Below are positions 1 through 64,000 of a stretch of DNA of 64,000 nucleotides, piece after piece. The DNA is taken from NCBI GenBank assembly GCA_037043015.1, contig CM073321.1, positions 22,937,001 to 23,001,000 of the forward strand, read 5' to 3'. A program made the translations under genes and the position numbers. The stretch is from Bryum argenteum (taxonomy: Eukaryota > Streptophyta > Bryopsida > Bryales > Bryaceae). The number at the start of each line of letters is the position of its first letter. The stretch's first letter is position 1. The notes beneath the pieces are model-generated. The model had not been told where the DNA came from. It saw only the letters and a list, made by a program, of their open reading frames with translations, and did no database searches.

Positions 1-49
1 TGTAAACTCTTACTTAGTTAGAATTTGCAGTAACTTGTATTTGAATTGC

Positions 50-580
50 TTGTAGTGAATCTTGCGGGAGATAGACTTGGTGAAGATCGGTTTCGAGATT
101 CAATTGCCCGGAACTTCGAGATAGTCATATTTGAAGAAGAATATCGAGGTAATGTGAGACAATCGTTTCTGTATGACTCAGTCAACTAGGACTTGCTATG
201 GTTTTTTGTATTTTTCTATTCCCCCTTTCATTGTTGTGCATTGTTCATAGCACTTCCTTTCTAGATTCAATGCTGATGCTTAGGCTTGAAGCTCGTACAT
301 GTTTAAATTTCCTGTAATGTGCAGCATGTTATGCTGGATTGCTTAATTTTGTTAAAAGAAAGCCCACGCTTCCGCTTCGAAGAAAGTATCATTAACATCT
401 GATTCCAATTCTATATGTATTCACTAAACTCTGAATAATACACCACAAATGCTTACAAGCAACTGTAGTTCCTCACACACCTCCCCAATCCATGACCAAT
501 CGCATTCTTGTGCAGGTCAAGCCCAAGCGGAGTGCATCACAGAAGTCTATCCCCGAGTATACAAAACCAATGGCAGACAG
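50..580 (+). other. Two exon-like segments at window edge
   Basis: Two short coding-looking segments have plausible splice borders. The first runs from about 52 (after ...cttgtag) to about 150 (before gtaatg) and reads as an acidic/aromatic stretch containing ARNFEIVIFEEEYR. The second runs from about 516 (after ...tgtgcag) to 580 (before gtgata). The first faintly resembles the strand after the AdoMet motif in the methyltransferase-like genes further along (IVFEADEEIF at 26.5 kb), so this could be the tail of another family member lying off the left edge. The match is weak, and FCP1-like phosphatases have a similar strand. Start, stop and function are unknown. Confidence 0.25.
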
Positions 581-688
581 GTGATAATCATCATCAACAA
601 AAATCCACTAACTCACATGCAAATAGTTGGGTCCCCTCTAAAGTATGCAGCCCTTAGAGTAATATGCCCCTACATGGAGCGGCTACGC

Positions 689-1861
689 TTTAGCTCGAGT
701 CGAGCTAAATCAGAGTGGACAATCTCTCTGATTTAGCTCGACTCGAGCTAAATCTGGATACATCTCAGAAACTACTACGTTAGCTTGAGTCAAGCTAAAC
801 TGTAGTTGGCACCAGCCTCTACAGTTTAGCTCGAGACGAGCTAAACTGCTGCAATTCTTAAAACTAAGTCTAATTTACGAAGCAGTTCATGGTTTAGGGT
901 ATAAGGTATGACTTACCAAAATGTAGTTATACTAAAATTAACAAAAGACCACTAATAAAACAATATAGCAAACAAAAATCCGTCAACAGTTTAGCTCGAC
1001 TCGAGCTAAACTGTAAAGTAACGTGCCAACTACAGTTTAGCTCCAGTCGAGCTAAACTGTAGCTGGCACCAGCTTCTATAGTTTAGCTCGAGTCGAGCTT
1101 AACTGCTGCAATTGTTCACACGAAGTCTAGTTTACGACGCAGTCCATGGTTTAGGGTATAAGGTCTGAAATGTACTTACTCAAATTAACAAAAGACCACT
1201 AATAAAATAATAAGGCCTACATAGATTCAGTCAGCTACAGTTTAGCTCAGTCAAGCTAGACTGTACAGCCATTTATCCACTACAGTTTAGCTCAACTCGA
1301 GCTAAACTGTAGTTGGCACGGCCTTTGACAGTTTAGCTCGAGTCGAGCTAAACTGTAGCTGGGACGAGCCTTGACAGTTTAGCTCGAGTCGAGCTAAACT
1401 GTAGCTGGGACGAGCCTTGACAGTTTAGCTCGAGTCGAGCTAAACTGCTGCCCATATTAAAATGAAACCTTCTTTTTTGACGCAGTTCATGATTAAGGGC
1501 GAAGAATTAAGCTTACCGAAATCACATTACACTCTAATCGACACGAAACTTGCCTAAGTAAGCAACAAAGACTACATAGACCCGTCTACAGTTTAGCTCG
1601 ACTCGAGCTAAACCGTAGTCGGCACATGTGTCTACAATTTAGCTCGACTCGAGCTAAACTGTAGATGTTACGTTAGTTGACAAACAAGTTATCAACAAAT
1701 ACTTAGTTACGACGCAGATACAGGTTGAAGGTTAAGGCTTTGTTAAAATGACTTAAAATACAAAGTATAGATACTGTAGTAGCTTAAACCGTGCAGTTCA
1801 GCTCAGTCGATTTAATTTGCTCAAACCGCGAAAGCTGCTGTTTAGCTCGACTCGAGCTAAA
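689..1861. repeat. Array A: 27-nt palindromes at 46-bp spacing
   Basis: About 16 copies of a palindrome with arm CAGTTTAGCTCGA, one central G or C, then the reverse complement. Centres lie near 699, 742, 789, 835, 1000, 1046, 1092, 1250, 1296, 1342, 1388, 1434, 1592, 1648, 1805 and 1851. Within clusters the spacing is almost always 46 bp. The clusters sit in a higher-order repeat of roughly 250-350 bp whose linker (containing catggtttagggtataagg) is recognisable at 848-963, 1100-1212 and, more weakly, 1444-1570. At 789 both arms carry a matching change (AGCTTGA/TCAAGCT), so symmetry is kept. Isolated copies recur in gene 1 introns and at 6056. The array ends about 180 bp before the gene 1 open frame. 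Confidence 0.9.
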
Positions 1862-2044
1862 CTGCAAGTAGTACTAGGAAGGATAATCTAAGCTTCACGG
1901 ATATCCAAACCATCAACTAACACACTCCCCCTTCACAGTCAGGAGAAGGCAAGAGTTCAAGAGACGCTTCAACACTTCTTCAGACTTAGGCCATCAGATA
2001 TTGACGAGGACGATGGCGACGACACAAAGCAGCTGGACTGCTGA

Positions 2045-5000
2045 GAATTCAAGGATCCATCCAAAGTTGTATCCTGGTCTGCGAGATGGATTCCGTATAC
2101 TGCATTCCTTACCCTTGTCGTGACCTACGAAGGAAATGTAGAAGACCCAATTTCCATCGACATAGACTCCAAGCTCACAGACTTCGACCACGAAACGGAA
2201 AAGGAAATCATTGCTACATTAACAACCTTCAAGGAGAAGGACAAGGAGCAAGCTTACAACTACACCATAATGATCGATATCAAGCAGACTGGTTTTGACT
2301 TGGGCCAGTTAGTGGAGAGTTTAGAGCCGTCCAGTTTCGACGAAAATAAATCCACATTGAAACAGGATATGCTTACTAAAGCATGGCAAACAAAACAGGG
2401 GGGAGATCCGAAGGCCAAGCAGCTCGCGATCAAACTGCGATATGTAGTCTCTGCTCTGACGCATGCTGATATTATGGCGAAGACTATACACCTGAAAGGG
2501 AAAGCTCCACTGGAGGGTTCTGGGCTGACTGCAATGGGGAGCGGCGTACAGAGCAGGACCCCAACACGCCCGCAACGTGCTACAAGGCCTACCCCAACAA
2601 CCACCACGACTACAGACTCGCCTCTAATCAGGAGAGAAGCTCCCTTGAAGAAGTCAGCTGAGGCGAAGAAGAAAAAGAGCATGCTCATCCCCGAAGAGGA
2701 TGCTTTAACGGCTTTGAACGATGCTATTCAATGCATTCCGAAGAACGTTAATACCGTGGAGGAAATCGACTTCAAGAACGTCAACCTCATCTACCAGAAG
2801 TTCTTCACGGACTGTCAGGACTGTTTCGTCTTTCCTAAACCTGACACGAAGATAGAGGTCGACACGATGAGGATGATCAAGTCCCCTCCCCAATGGACCA
2901 TTCGTGCATTCGAGAAGAAGGGCAAGACCGACTTGATGAATTTTCTCATCAATATGCCCGACAGGTCCCAGAAGCAAACGCTCTGCGTCATGCCAAAATT
3001 GGATGTGAAGACCAACGGCCTGGAAGATATGCAGGACTGCGAGTTTTGGATCATCAACGGCCAACACAGTGTTGCCGCCTCGATGCTTGAGTCCAAAGTC
3101 CCAGAAACAATTCGCAAAGACTTCCGGGTATGGTCAGCTTTCGTAGTATGGACAAAGGATGAAGCCAAGCTCCGCAAGATATCGGCGTTTTATAACAGAG
3201 TGAACCACTTCACTCCATTTAAGTCGACATGGGCATCAAACATCCTTGCCGCCCGCACTGTGTGGGAGAACTACGGGTGCCCAGCAAACAGACATGCAGC
3301 AGCTGGGGTGGCGGATAAGCATGTGCAAACAAAGCGAGTTCTGTCACAATTTGCAAATTTTGACGTTAGTATTACCTCATGTTGCATCACATCTCTACCT
3401 TCTATCATAGCAAATTGATCCCCGTAGCAGTTTAGCTTGAGTCGAGCTAAATTGTCGTTGCAGTTTAGCTCGAGTCGAGCTAAACTGTCGCTGCTGCTTA
3501 TTAAACCCAACATCTTTACAACTGCTGAATTCCGGATGCACACTCGAGCTGGACTCGAGCTAAAGTGACTGCTCTCTTACACTCTGACATCTTACATTAC
3601 TTGTGGCATTGCAGAAATTCGTGGACTCCACTCGACATAGGTTCGCCATGATTGATGTCGCCAAGGCCCAAGTAGAGGTGAAGAACAAGGTCTTGTCCCT
3701 CACGAATGAGCTAAAGATGATCTCTGGGACCTATGGGCTGAGTTAATTGGAAGTGTCGCTCAGGGGACCCTTATCGACCCCTACTCCTTGAGGCAGTTGT
3801 GTGACAAGCCAGGATTCAAACCAGACAACGATCAAACCTTGTCGAGGGAATTTTTTAAGAACCTCGATAACCTATCAGAGTCGGACCATAGAAAACTCTG
3901 TTCACATATGTTGAATAGGTCAGGTCCGTCACGGAAACTGGAATACCCGAAGGTTACTCTCAAACAACCAGTAAACCTTCTAGAAGATTGCTACTCCGTA
4001 AAGGAGTACGTTGAACGGTTGAAGCGTAAGGCGACCGCCCAGCTTCAGATCCACAAGATCAGGCCCCAACTCGGAATCTTCAAGAACAACGAGTTCGACG
4101 TGGATGCGTGGAAGAAATTCAAGAAAGACTACCACGTCACGAAGGCCTCAAAGCGCGCACTTTTGGAATGGGGGATTCCTGATAAGTACTACGCAGATCA
4201 GAGGCAAACCCAGCACAGGAATACCAGCTGCGAAGATCTCTCTCCCTACGCAAAGAGGTTCTTCGAGGTGTTTCTGGAAAAGCGCGAAAAGTTTACTGGC
4301 CCTGTTGGTACTCTTATATTCCGTTCCTTCGAGCGCAAAACACCACAGAGGCTGAAAGATTGGCCTGAGAACAAATGGCCAGAACCTGCACCCAAGATGA
4401 ACGCCGGAATCATTGACTTTAGATTGGTTCCGGGTAGTTGAAGTTCCTCAGCTGATTCCTCGCCTAATCACCATTCTTCGAAATGTTCATGGCGATCTTA
4501 TCGTCCCAGAACAAGCCAGCTCTGACAGATGTTCCCTGCTGGTTATTTATTTGCGGTGGTGAGGGTCAATACGCGCAAGTTGAGGAGTTCGCGACAAATC
4601 CTGCATTCTTCCCAGAGTCGAATTATAAGCTGATCCCGTCGATGTACTATCCGTCCCCGCACGAACGGCTCGCTGGATACAACGCGAAAGCGAAACAAGC
4701 CTCAGAGCCTGTGCGTCTTCTCCTCATGATCGGGGGAAACGTGAACCTCGCGTGTATGCCACAGGCCGAGTATCGCGCTCCAAAGCACGCGCTTTACGAG
4801 AAGCCGCTGAAGTACAACAAGTCCCGGTATCACATGTACCCGATCGAGTTAAGGATGGATTTTTATTTGCAGGTCATCCAGCTTTTCTGTCAGGAGCAGG
4901 AGAACATTTTTCTTGTCTACGCCGGCGGAAAAGCAGTCTGCGCAAGCATGGTAAGCTTCGCTGTGGTTAAGCTCGATTCTCCTCGCTCGCATAGGAATCC

Positions 5001-5923
5001 CTACAGTTTAGCTCGAGTCGAGCTAAACTGTCAAGCTTGTTTCCAAATCATGTCCGCTTTAATTACAGATGATTTCCGTTTTTAAAGCTGCACTGTTTTT
5101 CTTGTAGATGTTGTCTCTCGATGCCTACGCTATATTCGACGCCGAAGACAGAGAGGACATCGACCAGGCGTACGACGAAGGGCTTACTCTAGATCCCATT
5201 GACTTCTCTGTGAACGGGTATTTCGTCGACAAAGTCGAGTTCCCGGAGGTTGGGGCCATGCTCTTGAAAGGCAAGCGCAAAGCTGTTGCGTCTTTGGATG
5301 ACGAGGCCCTCGACGATGAGGCGGACGTCCCCGACCGGGAGGACTCTGGATCAAGCGGAAGGCAACTTCACGGCGAAGGCAGCACTTACAGCCTTGGTTC
5401 CGGTGGAGATGACGAAGAGCAAGACATGGAAATTGACACGACCCCTCGGACACCGCAGGAGTCGCGTACCGCTCCCGGGCAAGGAGGAGGCAGAGGGAGT
5501 GCAAAGCGGAAACGTAATCCCATGTCGAAGGACTCACCCTCAAGTAGATTCAAGGCTGAGGAGAGTAACGAGTTGGCAGCACTACAGCGCAAGATTGAGG
5601 AGGAGACGACACAGCGGAGGAAGTTGGAAGAGCTCCTTGCACAACAGCAAATTGCGCAGCTGGAACGCGAAAAGAGAGACCAGGAACGCCATGACATGAT
5701 GATGGAGATAATGCAAAAGTTCACTGGAGGCAACGCATTAACTTTGGTGCGAACAATGGCAACCACTACTGCACCACATGCTGATCCTACTTCTCTGCAA
5801 CCACTCACGTCCCTGCCGCCTCCAACTACCGAGCCTTCCGTGCCTACGCCTTCCTCTCCTACGCCTGAATTACATCCTGAGGGAGACGCTGAAGAAGAAT
5901 CTACAGGTCCTCCTTCAACTTAG
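2045..5923 (+). CDS. Gene 1: ParB/DGQHR-like and methyltransferase-like fusion
   Basis: The N-terminal exon (open from 2045, ending at 3364) has a Lys-rich linker near 2640-2690 and then a ParB/DGQHR-like core with INGQHSVAAS at about 3052-3081. Intron 3365-3614 carries three array A palindromes. The next exon (3615-4950) covers a methyltransferase-like region ending in NIFLVYAGGKAVCASM, which aligns with the AdoMet motif of genes 2 and 4. Intron 4951-5107 holds another palindrome. The last exon (5108-5923) starts with a strand like that following motif I (YAIFDAED), then an acidic linker, a basic KRKRNP patch (possible nuclear signal), a coiled coil at about 5550-5720 and a Pro/Thr tail. The frame changes near 3740 and between about 4420 and 4520. 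These could be mutations, missed small introns or assembly errors. No convincing start ATG was found, so a 5' exon may be missing. The catalytic [DNS]PP[YFW] motif was not recognised. The domain calls are by motif only. Confidence 0.6.
3365..3614 (+). other. Gene 1 intron with palindromes
   Basis: Intron of 250 bp, donor gttagt and acceptor gcattgcag, phase 0. It holds array A palindromes centred at 3441 and 3474 and a degenerate one near 3553. Confidence 0.7.
4951..5107 (+). other. Gene 1 intron with one palindrome
   Basis: Intron of 157 bp, donor gtaagc and acceptor ttcttgtag. A perfect array A palindrome is centred at 5017. The intron lies just after the AdoMet-motif residues, close to where genes 2 and 4 also carry an intron. 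Confidence 0.7.
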
Positions 5924-6042
5924 ATTTTGGATCGAGTGTATAGTATTTAAGCTGTAAATGCCGGAAAACACATGTACATGTGAAATTTTGTATCAAACTC
6001 TAAGACACTTTTTTGTAATTAATATAGGCCTTTACTATTTTG

Positions 6043-6066
6043 CAGTTTAGCTCGACTCGAGCTAAA
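6043..6066. repeat. Isolated array A palindrome
   Basis: Palindrome centred at 6056, about 130 bp downstream of the gene 1 stop and before the phosphatase-like gene. It is the last array A copy I can see in the window. Confidence 0.85.
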
Positions 6067-6164
6067 GTGTTGCGCTTTTTCCTATCTGCTTCTTCTTGGC
6101 TCTCATATTATATTTCCTCCATCGTATTGTTCCCTGATTCCATGAATTTGTATTGCGCTGCCAG

Positions 6165-7288
6165 ATGTTATTTTGGATGAGGAAGCAATCGATGTTCCAG
6201 TCATAGATGATGTCACGCTTGAATGTTATCGCCATGAGCGGGTTCCACCGGTGGAGGACACACTTAAAATGCATGGTGTCTCATACAGAAAATGTTGTTG
6301 CTGTCCGTGATGAGATAGATTGCACTGAGCAGTCACTCGGGTCAATGGGTGTCCAAGTTGACTTAGAGGAGAGCAATTATGATAATCAGGTATTTTCTGT
6401 TCCACAAACACTGCTCTCACCCATGCCATCGTTTCTGACCTTGAATTCATCGCACCAGTGACGAAAGCTCCCCAGTAATTTTGTCGTGGTGCGCCGTTTT
6501 CATTTCAGGTCAACGAAGCATCGGTCAATGATTTAATTTCTAGAGAAGGCATAGGTCGGGTTCCAAGGAAATCCTCCGATACTTGGTTAAATGTTGTTCT
6601 CGACCTCAATGGTATCCTCTGCAGTTGTACCCCATTTTGGGAAGCTAAAGGATACAGAAATCGTGACTTCCGTATTCACTCGGCCATGTTGCCAACCGAG
6701 GTGGGGAAGAAGCTTGTATGGGTGAGGCCCAATTGTAAGGACTTCCACTCTCGGGTGGCATCGTTTCCTACCATTACGGTTTGGAGTTCGATGATGAGAA
6801 CAACCACAGAAGCCATTTGTGATTTTCTGTTCGGTCCTATAAACCCTATAAGGCCACTACGAATACTTGGTCAAGAAGACTGTGACATGATTCCCTTGAA
6901 ATCTGGTGGGAGCCGACTATTGTTAATGAAGGAACCCGGAACTCAAAAGTCTATCTTCCTTAAGACCTTGTCAGCTCATCTCTTCAATAGCTTTGATGGT
7001 TTTTATACAGAAGCTAATACGCTCATCATAGATGATAGTCCGGTTAAGCACGTGCTTAATCAGCGGGAAAATGTTCTTTTACTACCATCTTGGTCTCACA
7101 AGGACAATAGGGCACACGAGGACTCTATTTTGTTAGATGAGGTTTTGCCGTATCTGTTAGATCTCCATGAGTTTGACGGTCCCCTTAGCAAGTTTCGGGC
7201 ATCGTTTCAATTTGGACGTGCCATGTTATATGATGATCGTGCATCATTAGATCTGTACAATGAAATACAAAATGCCTTAATAGAATGA
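6165..7288 (+). CDS. FCP1/NIF-type HAD phosphatase-like protein
   Basis: Two exons, about 6165-6389 and 6509-7288, are separated by a 119-bp intron (donor gtattt, acceptor catttcag, phase 0). The second exon has the layout of FCP1/TIM50/SCP-like HAD phosphatases: a hydrophobic strand ending in VVLDLNGILCSC (Asp codon at 6602), then VRPNCKDF and a strand ITVWSS, and later TLIIDDSPVKHVL followed by an acidic DEVLPYL segment. The family uses DxDx(T/V): the nucleophile Asp is kept, but the second Asp is Asn (DLNG), as in many plant NIF-domain proteins, so activity is uncertain. Upstream coding changes frame near 6275, and a further 5' exon is likely. It follows gene 1 on the same strand, with nothing showing a functional link. 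Confidence 0.7.
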
Positions 7289-7530
7289 CAAATTATTTCG
7301 TTTTCTATTCTCGTGTAGTTCTGTTCCCTTTGGTTTAATTTTAATCGTAACTTAGAGTGTGAAGCTCTTCTAGACAGTAGATTTGTAGGACTTTTCATAT
7401 GCTAGTAAATTTTCATTTTGTGAATATGAAGAGAATGTTTTCTTTAGTTTTGCTTAAAGTTATGTCTTGCATGAACTTTATGTACACTGGATATTTGATA
7501 ATTTGTTTGGCATATTGTTGAAATAGATTA
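7289..7530. other. AT-rich spacer
   Basis: Downstream of the phosphatase-like stop. I see no gene here; it probably holds 3' UTR and an intron or spacer. Confidence 0.5.
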
Positions 7531-8231
7531 CGTAGGGTGATTGTCGTGCTTCTGTGGATTCTTTGATGAATGCTGCGGATTTCGGGCCTTCAATATGGAG
7601 TAGAGGACGATTATTGAAGTCTGCTGAAACGGCTCAATCTACCATGGATTTTTCGACAATGGCGGTAGAAGATGGAGTAGTTAACAGTCATGTCACCAAG
7701 GCATCACCTCCGAAAGTGCGATCCGCTTCCCCCGTGTCGCCGCCAACGGTCAATCATATTGGTTCTCCTCTTCAAATTACATCTACGCCTACAAAGCGTA
7801 TGTTATACGACATTGACTTGGATATTTCTGAAGAAGTTTTTGTCAAGGTTTGTTTCTTCATCCCTTGAGAGCGTCCCTTTTAGGCTTTAAGTTAACTGTT
7901 TGCAAAAACGATTAACGATTTGTAGATTTTCTGCTGTACAATCTAATTCATTCAACAATTCTTAGACATTGGACTTATGTGCTACCTATTGCTCGTATGT
8001 ATCCATTCGCTTGGTTACTTTTAAGAAATGCTGTTGTTTTATTTTGTTCAGGATTGTGTTTTGGAGACTCCAAAAGCATGTCCTTCGAAGTCCACTGAAC
8101 AAGGAGCAATGAAGCCTTCGTCAGAAAACCGCCGCCACTCGCTACCTAAGTCAAGCATTGAGGACCGGCGTCGCGGAAGGCTGCAACGCCTTCTTGATAG
8201 TCCATTGATGCAAGACAATGATTCTAGCTAA
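7531..8231 (+). CDS. Two-exon hypothetical protein, 3' part
   Basis: Exon 1 begins after an acceptor-like ...acgtag near 7530 and runs to VFVK at about 7848. It is Ser/Pro-rich (SPVSPPTV, STPTKRMLYDIDLDI). Exon 2 begins after ...tttgttcag (about 8051) with DCVLETPKACPSK and ends at the stop at 8229-8231 after a basic stretch (EDRRRGRLQRLLDSPL). It looks disordered, without a recognisable domain. The SP/TP motifs and basic tail resemble a cell-cycle or phosphoregulated substrate, but this is only an impression. The 5' end was not found. It may be separate from the phosphatase-like gene 240 bp upstream or an alternative 3' end of it. Confidence 0.4.
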
Positions 8232-8570
8232 AAACGTCGACGTCAACGAGCATTCATCCGATCGCGTATTGTCGCTTATGGTGGAACTCCGTAGTAGTTA
8301 CATCTAGTAGCATCAGAAGTAATTATGTACAGAATTTGATAGTCATCACTCTTGTATGACATATTTTGTGAATTATGATTGATATTTACAAGCGAATAAA
8401 TGGAATATTCTTTTATTCCCATCCTTTGTTCAGAGTGATGTCTCTATTTGCATATAATCATATCATGTTTGATGCAAGATCTAGTACTTTATGCTTAACA
8501 TTGATCGATATTTTAGATGATTTTTTTCTCTTGAATCTCCCAAAGTCATGCATATTTCCCAATATAACGA
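8232..8570. other. AT-rich spacer
   Basis: No gene, RNA or clear repeat seen. The right border is where the truncated retroelement begins. Confidence 0.5.
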
Positions 8571-9059
8571 ATATGGGTTTTTAGCAGCCAGGATTGCTGT
8601 CTTGGAGCAGCTAGATACTATACGACAGGATGCACAAGCAGTAGCTGGGACCAGACAGTGGAACCGGTCATTATGGAGCCAACAGCACTACCGGCAAATG
8701 GATTTCCAACTTGGCGACTATGTACTGTGGTATCCAAAAGGGCACAAGGAGCATGTTGGCAAATTCAAGAGCAGGTGGTATGGGCCTAATAGGATCCAGT
8801 ATCGGCTACCTAATAACACTGCCTTATTGGTCACAGTGGGACACTTTGACACCAATCCGGTAATTGTCAACATCAACAAATTGAAGTCACACCTTTTTTA
8901 TGACAAGACCCAACTTGTGACAGTGACTCCAACAATACTGCCCAAGGGACTGGTCGACCAGCAAAAGGGGGATAGTAGTTGCGAAGGCCAGAAAAACGCC
9001 ACTAAAGACCAGAAAGAACGACCAGAATATCAAAAAAATAACCATGGAGTTGGAGTGAG

Positions 9060-9720
9060 GGACTTACAAGGCCAGGACAAGCAGACGGAAGGTCAGGACA
9101 TGCAGTCAAGAGCCCAAGGAATACAACCAAGAGCCCAGGAGATGCAGCCAAGAGACCTGAACAGGCAGCCAACATGCCACGATAGTCAGCCGGGAGACCA
9201 AGGCCGTCAATCGGGAGGCCAGGACAATCAGCCGGGAGGTCGGGAGCTGCAATCAAAAGGCCCGGAGAAGCAGTTGAGATGCCAGTACAAGTACCTGGGA
9301 GGCCTGAAGACATACCCGGGAGGCCATGACAAACACACAGGAGGCAAGGAAGAACATTAAGACGTGGCTGCCGGCGTTGAGGAGGCTGCATCGCAGGTGG
9401 CTGAAGCACTTGAAGGTGGCTGAGGCTGAACGAGGGGAGGAGAAACTGGCTGTGCCGATTGGGGAGGTAGGCAGACCAGACTAGCGAGTCAGGTCAGAGA
9501 AGCAACCCAGGCCAGGGGATTGGGCCAGGCCAGGGTGTCAACACAGGCCAGGGCACCGGACCAGGGCAAGAAGGCAGGCGAGGCTAAGGAGTTAGGCCAG
9601 GCCAGGGAGGTTGACCAGACTAGGTTAACAAGGCAAGCCAGGCCAAGGAGTTACGTCAGGCCAGAAAGGAAGGCCAGGCCAGGGAGGCAGGCCAGGTCAG
9701 GGAGGCAGGCCAGGCATGGA
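9060..9720 (+). repeat. GCCAGG-type minisatellite inside the retroelement
   Basis: Imperfect short repeats (ggccaggacaagcag, ggaggcaggccagg and similar, roughly 9-24 bp units). They read as Gly/Gln-rich peptide after the integrase domain and continue non-coding to about 9720. Confidence 0.7.
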
Positions 9721-10600
9721 CTTTCCAAGCAACGTGGGGCAGAACATTCCTCAGGCTACAATGGAGATTGCACCAGCTGTAGCTGCAGGTCCCAGTACCA
9801 GGAGAAAGTCTACTCAACGATTTGCAAGATTGCCACAGAAGGTGTTGGTACCCAGGAAGGTAAACAGGGCTATACAGCTCGACTTCCTCCCTATGCAACA
9901 CTGGCAAACTTGGAAGGACCTGAATGATGACTATTGGGCACAACGTACGGGCCTGGGAAGTTTCTATGAATTCACCTGGCCTGTGCCACGTACAGAGCTA
10001 GTGTTGGATTTTGTGGAAGGCTTCCACTACACGAAGGGGGAGAAAGCAGAGCCCAATATGCCAATCCGAGCTACAGTGAGGAGTAAACCAGTGGAGATCA
10101 CGGTCTGGACTGTACAACAAGCCCTCGGTATTGAGGGGACCACAGAGCCCACAGCCAGGAAACCCAGTAAGGAGTTTGATACCAGATATACAACAACATT
10201 TGGTTTAGAGAAGACTGATTTCAGCAGTGATGGAATCCAAATAAACGGCTTCACAGACAAGTACCAGGACAGGATCAAGGCACTAATTGAAATAATGTGT
10301 TTGAAGAAGACATCACAGTATGCCAGCAAGGTGTTATTACACCACCTGTACCAGGCAGTGACGAAGGATAATCTCAACTGGGCACCACTTATACTGACCA
10401 GTCTTAGGCGGTTATTGATTCAAATACATACCAGCCACATTAAGGACATCGAAGGGGCAGAACTAATTGATGCCTTGTTGAAGTTATGGTTCCCGGACGA
10501 CGAGGAGTATGTGGACCATACTACTGCACGGCAGGCACGCTCACCGGAGATACATGACGGCAGTAGCAGAGAACCAAGTTTGTCACCAACACAACCATGA
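9716..10600 (+). other. Extra open region of the retroelement (fossil)
   Basis: An open region of about 294 codons lies between the integrase domain and the 3' LTR. The central part (WAQRTGLGSFYEF, then TELVLDFVEGFHY, then VWTVQQALGIEGT) resembles the widespread plant retroelement-associated ORF of unknown function found in Tat/Athila-like elements. There is no transmembrane segment or signal peptide, so nothing supports an envelope. Treated as part of the fossil element. Confidence 0.5.
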
Positions 10601-10906
10601 CCAAGACCACCACCGGATGTGGCTAGTGGAGAGGGTTTGAGGGGAGCTTACGGAGATGACCTGCCTAGACAGGAGCCGGAACAACAAGCAGGGTGAAGGC
10701 ATCAATCTTCATCACCAAAACGGGGTTTGGTGTACAGAAGAAGAAGGGGGAAGAGAATGGTGTCTTCCCCAGCATCATCCACTGAAGAATGACCTAGCAA
10801 TAGGAGAACACGGCGTCAGGTAAAGAGACCAGTATATCAAGACCCTTCCACCATAGAATCATCAGACTCTGGGGATGATGATGAGGCAACCTCTCCACAG
10901 CGGGTA

Positions 10907-12223
10907 GTGAAAGGGAAAGGAAAGTCTAGGCAGGCCAAAGACACTGTTTACTCCATCACCACAGACACTTCAGACTCTGAAGATAATGACGAGGTAGCCT
11001 CTGTACAACAGTTAGTGCAACAAAAACGAAAGACTCAAAAGGGCAAGGAGACCATTGAACTGACCACCAGTTCTGACGAATTTCCGCTACGGAGAGTAAT
11101 CCAGGCCCGACATCAGGAGCAGCTGCCACAGCCAGCACAGGCCCAGCCATACCGGACTTATCAGGAGGTAGAGGAGGTACCAGCATTGTCGGTATATGAG
11201 GAGGTTCAAGGGGGGCAGAACAACCCAGCATTGGAGGAGCAGCTAGAACCCCAGCAGGAGACTCAGCAACCAGACCAGGACCAACAACACCAAACTCATG
11301 AACAGGTCGAAGTGGTACCAGACTTACCGGTATACGAGGAGGTTCAGGAGCAGCAGGTGAATCCAACCATGGCGGAACAGTTGCAACCATCCCAGGAGAG
11401 TGAGCATTTGGAGCAGGACCAAGTGCAACAGATGAGGAGCAGGAGTCCAGGAGATCACAGTGGCATAATGGAGGGACTAAACGACTTAGTCCACCACCTA
11501 CAAACTGCACTCAACGGTGCAGCAATGGTAAGACAACTTCAGGAGCAGGTGGATACCACAGAGGTCAACACCAACTTGGCCTTACAGCGGCGGGTAGAAG
11601 AAATGACTCCGCAGCTACAACACGGACAGCGGCAGTATGCTGCATTGGAAAGTACCTGGACAGAAACGATGCAGAGTTTGACAATTCTCCAGGAGAAATA
11701 CTACACAGCAGTACAGAGAGAAGATGCCAAACGACGATGCGTGGAGTTGGAGGATAGTGTGAGCGCCAGGCTCAAGGACTATGACAGACTAGCTCTGGAG
11801 AACCTGCAACTGCAACTGCAAGTACAATTGGCACAGGCCAAATCCATTCAAACATTTCAACAATTGACCCAGCATCTACTAACTACATCCAAGAACCAGG
11901 TCTTGAAGGAGATCAAGGCCTATTCTGAGGATCAAGAGAGGAGCAGCAGATACTTAATGAGGTTTGTGGAAAAATACCCTACTTTTGTTTACTGGTCAGA
12001 TGGAAAGCAGGAAGAGGAGGAGGACCAGTTACTACCACAATTCAGGCAGTCTGTCGAGGGGGCAGGAGCTTCTTGCAGTGCCCCGGGCACTACTTCAGAC
12101 ATTGGGACAGAGATATTGGGAGGTCCCGGCGAAGTAGTACCAGTGATGGAGAGCACACCTGCAACCACCATCGGTACTGTGCCAGTAGGGAGCGGACAAG
12201 CAGCAACACCAGGAGCAGTCTAA
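10907..12223 (+). other. Coiled-coil open region of the retroelement (fossil)
   Basis: An open region of about 438 codons ends some 180 bp before the purine tract and LTR. It is acidic, Gln/Glu-rich, with a duplicated EVVPDLPVYEEVQ/EVPALSVYEEVQ segment in its first half and a long coiled coil in its second half (about 11450-11950). No enzyme motif. It probably belongs to the same fossil element. Confidence 0.5.
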
Positions 12224-12417
12224 GGCAGTACTAGGAGTATATGACTGCTTAGTAGTATTCACTACATACTTGATAGGACAGTATTCCAAGTATGGGTTTT
12301 CATTTGTGTGAGGCATGTTTTTTTTACATTTTATTTTATTTGTTGTTTAAACCCGGTTATTACATTTAAACCCGTACAGGAACATCTGAGGGCAGATGTA
12401 AACCAAAAGGGGGATAA

Positions 12418-13137
12418 TGTTAACAGGGGATTTACTTAGCCAATACAAGAGTAAATCTGCTAGTAGCCAATTAAGACCACTAGACTTTAGAGTCCTGGGA
12501 TGAAATCCTGTCCTGGGATGAAATCTTGTGGATGGATGAAGGCGGCTAGGGTTGGAGATTAGGGTTTGGCGGCCAAGGTTTGGAGGAGGTTTGGGAGCTC
12601 TCTCTCTCTCTTTTGGGTACTGGAGCTAGGAGCGTGTGTGTGTGGGTGTTGCATAGTGGCAGGAACTACTGCTTAGGTCAGTTCATGGTACCTGGAAGGG
12701 CCAGGTAGCATTGCCAAGGCAGGAAATGTCTATACTACCATCATTTTTTTCAATGACATTATAAATGGATTTGTGTGTAAATGTGTTAAACTTAAGTGTG
12801 GAGATTTCCGTGTTAGTGTTAGTGTTGGGGACAGTGTTAGGAGCAGTATTATGAAGCAGTATTAGGAGCAGTATTGGGAAGCAGTATTGGGAAGCAGTAT
12901 TATGAAGCAGTGTTGGGAGCAGTAAGGTATGACAGTATATAGAATTTTTAGGGTTTCAGAGAGTTACAACATCATAGGTAAGGTATTTGGAGGGGTATGA
13001 AAAATACCACTTTCACAAACCCGGATTCTTCTTTAGATCGTTTCTGTGGAGTTGAGGTCAAGTTGGGCGTATTCTTGAGTGCCTTGTGACTTGAGCTGGT
13101 CTATGTGTCTGAGAGAGGGAAACTGTTGTGGTTAACA
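12418..13137 (+). repeat. 3' LTR of the retroelement
   Basis: It starts TGTTAACAGG directly after a purine-rich tract (ccaaaaggggga) and ends ...GGTTAACA, giving TG...CA with short inverted ends. Length 720 bp. Inside is an irregular tandem run of agcagtatt(g/a) units (about 12840-12920). Confidence 0.7.
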
Positions 13138-15160
13138 CTTTACGGTCTGGGAGGGTCTGGGAGTAGAGTGTGCGAGGCCGGATTCCAATCCGACCTCCAA
13201 CTGCTACGGACTTGGGTTCCTCAATAGTCTCAGAGGACGAATCAAGCGCAGTACGTGACCAGAATACGTGCAGACGTCCTCTAGCTGGATTCGGAGCTCT
13301 TGGAGTCTGTCATTGTAGTAAGATTGATAGAGTAACCAGGACGGCCTGTGTGACCTGCTAATTCGGACGGCCAGGACGGATTAGTTGTAAGGACGTAATG
13401 TTTGCCTAAGTCGGTGTGTGTGTGTGTATGAGAAGAGTCTAATTGTGGAAGTTTCCGCCACGGTAAACATAAGGGAAAGAGTCTTTGTGCATCCCCTCTT
13501 GCAAAGGGATACCCTTGCCATGCAAGGCTAAAACATAAGTTGGGACTAGAACGTTTGGTGGTTGAGTGTTTTAGCACTACTTTTTCTTGGTCACTTCACA
13601 GAATCCCCGGAACGATACACGAGACACTTGAACACGGGTATTACACTAATAAACGTGTAAGGGAAGATAAAGTGAATACATGGCATCCAACAATGGTGCA
13701 CTCCATGCACGATGTATTGCTTTGTGTGTTTCGCTAGGCACGTATGTCCATTGCTGAGCCCCATAGGCTTAGTGATCCTATTGAGAATACTATACCCACG
13801 TAAATACTTGAAAGAGTAGATGAGATTTCTCAAGCTTCAATAGTTTAATTCTTTATACTTATCAAAGACTCATTCGAGCCTTTTGGAGGGATACCATGTC
13901 TAGTATCTTCAAGGCATTAGTAACTAGCTAGAAAATAGCATAGTCATAGTGTCCATCCTCGAAAGGAGAGAGTAGTATTGTGCCAATTTTCCCTTATCCG
14001 GTGGGCATCGGGTCATAAGTTTTACGAACGGACACTTCATTCAGGCTGGCCCCTTACAAAGGGACCAAAATTTCTATCTATATATCAAATGCATCATCAA
14101 CAACAAGTAGAACTAACAGACATACATTTGAAAGAAGTGAGGAAAGAAGTTTTAACCTTCTGGCATTTTTATTCAATTGATGACTTTCTTGATTGTATTC
14201 ATCTTTTACGTTGAGAGTTCTTTTTCACAATTTTATTTTGGAGGGTAACTTAAAACATCCATGCAATCCCCTACATCTTCCAGCACTCTTCCATTGGTGC
14301 TCTCGTCTTCTAAAACGGTGAGAGCCAACGGACATGCATTGGAAGAAGATAAAGAGGAAGTTTACTTTTCTATGTAGTTGGCTTAATTCTACTTACTCGC
14401 AATATTGAGTTCTTGTCAAGCTCGTATGTAAGGAAAATAGGCAAGGCTATGCAACCTTTAAGGACTTGAAGCATTCTTCATGCATCTCCAACAACAATAT
14501 GAGCTAGTAAACACCCATGAAAACAAGGTAAGAAAATTAGTTATAAGCTTTTAGTATTCTACTTTATTAATATAGTGTTTAAATAGTATTAATCATTTTT
14601 TTTTTTGGTATTGTATTTTTTTAACTCTTTTATTTTGGTAGGAGAGTAGGCATATCAATAGATGGAACTGCCTAGAACTATCGGCACTCTTTCATTGATA
14701 AATCCATCTTCAACGAAAACTGAAACAAGTAAAAATGCTCTTATACAAGGTAAGAATAAATATTCTAAGCTTTTAGAAATTCTGATTTCCTAAGTGATTT
14801 TCATGATAACACTTAATATTTACTTTGGAAGTTATTTTTTATTGACATTATGTTTGGGAGGATAATAAACACACCTATGCAATTGCCATTACTCTACAAT
14901 TGATAAATGCATCTCCAAGAACAACAAGAATGTTTGAAAATAATATGGACTAGCTAAGGAATATTGTGTATACAACCATACAAATGATCTGAGCTCAACT
15001 CATCAAGAGTTAGCCTGAGCCAGTGATCAATACTGGAGAAATTAAAGCAAGGGTTATCTCATTCAAATCCAAGTCGAGGCAGAAGATTTCTCCAAAATAT
15101 ACCTCATTTTGAGAAGATTCTCACAAGGTCGTCAAGTCCAGTGCCCTTCCATTTCCCCCA
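13138..15160. other. Unassigned DNA
   Basis: No convincing gene. Short open frames (for example 13540-13737 and 13978-14214) have no domain or splice support. AT-rich segments at 14230-14950 share phrases such as 'ttgataaatgcatctccaa...', suggesting old diverged duplications. Confidence 0.4.
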
Positions 15161-15269
15161 TAAAATTATCCTACCTCCTCAATTTGAAGGATAAATGAGG
15201 AGACTCGTGGCATTGAGAATCTAATCCAAAGCCAATGCCATGGCTCAAGTTGAGGCACGAATGCATGGG

Positions 15270-15610
15270 GCAATGAAGGCATCACCAAGACTTCAAAATT
15301 AAAAACAATCAACTGCTGAGACCTCTGCCCATGGCTTGAGCTCAATAGCTGCTTGACCCTCTCTGATGCTTGTGGCATCGAAGGCATCCCCAAGACTTCA
15401 TAAAGAAAAAAAAAAATGAAAGTGAAAACGGCCCGAGGCCTCAGCCCAAGGCTTGAGCTCCAAAAGCTACTGGACCCTCCAGGGCCGGCGGCAACAAAGG
15501 CATCACCAAGACTTCAAAATAAAAAAAACAAAGTGAAACGGCCTGAGGCAACAAAGGCATCACCAAGACTTGAAAACGAAAAAAAAAAATGAAAGCGAAA
15601 ACGTCTAAGG
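15270..15610. repeat. Minisatellite, 'ggcatcaccaagacttcaaaa' units
   Basis: At least four imperfect copies of a unit with 'gcatc(a/c)ccaagacttcaaaa', an A-rich run and 'gaaacggcctgaggc', at about 15277, 15380, 15500 and 15555. Spacing varies from about 55 to 120 bp. No coding signal. Confidence 0.6.
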
Positions 15611-15639
15611 CATTACCCCAAAAGTCGAGCTCCTGGACA

Positions 15640-15980
15640 TGCCACTTGTTCCACTACAACCACTACCACAAAGACCAACATCACGAGGACAAAGAGCATG
15701 AACACCAACATCACAAGAACACAAGATTACGAGGAGGAATCAAGTGGGTGGGGAGTCCCGAAGGGAAGGCTCTCAGCACCGAGACAAGGGACCCTTGTCA
15801 CTCATGCCATCAGCACCACGATTATCAAGAGGATGAACACGAAGACCAACATCACAATAACACGAGATGACAATGATCAAGAGGAGGAACCACTTGGGTG
15901 GGGAGGCTCTCGGCACCAAGAGAAGGGACCCCCGCCACTCGTACTACCAGCACCACTAACACGAAGACCACGATAGCGAG
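15640..15980. repeat. CACCAACATCAC-rich simple repeat region
   Basis: Irregular repeats of 'cacgaagaccaacatcacaa' and 'ggagtcccgaagggaaggctctcagcaccgagac' in two rounds. Short frames through it are His-rich low-complexity artefacts. Confidence 0.5.
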
Positions 15981-16599
15981 GAACAAGAAGTTCTGAATCA
16001 GCAATCGTTGCGTAACTGACACAGAGGCTTTTAACATAAATCCAAATTGCAGCACTTTAAAAGTGTTTAACCATACACAAGGTGATTTAGTGATCCAATG
16101 TGTGAGTCACATTAGAGCGCTCAGTGAGCGTGAAGTTGGAAAGCAAAACATTAGAGTCCTCTACAACAACCGCTTAGTGAGTGGAGAGAGAGCTCTTATG
16201 GCCAACTGAGAAAAATAAGCTGCCAATCTAGAATGCCAGGGATTATTGAGAGACCTACTCACCTCAAAGCAGACTGAGCCAAGTGAGTCAGTGCAAGTCG
16301 ACCGCTCTTCTACCTCGAATCAGCAAAAACAGAACATCCTAAACACAAAGAACCCGACAACTTAGTTTTGTGAGAGACCTCGTACGTGAAAGTGGGAAAA
16401 AACAAATCTTACTCAAACAATATAACTCTTGGGCAAGGTTGTGAAATCCAGCTTGTTGAGGTGATCGGGGGGAGGGGGCTACGAGTTGTCTCGGACGGGC
16501 CGGCCTGCCTGCCCACCTTGATTGTAGGGGGTGTGTAATTTTTTGTAGGTAACAAACTTTGCTGTAAAAAGCCACGTAGGATGTGACGCGTAAGTCCAT

Positions 16600-17455
16600 C
16601 GTGGCCTCTGGGCGGGTGAAATTGTGGCAGGGCGAGTCAACTTTTGTCAAGACGGGTGAACTTTTGAAAGGGCGGGTGACATAGAGGCGGGGCGGGTGAC
16701 ATGGGGCGGGGCGGGAGAAGCGGAGGAAGGGCGGGTGAGTGGGGTGCGGGGCGGGTGAGGGGGGAGTAGGGCGGGTTACCGGGGGAGGCGGATTACCGGG
16801 AGGGCGCGGTAACTTAGGGGTGGGTACCAATTTTAAATTTTTTTCTTCTCTGATGAGTAGGGCCGGTGCAAAGAGGGTGGGTCGGGTGCAAAATGGGGTA
16901 GGGCGGGTGAGGGGGGAGGGAGGGGCAAGTAAGGGGGGAGGGGGGGGCGAGTGAGGGGGGAGGGAGGTGGGTGACTCGGGGGGGGCGGATACCAATTTAT
17001 TTTATTTTTTCTTTTTTTTTTAAGCGATCAATATAAGGGTGGGTTCCAGGTTCGCAAGGTGGGTATCCTAGCGGTGGGCAGGTGCAGAGGGGCGGGTGTC
17101 TTGGGGGTAGGTAGGGGAGGAGAGGAGTGCACAAACTCTCCCTTCTCTTCTTTTTTCTTCTTCGTAAACTTGGACTTTCATTAAAATAGCAAGGGCCCTC
17201 GGATTAGCATGTGCAAATCCAAACATTCTCCGACGATATTTGGGAAGCCAAAATCCCGGAATTCATGGAAGAATGTTTGGATTTGCTCACTCCAAAAATA
17301 CCCTTGCCTTGTTCGAAGAAGGAGAAGGGTGGGGGAGATGACAAAAGCTTTGGCAAACCTTTTGCCAAGGCTCTTGGGAGGGTAAGGGCGGGTGCCATAG
17401 TGAATGGCAGATTTCCAAGGGCGGGGTGGGTGCCATTCGAGCAGGGCGGGTGAAT
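16600..17455 (+). repeat. G-rich GGGCGGGTGA repeat tract
   Basis: Strong strand asymmetry: dozens of short units GGGCGGGTGA(C/A) or GGGGCGGG, with long G runs near 16900-16985. A less G-rich stretch (17120-17300) interrupts it. On the plus strand this is a candidate for many G-quadruplexes. No coding support: the open frame on the opposite strand (16339-16995) is Pro-rich low complexity. Confidence 0.75.
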
Positions 17456-17559
17456 GGTTTTCTATTTATTTATTTTTTTATTTTTTTTTATTTTATTTTT
17501 TTTTTTTTTTAGTTTTATTCTCTTCTTTTTCTTGGAACGTTTTCAACTTCCAAACCCCA

Positions 17560-17735
17560 CACTTTTTCAATATTGAGCTACCACATCCCAATTCCCCCTC
17601 TTATTCAAAATTTGAGCTACCACATACCAATTCCCCTTCTTATTCAAAATTTGAGCTACCACATCCTAATTCCCCCTCTTATTCAAAATTTGAGCTACTA
17701 CACGGCAAACCTCCCTCCCCCTTTTATTCAAATTT
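17560..17735 (+). repeat. 39-bp tandem repeat, about four copies
   Basis: Units of 39 bp reading gagctaccacatcccaattc then ccctcttattcaaaattt, with the last copy diverged. As a frame it would give ELPHPNSPSYSKF repeats, but there is no gene context. Confidence 0.8.
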
Positions 17736-17759
17736 GGAATACAAAATTTTAGAAATGTA

Positions 17760-18350
17760 GCTTAATAATGATTTAAAAAGACTTCCATCCTCCCCATGCT
17801 TGTAAAACACTTCACCCTTTCATTGTAATGTAGCCCAATATTTAAACTCATTTCATGGATTATATTATGTTTTTTGTATAACTTTGAAACCATAAGGAGA
17901 ATATAAATGTATCTCACGTTGAGAAATTTGCAGAAGAACTGAAAATTATAAGAATCGTTTTGAATTAAGTTAACATTAATTTAAATAGTACAAACATAGC
18001 CACGTAAATGTTATATATTTATTTTAGTATTTGTTGTCAAAATTTATATCTCATACTAGTACCAAGGTGATGGCAAGCGTATAGCAAACCAATATATACC
18101 AAAATACCATAAACATTAAATATTTGAAAGAGCTTGTTCATAATGGAGAATGCATTGTTATCATATATGTATAAAACAAAAACATTCTTTGGTATTTCAT
18201 CCAAATATCTGAGTTGTTTTAAATACACAAGTATCTAATTTGTCTTAAATACATGTATATCTTAAAGATAGAAGAGAGAAATTGCAAAAAATTAAAAAAA
18301 AAATTATAACTATTTTATTTATTTTGGTTTCACAAATACTTTCTGTCCAA
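17760..18350. other. AT-rich unassigned DNA
   Basis: Nothing recognisable: AT-rich with no open frame of note. Confidence 0.5.
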
Positions 18351-19250
18351 TGTCAAAACCCACCTCAACATCTACTTCCATGAAAAACATCTCATGCTCT
18401 AAACCTCACAACTAAGAGCTACCATTACTAAATTTCATGCCATAAACTCATGCCTTCTTCAATGGGTTTGCAATGTGAATCATACAAACTAGACTTGATT
18501 TGAGACCCAACCCAAGTGATTTCGTCCAAATCGGATATTCTATGAAGAAGTTATGGCCCTTCAAAGTCACAGTCCCTGACCACATTCGTCAACGAAATTA
18601 TCACCCACTTGGTCACTTTCATTCATGAATTGCCATGTAACCTCATTGATAGAATTATCTCATGATTTCCTCTCACAAAACACAACATCATAATCGATGT
18701 TAGTTTTCAAATTTGGTGCCCTATATCAAAACCCACCTCAACATCTACTTCCATGAAAAACATCCCATGCTCTAAACTTCACAAGTACGAGCTGCCATCA
18801 CTAAATTTCATGCCATAAACTCATGCCTTCTTCAATGGGTTTGCAATGTGAATCATACAAACTAGACTCGATTTGAGACCCAACCCAAGTGATTTCGTCC
18901 AAATCGGATATTCTATGAAGAAGTTATGGCCCTTCAAAGTCACAGTCTCTGACCACATTCGTCAACGAAATTGTCACCCACTTGGTCACTTTCATTCATG
19001 AATGCCATGTAACCTCATTGATAGAATTATCTCATGATTTCCTCTCACAAAACACAACATCATAATCGAGGTGAGGTTTCAAATTTGGTGCCCAATGTTA
19101 AAACCCACCTCAACATCTACTTCCATGAAAAACATCCCATGCTCTAAACAACACAACTAAGAGCTGCCATCAAAAACTCATGCCTTATTCAATGGGTTTG
19201 CAATGTGAACCATACAAGCTAGACTTCATTTGAGATCCAAAACAGGTGAA
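18350..19250. repeat. Tandem repeat of about 370 bp, three copies
   Basis: Units begin 'caatgtcaaaacccacctcaac' at about 18350, 18720 and 19095; the third is shortened. The first two are nearly identical and each holds one TTCGTCAACGAA palindrome (18585 and 18958). They merge into array B downstream. Confidence 0.85.
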
Positions 19251-22200
19251 GGCATTTGCCTCTTTCGCTGACGAAACTGCTACTTGTGAGGTCAAATTCA
19301 AACTTATTTGATAAGTCCTTCATTCTGAAGTTTGATTTGTCCGGTATGGACTCTGTCTCATTCCTTGACAAAACTACTCAAACCAAGATATGATATTGGG
19401 AAAACCACGTTGACCATCATCAATACAGTGTTCAATTGGAACAAGCCAGACAATTTTCTTCCCAATATGGAGTGTGTTGCTGCCTCTTTCGTTGAGGACA
19501 CATCTCAATGGGAGCTCAGCTTGAACAACTCTCGTTGTTCTTGTGATGTTGTGCTCTGAATGTTCTAAGGAGGGCTTTGGCCATCTTTGTTTTCATGTTG
19601 ATATTGAGTCACTAACTGAGTACAATCACTATGAAATATGGTGAAGGCAGATGTCTCGAGCTGTTTCCTTGACGAAGCTGATATTTACCGAGCTTTGACT
19701 TGCACTTTCAAATTTGGTTATTTGTTACATTTAGGAATGTAAAATGGAGCCTGATGGATCAGATCAAAATTGAGTGATGGCATTTGGCTTTTTCGTTGAC
19801 GAAACTGCCATTTTTGAGCTCTCATTCGAACTAATCCAAAAATTCCATGTTGATGTAATGTGATTTGTCCTGTATGGTCTCTACCTCTTTTGTTGACAAT
19901 CTGCTCGCTGCAAGCTCTGAGATTGAAGTGGACAAGTTGACCATCGATAGTACTGAGGTCTATTGGGACAAGCTAAAGAACTTTTGGAAAAACTTGGAAC
20001 ATGGTGATGCCTCTTTCGTTGACGAAAGAGCTCATTCTATGCTCGGTTTTGCTCTGCGCTCGTTGATCTTGTGTATTTGTGATCAGATTGATCTTTGGAG
20101 GACTTCGTTTATTGAGATCCTGCAACCTTGACATTTTGGCTTGAGATTTGAAATTTCCATTATAAACCTATATGGAATTATGCCTTCAGGATCATGGTCA
20201 AAGTCTGAGAGGTCTATACCTGTTTTGTTGACGAAACTCGCCTTTCCTGAGCTCTAAATAGCACTTGTCACGGATATGAAAAGAACCCTTCGGGATTATA
20301 GTGGAATCGGTGTGGTCTCTTGTCAGTTTCGTTGACAAAATTGCCCTTTTCCAAGCCATGACCTGCGTTACAATTGTGTGACGATGTTGAGATTCTAAAA
20401 GGTCTGCGGGCTCTTTCGTTGACGAAACTGCCGTTCTTGAGGTCCTATTTGGGGGTACAGGATAACCATTCCATTGCAGGGCTCTCTGTGCTCTACGAAG
20501 GGCTCTAAGTGATGGTTCGTGTTGTGTGCTGCTGGGGAGTTGTCTGAGTCTTAAACTGATTCTGGACTTTGCAAAATACAATCTAAAATGAGTAATTCCT
20601 TATCTGAGGAAGAACTCAGACTGATGAGGGTCAAATTGGTGAAGCCTTAAGACACATTCGTTGACGAAATTGCATTCCAGACAGCAAAAAATGGACCTGT
20701 CTTACGTGCTTTAGAATTTTTGTCACTAAATTTGGTTTTATAGTTGTTTATGTGAAGTCTTCAGCCACATTTGCTGACGAATGTGCTCACCCATCCCCTC
20801 TAACTTGACTGGTACACAATCAACAATACTTTTATCTATTCTATGTGCTCAATGAAGGGGTTTGGATGTCTTCGTGGCGTGTGATTCTTGGGTCCGTGAT
20901 GAAGTCCAGAAGTTATTTTGCACTTCGAATGTTTTTCATTCAATTTAGTTTTTTTGTCTTTGGAGACTTTAGAATGAAGCTTGATAGTTCAGGTTGAAGT
21001 TTGGTGATGGCTAACCGACACATTCGTTAACGAATGTGTCATACAACAGCTTGAACTCTAGACTGTTAAAATTTGGCAATTATCTGCCTTATCATGAATG
21101 ATGATTTGTGGATCATATTAGCTTAATTTTTATTGTAATTTGAATTGTTTTAGAGGCTGCCTGCAGTTGTTGAAAATCTTTTTATATCTCATGGAATATA
21201 TAAGTTTGTTCTGGGACGAATCGGTATGGTCATCTGCCTCTTTCGCTGATGAAATTGCCACTTGCCTTGCTATGTTTTGAGCTGTCCCTGTTGACCTTCT
21301 AATTTCTATGCTTTGTTTGCTTTCTTGATGGCTCCGGATGGCTTCATATTTGGTTTGTTGATTGGAATTCTAATTGAGTCTACATTGATGCCATCTAGTT
21401 AAGAATTCTTGTCAATCTCGAGCTTTTGTCATGGAGTATAATTTTTGACTAGTGAGAAATCTCTCTAGGCTTTTTTGGTGAAATTCCGTGTGGTCGGCTG
21501 CCACATTCGTTGACGAAACTGCTCTTTTTGAGCTCTTATTTGAACCAGTTAGGCTGAGCTTCCCATTGCTATGCACTGTAAGTTTCTCAGAGTGCATCGG
21601 CAAGGTTTTAATTGTATTTTCTTTTGTCACTATGAGAGTCAGAAATTATCTTTCATTTTGAGTTAAATGAGATATAAATTCATGTCATTTTCAAGTTGTG
21701 GCAATTATAAAATCAAGCCAGAGTTATTAATGGAATTTGCTTTGGTTTGATGCCTCTTTCGTTGACGAAACTGCTCTTTTGTAGCCCTGACTTAGATTGT
21801 GCAGGTTGGCAATTCCATTGCTATGCTTTGATTGCTTACTAGCCAACAAGTTTGAGGGGTCAGTATTGTTTGTTACTAGGGTCTCACACTAGTTCCAAAA
21901 TTGATCTTTCATTTAGCAACTTTGTCACTAAAGTGATTTCTATTATTTTTTTTTCAAGTTTCGCAATTAAGTCTGATAGGGAAGTCTGAAATTTTGCTTA
22001 GGACTTTGACACATTTGTTGACGAAAGTGCTACCCCAAAACTTCGAAATTGAATTGTTTACATTTTGCATTCGAACATAAATTTGTTTATTGATGATATG
22101 GGGATCTTAACAATTGATTGGTTATTTGATATCAAAGATGTTATATAGAAATCCAAGTGTTGTTGTAAATCTAGACGTTTAGTCATGAAAAAATACTTTT

Positions 22201-22721
22201 CAAGTTTGGACGAATAAGGAATCAATCCAGAGAGTTCTTATAAATATTTGGTGTGGTTTGCTGCCTCTTTTGTTGACATTCATGTGCCCTACCTTGACTG
22301 CCCTGCCTTGATAGGTTCTCCATTCAATTTATATGCTTCGCATGCTTTACTGAGGGCTTCGGCCAATTACGTTGTGTGTTCCTTGGGGCGCAATCTATGT
22401 TGTTAATTAACTAAGGTATTTTTTAATCCAAGAATTCAGAATGATTCTTCATAGTCCAGGGTGAATATCCATGAATTCTTTGGACACATTTGTTGACAAA
22501 AATGCTACACCTCGAGCTCTATAAACTCAAGATATCAATGTTGTACTCCAACTGCCTAATTTGAGCCTTTGGCCACCATGCTACTGTTTGATTTATTCGG
22601 TTCCTTACTATGGAGAGGCATTGGTGTTTAAAATATCAATATAGGGATTGGGTTCTTGGGAAATTTGTTATGGGAAAAAGAAGCATTATAGTTATAAGTG
22701 ACAGCCTCTTTCGTTGACGAA
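18585..22721. repeat. Array B: TTCGTTGACGAA palindromes in a diverged satellite
   Basis: About 19 copies of TTCGT-TG-ACGAA or close variants, starting near 18585, 18958, 19264, 19488, 19792, 20015, 20223, 20338, 20415, 20657, 20770, 21023, 21242, 21506, 21759, 22014, 22269, 22489 and 22710. Spacing is commonly 205-265 bp. Flanks fall into two forms, GCCTCTTTCG... and GACACATTCG..., followed by AA(A/C)TGC. The copy at 21017-21040 is a perfect 24-nt palindrome (arm GACACATTCGTT). DNA between copies is strongly diverged while the box is kept. The array stops about 0.4 kb before the exons leading into gene 2. Confidence 0.88.
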
Positions 22722-23129
22722 ACTGCTCTATTGTCTCCAATACAGGGAAGTCATCTTTTTTTTAAAATTCGTAGTTGGGCTCATATACTGACTCACATTT
22801 GGGCTTTTGCAACTTACCTCGAAACATCAACTGAAATATCCCCCAGACTATGACTTAACCTAAAAAGGCAATTGAGTATATAACGGCTGTAGATGAATTC
22901 AACCATTTGGCTTTCTTAACTTAATTATTTTTTTCTAAAAATCTATGATTGAACTAATTTAGAGTCTACACTATTTGCAATTGCATTGTATTGAGAGACT
23001 TAAAGGTATTTGAGAACTACTTTATTCTTCTCCATTTGTTTACATAATTAGATTGGCCAGTATATTATTTCTTCTCTAATCTCATTGAAAATATCTTTCT
23101 AACGCCCACTATTTTTGTTGTGTTTGCTG

Positions 23130-23460
23130 ATGTAGGAATCCATTGATTTCGAGCCACGTAACTCCTATTTGGAGTGAGTAGAGTCTGACAGCAATATCGA
23201 TTTATCTAGCATGCGAGCTAGAGTCTTAGACGTAGTGGGTAAACGCACTTTGGTTTGGATACTTCCAGCTGCTACTTCAGATACTAACACCGATTCTATC
23301 CAATCAACTTCGACGACGCCAGTGATCGTTGTTGAAGATGCACGAGCTACTTACATGCAAGGTTGGAGGGCACGCTCTAAGCAATTGCGCTTAAAAGCTC
23401 AAGCTTGAGCCAGACTTGCCCCACGTTGTTCTAAGAGGATTGCGGCAAAGTCTAGCTAGA
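23130..23460 (+). pseudogene. Exon-like segment, decayed
   Basis: After an acceptor-like ...tgatgtag, a frame reads ESIDFEPRNSYLE, then SDSNIDLSSMRARVLDVVGKR and onward to a basic end (RSKQLRLKAQA, then RCSKRIAAKSS). Two in-frame TGA codons, near 23170 and 23406, would each be CGA (Arg) before a C-to-T change. This is either the end of an old gene or a decayed 5' exon of gene 2. No domain recognised. Confidence 0.35.
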
Positions 23461-23671
23461 ATGAAATTCAGAACTTGGTGACGTTGTTTGGATATTGTTC
23501 TTTACAAGATCTCATGAGATAGTTCATGTGATTAACTTTTATATTCATCAAACAACTCTATTTCTTTATAATTGATCATTGTTGATTACTGAATTTCATT
23601 GGTACTCTAAAGCGGATGCCACTTTTGAATGCCCCAATGTGACATTGTCATCTGAAAGTGCTCCAAGCAAG

Positions 23672-26600
23672 ATGGCAACAACTCAAGGACATGATGTGCT
23701 ACAGAAGTCAGGTCTGCCATCCACTACCGCTCTACATCATACTGCACGATGCCCACACCTCACCTCACAATCTCCTATTATTGAAGATGAAAATGACGAT
23801 CTTGAGGAGATTATTCCGGATACAGAGCCTTCGCGCGATAATGATGATGTTGGCGAAGCGAATGCATCCCTGCTGGCAGCGGCCCCAATTGTTAGAGCTG
23901 CTGGGGAACCTCTTTCAAACCCAGATATAGTGGAGATTGGGGCCGTCGTCATGCCAACTCATTTGGTTGAGATGGATCCCATGTGGAGCGCCAACGAGTT
24001 ACGAGCTCAACAAAAGGGAAACTCTATCAACACCATATCCAGGTTGAGAATAAAATCTGTCGAGAAATCTCGTCTTAGCATTCCCCTGTGTCGCCTCTCA
24101 TGTTACCCCAAGGTCCATCCCATTATCAAAACAGACGTTTGCAAGTTGGCCAACAAGTTTGTCAAGGGTTATCGAGAGGGCAATCGTGTACTGTATGTTT
24201 CTCCTTTCAGCAAGAATGGGAAGCAGCAGCTGGTGAAGGCCGATGACGCGGTTTGGAATAACCTTCATTGGATAGCGGCAAATGATCGGTTTGAAAACTC
24301 ATTGCAAGCCGATCCGGACCTTTGCCAATTTAGTGGCAAATACTTCTACGTCTATGAGGAGAATCATCACGTCACTGCGTGGATGCAGTACATTGAGCAA
24401 ATGCGCAGAGATGATCCGCTATTATTTGATATTTTTTTGTTGACTACATTGTCCTTGAAGGACGTGCAAAATACAAAGTACTAATGGACGCGATGAATGA
24501 AATCAGCTGGTGAGTTTGATTTCTTATAAAATTCATGGTTTGTAATGTATTTATACACTCAATATATATTTATTAACTGAGTTCATGAACAGGTCAACAA
24601 AGCATGATCATGTTGAAAATCGCCTGCCATCGAGATTGCAACCCATGCGCAAGTTTGGCAAGATGCCACTTGAAGAATGGAAACCCCTGGTCTCTCCTGA
24701 AGACTGGAAGTACTGTAATTCTATGAAAGATAATCTGAGGCAATCTTGGTACTTTGTGACTAAAGACGTCTTTATCAAATTCCTCTACGCGGTGCATCAT
24801 TATTGATATCTTTTGTATGAATTCATTTTCAAAGACGAGTTGCAAGACACGAACTTGAAAAAGAAACCGTTGTTGATTTTCTCCAAGGATCAGAGGCAGC
24901 GGTTCAAGACGGCTTTATTGTTGACTGGTGGTTGGTTTCTAGAGTCTCAAACTCACCATGATGTTCGCAAGGAAGAGGCGCATCTTGTGCGGAATCTGGA
25001 AATGATCAATTCCGCTCTTGTGGCACTACAAGTTGATGATGATGAGAACAACCTGCATGCTTCGGTGCTCCACCACCACCCCCTCCCGGTTGCACCAAAG
25101 GTAGAGGTAATGCGGTGGCGGCCCATAAGCGTTGCAAAAAGAGCCTACCCACGAACCGGAGAAGGAGGAGGAGCAAGAAGAGGTGAAGGAAGCACGAAGA
25201 GAATGCGAAGACGGTGTAGACGAGGAGGAGAGTATGGAGATGTTTCTATTTCGAAGAGCTTGCGGGTGGTGCGATTTGGATGTAATAAAGTTAAATTTTC
25301 CCCATGTAGTTTGTTATTTGTTTTAACATGTGCCTATGTGTATACATTGCGATTCGCGAGAGATGTTGATATGACACAAGCTTTCCAAGGGACGGTTGTC
25401 AACAACGGTGGGCGTGGTACAAGAGGTCAACGACCTTAGAGGGCTGCGCTTGTGCCACAAAGGCATGGTCGGGGGTTGACACAAGCTCTTGAGGGTGGGG
25501 TTTCGAATGTGGGATCTCCACCTCCATAGTCATTGGCCCCTCGTGAATCCCCTTAGTCACATGGACCGACGCAGTCCAAAGGACCCATGCGTCCCATACT
25601 CATTCCAAAAAATGTGGGTAGTACTTCTTCTTCTCCTTCCACCATGACGCTCCCTATGTTCTTTGAGAAAGGAGACACGAGCGCCTTGGTTTAGCAGTCT
25701 ACAAAGGGTGCAGGCTCGGTAGACGCAATTCAGGCTATGGTTTAATACATCAAGAAGGTAAGTCCCCTCTCTAACTATGGATTGCTTTCTTACTCAAGTT
25801 AATCTAGAACGTTTTTTTTATTTAAAAACTTTGTGTCTAATCCACAGATTGGAAAGGGTAGGGACTACCCTTGCGAGAAGATGGACTACAAGCCCATGCA
25901 CCCGGGGATTGACCTCATCTTTACAGTCGTTCCTGAGAACTTGCCCGTGCTTGGTGTCTTGCCGGACGCACCGCATTCTGCACGATCGTGCTAGTACTTA
26001 CAATTTTAGGATCGTGCGAGAGCGGTAGGCCTATAACCCCCTTCCTATGGTTAAACCTGGTGTTACCGCGAGAGAGGTATAATTCGAATATTGCACTTGA
26101 TTTAATCTTTCTAATTTCAACATTACGTTTTCTTAATTCGAAGTGCTTAATGCAGACCCATAACTTTACTATTAAGGTGTATGCTCGTAAGGACTTTGTG
26201 GCGATGTTCAATATCGACAAGTGGCGCAAGCATCTGCGGAGTCGCCATCATACCTGATGAGGATGACATGGTCAGTAACTTTGCTGTCGAGTGGTCCATC
26301 ATCTACCGCACTGACGGGAAGTCGTGGCGTGGCTCACGTGAGAAGTATCCATTGTTTTTGCAGTGCTTCGTGGATTGCCTCACGGACAATGGGGAAATCA
26401 TATTTGACTTCAGGGCTAGTATAGGTAAAACTTCAAGTTCCCATTTGTATACAATATGAATATTGACTATTTTAATACTCATGTGGATTTTCGTATATGC
26501 AGGTGCTTCTATCATTGCATGTGCAACGACTGCACGCTCCAATTGTCACCTCATTGTTTTTGAGGCTGATGAGGAGATTTTTAATGGACTCTAGGCTACC

Positions 26601-27023
26601 TTCAAGCACCCAAAACCGTTGGAAGTAGAAAGTGGGGAATCATCCTTTGGTGACTATTACGATTCGGATGAACCGTATCTGAAGAAGCCACGCACTTATA
26701 TTGGTGCGTAGTCAACTCATTTCAATCACGTATTACGATTTTAATATGTATAATGGATTACTTGCATTGATTGGTCCTGCATTTTTAGATATGCAGGCAT
26801 CTCAGGGCACTTGACCACAAACGCTACTCTCTACACCAGCCCTCCTTCGTCACTTGTTCTATCATCTTACGCAGAGCATGTTGCTAGGGAGTTCGTCGCA
26901 GCTCCATCTTCTCTTGTGCCGAACTCTTCATGTCGACGTTTTAGACCTGGTGTGCTTAGATACCTTGACTTAGAGGCGGATCAGTGTGACCATCATTTCA
27001 ATGGTGCTTCACCTTCATCGTAG
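23672..27023 (+). pseudogene. Gene 2: decayed ParB/methyltransferase-like fusion
   Basis: The start is taken as ATG 23672. Exon 1 holds an acidic linker, then the ParB-like region: LSIPLCRL at about 24070, and YEENHHVTAW at about 24353-24382 where gene 4 has WDGNHRLQAW. After a T run near 24430 the frame shifts, and DYIVLEGRAKYKVLMDAMNE matches the paralogues. The next exon starts at about 24592. Acidic and basic linkers follow. Exon 25837-25993 aligns with motif IV of gene 4 (LIFTVVPENLPVLG against LIIADYPDGLRVPG). Around 26290-26425 is the AdoMet motif (NGEIIFDFRASIG), continued after an intron by GASIIACATTARSN and IVFEADEEIF (from about 26503). The end (SYAEHVAREF, RYLDLEAD) matches gene 4. 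TAG/TAA codons near 25530, 25550, 25695, 25742 and 26594 look like former CAG/CAA. Probably non-functional. Confidence 0.65.
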
Positions 27024-27300
27024 TGTATTTTGATTTTTATACTACGGATTTAACTACGTAGGGCCAACTCTCATAAGTTGCCTTACCCCAATAGTCATTA
27101 TTGTGATTTTCTTTACGTTTATATATCTACGTGTTTATTTTCCATAAATCACTAATTGTATTCATCAATTTCAAATTTTCAATGTCGAATTCTGTAATAT
27201 AACTAAATGTTGGGTTATTTTCTCGCACCACACTATTTCAAATGACATTTATAAAATGGAAACGTATACAAGTTTTTATAGGTCATCGCTCTTTTATACT
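27024..27300. other. AT-rich spacer
   Basis: Gene 2 downstream region; nothing recognised. Confidence 0.5.
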
Positions 27301-27480
27301 TGTGAATGTTTGTGGGGGCCCTTATTGACACCCTGTTAGCTCAGGATAGCTGCGTGATTTGCAAGGCGATGCTCAAATGAGCCCAATGAGGATCGAACCT
27401 AGACCTCCACAATGCGAACATAATATCTTCCCGTCCACCTCACATGGTGACACGATGTGACAATTTCCTATATTCTAAGT
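27300..27480 (-). mobile_element. tRNA-derived SINE-like relic
   Basis: On the minus strand a Pol III B-box-like GGTTCGATCC (27390-27399) lies about 45 nt after an A-box-like GTGAGGTGGACGG (about 27440-27455), the spacing of a tRNA head. A body of 60-80 nt follows to about 27320. No cloverleaf closes well, so a SINE or tRNA pseudogene is more likely than a working tRNA. Confidence 0.45.
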
Positions 27481-27559
27481 TGGATTACATAACCTTTGTC
27501 ATTTAAATAATTGTAGTGAGGATCACCGCATACAAATGATGACGTCAACCCTAATTATG

Positions 27560-28400
27560 CCCTAATCCCTTAAACACAAGAATAATTTTGTGAATTACTT
27601 CAAACACAATTTCATTCGAGCCATGAACAATCATCCGTATTTGAATCGCTCTTTATTTTAAATGATGACATCAGCCCTAATTTAAACACATTTACATATA
27701 ATCTTCAAGACATTGCAATTTAAATTCTCATCCATGGTGGGACCCATGCTTAAAGAAGGTTCTAAACCATGGAATTGGAATACTTTTATCTTATAAATAG
27801 CCATTTAAAAAAGGACAGTGGTAAATTTAGTGGTCAGAGGGTATCCAACTTTCAAAAAAAATATTACAAAATACCCAAAATTGTCCCCTCACCGCTCTAC
27901 TCTCACGCCTCTACGTTTCCCAGCCCGTGCCACTACCTTGCTCCCGCCCGAGCAAGTCCTAAGCTTGAGAGTCGTGGGGGTTCACCCACTCACAACTCCC
28001 AAGCCGAATACTTGCGTGTGTATTCTGTGGAAAAGACAGTCTTTGTTAAGGCACGAGCATTTGCTAATTTTGGATTTCCTCATAATTCTCCATTACCCCG
28101 GTGTCAGAGATTACCCCGTGGAGTTCTCGAGCTATCCCGTAACTGTGGACTGTAGAGGGATTGTTCCAAAAAAGAACATTTCTTACGCCAATGTTGTTCC
28201 TGAGTCAGAAGTGGATGCAGGCATACCATATGTGGCAAGGGAATCTATAGAGAACATAGATTCCCTTGGCATCAAGTCAATGCAAGTCCCATCCCCTAAC
28301 CTAAGGTCTATTCAAATGCCATCCTCTAATATGGCAAGTCATAGCAGCAAAGGACAAAGGATCTCTACACTCTCTAGCAGACGCCGACATGGACAAAATT
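27560..28400 (+). other. Unrecognised region with overlapping open frames
   Basis: Two overlapping plus-strand frames (27769-28155 and 27818-28402) have no domain. Codon use is unremarkable, and neither has splice support. The second ends with a Ser-rich SPNLRS/SSNMASHSS stretch right at the MITE border. Probably not coding. Confidence 0.25.
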
Positions 28401-28405
28401 AGGAT

Positions 28406-28661
28406 AACCCCAATTCCGTTAAAATGACACTATGCCATGTGCCATTTTGTCACACTAGATCTTACATTTGTGCTCATATAAAATGGTATATTCTGTAATA
28501 TCACAATTTTTTTTGTAATATCACTTCTTTTATACATTGTCACTCATTTTCCCTAATATCACCTTAAAATTCTGTTATATCACATGGTTTTTGAACTACA
28601 GTTCAGAAAGTTGGGGTGTGCCATTTTACCAGAATAATGCCATTTTAACGGAATTGGGGTT
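28406..28661. mobile_element. 256-bp MITE
   Basis: Terminal inverted repeats start AACCCCAATTCCGTTAAAAT (28406 inward, and the mirror ending 28661) and extend about 25 bp with few mismatches. The flanks GGAT at 28402-28405 and GGAT at 28662-28665 are a possible 4-bp target duplication. The interior is AT-rich with 'aatatcac' repeats. No coding. Superfamily not assigned. Confidence 0.75.
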
Positions 28662-28999
28662 GGATGCAAATGGGCCTCATTTTTCTATGAGGCAAACATT
28701 GCATTCAATGTCGTACAACATCTAGCATTTATAAGTGTCGTTCAAAAGATAGCAAACACTACTAGAAAGATCAGCGTCCAAATTAACAGAGAAGCGTTGA
28801 TTTTCTGTGATGATTTGGACGTGTTGATTTGGACATTTATCAACAAGAATGTGCTGAAATTTTTTGTTGATTTGGACAAGTTAAAAATTTAAAAAACAAC
28901 AAATAAAATTTTTAAAAACAATTTTAAAAAATTAAAAAACTTAAAAGAAAAAAAAAAATTTTAAAATCTAAATTTTTTTCTCTATTGCCCGAAACGTCC

Positions 29000-29120
29000 G
29001 GGCAGGAGAAGGGATTCGACTGCCCGACCGCTGGGTCATTCTTACTTACGTCCTCCAAAAAAGACTCGGTCCCCCAACCTCTTCGTTTCAGCGCATTGCC
29101 TTAACCACCTCACCGCCTTG
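29000..29120 (-). other. tRNA-Ser-like relic inside the CACTA element
   Basis: On the minus strand GGCGGTGAGGTGGTTAAGGC (29098-29117) resembles the D-arm/A-box of a class II tRNA such as tRNA-Ser. GCAGTCGAATCCC (about 29010-29022) resembles the T-arm/B-box about 80 nt later, and 'cgctgaaacg' sits where an anticodon arm would be. The stems do not all pair, so this is a relic or SINE head. Confidence 0.35.
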
Positions 29121-30069
29121 TTACTTGGATGTCCAAGTAAGCGTGTTTGTAGTACATATAGACTTAAATTACATTGTTTTTAAGATCAGCAGACTTTGGT
29201 GGTCAATTTTGCATAGTAAAATAACTTTTTGCAAAAACTATTGATCTAAGAAAAGTTGAGTAATCAAGTAAGGTTTGATCTTCAAAAAACAGTTTGTGAT
29301 TTTGAGCCCCGAGTCAAAAGTTATACACAAAATTCAGAGGGAATGTTTAAACATATTAAAGAAAATATTTGTTACCCATTGGACTTATAAAACACACTAT
29401 AAAACACATTACACAAATTTTTTATCCTCATTGGACTTAAAGAAATACTTTATTATTCACATGAAGGTATGTTGAAATTCAAATACAAAGGCCGGTCTAT
29501 AACAATATAAAAGACATGTCAAAGATTATTGGATCGGAAATCAAAACGATGAGATTCCTTGGCATCGGTTCTACATGTAGTAAAAACAAAACTTGAAAAA
29601 AGTAAAATCTTAATTTTTGGTGAATTTTCAAAGTTTCTGCAATCTTATTGATTTTAGGCAGATTTTGAGAATAAATGAGAATATACCGTAGTTTGGGCAC
29701 TTTTGGGCACTTTTCAAATAGTGTTTTCAAACTTTGAGCTTGAATATCTTCTGAAGTATGAGGAATTTTAAAGCATGAATGATCTTTTCGGAAAGGTATG
29801 GAAAAACCCTATAACCTCCCAAGGTTTCAACTTCATGCGTTCTAAATTCAGTAAATTAGAGGCTGATCAAGGTCAAAGCGACCCAATTCGGGTCGATCTG
29901 GACTTTAGGGGTTAAACATCAAAATTTGGAATTTTGGAAAAAAAATAAAAATACCCCTTCATCTAAGTTGCCCAACCTAGCAAAATGCCGTTTTGGCTTT
30001 CTTGGACTGCAGTTTTCACATCCTTGAAGTGCATAAAGGTAGAAAATTGCAGTCTATTAAATTACCTTT

Positions 30070-30725
30070 TGAAAAATAGAGTTCGTAAATAGCAAAAGAT
30101 TAAAAAGATTCCAAACGATTCAGTAATATTTCAATTGATTTTTTATAATCCAACATATTTTTCACAAGATTTCAAAAGAATCCGGAAAATTCAAAATATT
30201 CCCAAAATATTCTAAAAGATTCTCAATAGACGACCATCAGATTCCAAAAATTCCAAATAGACTCCCAAAGATTTCTAAAGATTCCCAAAGATTCTATAAG
30301 ATTCCAATAGATTCCAATAGATTCCAACAGATTGCAAAAGATTCAAAACGGATTTAAAAAGATTCTCAAAAGATTCCAAAATATTCTCAATAGATTCCAA
30401 AATATTCCAAAGATTCTACAATATTCCTAACAAAATACAGAAGATTCCCACAAAGATTCCAAAAGATTCCAAAGATTCCAACATATTCCCAACAGACTAG
30501 AAAAGTTTCCCAAGTGATTCCAAAAGGTTCTAAAGGATTTAAAAAAGATTCTAGAAGATTGTCAACTCGTTTGAGAAGATTCTCAACAAATTCCAAAGAT
30601 TCTAAAAGATTGTCAACCGATTTGAAAAGATTCTTAACAAATTCAAAAAGATTCCCAAAAGGTTCCAAAAGATTCCAAAAGATTCCCAAAAGGTTCCAAA
30701 AAGATTCCAAAAGATCCCAAACTTC
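30070..30725. repeat. AAAGATTCC minisatellite
   Basis: Dozens of imperfect units of about 10-20 bp built on (c/a)aaaagattcc. Frames through it on both strands are low-complexity artefacts. It fills the right third of the CACTA element. Confidence 0.85.
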
Positions 30726-30909
30726 AACAAAATTTTGTTGATTTGGTCATCGCACTATCTTAGTCAACAAAAGTTTCTGTTGCTTTCAGCAATAAATCAA
30801 AAATCTGATAAAATGGTCAATCTAGTGCCCCAAGCAACAAAAATGTGTTGATCTTTTGTTGAATTGGTCACGATTTTCTAGTAGTGAAAGGTCGGTATTG
30901 TTGGATATC

Positions 30910-31009
30910 NNNNNNNNNNNNNNNNNNNNNNNNNNNNNNNNNNNNNNNNNNNNNNNNNNNNNNNNNNNNNNNNNNNNNNNNNNNNNNNNNNNNNNNNNNN
31001 NNNNNNNNN
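30910..31009. other. Assembly gap (100 N)
   Basis: Exactly 100 N, the conventional size for a gap of unknown length. It falls inside the hAT transposase, so the distance between the CACTA element and the transposase is not reliable. Confidence 1.
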
Positions 31010-32429
31010 CAGAGCGTATACCACGGGGGCAACCATATCCCGTAGTCTTTTGCATTGCTTCCAAAACTCATCGCTCAACACCACCTTCTTGTCCTTATGT
31101 GAGAATATAAGCTTATCTCTAGCAGATACCGTCTTCTTCGAGGCATAGGCTGTGAACATAGGGTCGACAATAACTTGCTCCAATGATTCCTTGACCTCCA
31201 ACAAGCGATCTATCATTATGAATTGACTAGCAAATCTTGTTTTCCCAGGCATTAGTAGGCTGAATTTCGCCTCGTGTTTACGAAACACAGCTAGGGGCAT
31301 TTGTCGCCTCTTGATAAACTTGACCATTTTCTTCGCCATGACCAAAGTATTCGCCATCCATCCAGCCTTTCCCCAATCCTCCAACAACAAGTCCATTGCA
31401 TGTGTCGCACACCCTTGCATGAAAATGTGCGGATATTTCTCAAGGACTATTCTTGAGGCATTGAGCATTACAGAAGCATTGTCTGTGCATACTTGAACAA
31501 TGTTCTCTGGTCCAACTTGTTCTATGTACTTCAACATGAGAGTTGACATGTACACCGCTGTTTTTTCTTGGCCAGTAGTATCGACAGCACCAAGAAAAAG
31601 CTCTCCGGCTTGAGTCACGAGCATCGCATTCACCAAAGGGCGACTAGGCACAGATGACCATCCATCCATAGTCAAAGTTCCTCCAAACTTCCGAAAGCTC
31701 TCAGAGAGTCTACTATCTAGTTTCTTTTGTAACTCCGTCTTTACTTCTCCTAACAACCTTGTCCGAATGTCATGGTAGGATGGTGGAGCATAGGATTTTC
31801 GAAATCCCGCAGTCTTCATCACGGCAGCTTTGAACGCATCATTGCGGGCTACTGAGAATGGCATATTTGCTTCGTAAAAAAATTTCGCCCAGAGTTTATC
31901 CAACTCCCGCCTATCCGCTTCTGCAAAAGTAGCTTCAATTGAAGATTGCTTCGTTTGCTTCATAGATCCAAACATCGGGCGAGTATCCCTTATTCCCATC
32001 ATATGCATGGAAGAAGCAGAGGTTGACCCTACCAAAAGATTTGTTGAATTCATGGGGGTGCCTAGCGAGGACCCTACACAAGAGTCACTCCTAGGGGTTT
32101 CAGGAATGTCATGTTTTGAAGCACCTGGAACGTCCGTGGATGGAGTGAGAGAACATTCACCGAGAAATAGTTCCAATTCTCCGTTATATGGAGGGAACTC
32201 CCCACCACATCTTAAAAATAACTGCCTAATTTCCCTAGGCAGCTTTGGGCAAAGGGCAGAACTCGAATCCCTATGTCAAGGAATCTTCTCGTACCCATAA
32301 TGACTCAAATTCCGACTCTCCTTCTTCGAAACAATTACATGACATAGTGAGCAATGTAGGAAGGACCCAGACGCTTTGCCTTCCTTCTCGATGTCTCTAA
32401 ACCAAGGCTCATGTGGAGCAGGGCCCATT
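31010..32429 (-). mobile_element. hAT transposase, DUF659 type, partial
   Basis: The main frame (31010-32176, minus) shows the DUF659 core of plant hAT transposases: TLTMDGWSS, a strand with ELFLGAVDTTGQEKTA, then ENIVQVCTDNASVMLNA and IFMQGCATHAMDLLLEDWGK. Upstream on the same strand a BED-like zinc finger is suggested (FLHCSLCHVIVSK, then a His) from a start near 32429. One in-frame TGA lies between the finger and the core at about 32281, in a CGA-to-TGA context. The C-terminal dimerisation region is lost in the N gap. Terminal repeats were not found. Likely an inactive copy. Confidence 0.8.
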
Positions 32430-32739
32430 TTGATAAATAGGACGCCTCAAAGTCTTAAACAATGGTGGGACCGTGACGGGGAAAAAAATGGCAAGAGTTC
32501 CTTACAGAAATCCTGACTTCCGAACTCAATACCTACCAAGCAATGTACACATAAAATGAATTATGCAGTTCAAAGCCCTGGGTTCAAAATTGTTCAAAAG
32601 TGTTCAAAATTCGGAAGTGAAATGAGACTCAATGTCTCTTCTCTTATATACCATCCAACTCCGAATATGACCGTTGCAATTTGAAGTTGAAATGCTCCTA
32701 AACCGTTGGATGCTCAAAAGGGCCATCTGGCCATTGGCG

Positions 32740-33015
32740 GTCGCCGGATGCGAGGGCCGGTCGCGATGGGCCGACGACGGTCGCTCGCTGGGCGACGGCC
32801 GTCACCGGGCCGACGGCCGGACTGGACCGGCCGGCCGCTGGGCCGGCGACGGCCGGACCGACGGCCGATCGCCGAAGCGACGACCGGACCGACGGCCGGT
32901 CGCTCGGGCCGACCGACGACCGACCGGGTGGTCACCACGCTGACGGCCGGTCGCTTCGCCAGCCCGACGGTCGGTCGGCCGACGGAGAGGTCGGGGACGG
33001 TCGACGGGTGGTTCG
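32740..33015. repeat. GC-rich GACGGCCGGTCGC repeat
   Basis: Short GC-rich units (cgacggccgg, ggtcgctgggcc, gaccgacgg) repeated in both orientations over about 275 bp, far more GC-rich than the flanks. No gene; overlapping frames are artefacts. Confidence 0.7.
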
Positions 33016-33120
33016 ACCAATGAACGCACCCCGTTGGTCATTTACCCTTAGTAAAACGACCAGATTTTCTAAGTCACGGACGGTCCCCGGACCCCTGCTG
33101 GACGTCCGGACGTCCGGATG

Positions 33121-33388
33121 CTGTGACATCCCTGGGCCCTGGGTGGTCAAATGAGGGTTATTTGAACCTCCTAGGGAGGCTTGGCGGACTCAATTCACTG
33201 CTGGAGCTACTTGTTTTGCATTAAATGGAGACTTGAGTGAATGGTGGTGTCTCCTTGTGAATCCAAACTAGAAATTGCATGTATGTATGAAGTGTAGTGT
33301 CCATTGCTTCGAAGGTCGTTTTGCTTGCACCCACCCCCACGGCCAAACTTGTGGCTTAAAAACCGGGTCACCGGGATTTAGGCTCACA
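33121..33388 (+). repeat. 5' LTR (short)
   Basis: Matches 43980-44230 from 'ggtcaaatgagggttatttg' to 'accgggtcaccg'. The outer left edge is not sharply defined; TGTGACATCCC at about 33120 is the likeliest start. Confidence 0.65.
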
Positions 33389-35650
33389 TAATTGGTGCAT
33401 CTGCCGGGAGGTTGGATGCGTTTGCTTTTTATTCTGTTGCTTTTGCTTGTATTCTTTTTAGGTATTTGAATTGAAGAAAAAGGACCAGCTTACTATAAAT
33501 AGTAAGCTGTGATTTCTTGCTCAATATTTGGTCAATTCTTGCTCAATTTTTGGTGTTTTGCTTAGTGGTTGGTGACTTGGTGTGGTTTGGGTCTTTTCCT
33601 CATTTGTTGTAGCTTGGGCTTAATAATATTTAATGTGATTGAGTAATTAGGTTGAAAAGACTTGCTTTGAACTTTTGATTAATTTAATTTACATTGATTT
33701 GAATGTGGTAAATAGACATTGTGGTTCTAACCTCCTTGTCAAAGTATTGTGTGGTGTGAAGGAAGAGGACTTGGAGTTGAGGAGTGATACAAGAAGACTT
33801 GTTTGATGAAGGTAGGGGCAGATTACTAATTATAGTAATTTGTAGTTTTGGACCTCATAGACAAAACACCGGTTTTCCTTAAAACCGAATTCATTTGCCT
33901 TATTTTTTGCTTGCATGTGTTTGGGTGGTATGCAAGTAACCGTGGGTTGTTTGTGTAGCCAAGACCGGACGAGGTTTTTGTGATCTTTGTTGTTGAATTT
34001 TGTGGGGGGCGGGTAACTTAGTGAGCCGGCTGATCCGGACACGAAGTGGGGTTGTTGGCCATTTGGCCTAACCCACATATGTTGTAAAGTGTGGGCGTTT
34101 TTGAATTTTTTGTACCAAGGGAGTTTTTTGGGAGTTGGCTTGTGTTACCGCTCAAATATTGAGCGTCAAGGGGGGTCTCCCCCTTGCCTATTGTAGTCTT
34201 GGGAGATTGAGGGCAGATTACTACTTATAGTAATTTGCCATCTCTCACAAGGCGCCCGGTGAGTGTTTTTAACACTTCGTGCCTAACCCTAGTAGGAAGG
34301 GACACCGGCGTAGCCCCCTCGGGGGCGAAAGTGAATTGTTCTCACCATTCGGGTGAGGATTCACTCGTGTTTAGGTTGGCAATTTTCCAACCGAAAATAG
34401 AAGTTCACCGTTGTTGGGTGACTTCTATTCGTGTGTAGTAGCTATTTTTTCCATAGGCTTTTGTATATGGTGAGGTCGGGTTAATTGCGGGCGGGACCAT
34501 TTTTATTGTTTGCAATCGAGACCGTTGGCAGTGATGCCCCAACGGTTTTGAGAGTTTGTTTTTGCAGGTTGAACCCACAGGTTGCCCTTCACCCGTCCAT
34601 CGAGACTTTTGTGGTCCAACCTTTTGTTTTCACTTAATCATTTAAAAACTTTTGTAACCCTCTCGTGGGTCCGGAAGCCCAATCGGGAAATTGGGAGTGG
34701 ACCGGGTGAGGCCACCTATTCAAGAACCGGCACGGGGTTCTTGAGTGGTTACCACTCCCGAGACGTGCACCATCACGGTAAGGGGCGAAGGACCATCCGT
34801 TTACACTTGTGATAAGAAAATTATGTTAAAATTCACCAAGCCTAAATTGGAAGTCTTCGTATGCTGCCATGTTTTTTCCTTGGTCTTTTTAGGGTCCTTA
34901 AAGGTCCCGGTTGCTTGATTTAGGTTGAATCTAGCTTAGTAAGTTCTCGGTGTTTTCTAGGCCTCTTAATTCATACCAATTAGATTGAGGGTTAAGGAAT
35001 TTAGGGGACTTGGTAATTGTGGGACCGACGGGGTACTTGGGACATTGGCATGATATAAACCACTTTTACCCATTACCTTCACTCCTCGCTCATGGGAGGA
35101 GTGTGAGTGGAAGGGAACGGGTGTGTGGCTTAAGCCCGACGTAGTGCCCGGGTGCACAACCCGGTATCAATGATCACCTTTCCTCTCCGTACTTACCAAA
35201 CTTGAGGGCACCGTGGGCTAAAGGCTTCGGCCTTCCCCCGCTTCGGCAGTACGTGCACGGTGACCTAGGGGAGATCCGGCCCATAGCCGGGAGGGGTACA
35301 AGGCTGCCGATCTCTTCCCCTCTTATTTGGGCACTCTTGGAAGGGATTTCCTACGGGTCAAAAGGTTATCATTTGTGATTTTTACCATGCCCATTACCGG
35401 TTTACCTTCATCGTGTCATCCCATTTACCTAAGCAAGTTAGGAAGTCACACTTAGAGTTGTCTTCGCGTTCCATTAAGGGGACCTATCGATTAGCTTAGT
35501 CCAACAAGGATCGGGTTTTCCACCTACTAGTTAGTAGTGTGGTTTGTTCCCCCAAGTTCCCCATTTACCTACGTTGAATTTCCCATTGATGGGGTGACCT
35601 TGGCATTAAATTCTCCGGTAGTCAAAATTCAATGACGACCAAAGGAGCAA

Positions 35651-36892
35651 TTGCCAATGGTAACACTCCGATCGGGAAGATCGTACCGTGAATTACCATC
35701 AGACAAGGGTATCCAAAGTAGATTTAGTCAATTAGTAGGAGACCGACCTAAGGATTTGGAAGGTGGGACTTCAGAGGTAGAAAACTCCTCGGTTCCAGTG
35801 GTCCCAGTTGGTTCTATTCGCATGGCGCAACCATTCAACCCGGGCGCCCCGGTACCCCCGGTTACTCCTGACCCGGCGGATGCAATGATGGCCCCACGAG
35901 GGCTTCCAATAGTGCTGCCCGTGGGGTTAGCGCCATGGGGCATGCCCATGCACCTTCCGAAGTTCTCCGGGATGGCTCACGAGGACCCCTCCAATCATAT
36001 TGAGAGGTATATTGAAACCCTCGTGACCAATGTCATTCCCGAAGAAGACTATTGGTTGGTTTGGTTTTCCACTACCTTAGAGGGGGCGGCATATGAGTGG
36101 TACCGCTCACACGCCCCCGGAACGTTTGTAGATTGGCCAACCATACAAACGGCTTTTTTAAGGCAATTTAGGCCCGAGACCGGGCAACAAAATGCCTTGG
36201 TGGCTCTCACGGAGATAAGGCAAGGGCCCACCGAGGGAATCACGGAGTATATACGCCGGTTTAATACGGTGGTAACAAGGTTCGTGGGCAACCACTTGAC
36301 CGATGACACCATCCGGTATTACTTCATCCAAGGATTCAACAAACAATCCACAATCCGGGATGTGTTGAACTCTATGCCCCGAACGGTGGGTGATGCCCAA
36401 ACCGCTGCCCGTCGAGTTGAGAGTATAGAGAAGGAGAATAACCGAATGTGGGCCCGATCGGTGGCCCCGGTTCCTTCATTTATCCCCACTCACTACGAAC
36501 CTCCTCATAGGGAGGGTCAAACCCCGGGGGAGCCATCTAGGCCTATGGCACCATATACCTCCGGTTATGTTCAACCCAACCCCCTTGATTCAAGGCCACC
36601 GGCTCCTCAACTTCAATGGCACCCTCAACCGGAACCTCCTAAGGTGGACCGGTTGGCGGAATTAGAGGAACGGTTCAAAAAGGCCAATGATGATCTTCAG
36701 GTGGATATGATGAACACCATCAAGTGTCTAGGGGACCAATTGACCATGGCCATTAATGCTAAAAGCATGAATGCACCACCACCTGTAAGTGAGACCGGGG
36801 TACACCCGTCTAACCTTTGGTGCACAAGTTGCCGGCAATTTGGTCATACTCCCCGATTTTGCCCAAGTCCACCTAATCCAAGCCCGTATGTC
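35651..36892 (+). other. Gag region of the gypsy fossil, first part
   Basis: Retrotransposon-Gag-like region with FSGMAHEDPSNHIERYIETL, AAYEWYRSH and a block of Pro-rich linker, then a CCHC-type knuckle (CTSCRQFGHTPRFC). It is interrupted by the 2.6-kb insertion at 36893. Confidence 0.8.
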
Positions 36893-39494
36893 TGTAGTAG
36901 GGATTTTGCCCTACTCTAAACTACTTTCAGTATAGTGTGGTTCAACGGTGGAAAAGCAAAATAGTCTGTCGTATTGTGACTAAGGTCACATGTATTCGCG
37001 GTATAAGTATAACTATGTATAAACGTACCTGAGGGCTTGTCTTGCGGCGATTCACTCTTATACCCAGGGATCACTCAATTTGGGTTACTGTCATTACCAA
37101 TGCACTATATCTAGACTCAATGCAGTCCCAGTCCTGTCTAGTATCCTAGGGGAAGTCAATAGTTCTGGTCAATAGTTCAGGTTATGTCAATAGACCCAAA
37201 TGCAGACTATCACCTAGTCAAAATGCCGATATAATATTTTGAAATAATACACATAATATTTAGTCAATAGGTCCAGTCCCAGTGTATTACATACGATACT
37301 ATTTACAATATGCCTATCGGGCAGTGTGTCAATATATCCAGGTGCAAGGAATGATTTAGAATCTGCCTACCTCTGTGCAGCTCTCCAAGTCTCTCAAGTC
37401 AATAGGTCTTGTACACATGCAAATATGTATGCAATTATGCCCTGCACAAACACACTCAGCTCAATCTCCTGTTCAAACACTCAATAATAGCTTAAAACTC
37501 CAAGAATACCCAAAAACATGTCAAACCCAAACCCAGGAACTTACCCTAAAATTTATGTCAATAGGTCTCACTCAACTTCAAATGTCGGTCTTATTATTCA
37601 AATTCTTTAAATAATCCTATTACTTACTCCAAAACCAAATGCAAACTCAAAACTCAACACTTAGTTTTCAAACAAATTTCGAACAAACTTGTCTAATTAG
37701 GGTATTTTGGAAATTGATCTTTCAATTCTAAAGTTGAATTTGGAAAATCCAACCGTAGGATCTTGTTCAGAGCTATCCAATTAGTTCGTATGCCAAAATT
37801 TGTAGTTTTCGACTGTATGGATTGAAACTTAAATTCAATCAAAGTATGCAGAAAAATATGTGAGAAATTCTGCGAGGGACCTATTGCTGTGCACTGCGGA
37901 CCTAAAGCCGTGGACAAAGGGACCCCAAAGACCGTGCGATTTTCAGCAGTCGCAGACAGGAATCCCTAATTTCACCGAAATACTTCGACGAATGAAACTC
38001 TTTCAGATTCCGACCCAATTTGATTCATTTCTTACCCATTCCATGTACAATCAGATGCAATGCAAGTGCAGAATGTATGCAGAGCTTTACAGCTTACAAA
38101 TAAGAGTTTATACAGATTCTAAAATCTATATCAAAGTTGCTCAAATTCTTCAACCTGCAAACGGCTTGAGATTTGAATTCTTCAGTCGATCTCCACTCCC
38201 AAATCTTCACTGCTCCAACATCGCATACTTGTTCTTGAAACCAATTGCTAGAATTTTCTTAGATCCGCTTAGCAAGGTTGAGGACTATCGACGTTGATCT
38301 AGCTTGAGCTCTTCTGAAAAGAGTCTTCACGTTCAGAGAATTTCGAGGATATACAGGTCATTCATGTTTCATATGCGACTGTTGAGAATACTGTCCTGCT
38401 GATGCAGACTTTGAAACAGCACCCTTGACCTCACCCCACAATTCACCTTCCAGCCTGATCAAAGAAAAAAAAATTTCGAAGCAGGGGCTGCAAAGGTCGA
38501 CCACAGCTTCACATTCACGTTCGTTGACTTCTCAGTCCGACACAACCTCAAATCACCACAATCTGTACGAACTCTCCGCTTCTCTTCAAATTTCGACTGG
38601 GTCTCAGTTCGCACAGCCCCGTCCAACAGACTCAAGCACTTACTCTTTGTCCACCAGTACGTATACCACGCTCCCAGAAGGATATCGCAAATTATCCGCA
38701 ACTTGACCAGTTTTGACGAGATTTGTCTCAAAATACAACGCTGAAAACGCAATTATCAAGGAGAACGGCAAGCAAACCTCATGAGCTTAAAATTGTAGCA
38801 ATAGGTGTTTAGATCAGCAGTAGGCGATGGTATCTGAGCTCCAAGCGCAGATTCATTACCAAGTCCTCTTCAACCACGCCGATCTTCAGCGGCAACACGC
38901 CTTCGCCTGCGCACGATCGCAGCTATACAAGACTCTTTCTCGCTTTTCGATAATCTTCTGCTTCGCTTGCTCCAGATCCTCGCGCAGTTCGTTGATGTAG
39001 TACTCGACAACTGCCCGAATGCACACCTCTTCTCACATGAAATGAATCAAAAACCACGAACTTACGTCGCACAAATCTCACTCACTGCCCGGCACAGCAG
39101 CTTCGCACACAATTCACACAATTGCAATACAATTACACGATAATGCACACACTGAAGAACTGAAAACGAAAACAAAACACGACGCGCGATTCACATACAA
39201 GAATGCCGTGTTTTTTTATAAAATTTGGAGCAGTTTTATACAGACTCGCGCGCCCGTCTGCGAGCAACGCGACTTCTTCATCCAACCTGGATTTCTCATC
39301 CATCGGCTTTTTTTATCCATCAATTATAATTACTTTTACAAATTTCTATCAGCTTACCTTTATTGAAAGCTTTCTATTTTTTATAGCTTTTTAAGTAACT
39401 TTTTTATACTTTTTCGCATCTATAATATTATATCTATCCAAAAAGTAAAAAGTTTCTAAAATAACTCTATAAATGTTAATAAATAGTTACTACA
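36893..39494. mobile_element. 2.6-kb TG...CA insertion, possible solo LTR
   Basis: It starts TGTAGTAGGG and ends ATAGTTACTACA, giving short inverted ends TGTAGTA/TACTACA. It is flanked by ATGTC at 36888-36892 and 39495-39499, a 5-bp target duplication. Length 2602 bp, with no long coding frame and no internal pair of direct repeats seen. A solo LTR of a large LTR element, or a non-autonomous LTR element, fits the TG...CA ends and 5-bp duplication. Confidence 0.7.
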
Positions 39495-40996
39495 ATGTCC
39501 CACCACATAGCCGGCCTACACCGCCCAAACCAACCGGGGGTAATCCACCATTACCAAAGGGGACGCCGTGCCCTACATGTAGGCGATTTCACCCCATTGG
39601 TCCGGGAAAGTGTTGGGTGGAGACCGGCGTGGTGTGTGACAATTGTGGGGACAACCACCCCACCGAGCGGTATTTCCGCCAAAAAAAGGCAAAGCCGGAA
39701 ACCGTTCCGGGGGCTTCAAGCTCCTCAACCCCCACCCAAGGCTTCTTCTATGATAAGCCGGCACAAGAGTACCTTTTACAAACATACCCGACTCCATGGT
39801 ATCCAATGGCTCCTACTAGTTATGTTCCACCACCGTCGGACCAAAGCCAAGGTACGGGACCAAGTAATCCCCCGGTCCAATATTACATGGGGATGCAACC
39901 GGTCCCCCCTAGTGCTCAACCGCCGGCGGTATACGCCAACCCAATGGTCTCCCAAGACGACCGGAATAGCGTTGTACCTCCCGGTGATCCTTCGACCACG
40001 GGGGTCATCCCAAACGCGGCCCACCCCCCTATACATCAAAGTATGCATTTAATCATACATGAGGAGGTGGACACCGTGGTTGCTATGGTAGTGGGGGAAC
40101 CGGTTGAACACCATGTGGCGGTCATGACACGGCAACAACGGGCCAATAATCCACCTCTTGATACAATATCCCGAGAGGGTAGTGATTCGGAAGAGGAACC
40201 GGATATCCCGGCCGTGAAGGAGTTTTTGAGGAGCCAATTGCATGAGTTTTCCCCGGACCCACCCTTGGACCAACCCTCAATGGAGGGTATCCAATTAGAA
40301 CCTCTTGATGATGAGGTAGAGGACCTCTATCGGTTTGTAGACACGGCGGAGTCCGGACACCGGGATCCCCTAGGGCCAGCGGCTCAGGGTACCCGGGTGT
40401 TCAACCCGGCGGCGGATTATGACCTTTGGTCGGATCTTTGCACCATTAGGGCTAATATATCCATAGCCCAACTTATCCGGGTAGCCCCCTCATTGAGGAA
40501 AGAGTTCAAAGAAGGGGCGACAATGCCCCGGAGACCTCGGAAGGTGGTAATGGCCGCTAAAATGTACACTAGCCCGTTGGTAGATGACGGTGCCTTCGAG
40601 ATTGATGTCTCTATTTTGGATAGAATCATCCCGGGCGCCGTTGTTGACAACGGAGGTGGCATCAACGTCATGTCCTCCATCACGATGGCTAAGCTAGGCT
40701 TAGATATTACCGGCCCTTCCCCTTACATTGTCAAGGTGGCGGACCAACGTCCAATTACTCCACTTGGCGAAATCGCCAATTGCCACATGGAAGCGGGAGG
40801 GGAAGTCTACCCATTGACTTTCCATGTATTGAAGCTTGAGGCTAGTAAGGCCGCTTATCCCATCCTTTTAGGGAGAGATTGGTTGAGAAGGGCCAACGCC
40901 GACGAGCGTTGGTCCATCAATCAATCAACGTTGCAATTTGGTCCGCCGGAAAATCGATCAATGGTGACCATCGGGTGTCGGTTTCCACCTCCTTAG
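39495..40996 (+). other. Gag end and retropepsin-like region of the gypsy fossil
   Basis: It continues after the insertion with a second Cys-rich knuckle (CDNCGDNHPTERYF), a Pro-rich linker, an acidic segment and a retropepsin-like domain (VVDNGGGINVMSS, then AYPILLGRDWL). Part of the 33.1-44.2 kb element. Confidence 0.75.
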
Positions 40997-42486
40997 GAAC
41001 ACTTGGAGAAGTGCCTAAGACAATGCCATCCACCGATGGTGAACACGTGGACCTTATACACCCCGCGTTGGTCCCGGGAATCAATCCCATCGATTTAGGC
41101 CCGATTAGAAACCTTGGGCCGGGACTTTATGATTGGGAGGATGACGGTGAATTCGCCACATGGCTTCGGGATCATCCCGAGGACCTTGACACCCCTAGGT
41201 TACAATCGGTGAATGTCATAACTACCATGAGAGTTTTGGAAGAACCGATAGGCCTATACCCCGGGGTAACAACCGTGGTTGACGAGGTTGACTATGAGGT
41301 GGTTTACAACCTCGAGATAGACGGAACCCAAAGCCTCGGTTTTGAAGGGCTAATGGAAGAGGACGAAATACTCCCTCCTCCCCTTCATTTCCGCAAAACC
41401 TCCACTAACTTGGAGGTGGGTTCCGATTTACCTATTTACCCCGCGGTGCCAAGTGATTGGTATCATGGCCCCACCAACCCGGTCACGGTCCCAATCAACG
41501 ATTGCGTAGATGTGGACGTGTCGGTAAAGGGCGAAGAGCCCCGCCCCATCAAAATGGGGGCTCAATTATCCCCGGAAGAAATTGAGAGGTTCAAGGGTCT
41601 TGTCCTCGAATTCCGGGATATTTTTGCTTGGTCCTATGAAGACCTCAAGGGCATTCCACCGGAGATTGCCCAACACACGATCCACCTACTTCCGGGGTCT
41701 ATACCGGTCCGGCAAAAGGAACGCCGAATGAACCCCCGCCTCCAACTCGTCGTCAAAGCCGAGTTGGAAAAGCTCTTAGAGGCGGGTTTCATTAAACCGG
41801 TGGAAATCACGGATTGGGTGTCCCCTATGGTGCTTGTGAAGAAGAAATATGGGAAGTTGAGGGTGTGCATCGACTACCGTCGATTGAACAAAGCCACCCA
41901 AAAGGACCATTTCCCCCTTCCATTTGTGAACCAAATCTTGGATGAGGTGGCGGGTCATGAACTCTACACTTTTTTAGATGGATACTCGAGATACAACCAA
42001 GTATCCATCCATCCCAATGATTACCACAGAACCGCATTTACCACCCCGTGGGGAACATTCATCTACGTGGTCATGCCCTTCGGTTTATGCAACGCACCCT
42101 CGGCATTCCAAAGAGTCATGACCTCAATTTTCTTTGACCTTCTTCATATGTCCATGTCGGTCTTCATTGATGATTTTAGCACCCAAATAAACGCCATTGA
42201 CCATTATGCAATGTTGCGTGAATGTTTTAAACGGTTCCGTCAAAACCGTCTCTCTTTGAATCCCACCAAGGTTTACCTCGGGGTCCAAAAGGGAGTTTTA
42301 TTGGGCTATGTGGTGTCCAAAGCCGGCAAAGAACCGGACCCCGATAAGGTTGAGGTAATCCTCAAGCTTGAACCCCCAACTTCGGTCAATGGCGTTCAAA
42401 GTGCTCTTGGTCATTTTGGGTGGTACCGGGATATCATGGCCGATTACGCCACGTTAGATGGTGCCCCCATTCTCCTCTCGCACTAA
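40996..42486 (+). other. Reverse transcriptase region of the gypsy fossil
   Basis: RT landmarks in order: a degenerate linker, VSPMVLVKKKYGKLRVCIDY, FTTPWGTF with VMPFGLCNAPSAFQ, and VFIDDFST as the catalytic box. It stops around the RT/RNase H border, and nothing resembling RNase H or integrase follows. Confidence 0.8.
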
Positions 42487-43129
42487 CGCCAAGAGGAGTA
42501 AGTTATACCACATTTGACCGTGCATTCCCAATGGGTAGCACTTGCCTACGAGCTCTGAGACTCTAGGCCCGTAGCATGTTTCTCCAAAACATGCCCCGCA
42601 GATGGCCGACACCTGTGAACCCTTGAGATGGTTCACCTCGGCGGGAAAACCCTTCCCGCAAGGTTTTGATTATTTACGCGCGTTATATAATGCTTATTCT
42701 TATGTTTTACCCTTTTAGTTTCAAACCTCGGCATATAGTAGAAAGTCTTGGAGTCCTATCTCGCTAATCCGGACTTGTTAGAATCAAAATCCTCAATGGT
42801 TTTAGTTCTAAAAAGTTAGAAAGTGGAAAAGGGGTTAGAAGACCGGTGGATGAAATGTTGGATGGATGTAGTGGAGTTGGTTTTCTCCCTACCGTTGGGC
42901 TAGGGTTGGAGAGAGTGTGTGTCTCTCTTTCTCTCCCATGTGTGGGGGAAGAGGGTGTGTGTGTGTGTGAAAGTTTTCTTAGGTTGAACTATGCAAAATA
43001 GAGTTGGGTGGTCTAACACAAAAAAACTTGCAAGTAGGATGTGTGGATTCGTTGCATGTGGGTGTGAGTGTGGGTAGGTTGGAGGAGAAGATAGAAGGGT
43101 TGGAGTTTTCAATTTGGGAGTGGCTGCCG

Positions 43130-43495
43130 ACTTTGAAGGACGAGATCTCACGATTGAAAAAGAATTGGGAGGCTTGCCTTAGAGATCTAGGAGCGTTGTC
43201 GAGTTTTCTTTCCAACAAGACCAAGCTTGCCCTCATTGGAGCAAGGACGAGGAAGAAATCGCGATTCTACCAAAGTACCCTTATTGGTGACGGCAGAGTT
43301 GAAGGGTCGGCTTTGAAGGACGAGATCTCACGATTGGCAAGGAATTGGGGGGCGTGCCTTAGAGATCCAGGAGCGTTGTCGAGTTTTCTTTCCAACAAGA
43401 CCAAGCTTGCCCCCATTGGAGCAAGGATGAGGGAGAAATCGTCGTTCTACCGAAGGGACCTTACTGGTGGCGGCAGATTGAGGGAAGCCCCATTT
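43130..43495 (+). repeat. Tandem duplication of about 180 bp
   Basis: Two copies (from about 43133 and 43313) share 'ttgaaggacgagatctcacg', 'gagcgttgtcgagttttc' and 'ccaacaagaccaagcttgcc'. They lie in the non-coding 3' part of the gypsy fossil. Confidence 0.85.
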
Positions 43496-43959
43496 TATCC
43501 TCCTTTGATGTGATTGTGACACTCTTGAGTAGCTAGATTGTGTGTGCAACGACCCTAGTGGGGTTAGATGCATGAATGCTTTGGAAAATGGCAATTTGTT
43601 GCCCAAAAACATGTTTGGGTTGCAGCTTGATTTGGTGATGTTGTGTTATAGTTTCATGTATGAATGTGTGTTTTCTTGCTTGTGTATGCTGGTTTGATTG
43701 TCTTGTGTCACGATTTGAATTCGTGTGAGGGAACCGCGCGGAAGCGCTGCCCAAAATTCTCCAATTAACCCTAAAATTGTGTAGTGGTGGAGAATTGCAT
43801 GTTTAGTTGATTGTTAGCACTCATATGTTGATTGGGTGCTTAGGTTTGAGGTAGAAGGTGCTTTAATGTGATTTGCAACCCCTTTTCGGCCCTAAATTGT
43901 GTGCTGGACCTCTTAGTCCATATGTGTTTTAGAGGCCTTAAGTGTTCCTTTTGGTCATT

Positions 43960-44230
43960 TTGTGCCCATAATTGAGCCCTAGGCCCTGAGTGGTTAAATG
44001 AGGGTTATTTGAACCTCCTAGGGAGGCTTGGCGGACTCAATTCACTGCTGGAGCTACTTGTTTTGCATTAAATGGAGACTTGAGTGAATGGTGGTGTCTC
44101 CTTGTGAATCCAAACTAGAAATTGCATGTATGTATGAAGTGTAGTGTCCATTGCTTCGAAGGTCGTTTTGCTTGGACCCACCCCCACGGCCAAACTTGTG
44201 GCTTAAAACCGGGTCACCGAGATTTAGTCT
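43960..44230 (+). repeat. 3' LTR (short)
   Basis: Matches the 5' LTR up to 'gggtcaccgagatttagtctca'. Flanking target duplication not identified. Confidence 0.65.
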
Positions 44231-44235
44231 CAGAG

Positions 44236-44683
44236 CCGTAGAGGTGGTCGTCGATGAGCTGGTATGGTGTGGCGCGTCCTCACTACACGCGGAAGCGAGT
44301 GCACTCTGCGAGGGGTAAGATACACGTGAAGGGGTCATCCTTCTGACGATGACGTTAGAACGAGGGTAGAGGTTAAACAGAGTGAGGGTGAAAGTGAGCG
44401 AGGTTTGAAGTTGAACAACGAAACAGAACTCAAGATAAGGTGGTGCATCCAAAATGTTTGTGAGCTATGTTCATGATGAAGGAAATCTGAAGTCACAACA
44501 TTTTTTTTTCAAGTAGGATGTTGGTTAAACGACTTTGGTAGTCTAGACACCGAAGGCTGTGACGTGGACCTTCGTGAACAAAAACTAATGATTTTGTACC
44601 GGGATCCTATCCAAAATCTCTGCAAGCAGTACGCGCTTTATCTCGTTGAAGCTTAACGTGGGGGCGGTCACGAGGTGGCCGTC
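44236..44683. other. Unassigned spacer
   Basis: Between the gypsy 3' LTR and the SWIM-domain frame. It may be 3' UTR of the latter. Nothing else seen. Confidence 0.4.
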
Positions 44684-45550
44684 TTAGAGTCGGAATCCAC
44701 AAACCATGCGGAAAATGTAGCATAGGTGCTTGCAGTTATACCATCCTCCACGCCCTTTGTGGTGCAATGCCATATCTGTGAAATCAATACAAGTGCAGCT
44801 AGGGAATGATCCTATCACAACCTTGTACTCCGCTGCCTCTAACCCGGTGGTTGATTTCAAATCAATGACTGCTCCGATACCCGGGCTAGGAATAAGGGTG
44901 ATCCGGGCCATCTTTGCGTGTAGAAGCGTTGCCGACTCCCACCTTGCAAGCTGCTTCTCCGAGTTCTTACGAGTGACAAAACGCTTGCAAAATTTGTCGT
45001 TGCGCACCGTCATGTACTTATATGCTTGTGTTGGAATTGGGATGCTTTCAATTTGATCCGCAATGGCAACGTTATATCCAAACTGACGCTCCATTGGCAT
45101 TGGTCGTTTTTGTTGTAGCTGGAATCCCGCTTGTTGAAGTGCCAAGACCTCACGCATAGTTAGATTTGTTCTTTTCTGAACAGGCCAAACCGTTGGGACA
45201 TCAGGAATTAGATCCGTAATCCACCTTCTACGGGGGCCTTTAACACACCTGTTCAGATCAGCAGGGCAGAAGTAGAAAAATTGCTTGACGTCGAGGTTCT
45301 TGGGGCAATCGTGATGAGTCCCATGGAATGTAGGTGCTGGGCCTTTTGGCCCACTGATCTTCTGCTGGCATTGCTTTGACACGCTCCGGTTTCCAATACA
45401 AGTCGGATTGCTATTTGCAGGAACACGACGGATATGCCATTTTTCTTTCTCACAATCATCTTCTCGGACTTCAGTGACATGCACAATTGTGAGGTTAAAT
45501 CCCGGTGTTCCGGTTGTAACTCACAAGTTGGGCCGTGAGGGAGGAGTGCA
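44684..45550 (-). pseudogene. SWIM-type zinc-finger C-terminal part of a MULE-like protein
   Basis: The minus-strand frame opens with FNLTIVHVTEVREDD and WHIRRVP, then has a Cys/His-rich block (CPKNLDVKQFFYFCPADLNRC) and ends in a SWIM-like finger: SCTCIDF ... WYNCKHLCYIF. SWIM fingers of this CxC...CxH form close MULE/FAR1-type transposases. On the same strand, 2.1 kb upstream, lies the matching transposase-like region (47.6-49.1 kb), so the two probably belonged to one gene, split by an intron or insertion. Ends at 44684. Confidence 0.55.
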
Positions 45551-47642
45551 ATCAATTTGACCTTCCAAGCAATGGACACCCTAACAACCACCTAAACAAT
45601 CAATTTGCTCATTCTAAGAAGTCCGGAGGAAATCGGGCAGCGCTTCCGCGCCTAATCCCAAAATTCCGAAATTTTAATCTTAAATGTGTGAATTCAGCCA
45701 AAAATTTGGCAGCGCTTCCGCGCTACCCTTAAACGTAGTACACCCTAACTACGCAACCAGCATTCCAGCAAGCTAATTCATTCGAATAAACAACCATCAC
45801 ACATTCATAAGGTAACATAAATCAAAAACAAAAACAAACAATTAATTTTTTGGCAACTACTTTTGCCATTTTTAATAAGGAGATTCACAAATCACTCTAC
45901 TACGTTCAACACACACGAGGTGATAAGACAATCACGGATGACAAAAGCAAGAAGAAGGGAGAAGAGGGCTCCCTCTCTAATATCACCCTGTCTACCCTCC
46001 GTAATATCACGGAGGGAGGACAGGACTGTGATTGTCGATGAGCTGCGGCGTTCTGGGTCGGCTTCTACCGGTGCGCAGTCGCCTTGGCTGGGCCGGCACA
46101 GCTATCGCCGTTGCCGAGATGCCGTCGGTGTTGAGCTGCCGTAGTGGGTTGTTCCACCGTGACCGCTGCTGTTGTTGCGGTCAATGTTGTCCGCTCCTGC
46201 GCCGTCCCTCGGTCGACGGTCGTCTCCCACCTCGGCGCCGGCTACCTTCTTCCGGAGCTTGTCGGTCGGCCGGTTCTTACTCTCCGATGCACTGGCTCTG
46301 TCGGCCGTGGTGCCGTGGACCGCCGTTACGCACTGATCCGCTTCAAATCGGGAGCTGATACGCACCACTCTTGGGCTCGACCACACGGCTCACGCTCCCC
46401 ACCAATTTCGACGCTGTGCAGAGGTGTAGCAATACACTCGACGCCGACAGCGGCCACTCCAGATCGGAATTCGATGCTGGTGGTCGACGTCGCCGATGTC
46501 GAATGTGTCGAGCCGGTGTTGTTCGGCTGGCTCTCCGCCTTCGCTGCTCGTCCTCCTCCTGCGGATCGATCTGGTCTCCTCCGATGCTGCCTCAGCAGCG
46601 ATCGTTCAGTTCTAGCGAGGTGCTCCCGATGATCAGCTCTCACTGACCGCCGTACTCGTCGTCGTCGGGGTATCGTGGACGCGGCCGTGATCGCTGATCT
46701 ACTGCTGCTGTCGCCGTGGTAGTATCGATGCTGCCGGCTCCTCCGATGCTGGTGCCGACCTCGATCTGTGTCGGTGCTGTTCGGTGGCCATTCCGCTGCT
46801 GGCGGCTCGGTTCCAGTTGCTGGCGACTCCTGCGCCGCCTCGGTGCTCGTCTCGCCTGACTCGCGGCGCTGCCCCGACGAGCCGCTCACCCTCGTGTCAA
46901 TCCTCTGCTTCGTTGCTGGCGTGAATCTGCTACGTCTGCCGGGCTTCGACGCAGCTGAATCGGCACCTCCCCCACGTCGCTCGAACCTTGTCGCCGCGAA
47001 GGATGCTGGTCATCCTTCGGTCGAGCCATTACCGGCGCTGATTGCCGTCGATAACTCCTGGTTCCGCTTCGGCGGCCGCTGCTGAGCACAGATCCTGAGA
47101 TGGATCGCCGCTTTCGCTCCTTCCCTCCTCCACAACGCTCCTGAAACACAACCACCCGGAAATACCACGCAAAACTCACTCTGATCCTTCTCCCACTCAC
47201 ACCATCCCACAAAGAAACCTCACCAAAACCTCTACTGCAATGCCACTACGAAGCATTCAACAACGTTCCATGCGCACACGTACTCAATAAAGCACACCAC
47301 ACAAAAATTGACCCAAAAACCAATCTCGATCACTCCTTCCACACACACTCCTTCCACCCAAAAAACTTCTAACCCTAACTCCCACCCTCTCTCCCTAGTT
47401 GGAGACTTGGATGGGGCAAGTTTCATCCATTCCGCACGGATGAACTTTGTTCATCCGGCAGTTCATCCGCAGGGTTTTGCCAATTCCCTAGCTTATTAAC
47501 TAGGAGGAAACTTGAGCAATTTATGAATGATGATAAAGCACTAAAACATAACTAAAACATGTTATGAAACTTCGACGCAATTTAATATTACTAATTTGGA
47601 ATAGAATAACAACCACCGGGCCATCTAAGTAGAGCCCTCTAA
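45551..47642. other. Unrecognised GC-rich intervening DNA
   Basis: Separates the two MULE-like parts. A GC-rich centre (46020-47080), full of tcg/cgg triplets, gives long overlapping frames on both strands with no domain. 'gcagcgcttccgcgc' occurs at about 45638 and 45710, and its reverse complement at about 43735, linking it to the gypsy 3' region. Possibly another inserted element, not identified. Confidence 0.35.
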
Positions 47643-49074
47643 TTATCCTAGAAATTCCGGCACCGAGGGAATTAGCCTAAATGCCCCAATTGGGGATTTT
47701 GAACGTAAAAATATTATACTAGTGCTTGTAGATAGTGTTTCGAATAAGCGTGAACCGTTTCGGCGGTTCACAACAACGGGTGCAGTTGGAACTAGCGCAG
47801 TCGCTGGAATATCGTCCACGTCTTCGTCATCTAATTGAATAGGAGTAGAAGGAGATCTCTGAGAGCGTGTTCTCCTTTTGGAGTGCTTTGATTGAGAGAA
47901 GTTAACCTTGTCCAACCGACGGGAATCGTCATTAGCACCATATTGCGTTTCAAAACGCGTTTTACTTGATCCAAAAACTTCCTCGCCGGCATAATTAGGG
48001 TCCGCAACCAGGAAGTCCTTAGCATCGGAGATGGCTTCCATGGCTTTGTACATTGTGTTCGGATTCCTACTTCGATGTGCAAGCCTGAAGAGCAGCACCT
48101 CCTTGTCCAGTCCAGTTCCACCGCAGTTACCGTGTAGAAAAGCGTTGTAACGTGAGCATTGCATGAATGCCCTGACATAATTGTCCATCGATGCTTTTAA
48201 AATATCCTAAACGTCTTTACCGGACTTTTTTAATCACACAGCGTGGATGGTTTCAGCCAAATTGTATATTGGCATTTCAGCTTTCTCTTCATCAATAAGG
48301 TCCTGCACAAAGTCAAATTAGGTCATTTTGACTGTTGGAAATGGAAAACCAACTGTTACGTAAATCTAAAGAAATGCGAGTACAAGAATATGTGGATCGT
48401 GTAGGAAAATGAATTATAGGAGTGGCGGCACAAGTAGGCATGTCCACAGAATAGAGGTATGAGAAGAATGGAAAGTGCCGTGGTGGATGGTACGTCGAGA
48501 GAAATATTTAAGCATATCACAGAAACAAAAGTTAAAGCACGCTTACGAGATCCATGAAGGCTCCCCATTGCCTGTAACGGAAATGCCACCGCGCCAGCCA
48601 GGAATCCATGGCTGGCAAATTTGAATCTGTAACAGCTTCACTTGACACCCACCACGATCGAATTGCAAGGTAGCGTGTCTCGGCCTCGTCCATATTGATT
48701 GCATCCTTATACTGTGTACAGATTCCCTTATGCTCATCGCGGAGCACCGGAGTTCCGTATAAGTTTGTTACTATAAGCATGCATTTTGTCCAGTGGAGTA
48801 GACACGATCTCTCCTTCTCTTTCATGGGCACAGTCTTGTCTCCCGTCCCGTAAATCTCTCGAACAGCGTTCCAGTTGGCTTGAGCGCTGTCAGCCATAAA
48901 AGCTTTGAAATTGACATTGACGACACCATGACGCGCCATAACTTCGTTAAGCATCCTCCAAAGGTATGATTGTGCGTCCTTAGTCCTAGATTGCATGTCC
49001 CAAATGGCAATTGTCATCACCTTGGCGTGTTGACGATGTGACCCGCCTTGTAACACCGCTGTAGCACTGTCCAC
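47643..49074 (-). pseudogene. MULE-like transposase core, decayed
   Basis: The first frame (49074-48532) reads VMTIAIWDMQSRTKDAQSYL, then VNFKAFMADSAQANWNAVREIYG and HWTKCMLIV. This pattern of a strand, an Asp-bearing strand and a helix recalls the MULE RNase H-like transposase. The next part (about 48280-47643) reads MPIYNLAETIHAV, then DNYVRAFMQCSRYNAFLHG, and ends in a basic/acidic linker (STPIQLDDEDVDD). Two in-frame nonsense codons precede Met 48188: TGA near 48240 (likely TGG) and TAG near 48212 (likely CAG). A donor near 48540 and an acceptor near 48290 are plausible. Family assignment is by motif only. Confidence 0.5.
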
Positions 49075-49300
49075 TATTGGTGTGTTGGTGTGACCATGAT
49101 CCTTGTAACACCGGTGCAGCCCTCTCTAATAACACCGGTGTAGCTCCGTGCACTGCAAGTGTGATAGTGTTACTCTAAGCACTGAACTATAAAAACCCCA
49201 TGGTTGGTCGTAAACTTCATCCGTCAATATCGCATCCATAGGGTGTCCGATCGCGGCAAATCAAACCATTCTGAAATCCACAGGTCGCGGATAACACCGT
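49060..49300. repeat. AACACCGGTGT palindrome cluster
   Basis: 'taacaccgctgtag', 'taacaccggtgcag', 'taacaccggtgtag' and 'taacaccgtggac' occur at about 49051, 49106, 49130 and 49292. The third has the perfect core ACACCGGTGT. They lie directly upstream of the minus-strand MULE-like frame. Confidence 0.6.
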
Positions 49301-49611
49301 GGACGGACCCTCGTTAGCAAATTCCACCTCATTCAAGAGTCGTTTCTTTGGGTTGCACATGTGGACCCATAGAGGATCTCTCGATTACGCAAAAAAATCT
49401 CAACTACGGTGTAGGGTACAGCGCGAGAAACCACCTCAAGTTTGCAATTTGGATGTAAGACGGATGAGCCATGTGCGGATGAAGTTTGGAAATCCAAAAC
49501 TTCATCTGTCCATAACTCCTCCGTTCTAAGTCCAATCACAACGTTCGTTACCGTTTTGAAATGGGCTCGACATAGGCTACAGCGTGATTGCCTTGGATTT
49601 ACGGCCCTTAC

Positions 49612-50171
49612 CCCATCCGGTGCCGGACCATAGTACAGGCGGTTAGCATCTGATACTTACTTGGGCCGCATCACATAAACCACATCACAAAAGAGTGAGT
49701 TGAACCGATTGAAGCCAATTCTCTGCCACTTCGACATGGTAGCTAACGCCTCCCAGATGAGCCCTAAACACTGCATCCGGTACCCGATGGGATAAAATGG
49801 ATGTCTTGCGCACTGAAGCAGCGGCACTGAAGCAGCGCCCGTCACGACACCGAATGGCACCTAAGACCCCATCCGGTACGCAACGGGGGCAAGAAGAAGA
49901 ATATTGCATCTCCTCGATGATATTTTGTCGCGCTTGTCATGCCTACTATTTGGCAACTCTGACCTCATCGGGTACCCGATGGAGACTTTCGATTGAGTTT
50001 TTCTTCATGGCCAGGACAAGATCATCAATGCAAACGAGGTAAGTTTGCATGATACTTTCGCTAAATCTTCAAATATGATAATGAAACCTTTGTTGAATGT
50101 ACTTGTATTTATAAATGTCAAAATTATATGGAGAACTATTGATTTGTATTTCCCATCGGGTACCCGATAGG
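49612..50171. repeat. Array C: CATCGGGTACCCGATG palindromes upstream of gene 3
   Basis: Perfect CATCGGGTACCCGATG at 49966-49981. Near-perfect copies at 49774-49789 and 50153-50171, and weaker ones at 49612-49630 and 49869-49887. The copy at 50153 is inside a likely intron (50039-50223, gtaagt...ttttccag). GC-rich DNA at 50330-50600 adds relatives with altered centres, such as TCGGGCGCCCGA. From about 49720 on, this region is homologous to the region upstream of gene 4. Confidence 0.85.
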
Positions 50172-50223
50172 GTATTTCTATTCGATTCGTTGCGTATCTG
50201 AAAATAATTTGAAGTTTTTCCAG

Positions 50224-50870
50224 GTGAATTTGCAATCGGGGAAGGGGTCTGGCGCTTGCTGGTGTCCAAGGACCCTCACTTGCCGCAACCCAGCGCGTGG
50301 GCGCAACTTGAGGTGGGTGAGGGCTGCGTTGCAGTCAGGTGGGGGTCGGGTGGCCGATGGGGTCTTGGGACCCGCACTTGCTCCACTGCGGCGCCTCCAC
50401 GCCGGAGGCCTGGGTTCGCCCCTCGGGGACGCGGTCGCCCCTCCCAGCCATAATCGGCCATGTAGGTGGGGTCGGGTGCTCGATGGGGCCCCGGGCGCTC
50501 ACCTACCCCGGCCCCAGAGCCGCTCTAGGCCGCATCCTTACTCCCCGATGCGGCTGGCGTGGGGAGGTCGGGCGCCCGATGAGGTCCCGCGACCCGCAGG
50601 GGCCTTACTACGCCGGGGCCTTACCTCGCTCCTACCAGCCGTCGAAGGCAGCGAAGGACACGTCGAGACAAAGCGAAGGGCGCATCGCGACACAGCGTGC
50701 CGAGGCGACAACATCAAACTCCAACTTCGACATTGCGCCCAAGAACTATCAATCACCTTATGAAGATGCTCTCATTGTCTGGCCTCGTTGGAATGAGCTT
50801 AGTCAGTTGGAAGGGGAGTCGGCTTTGACGAACACAACATTCGCCACACCGGCACCTGAGAATTGACCTA
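50224..50870 (+). other. GC-rich leader of gene 3
   Basis: GC-rich irregular repeats of about 110-130 bp (tggggtcgggtg, cgatggggcc). Then a conserved exon-like segment FDIAPKNYQSPYED at about 50730, matched by VDIAPKNYQSPFEA upstream of gene 4. It may encode the protein N-terminus: a TGA near 50864 separates it from gene 3, and gene 4 has CGA at that codon. Confidence 0.5.
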
Positions 50871-50881
50871 CAACTCGATCA

Positions 50882-52600
50882 ATGCATACAAATGACATGG
50901 ACGATGCTGATCGATCGGCGAAGATGTCATTGACCTCAAGGCTGAATAAGGGCAAAGGTCCCGTTAAGGAGAGCGTCGTTGAACGCGGACGGCCTGTTGA
51001 GGAGTCGTGCTCTTTTCACGAGATAGTGGTTGAGGGTGGACATCCCGATGAAGGACCCCAACCAGCTGAGGAGAGTTTGGTGGATCAAGATAGCATTCTC
51101 TTGACAGAGGCTGAGGTCAAGGAGAGATTAGACAGTCTTGTAAGCCAGGAGGCTGTTCACACTGGATCCCGGATAGACGCGCTTCGTTTGAAGCCCAAAC
51201 AAAAGTCATGTCTCAACATTCCTCTTTGTAGGCTGAAGGGACTGACAGCTATAAGACCAGCAATAAAGAATGATATCGAACTTCTTCAAAGTCGATTTGT
51301 CAATGGAGGATACATTGAGGGCGCGGCTGTCTTCTAGGTTGCATTAGAAGACAACAACTCCAGTTCCCATGACGTGACTGAGGAGGACATGTTGTCGTGG
51401 AGCGACAATTGGCGTGCTTTTAACGACGAGTTTGAAGCGAAATTGAAAGATGGTCCAGTTTTGCAACAGCTCTCGAACAAAATGTTTAATGTTTGGGATG
51501 TTAATCACGGGTTGCAGGCTTGGCTACCAATCATCAACAGAAAACACACTCATGACATTGAGTGGCATTTCTCCGATGATTGCATCATTCTGGTCGTCAG
51601 GGGTAGAGTTCTGGACACGCTTTCGATGTTGTATGACATAAATCAATAAGTTTCTACCTTCATAATTCTTTCAACCATTTCAATTTGAAATTTAAGTCAA
51701 TCCGTTTTCTCATTTATTGCTTGCCGTTGATGGATTTTCAGGCGCAATCAAAACAGCCATGTGAAGGAGAATCTTGTGCAGCAGTTATATCGACTGTATG
51801 CAGTTGGAAAAAATCCTCTTGAATATTTCAAGGGCTTGGTGTCAGAGTCTGATTATAACAAAGCAGAGACCAAAAGTGTTCGGACTTGGTTCTCGCTTAC
51901 GGTTCCTGGGCTTACAAATTTCCTCTACCAGGTTAGTTATCACATATGAGTCCCTGCCAACATACACTTTTGTAATGCCACTAATAAACCTTTTTTGTGA
52001 AATGCAGAGTGAGATATCAGAGGCTGCTGATACTGCAGCAAAGAATTTCGAGAAGATGTTTCCGAATAGGGACGAATGGACAGGCCACGGGATTAACGAA
52101 TACATCCACAAGCATGTAACAGCCAAGAGAGGTTCTTTAGAACGTGAGTTGAAGAAGCTACTTCCCATTTTTGATGAAAAGTACGAAGGTAAATTCATCG
52201 AGAAGGTGAAGGAGCATTACGAGACCTTCCATCTGCCCGAGATGCTCATTGAGAAGCTGTACGCATGTGCAACCTCTGCAATGAACATCAACTCTAAGCT
52301 CTCCTTGTTGGACAGATGGAACTGGAACCTAAAGTCCAGGGAGGAATTGAAATTCCCAAAACAAAAGTTCTTCAATGAGCAATTCAATTCCTTCTTGAAC
52401 AAAGCTACTTTCTGGGCACAGGTTAATGTCGGCAATGGAATTTGGACCTTTGGAATGTCTGTCTTCTCATGGAACGTCACTTCTCCTTTTCTTGCAGCTT
52501 TCAGAAGATTGTCTAACCCAAGTAGTTGGTGCTCTCAAGGCGTTGAGGGTGGACGTCAAATATGAACCTGAAGGGCGAGACCGAATCATGCAAATTCAGG
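50882..52600 (+). pseudogene. Gene 3: truncated ParB-like/methyltransferase-like paralogue
   Basis: Nearly identical to the first half of gene 4. Exons: 50882-51645, 51742-51931, 52008-52421 and 52498-52600. The ParB-like region has LNIPLCRL, RPAIKNDIELLQSRFVNGGY and WDVNHGLQAW (about 51493-51522), where gene 4 has the canonical DGNHR. A TAG at 51335-51337 interrupts the frame and is shared with gene 4. The first donor is ataagt (51646) against gtaagt in gene 4, so splicing is probably lost. The later exons encode a helical region with HYETFHLPEMLIEKLYACA. Homology to gene 4 stops at 52600, exactly where the CACTA-like arm begins, so the methyltransferase-like half is missing. Confidence 0.75.
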
Positions 52601-53159
52601 ACTTATGCAGGGCCGCAAGTCAGAATACTAAGGTCGCGATTCTAAGGACCCACCTTTACGTAAAATATATTATACATTAATGACGTCAGCCCTGAATTTC
52701 TTAGTTACTATATATATATGACGTCAGCCCTAATTTCCAGAAAACATAGTAAGAGATGTTCCAACTTAAAACCGTAATATTTCACGACCATAGGCACCCT
52801 AAATGCTAAAGCATGGTTATACACACTCCTTCTCCAAAACTCTCTGTCATCAAATCGTTACATAATCCACTCAAATTGGAGCAACATCTAATTTATTCTT
52901 AGTAAATTGAAGGACCCTCATAAGTAGTCCAAATAATTTGGTCCAAACAGAGTCAAAACTTTGCTCTAAAAATGGAAAATTGCTCAGGAAAATTTGCCCA
53001 CCGCTCATAATAGTCTGCTCACCGCTCATGGAAATCTGCTCACTGCACGCACCGTAGCAATCCTGGTCTTTTCGCATCAATTCAATAAGTGATTCCCTAA
53101 AATTCTACTGTCCTTTTATAAATTATTGGCAATAATTTCAAAAGCCCAAAAAACCATGA

Positions 53160-54190
53160 ACTCCTTTCACCTTCTTTAGCGGCTCTCATTTCCAAAAGGC
53201 CTTCAAGTTTCTCAGGGTCAACCTGCAATCCCTTACTAGTTTTTCACCAATATCCAAGATACTTAATGATACTAGCTTCAAACTCACTTTTATCAAAATT
53301 AAGCTGAAACCTTACGTTAGCAAGTTTGCGAATGATTCTAAGTACAGAGTCGCGGATTTATTTTTGCGTATCATTATAAATGACCACGTCATCTATATAC
53401 GCAGAGCAACATGCATTTGATTTGTCTCAAATTACTCAGTCGATGTATCGCTGAAATATCGCGGGTGCACCAGTGAGCCCAAATGGCGTGACTAAACATT
53501 CATATAGACCGTGACGTGTGTTGAACGCCGTCTTCGACTCATCAACTTTTTTAACTTGTATTCAGTGAAATGCGGAGATGACATCAACCTTTGAGATGTG
53601 CTTGGCTGCAGCAATAGTTCTCAATGTCTTGTAAATGGGGAGGATTGGATAGCTGTCCTTTTTATTTATCTCATTCAATCAACGATAATCAACACGAAAT
53701 CGTAATCGTCGACTAGGCTTTTTGTCAAATATCACCGGGGCTGCTGCAGACAAATTGTTTACACAAATGTATTTGTTGTCCAATAGTTCTGTAAGAGTCT
53801 TGCGTAGTACGAATAACTGATCCTTGGACATTTGGTTTAATGGCATTGCATAGATGACGTCGTTGGTCTTCCCTTCAACAAAATTGAGTTTGTGATAGAC
53901 CCCTTTTTTGTGTGCCGGCAACGATTTCGCATCTTGCCGATCAAAGGCATCAATAACTCGCATCAACTAGCTAAAGCATATTGCCCAAGATCCTTGTACA
54001 CCTTTTGTTGGAGCGCCTTCTCAATTTCAACCAAGCTAGCAGTAAAAATTTGTACAAGTTCATCGCGAGCTTGCAAAGTTCGGATTGTTGTTGCCCATAT
54101 TTCCCGAATTGGTTCCGATGCAATGGGTTGAGTCTTGACAAGCATCTTGAAAGGCTTCAAAATACAAACATCTTCTTTAGGAGGTCAAAT
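53160..54190 (-). mobile_element. Ty3/gypsy RT relic (fossil)
   Basis: On the minus strand the RT landmarks LRFRVDYR and a YIDD-type box are recognisable, with an upstream linker rich in Leu/Lys. It differs from the 33-44 kb element. No LTRs. A heavily broken fragment with many interruptions, so probably old. It lies inside the CACTA-like element. Confidence 0.65.
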
Positions 54191-55145
54191 GCTGGCGTCA
54201 TATCGCTTCGTCCAACATTTTCTAAGGGTCGGTTTACACTACGGTGGAGAAGGCCTCCGGTCAGTCAAGAATGCTTGGCCAAGACATGGTTATATAAGAC
54301 AAATGGTGGATGTGCCGGAGAAGAATTAAAGGCAATAAAAAATTTCTTAAGTTGTCTTGAGTGGTTGTAGTCTAAACACCTAAAAGAGAAGTTTAGTGGT
54401 GATGTCCACCGGAGAAGTCCACCGGTGAAGAGAAGTTCACCCAACGGTGAAGTTTTTTTTGTGATTAAAAAACCATAATCCTCTACATTTCCATCAAATT
54501 ACATCAACAAAAAAAATTGTTAATAAAAATCAATATGCATATGTATGGCAATTTGAGAAAATTCAAATCAATTTTATTAGCATGCCGTAGACTAATAACT
54601 TTTATGGTTCATTTGAATTTTTAATACTAGAGGAAACATTTCATGGTCATGTTATGTTCAATGTTATTCAAAAATATGAAAGATTGTGAAATAGCCATTT
54701 GTCAATTTTGCCCATCTAGGAAATAAATCTCTCATTGGTTGTTGGAGAATGAAGAAGAGAAAACCCATACACATTGCACATACCACTACTCTTTGGTATC
54801 ATTTAAGAGATTCTCTTCTCTAAATCATCCTCATCAATTTTTCACTTTGTATCTTTGATCTTCATTCATGGAGAATGGAAGAAAGGAGATTTTGTGCTCT
54901 CTTGTCATCTTTATGGTTTTAAAGAATGTTATTGTTTCAACCATGGCGATACAAAAAATGGTCATCTATCACCATAATACTTCAATTATGATGATGGCCT
55001 ATTTTTTATTTGGGAGCACAAAGTGGGTGGTGTGGAAATTTGACCGGCCAAGTGAATATGTGTCTCAATAGATTCTTGGATTGTATAGTGCAAATATGTC
55101 TAAAGATCGTGTACGGGTGAGTAGGCCTACTTTTATTTACTTATG
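54191..55145. other. AT-rich unassigned DNA in the CACTA-like element
   Basis: Short motifs such as 'gtccaccgg(a/t)gaag' repeat near 54400-54440. Otherwise nothing recognised. Confidence 0.45.
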
Positions 55146-55493
55146 CAGGATTGCTACGGTGCGTGCAGTGAGCAGATTTCTATGAGCGGTGAGTAGACTT
55201 TCGTGAGCGGTGGGCAGATTTTTGTGAGCGATTTTCCATTTTTAGAGGGAAGTTTTGACTCATTTTGGGCCAAATTATTTGGACCACATATGAGGGTCCT
55301 TCAATTTAGTTAGAATAAATTAGATGTTGCTCCAATTTGGGTGGATTATGTAACAATTTGATGACAAAGAGTTTGGAAAAGGAGTGTGTATAACCGTGCT
55401 TTAGCCTTTAGTGTGCCTATGGCCGTGAAATATTACGGTTTTAAGTTGGAACATCTCTTACTATGTTTTCTGGAAATTAGGGCTGACATCATA

Positions 55494-55496
55494 TAC

Positions 55497-55587
<91 letters not shown>
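55494..55587. repeat. (AT)n microsatellite
   Basis: About 90 bp of nearly pure AT/TA dinucleotide in the right arm. The matching place in the left arm (about 52710) has only a short tatatatat. Confidence 0.95.
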
Positions 55588-55589
<2 letters not shown>

Positions 55590-55704
55590 ACTAAGAAATT
55601 TAGGGCTGATGTTATTAATGTATAATATAATTTAGATACGGTGTGGGTCCTTAGAATCGCAACCTTAGTATTCCGACTTGGGCCCCTGTATAAGTTTTGT
55701 AGTG

Positions 55705-56280
55705 ATTTCAAGTCAAGGTATACCTCCTAATAAATTAAAATTATAAACCTTAACCCCTAAGATTTGAATCAACCAGTTTGGTGAGTTGGAAGGCACATCC
55801 AAGTTCTATCAACGTCGTTTGGGATCTTAGATAATTCACAATAAGGCGATCAAACAAATTCAAGAAGGTTTTCTTAGTATTAGGTAACCAACTGTTTGGG
55901 ACTGTACTGGTGTTCGTATTAGGAAATTTGTGGCCTATTTTGGGAGGGCAGCCCAGAATGGGATCTCAACATAATTTTAGTTTGGGCATTATGATTAAGA
56001 GACTTTTGAATTTAAGCTTCGTGAATGAACCAATCAATGATGAGCTTGCAACATCCTACCAACTTCACAATCCTTTCAGAGCACAACTTACTTACAGCAA
56101 GAGAGGTGTACGTACCACACCTCGGTGCGCTCACCCGATGAGGTCCAAATTCAAACGGGTGTAAACAACTGAATAGCGTAGGTTCCAAAGAAAACAAAAA
56201 ATATTCTTATAAATTTGTTTTAAGCATAACGTAGTTATAACATGAATGTGATAGTATGCGCTTATATAGAGCTAACTGTT
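55705..56280. other. Spacer between CACTA-like element and gene 4
   Basis: No homology to the lost half of gene 3 seen. Likely 3' flank of gene 4; nothing recognised. Confidence 0.45.
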
Positions 56281-59200
56281 TTATGGCGTATCAGAGTCTG
56301 ACTCTGCTGCACTTAGGTCCAAATATTGCCTAACCCGACTATCTATACGAGGTGGTGGGCTCATTTCATCACTAGAATCAAATATGACACTCGCAAACGC
56401 TCGAGCCATGGATGCTGCATAACTTGGGAGCTGGTACGAAGGCGATAGGGTTCGAAATGTGGACTGAAATCCCCGCTTTCTCAATATGAACGCCGGACTG
56501 ATTAAACTACAAATAACACAATTTTGATGAGTATTCAGAATCACTAAGCTATGAAATTTACAGACTTCAAGAAAACTTACTTACAGCAAGATTCGAATGG
56601 CGCATCTGAAATAGGTGAATCTTCCATATCTGGTATTAATGCTGGTTGTGGAGATTCTGGTGTGTCGGACAGAGCAGCTTGAAGAGGAATGAGAATCTCC
56701 TCGAAACGTTTGGAGTCACTCTCCATTGCAAAGATGTTGCGATTGAGAGTCATCGCAGTAATCACGGAGGATCCTGCAATGGAAGAACGTCGCTAAACTT
56801 CAGTCCTGTGAATACGACATATAGGATAAAATAGATTCAAGTATAGTAATCTTACCAACTCCAGTTTTGAAGTCCACAATTGTGCCATTTTGAGGGCAAA
56901 TTCCGTGAATTAAGGCTTTTAGAAGAAGCGTAGACTTTTGCTTTGCACCTCGCGAAGGTCGCCCATCCAACTTTCTGCACACAATGTCATCTACTCCCTG
57001 AAGGTTGTACAACATATCGTCATTGCTGAGATCAACATTAGGTACATACTGATTGGGGTTAATTTCAAGTGGCTTTGGCTGCCTGGAGACCTTCTTGTCA
57101 AGAGAGCGGACAAGTAGAATAGCTTTGAACATGTTTGTCTGCAATACAATATTTCAAGTTAATATACGAAACAAATAAGATGTAAACGCTTCAACAGAAT
57201 TCAAGATCGACTAAAAACTTACTGTTTTTGATTTGTTAACGTGACTGGCAAGAGGTAACGTTTGAAACACATTCCATTCGTCAAACACCTTTAGCTTGAA
57301 ATTCTTGAAGTAAGTCATGATTTCCTTTTTTATCGTCGAAGAGTCCGGGTAGAAGAGCAGCATAACCGCATCGTCATGCAGATACATCGATGAGTATTGC
57401 ATGACACTCTTCAGGAAGGAAACGTCCTGCATGTTCCAGTTTGGAACTGCGTGTGGCGGATCACAGACACCAGGCACGCGTAATCCGTCTGGATAATCTG
57501 CAATAATCAGATCAACAGCTCGAATAGGCTCTTTATCTGGCTTCATGAGCTTCCCATCCTTGTAAAAAGTCCTCCCCTACACCACCTGAATTCCATATTT
57601 GAAGTGTGAGTAACTTGAGTTGGAAACATGTTCAATGAGTTTGGCTTTGATGTAGTACCTCATCTATGAAGTCTTTCATGTCGTCGTATTCTTTCGGAAA
57701 TGGCTTCTTCATCGTACTCAAGTCCATCCAGAGCACAATCAGATCGTTGACAATAAGGCACTTAGATGTTGATTTCGTCCGCACCTGCTGAGGATTGACC
57801 ATCATTCGCACCATGGAGCTTGGGCAATGCTGCATTACGGGGGCAGGTGACTCGCTACGGGCGTGCTTCGGTCGTTTGCGCCTTGATGACTCTGCAGGCA
57901 AGTAGGCAGGCGTCACACAACGTGGACGCTCTGCTGGGGCGGCCTCATCATCTTCTAGATCATCGATCAGAAGCCTTTGTTGGCGGCGGTCTACCAATGG
58001 CAAGTTGGCCTCTTCAATTTCAGACTCCGGTGGCTGGGACCCGAGTACGAATTGGCTTTGAGTATGATCTGCCTTGTGAAGTGCAATTCTTGTCCTTGGG
58101 GTTGCATGTGGTACTGCTACATCCATAGCAGGTGCTGGTGTTGCAAATAATGGAGCCGGAGCTTGCACATCGGCCTGACACTCACCCTTTCTAAGGCGCT
58201 TCTTTGATTTCTGGGAATTCATTCTGCTTTGGTGGCGTGGTATCCTCGACTTCATCCAAGTCCACCACGTCCTTCGATGTTTAAGAAGCCAGGTTCAATC
58301 TTTGTTGAGTTGATCCACCTCCTAACTCGGACACTTGTTTCCTCTCGGTACCCAAGTACCAACCACAAAAATCAAAATGCCGACGCCCATACATGGTCCG
58401 AATTCTTTGTTGTGTACATGCATGTGTCTTGAGTTGGATCACCCAATTCTCAAAATACACAGGGAAGCTCGGCGAGCTTTTTGCTGCAAGCAAGCCAAGC
58501 TTGAAGTAGCGGTATAACACTCGACGAGCTGCCTCCTTGAAACCAAGCTGGTCCTCCGGTTGGTGGCCTTTGTAGATGCCGACTGAGTTCGCGTCTTTGG
58601 GATACACCTTCAGGCGGAATTCTTGATAGAATGCCGAAACCCAGAGTCTGCAGCGCATTTGTTCAACGTAGTCTTGGATTTGCATGATTTGGTCTCGCCC
58701 CTCTGGTTCGTAATTGACGTCCACCCTCAATGCCTTGAGAGAACCAACTACTTGGGTTTGACAATCTTCCGAAAGCTGCAAGAAAAGGAGAAGCGACATT
58801 CCATAAGAAGCCAGATATTTCAAAGGTCCAAATTCAGTTGCCGACATTACCTGTGCCCAGAAAGTAGCTTTGTTCAAGAAGGAATTGAATTGCTCATCGA
58901 TGAACTTCCGTTTTGGAAATTTCAATTCCTCCCTGGACTTCGGGTTCCAGTTCCATATGTCCAACGAGGTGAGCTTGGAGTTGATGTTCATTGCAGAGGT
59001 TGCACATGCGTACAGCTTCTCAATGAGCATCTCGGGCAGATGGAAGGTCTCGTAATGCTCCTTCACCTTCTCGATGAATTTACCTTCGTACTTTTCATCA
59101 AAAATGGGAAGTAGCTTCTTCAACTCACGTTCTAAAGAACCTCTCTTGGCTGTTACATGCTTGTGGATGTATTCGTTAATCCCGTGGCCTGTCCATTCGT

Positions 59201-60399
59201 CCCTATTCGGAAACATCTTCTCGAAATTCTTTGCTGCAGTATCAGCAGCCTCTGATATCTCACTCTGCATTTCACAAAAAAGGTTTATTAGTGGCATTAC
59301 AAAAGTGTATGTTGGCAGGGACTCATATGTGATAACTAACCTGGTAGAGGAAATTTGTAAGCCCAGGAACCGTAAGCGAGAACCAAGTCCGAACACTTTT
59401 GGTCTCTGCTTTGTTATAATCAGACTCTGACACCAAGCCCTTGAAATATTCAAGAGGATTTTTTCCAACTGCATAAAGTCAATATAACTGCTGCACAAGA
59501 TTCTCCTTCACATGGCTGTTTTGATTGCGCCTGAAAATCCATCAACGGCAAGCAATAAATGAGAAAACGGATTGACTTAAATTTCAAACTTAAATAGTTG
59601 AAAGGATTATGGAGGAATAAACTTACTGATTTATATCATACAACATCGTAAGCGTATTCATAACTCTTCCCTTGACGTCGAGAATGATACAATCAATGGA
59701 GAAATGCCACTCAATGTCATGAGCGTGCTTTCTGTTGATGATTGGTAGCCAAGCCTGCAACCGGTGATTGCCATCCCAAACATTAAACATTTTGTTCGAG
59801 AACTGTTGCAAAACTGGACCATCTTTCAATTTCGCTTCAAACTCGTCGTTAAAAGCACGCCAATTGTCGCTCCACGACAACATGTCCTCCTCAGTCACGT
59901 CATGGGAACTGGAGTTGTTGTCTTCTAATGCAACCTAGAAGACAGCCGCGCCCTCAATGTATCCTCCATTGACAAATCGACTTTGAAGAAGTTCGATATC
60001 ATTCTTTATTGCTGGTCTTATAGCTGTCAGTCCCTTCAGCCTACAAAGAGGAATGTTGAGACATGACTTTTGTTTGGGCTTCAAACGAAGCGCGTCTATC
60101 CGGGATCCAGTGTGAACAGCCTCCTGGCTTACAGGACTGTCTAATCTCTCCTTGACCTCAGCCTCTGTCAAGGGAATGCTATCGTGATCCACCAAACTCT
60201 CCTCAGCTGGTTGGGGTCCTTCATCGGGATGTCCACCCTCAACCACTATCTGTTCAAAAGAGCGCGACTCCTCAGCATGTTGTCCACCATCAAGCACGTT
60301 GTGCTTATGTGAGCGCGAGTCTTCAACAGGCCGAACTGATTCAACGACGCTCTCCTCTGAGGAACCTTTGCCCTTATCCAGCATCGAAGTCAATGTCAT
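56281..60399 (-). pseudogene. Gene 4: most complete ParB/methyltransferase-like fusion
   Basis: Minus-strand exons: 60399-59627, 59530-59341, 59264-58851, 58775-57659, 57585-57223, 57138-56856, 56773-56581 and 56506-56281, all with GT/AG borders. The N-terminal half is ParB-like: LNIPLCRL, LLQSRFVNGGY, then WDGNHRLQAW with the DGxHR signature (about 59748-59777). A helical middle follows, then a linker with a basic KRPKHAR patch. The C-terminal half has the permuted order of N6_N4 methyltransferases: LIIADYPDG where the family has (D/N/S)PP(Y/F/W), a strand DDAVMLLF, then NGTIVDFKTGVG-GSSVITAM with an intron at the hyphen, RNIFAMESD, and the end RQYLDLSAAESD. Motif IV is eroded, so catalysis is doubtful. 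TAG 59938 (shared with gene 3), TGA near 59488 (gene 3 has CGA) and TAG near 57578 break it; the frame around 58230-58285 is unclear. ATG 60399 chosen as start; a leader exon may precede it. Confidence 0.75.
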
Positions 60400-61250
60400 C
60401 TACGTCACTCAATCACGTCATTTGTATGCGTTGATTGAGTTGCAGGTCGTTTTTCAGGTGCCGGTGTAGAGAAGGTTGTGTTCGTCAAAGCCGACTCCCC
60501 TTCCATCTGACTTAACTCATCTTTTTGAATACGGAAATGGAAAATTAGTCAAGAAAATTTATACAAGAAATGAGTTACAAATCTTATCCTATATCATAGT
60601 CTGCCTTCATATGATGGAGCTCATTCAAGTGAAGGCAGACATAGGGAGCTGCTTCAAAAGGTGATTGATAATTCTTGGGCGCAATGTCGACGTTGGAGTT
60701 TGAGATAATCGTCTCGACATGTTGTGACTTCACTTTCAAACAGCGCCTATGGGCTAAGGTTGGGGCAGCAAAGGGCGCCAAGACCCTGTCGGGCACCCGC
60801 CCTCGTTCGTCGTTGCCTTCGACGGCTGTGAGGCCCCGGCGATTTAAGGCTCCATCCGGGGCCCGACCCCACCACGCCAGCCGCGGCAGGAAGTCGCGAT
60901 GCGACCAACATGAGCGCTTGGGTCGTGGTAGGTGAGAGCACCGGGATCCCATCGGGCATCGGACCCTCCTCCGGACGGCTCCAGCGCTCAAACCCCAGCC
61001 TCTGACGTCGAGGCGCCGCCGTGCGTCGGAACCCCATAGGGCACCGGACCCTCCTCCGGAAGGCTCCAAAGCTCAAATCTCGGCCTATGATGTCGAGGCG
61101 CTGCCGTGCGCCGGGACCCCATCGGGCACCGGACCCTCCACCGGACGGCTCCAACGCTCGAACCCCGGCCTCTGACGTCGAGGCGCCGCCGTGGAGCAAG
61201 TGCGGGTTTCGTGACCCCATCGGCCGCCCGACCCCCACCTGACTAGAATG
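60400..61250 (-). other. GC-rich leader of gene 4
   Basis: Holds the conserved VDIAPKNYQSPFEA segment (about 60640-60685, minus). Beyond it, three or four imperfect GC-rich units of about 90-110 bp (60930-61215) are built on 'ccatcgggcaccggaccctc', 'cggctccaacgctc' and 'gacgtcgaggcgccgccgtg'. Each unit contains a degraded array C half-palindrome. Confidence 0.6.
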
Positions 61251-61453
61251 CAACCGTCAACCAGCCCATGGTGCACCCACGCGCTGGACTAAATCGGCCG
61301 CCCGACCCCTTCCATTGCAACAAATCTAATAGAAATACCCCATCGGGTACCCGATGGGCTTTTAGGTTGCCATTGGGTGTCGTGACAGGCGTTGCTGCAG
61401 TGCCGATGCGCGGTGCGCGAATCATCCACTATACCCCATCGGTTACCTGATGA
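61115..61453. repeat. Array C palindromes upstream of gene 4
   Basis: CCCATCGGGTACCCGATGGG, a perfect 20-nt palindrome, at 61339-61358. An imperfect CATCGGTTACCTGATG at 61438-61453 and degraded copies at about 61115 and 61218. Flanks (gtgtcgtgacaggcg, agatgagccctaaacac) match the region upstream of gene 3, so gene and array were copied together. Confidence 0.85.
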
Positions 61454-61499
61454 GTGTTTAGGGCTCATCTAGGAGGCCTTGCTTTGCATGTCGAAGTAG

Positions 61500-61893
61500 C
61501 AGAGAGTAGGCTACAAAATCCAAAAGCAGCTAAAAGACGTGGCAGAACTTGCTTGCAGAATCAGCAATCGGTCCATCCGGATCAGTATATAGTCCTGAGC
61601 ATCTGGTTGCTGTAATAAAAAATGCATCAACCCAACCATTGAAGTGAACCATATAATGCCAAAAGCTCTTCCCTACGTACGATTCAATAATCGATTTTGA
61701 GCCATCGAAGCGGCCATTGCTGCGGCCATCGCTTGCTTGAGCCATCGCTGCGGCCATCCCCTCGATCTTGGCCGCGCTTAGGTCGGGGTACTTGAGTGCG
61801 CCGGGACTCCATCCGGCACCGGACCCTCCTCCAACCGCGGCCGCGGGTCCAGGGACCGCGGCTCTAGCGCTCGGCCTCTGCTTCAGAAGGATA
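61500..61893 (-). other. PP4R3 downstream region with array C fragment
   Basis: Lies between the PP4R3 stop and the gene 4 unit. At about 61790-61815 'cgccgggactccatccggcaccggaccctcctcc' repeats the GC-rich unit of the gene 4 leader in the 3' UTR zone. The open frame 61530-61964 runs across the stop in another frame and lacks support. Confidence 0.5.
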
Positions 61894-64000
61894 CTATTCT
61901 TGTACAGCCACCATTGTTGCCCAATCTGGTGTAGGAGGGGATTTTCGTTTAGCAACTGTTGCATCTTCGAGATTTGACCAAATTGGATCTGAAAGTGGGA
62001 TTGACGTGAGAAGGCTGTCAGACTCTGTTTTCTCTAACACCTTGCCACGTCCATCATCTTTTCCATTGCTACCCAAATTGTTCATGGGAATGTCATCCTC
62101 CTCATCTTCATAATCTACTAAGCCAAACATGTTACCCGCGAAAAAATAACAAAACTTGAGCCCCTGAAAAAGTAGCAAAACTTGAGCCCCTGAAAAAATG
62201 GGTGATGAAAATTTTGGACCCAATCTCAGCTACCCGGTGAGAAAAAAGAGAAACCGATCTACCTAATGAACGAAAACAAAGTGGAAATATGATGACACGG
62301 TCCATGTCCATGACCAAACAAAGCTGGCAACAAAAGCTAACCTATATGGAACATTGCTCAGTGCGATGTTTTTGGTGATTAAAATCACCGCCTTTGGTGA
62401 CTGTTGACCTGCAGACGTTCTCAGCTTTGCAGAAGCCGTATCCTCCTCGTCATCACTAAAACAAATCATAAAACAGGATATCAATAACAAGGACATTTGA
62501 GATAGGCTGCGGAATATCACATGAAGGTTAGTCAAACTAGATACTAGAATATGACACCATCATGTAAGCCGCAGTGGCGGGTGCAAAATTGGCGTACATT
62601 CAGATAATACGATAAAAGAGTAAAACCATGAGATAAGTACAACATGTCACTCGCTTGAGGAATCTCTGGTTCGGAGTGCGAGGTTTGTTGAGGGTTCCAG
62701 CAATCGCAGATTTCGGCCCTGAAGTCGCCCTCAAATTAGCCGCAGAAGTGTCCTCCTCGCCGTCACTGTAAACTAACCCCACCAGATTGATTCAACATCT
62801 CAAGAATGGATGAAGCAGAACATATCGGGAAGTTACTAAAGATAAGCATCGGAAAAATTGCAATGCATACCTGTCCTCATTAAAATAATCCTCTTCATCT
62901 TAGTCCAGAGCACGCTCATCTTTTGGTTTACGACTCTCAGGTAGGCCGACCTTGGCCTTGTTTGTCTCCACGAGAACCATGATCAGGTCCACCGCTGATC
63001 GCAGCTCCTCCCGCTAAGCTAGATGGAGACTCCAGCAACTGCAATACCTCCGAAGATTTTGCAATGTGACCGTTTAAATCCCATCAAATTAAAAACTCTG
63101 AATTTTTTGGACTCAAATGAATCATTGAATACTGGATTTTGAAATCACAGAACACATCCTTGTAAGATGGTCCACCGTAATCCTCGGGACTAGACTAAAA
63201 GTTTCAGGCTTCTAAGAACATCTCAAGACTGCCTAGACCAAGCGCATTTGACACTCTGGGGCTACCCAGGATCAGAAATGAGTCTTTCAAGACGTTCATT
63301 TCTGTACGATATCGTTCAATCAATCGTATGCTCACCGGGTCATATTTCAATTTCAAAGCCCAGAATGTATCTAAGTAATCAATGGACTCCAATTTCGATG
63401 AGTATGTGTCAACTAAGTGTTTAATCAGACTCTTGATGCCGTCCTGCACACAATATAAACACGAGGATAAGTGAAGCTCTCTCACCATGATTCGATCATC
63501 GTTGGTTCTACACCAAATCACAGGCTGATGCTAAAAGACTGTGCACATTGATGCAATTCAGTTCATGCTGATAAATTGACAAACAGTAGAAATGTATGTT
63601 GATGGAACTTGCCTTTCGGATGGAATCAATGATGTTTAAGACCGCTGAATTTAGAAGATTATAGCGGTTGCCGTTTGCCACAATTGTTCTTTACGACATA
63701 TCGATAATAGAATTCCTCCTGCAAACGAGAGAAGGATGATGATTAGAAACTTAGATGGTTTCATATGTAATCTCAGTTTGCATCACCATCATGGATTTAC
63801 ACATTGCTTGCTTATAGCGTAAGTCACAAAATGCAAGCGAAAGAAGCAGTGGCTCCAAGTAGCAAACCTTCAAAGAAATACATGTTCTTAAAAAACGCAT
63901 TGTTATCAAAATCATCAAGAAACAGCATCTTAAAATAGAATACATAGTGCCGAAGCTCCAATAAGTACCAACTGAATATCATGCGAGAACAAAAATTTGA
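61894..64000 (-). CDS. PP4R3/SMEK-type phosphatase 4 regulatory subunit, 3' part
   Basis: Minus-strand exons show landmarks of PP4 regulatory subunit 3 (SMEK). About 63680-63611 reads ANGNRYNLLNSAVLNIIDSI. About 63446-63290 reads DGIKSLIKHLVDTYSSKLESIDYLDTF and ALKLKYD. About 62935-62873 reads ESRKPKDERALD then DEEDYFNED, as in plant PP4R3 tails. Three further exons each start with an acidic motif (SDGEEDTSAANLR, SDDEEDTASAKLR, DYEDEEDD), and the frame ends at TAG 61894-61896. PP4R3 targets the PP4 catalytic subunit to nuclear substrates. A TAA near 62911 stands where plant homologues usually have Lys before EEEDYFNED, and the frame before it is hard to connect. So this may be a decayed or misassembled copy. 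The 5' part lies beyond the window. Confidence 0.65.

Follow-up and report, generated by a model that had tools for sequence, protein, structure and literature searches.

Anti-silencing by VANC proteins has been demonstrated for the VANDAL transposons of Arabidopsis (PMC5735166; PMC10398659). As described in these reports, the VANC21 sites form tandem repeats within introns, between genes and 5' of the transposase gene, with a 9-bp motif arrayed in one orientation; VANC21 and VANC6 have different motifs, that of VANC6 being found also within an unrelated repeat; and VANC proteins carry DUF1985/DUF287 (PMC5735166; PMC10398659). An accessory gene with ParB-like and methyltransferase (MTase) parts is described in Ectocarpus; it belongs to a giant DNA transposon (Sola1-1 type) and is read from the opposite strand to the transposase. 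An active MTase role has been suggested for this protein; palindrome arrays are not described in the main text of the paper (0 occurrences of 'palindrom').

In the moss window (the whole stretch of 64,000 nucleotides that was analysed), four genes with ParB-like and MTase-like parts lie beside arrays of short motifs, named A, B and C as in an earlier note on this DNA. The original prediction regarded them as four paralogues with no described eukaryotic counterpart, but the Ectocarpus accessory gene and the Arabidopsis VANC arrays had already been described. VANDAL/VANC anti-silencing is, by analogy, the closest working model. The two cases have in common a transposon accessory protein combined with subfamily-specific arrays of a short motif in the non-coding parts of the same element, and arrays that turn over as tandem repeats. 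They differ in the protein (DUF1985/DUF287 in VANC, ParB/MTase-like parts in the moss, where Pfam scans of the exons gave no match to DUF1985 or DUF287), in the motif (9 bp and one-way for VANC21, a palindrome of 21–33 bp for motif A), and in that anti-silencing is demonstrated for VANC and only predicted for the moss elements.

Motif arrays in the window

Array A comprises 19 matches to TTTAGCTCGANTCGAGCTAAA with at most 3 mismatches, against 0.00 expected in the window. Fourteen palindromes, mostly CAG-TTTAGCTCGANTCGAGCTAAA-CTG, lie upstream of gene 1 (689..1861; the arrays are given without strand). Three further copies, at 3431, 3464 and 3544, are in the inferred first intron (3431..3564), one is in a later inferred intron (5007..5027), and one is 3' of the gene (6046..6066). 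The intron and 3' copies were not mentioned in the earlier note.

Array B, upstream of gene 2 (18585..22721), consists of 20 distinct positions matching TTCGTTGACGAA with at most 2 mismatches; over the whole window, TTCGTTGACGAA gives 41 strand-matches versus 5.5 expected. Array C has five sites with at most 3 mismatches, at 49774, 49966, 50154, 61341 and 61437 (0.12 expected in the window). Three of them are by gene 3 (CATCGGGTACCCGATG with 0–1 mismatch, 49774..50169) and two are by gene 4 (61341..61452). By exact count array C is weak; degenerate motif C half-sites were seen by eye in 85-bp tandem repeats upstream of gene 4 (60938..61193, no strand) and at about 50.3–50.6 k. An origin of the palindromes by chance is ruled out, the site counts being far above expectation. 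Between each array and the first long ORF lie about 0.2–0.95 kb. The predicted arrays beside the genes are therefore real, with the reservation on C, and lie close upstream of the first coding exon as had been stated.

Genes, elements and protein domains

Gene 1 (2045..5923, + strand; ORFs 2045–3418, 3710–4441, 4468–5085 and 5108–5923, splice sites not fixed) has a ParB-like part ('INGQHSVAAS') and a degenerate MTase-like part that are recognised by eye only, a Pfam scan of its exons being without relevant match. It belongs to an element of about 17.6 kb with inverted repeats at both ends, the left end being at C1:22927935, 9065 bases before the first base of the window, and the right terminal inverted repeat at 8540..8577 (no strand). 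A 4-bp target duplication (TTAG) is suggested by eye only. The element carries a DUF7869 gene divergent to gene 1 (PF25273, E 1.6e-42) and a NIF/CTD-phosphatase-like cargo gene (6479..7288, + strand; PF03031, E 2.7e-12), which recurs in other elements. Arrays of motif A are found 5' of both divergent genes as well as in introns and 3', and all are internal, at least 3.5 kb from the left end and at least 2.5 kb from the right.

Gene 2 (23576..26700, + strand) consists of a ParB-like ORF (23576–24484) and, downstream, an MTase-like part, read by eye, which is decayed and has stops. Gene 3 (50867..52600, + strand) is a gene-4-type copy that is broken off near 52600. Divergent to it is a transposase-like gene (44684..49125, - strand; ORFs 44684–45520, 47643–48206 and 48532–49125), in which, with a longer relative read as well, a SWIM-like cysteine/histidine cluster was recognised. 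VANDAL transposons encode a MULE transposase. The gene-1 element has DUF7869, and the protein with the SWIM-like cluster matched no Pfam transposase, which is still compatible with a distant MULE. Gene 4 (56600..60399, - strand) contains a ParB-like box (VWDGNHRLQAW), a helical domain and an MTase-like domain, with in-frame stops. The divergent transposase ORFs of its element (67123–70344, + strand) are to the right of the window, and a search for terminal repeats of this element found none. Genes 3 and 4 are 94% identical in the compared exon and have an in-frame TAG in common; they are therefore near-identical copies of one element type and not two independent cases.

The general layout is that of a transposase-like gene and a divergent ParB/MTase-like gene with the motif arrays between them, motif A being also intronic. 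At least two types of transposase accompany the ParB/MTase-like genes. In the genome searches, about 150 matches were scored for each type, of 842 (gene 1), 1059 (gene 2) and 807 (gene 4) first-look candidates. Genes 1–4 are thus pieces of high-copy DNA transposons, and a host family of four paralogues is ruled out by the many dispersed copies inside elements.

Gene 4 matched Pfam N6_N4_Mtase (PF01555) with E 7.9e-5 and 23.1 bits, below the curated cut-off of 26.7, and a PHROG DNA methyltransferase with E 8.3e-7; the gene-1 type matched no MTase family. No ParBc match was obtained from Pfam in four proteins, nor in 62 aligned sequences (the gene 2 ParB-like ORF and 61 public relatives), which gave weak DUF6551 in five, DUF1015 in two, DndB in one and CB_ParB_C in one. 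PHROG 1033, 'ParB-like partition protein', was matched by 7 of the 62, with a best E of 0.0021 (P0066, over the GNHR box). The PDB search gave no ParB match, the NCBIfam and PDB searches gave no useful match, and for the ParB-like exon no viral or prokaryotic relative was confirmed. Of the predicted protein class, an MTase-like part is indicated in gene 4, and a ParB-like part weakly so.

DPPY is the catalytic motif of the N6_N4 DNA methyltransferases. In an alignment by eye, the corresponding stretch is IDFRLVPG or IDFRLIPG in each of the five copies of the gene-1 type that were read (W, S2, S5, S8 and L025); gene 4 reads ADYP and gene 2 is also without DPPY, both being decayed copies. In the copies read, the catalytic motif looks lost. 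The moss elements resemble the Ectocarpus transposon in that accessory gene and transposase are on opposite strands of a DNA transposon; both types of domain are suggested for them as well, by weak or sub-threshold matches. They differ from it in the host, in the two or more transposase types, and in this apparent loss.

Co-variation of motif and protein lineage

Nine stretches of C1 were fetched around motif A sites (W and S2–S9). A gene-1-type gene is present in eight of them (W, S2–S8) and a DUF7869-type gene in six (W, S3–S7); S9 (10 kb, 2 A sites) is without a gene-1-type gene. The proteins form three lineages, W, S3/S7 and S8, with identities to gene 1 of 31–36% over the two best exons in S3/S7 and 49–64% by exon in S8. 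Between these lineages the upstream DNA is unalignable except for the palindrome: when the motif was masked, blastn gave 0 hits in the four between-lineage pairs tested, versus 86–735 unmasked, and yet the core is present in 9–17 exact copies in each lineage.

The outer arms of the palindrome follow the lineage. The arms are CAG..CTG at 1323 sites, CCA..TGG at 1221, and mixed at only 3. Among the sites listed on C1, 80 of 88 CAG sites are near genes of at least 75% identity and six are by genes of 57–66% identity, while 42 of 47 AAG sites are near genes of 57–66% identity and none is near one of at least 75%. None of 53 listed CCA sites is near a listed gene; the CCA loci S3 and S7 do carry genes, at the 31–36% identity given above. 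Arm symmetry within one locus is not clearly above what the dominant arm of the locus predicts, and was dropped as independent evidence.

Of 100 listed motif B sites, 48 precede a listed gene-2 exon by at most 6 kb, where 0.7 would be expected; the other 52 have no listed exon of this gene at that distance downstream. Among the matches listed, the motif is present in 20 of 33 gene-2 copies at 76% identity or more, and in 1 of 41 at 66% or less. GACGA, its half-site, is common to four of five mutually unalignable gene-2-type arrays, where 0.003 such common words would be expected if the arrays were independent. For motif C, 42 of 44 exact sites lie 5' of a gene of the gene-4 type, of the transposase divergent to it, or of both, and none is 3' of the gene-4-type gene; for randomly placed sites, the average number near a gene is 0.2. 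A Mantel test on half-sites at six gene-4-type loci is suggestive, with r = 0.48 (26 of 720 permutations) for 11-bp half-sites hand-picked by eye and r = 0.56 (13 of 720) when the exact half of motif C was used.

A pairing of gene type and motif is supported, with co-variation of site and protein lineage, although sites within one element are not independent and whole-element co-variation is partly expected from common descent. The pairing is not strict. The ParB-like exons of L026 and L032 are 99% identical and their arrays are unalignable, which rules out one-protein-one-array co-divergence at the fine scale and indicates that the array unit can outpace the ParB-like exon in turnover. Nor does every member have a palindrome, as originally claimed: the arrays of several relatives are direct, and one copy of 22 (L028) has no array. 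Scattering of the motif regardless of genes is ruled out for motif C by the 42 of 44 sites, and disfavoured for motif A by the genes in eight of the nine stretches and by the placement of its listed sites. For motif B, among the genes listed, it is disfavoured by the 48 placed sites but not by the rest, and for CTGCCGGTACCGGCAG it may hold, 30 of 50 listed sites being in six arrays of about 190-bp period with no listed gene nearby.

Possible roles of the arrays

The sequences are best explained, with a probability of about 0.55, if a large DNA transposon uses each array together with its ParB/MTase-like gene as a sequence-specific, anti-silencing module for self-recognition. Most likely, the protein would bind to this motif, palindromic versions being occupied by a dimer of two-fold symmetry. 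The sites cluster in the space that separates the transposase gene from the divergent accessory gene and, in the case of motif A, occur in introns and 3' of the gene as well. Once bound, the protein would maintain the activity of its own promoters or protect them from host silencing chromatin. Its action would be confined to copies of its own lineage, as that of VANC is for VANDAL, and the MTase-like part would be a non-catalytic DNA- or SAM-binding part.

Bacterial ParB is loaded at its site in a CTP-dependent manner and then spreads from it. A self-recognition or anti-silencing module built on this logic is a tentative proposal: dimers would load and spread as clamps, a dead MTase would contact DNA or SAM, and arms and protein would co-diverge into exclusive classes without cross-activation. 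The ParB-like box and the palindrome clusters beside the gene are common to both systems. The moss proteins differ in having no Pfam ParBc match, the elements in being many and dispersed, and the sites are presumably unlike parS.

The high number of sites and their concentration between two divergent genes would also suit an autorepressor, the protein on the arrays limiting transposase expression as copies accumulate (copy-number control). Such a role is unlikely, however, considering that the intron and 3' sites of motif A would be superfluous for simple promoter repression and that copies this numerous show no sign of a tight limit. It is rather improbable that the arrays are transposase binding sites for transposition in cis, with the accessory protein irrelevant. 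A transposase-like gene is indeed present in the elements that carry them, and the DUF7869 protein also differs between motif A lineages (47–63% identity by piece in S3 and S7), so that co-variation with the transposase is inseparable from co-variation with the accessory protein. Transposase sites are typically subterminal, whereas the gene-1 element, the only one for which both ends are known, has its sites in the interior and some of them in introns.

The MTase-like domain of gene 4 and the published suggestion for Ectocarpus would agree with self-marking, in which the ParB part would guide an active N6-adenine or N4-cytosine MTase to the site for methylation of the element; with DPPY not seen in five gene-1-type copies or in the decayed genes 2 and 4, this appears quite improbable. 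Neutral tandem repeats hitchhiking with the element would explain why gene-2-type copies have tandem units that turn over fast, and the copies of a subfamily do descend from one element. For motif A, such neutrality is contradicted, because the core is kept exact in each lineage while the surrounding DNA has diverged past alignment, and as a general explanation it is highly improbable.

Under the anti-silencing interpretation, the words that differ between lineages look like the transposon's means of recognising its own copies. To our knowledge, VANDAL is the one case of sequence-specific anti-silencing by transposons known in detail. Should an unrelated ParB/MTase-like protein act likewise in other types of transposon, self-addressing would be a case of convergence, and the unexplained ParB–MTase genes of algal transposons would gain a function. 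The thousands of exact sites, with arm classes tied to protein lineages, would be a ready-made specificity code for binding studies, and may be useful for epigenome editing.

Motif arrays and the transposon nature of genes 1–4

The arrays noted beside the four ParB/MTase-like genes are borne out: arrays A (gene 1), B (gene 2) and C (genes 3 and 4) are all above chance expectation in the window. Motif B is present at 20 positions, and motif C at five sites together with degenerate ones recognized by eye. Motif A has 19 sites, of which 14 are upstream of gene 1, as noted, and five are in its introns or 3' of it. In the genome (258.8 Mb in 25 contigs, including 44.09 Mb of C1, the contig that contains the window, at 22937001-23001000), 5878 exact sites of motif A and 44 of motif C were found, with none for either reversed control; motif B gave 126 + 181 strand-matches and its reversed control two. 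Protein searches of the genome yielded 842, 1059 and 807 first-look candidates of the gene-1, gene-2 and gene-4 types, respectively, and the best 150 of each were scored.

The ParB/MTase-like genes of the window are transposon genes. Comparison of nine C1 stretches places gene 1 in a ~17.6-kb element (C1:22927935-22945577), the structure of which is established. Its terminal inverted repeats, about ACCCCATATTCGTTATATTGGGAAAT, are imperfect (at the left end, 82% over 38 bp), and its right end is the point where similarity to two other copies ends. It is inserted in a Ty3-type integrase reading frame (integrase by eye), a piece of which continues from window position 8578 onward; the flanks are in frame by eye, assuming a 4-bp TTAG duplication. 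The gene to the left of gene 1 runs divergently and encodes a DUF7869 domain (E 1.6e-42), and each of these two genes has motif A arrays 5' of it. Eight of the nine stretches contain a gene-1-type gene, and six contain the divergent DUF7869-type gene. A NIF/CTD-phosphatase-like cargo gene (PF03031; window 6479-7288) lies 3' of gene 1, and also follows the gene-1-type gene in stretches S2, S4, S5, S7 and S8 (26–96% identity to the window copy), while in S6 such a gene is elsewhere within the stretch. Genes 3 and 4 represent a single element type, the two copies being 94% identical in the compared exon. Other transposon reading frames recognized by eye in the window are one with the look of a hAT-type transposase (30878-32275, minus strand) and Ty3-type gag and polymerase frames (35636-42486, plus strand).

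C1 looks like a graveyard of old copies; it may be a sex chromosome or one that recombines poorly. Among the best 150 gene-1-type matches, those with internal stops, counted by eye, were about 70 of about 118 on C1 and two of 32 elsewhere. One of the public relatives of the ParB-like exon bears the name KC19_VG030900 and comes from the moss Ceratodon purpureus, which makes a moss the likely host; the KC19_VG beginning of its locus tag may be set beside the sex-chromosome idea.

Co-variation of motif A with protein lineage

The gene-1-type proteins fall into three lineages, represented by W (the gene-1 stretch), S8 (49–62% identical to gene 1, by exon) and S3/S7 (~31–36%, two best exons). In four between-lineage pairs (S7 with S8 left out), upstream stretches of 7.8–11.5 kb gave 86–735 blastn matches unmasked and none with the motif masked. 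Each stretch has 9–17 exact copies of the motif core, the invariant look of the core positions in the motif profile being a consequence of the search design.

The outer arms differ by lineage, being CTACAG...CTGTAG in W, AGCCCA...TGGGCT in S3 and S7, and mostly AAG or TAG in S8 and the copy L025. Genome-wide there are 1323 CAG..CTG, 1221 CCA..TGG and 70 AAG..CTT sites, and three mixed CAG..TGG sites. Arm classes were compared with genes using the listed C1 sites (88 of the 1323 CAG, 47 of the 70 AAG and 53 of the 1221 CCA sites) and the C1 genes among the best 150 gene-1-type matches, the CAG and CCA sites all being within the first 2.6 Mb of C1. Among these, 80 of the 88 CAG sites are by genes of at least 75% identity, six by genes of 57–66% and two by none; 42 of the 47 AAG sites are by genes of 57–66% and five by none. 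All 53 CCA sites are without a listed gene nearby; the CCA loci S3 and S7 have genes at 31–36% identity, and no gene-1-type gene was found in 10 kb at S9, the third CCA locus. These CAG and CCA sites also come from few elements and are therefore not independent. Within one locus, arm symmetry does not clearly exceed what the dominant arm of the locus predicts; therefore, the arm-class effect reflects element lineage. The proposed co-variation of palindrome and protein lineage is shown.

Placement and turnover of motifs B and C

Gene-4-type elements have another transposase-like protein, with a SWIM-like cysteine/histidine cluster (by eye), whose gene and the ParB/MTase-like gene are arranged head to head around motif C. 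Its 1097-aa relative L039 has no Pfam transposase match and 64 public relatives. In a comparison with 84 of the 150 listed gene-4-type matches and 55 of the 150 listed transposase matches, 32 of the 44 exact motif C sites lie upstream of a gene-4-type exon at a distance of up to 4.5 kb, and 40 lie upstream of a transposase exon at up to 16 kb; 42 are in at least one of these groups and 30 in both. None is within 4.5 kb downstream of a gene-4-type gene. Random sites near such a gene averaged 0.2 (maximum 3 in 1000 trials). Spread of a motif regardless of the genes, the outcome proposed as a refutation, is thus not seen for motif C.

For motif B the tie to the gene is seen for part of the listed sites. 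Of 100 such sites, 48 lie upstream of a listed gene-2-type exon at a distance of up to 6 kb (expected 0.7, maximum 6 in 500 trials) and four on the downstream side; 52 have no listed exon within 6 kb downstream. On C1 and C2 (listed sites up to C2:34508390), copies of ≥76% identity carry the motif in 20 of 33 listed cases, and those of ≤66% in one of 41. A head-to-head transposase of the SWIM-like type is ~9–10 kb from some gene-2-type copies elsewhere (for example, C1:13270258 and 13279535; C4:5452372 and 5461987; C1:10404317 and 10393855); none was seen beside gene 2 of the window.

An array was expected in every family member. In a comparison of 22 copies, 21 contain a non-trivial word repeated more often than the best word of one letter-shuffle (2–3 copies), barely so in gene 3 (four word copies), gene 4 and L037 (five) and L027 (six), but L028 has no array. 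Nor are the arrays always palindromic: among diverged gene-2-type copies, that of L033 is a long palindrome with units of ~379 bp, and those of L026, L031 and L032 are direct repeats. The distal upstream DNA of diverged gene-2-type copies is mutually unalignable, and GACGA, the half-site of motif B, is enriched in four of five gene-2-type arrays (0.003 words expected if the arrays are independent). The ParB-like exons of L026 and L032 are 99% identical yet their arrays are unalignable, so array replacement can outpace change in this exon. By eye, the stretch just N-terminal to the exon is strongly different in the two, a pattern suggesting recombination or fast N-terminal evolution.

The motif of gene-4-type copies is CATCGGGTACCCGATG in genes 3 and 4, CATCGGGCACCCGATG in L029 (exon 71% identical), CCTGCCGGTACCGGCAGG in L030 and L037, GGTGCCGGCAG in L036 and GCGCCGGCGGAC in L038; a GTGGCGGCACAG-like motif is found in L027 and L034 and, alongside other motifs, in L035. 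These motifs are related to one another. GGTAC is enriched in six of 11 arrays and CCGGCA and CGGCAG in five each, the half-sites align by eye as GGTRCCSGMWG, and a Mantel test on them is suggestive. L030/L037 and L027/L034/L035 are not independent, because the arrays are alignable within each group. The palindrome CTGCCGGTACCGGCAG has 112 sites genome-wide, and 30 of the 50 listed are in six tandem arrays of ~190-bp period (C1:679338, 10429005, 13693014, 19561324, 19979338 and 20024750) with no listed ParB/MTase-like gene nearby; these are perhaps non-autonomous elements borrowing another element's site.

Protein domains and possible self-recognition

In its C-terminal part, gene 4 gives DNA methyltransferase matches to PF01555 (E 7.9e-5, below the cut-off) and in PHROG (E 8.3e-7). 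In the copies read, five of the gene-1 type and the decayed genes 2 and 4, the DPPY motif was not seen by eye. An IPLCR...GNHR..AW pattern is conserved in the ParB-like exon in at least 90% of 62 sequences; seven of the 62 show a weak PHROG ParB match, and there is no Pfam ParBc match.

An accessory gene with ParB-like and MTase domains, encoded opposite the transposase of a DNA transposon, is already described from Ectocarpus. No paper linking ParB/MTase-like transposon genes with motif arrays was found in the open-licence PMC literature, outside which most subscription journals lie. The closest analogue is the VANC proteins of Arabidopsis VANDAL transposons. Hosaka et al. (2017; PMC5735166) show binding of VANC21 to motif arrays that lie in the non-coding parts of its own transposons, removal of silencing by VANC proteins, and motifs for VANC6 that differ from those of VANC21. 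We infer that the ParB/MTase-like protein would likewise bind the arrays and act through them. The proposed role that best fits the lineage-specific sites and their placement, which is intergenic, intronic and 3', is VANC-like self-recognition or anti-silencing.
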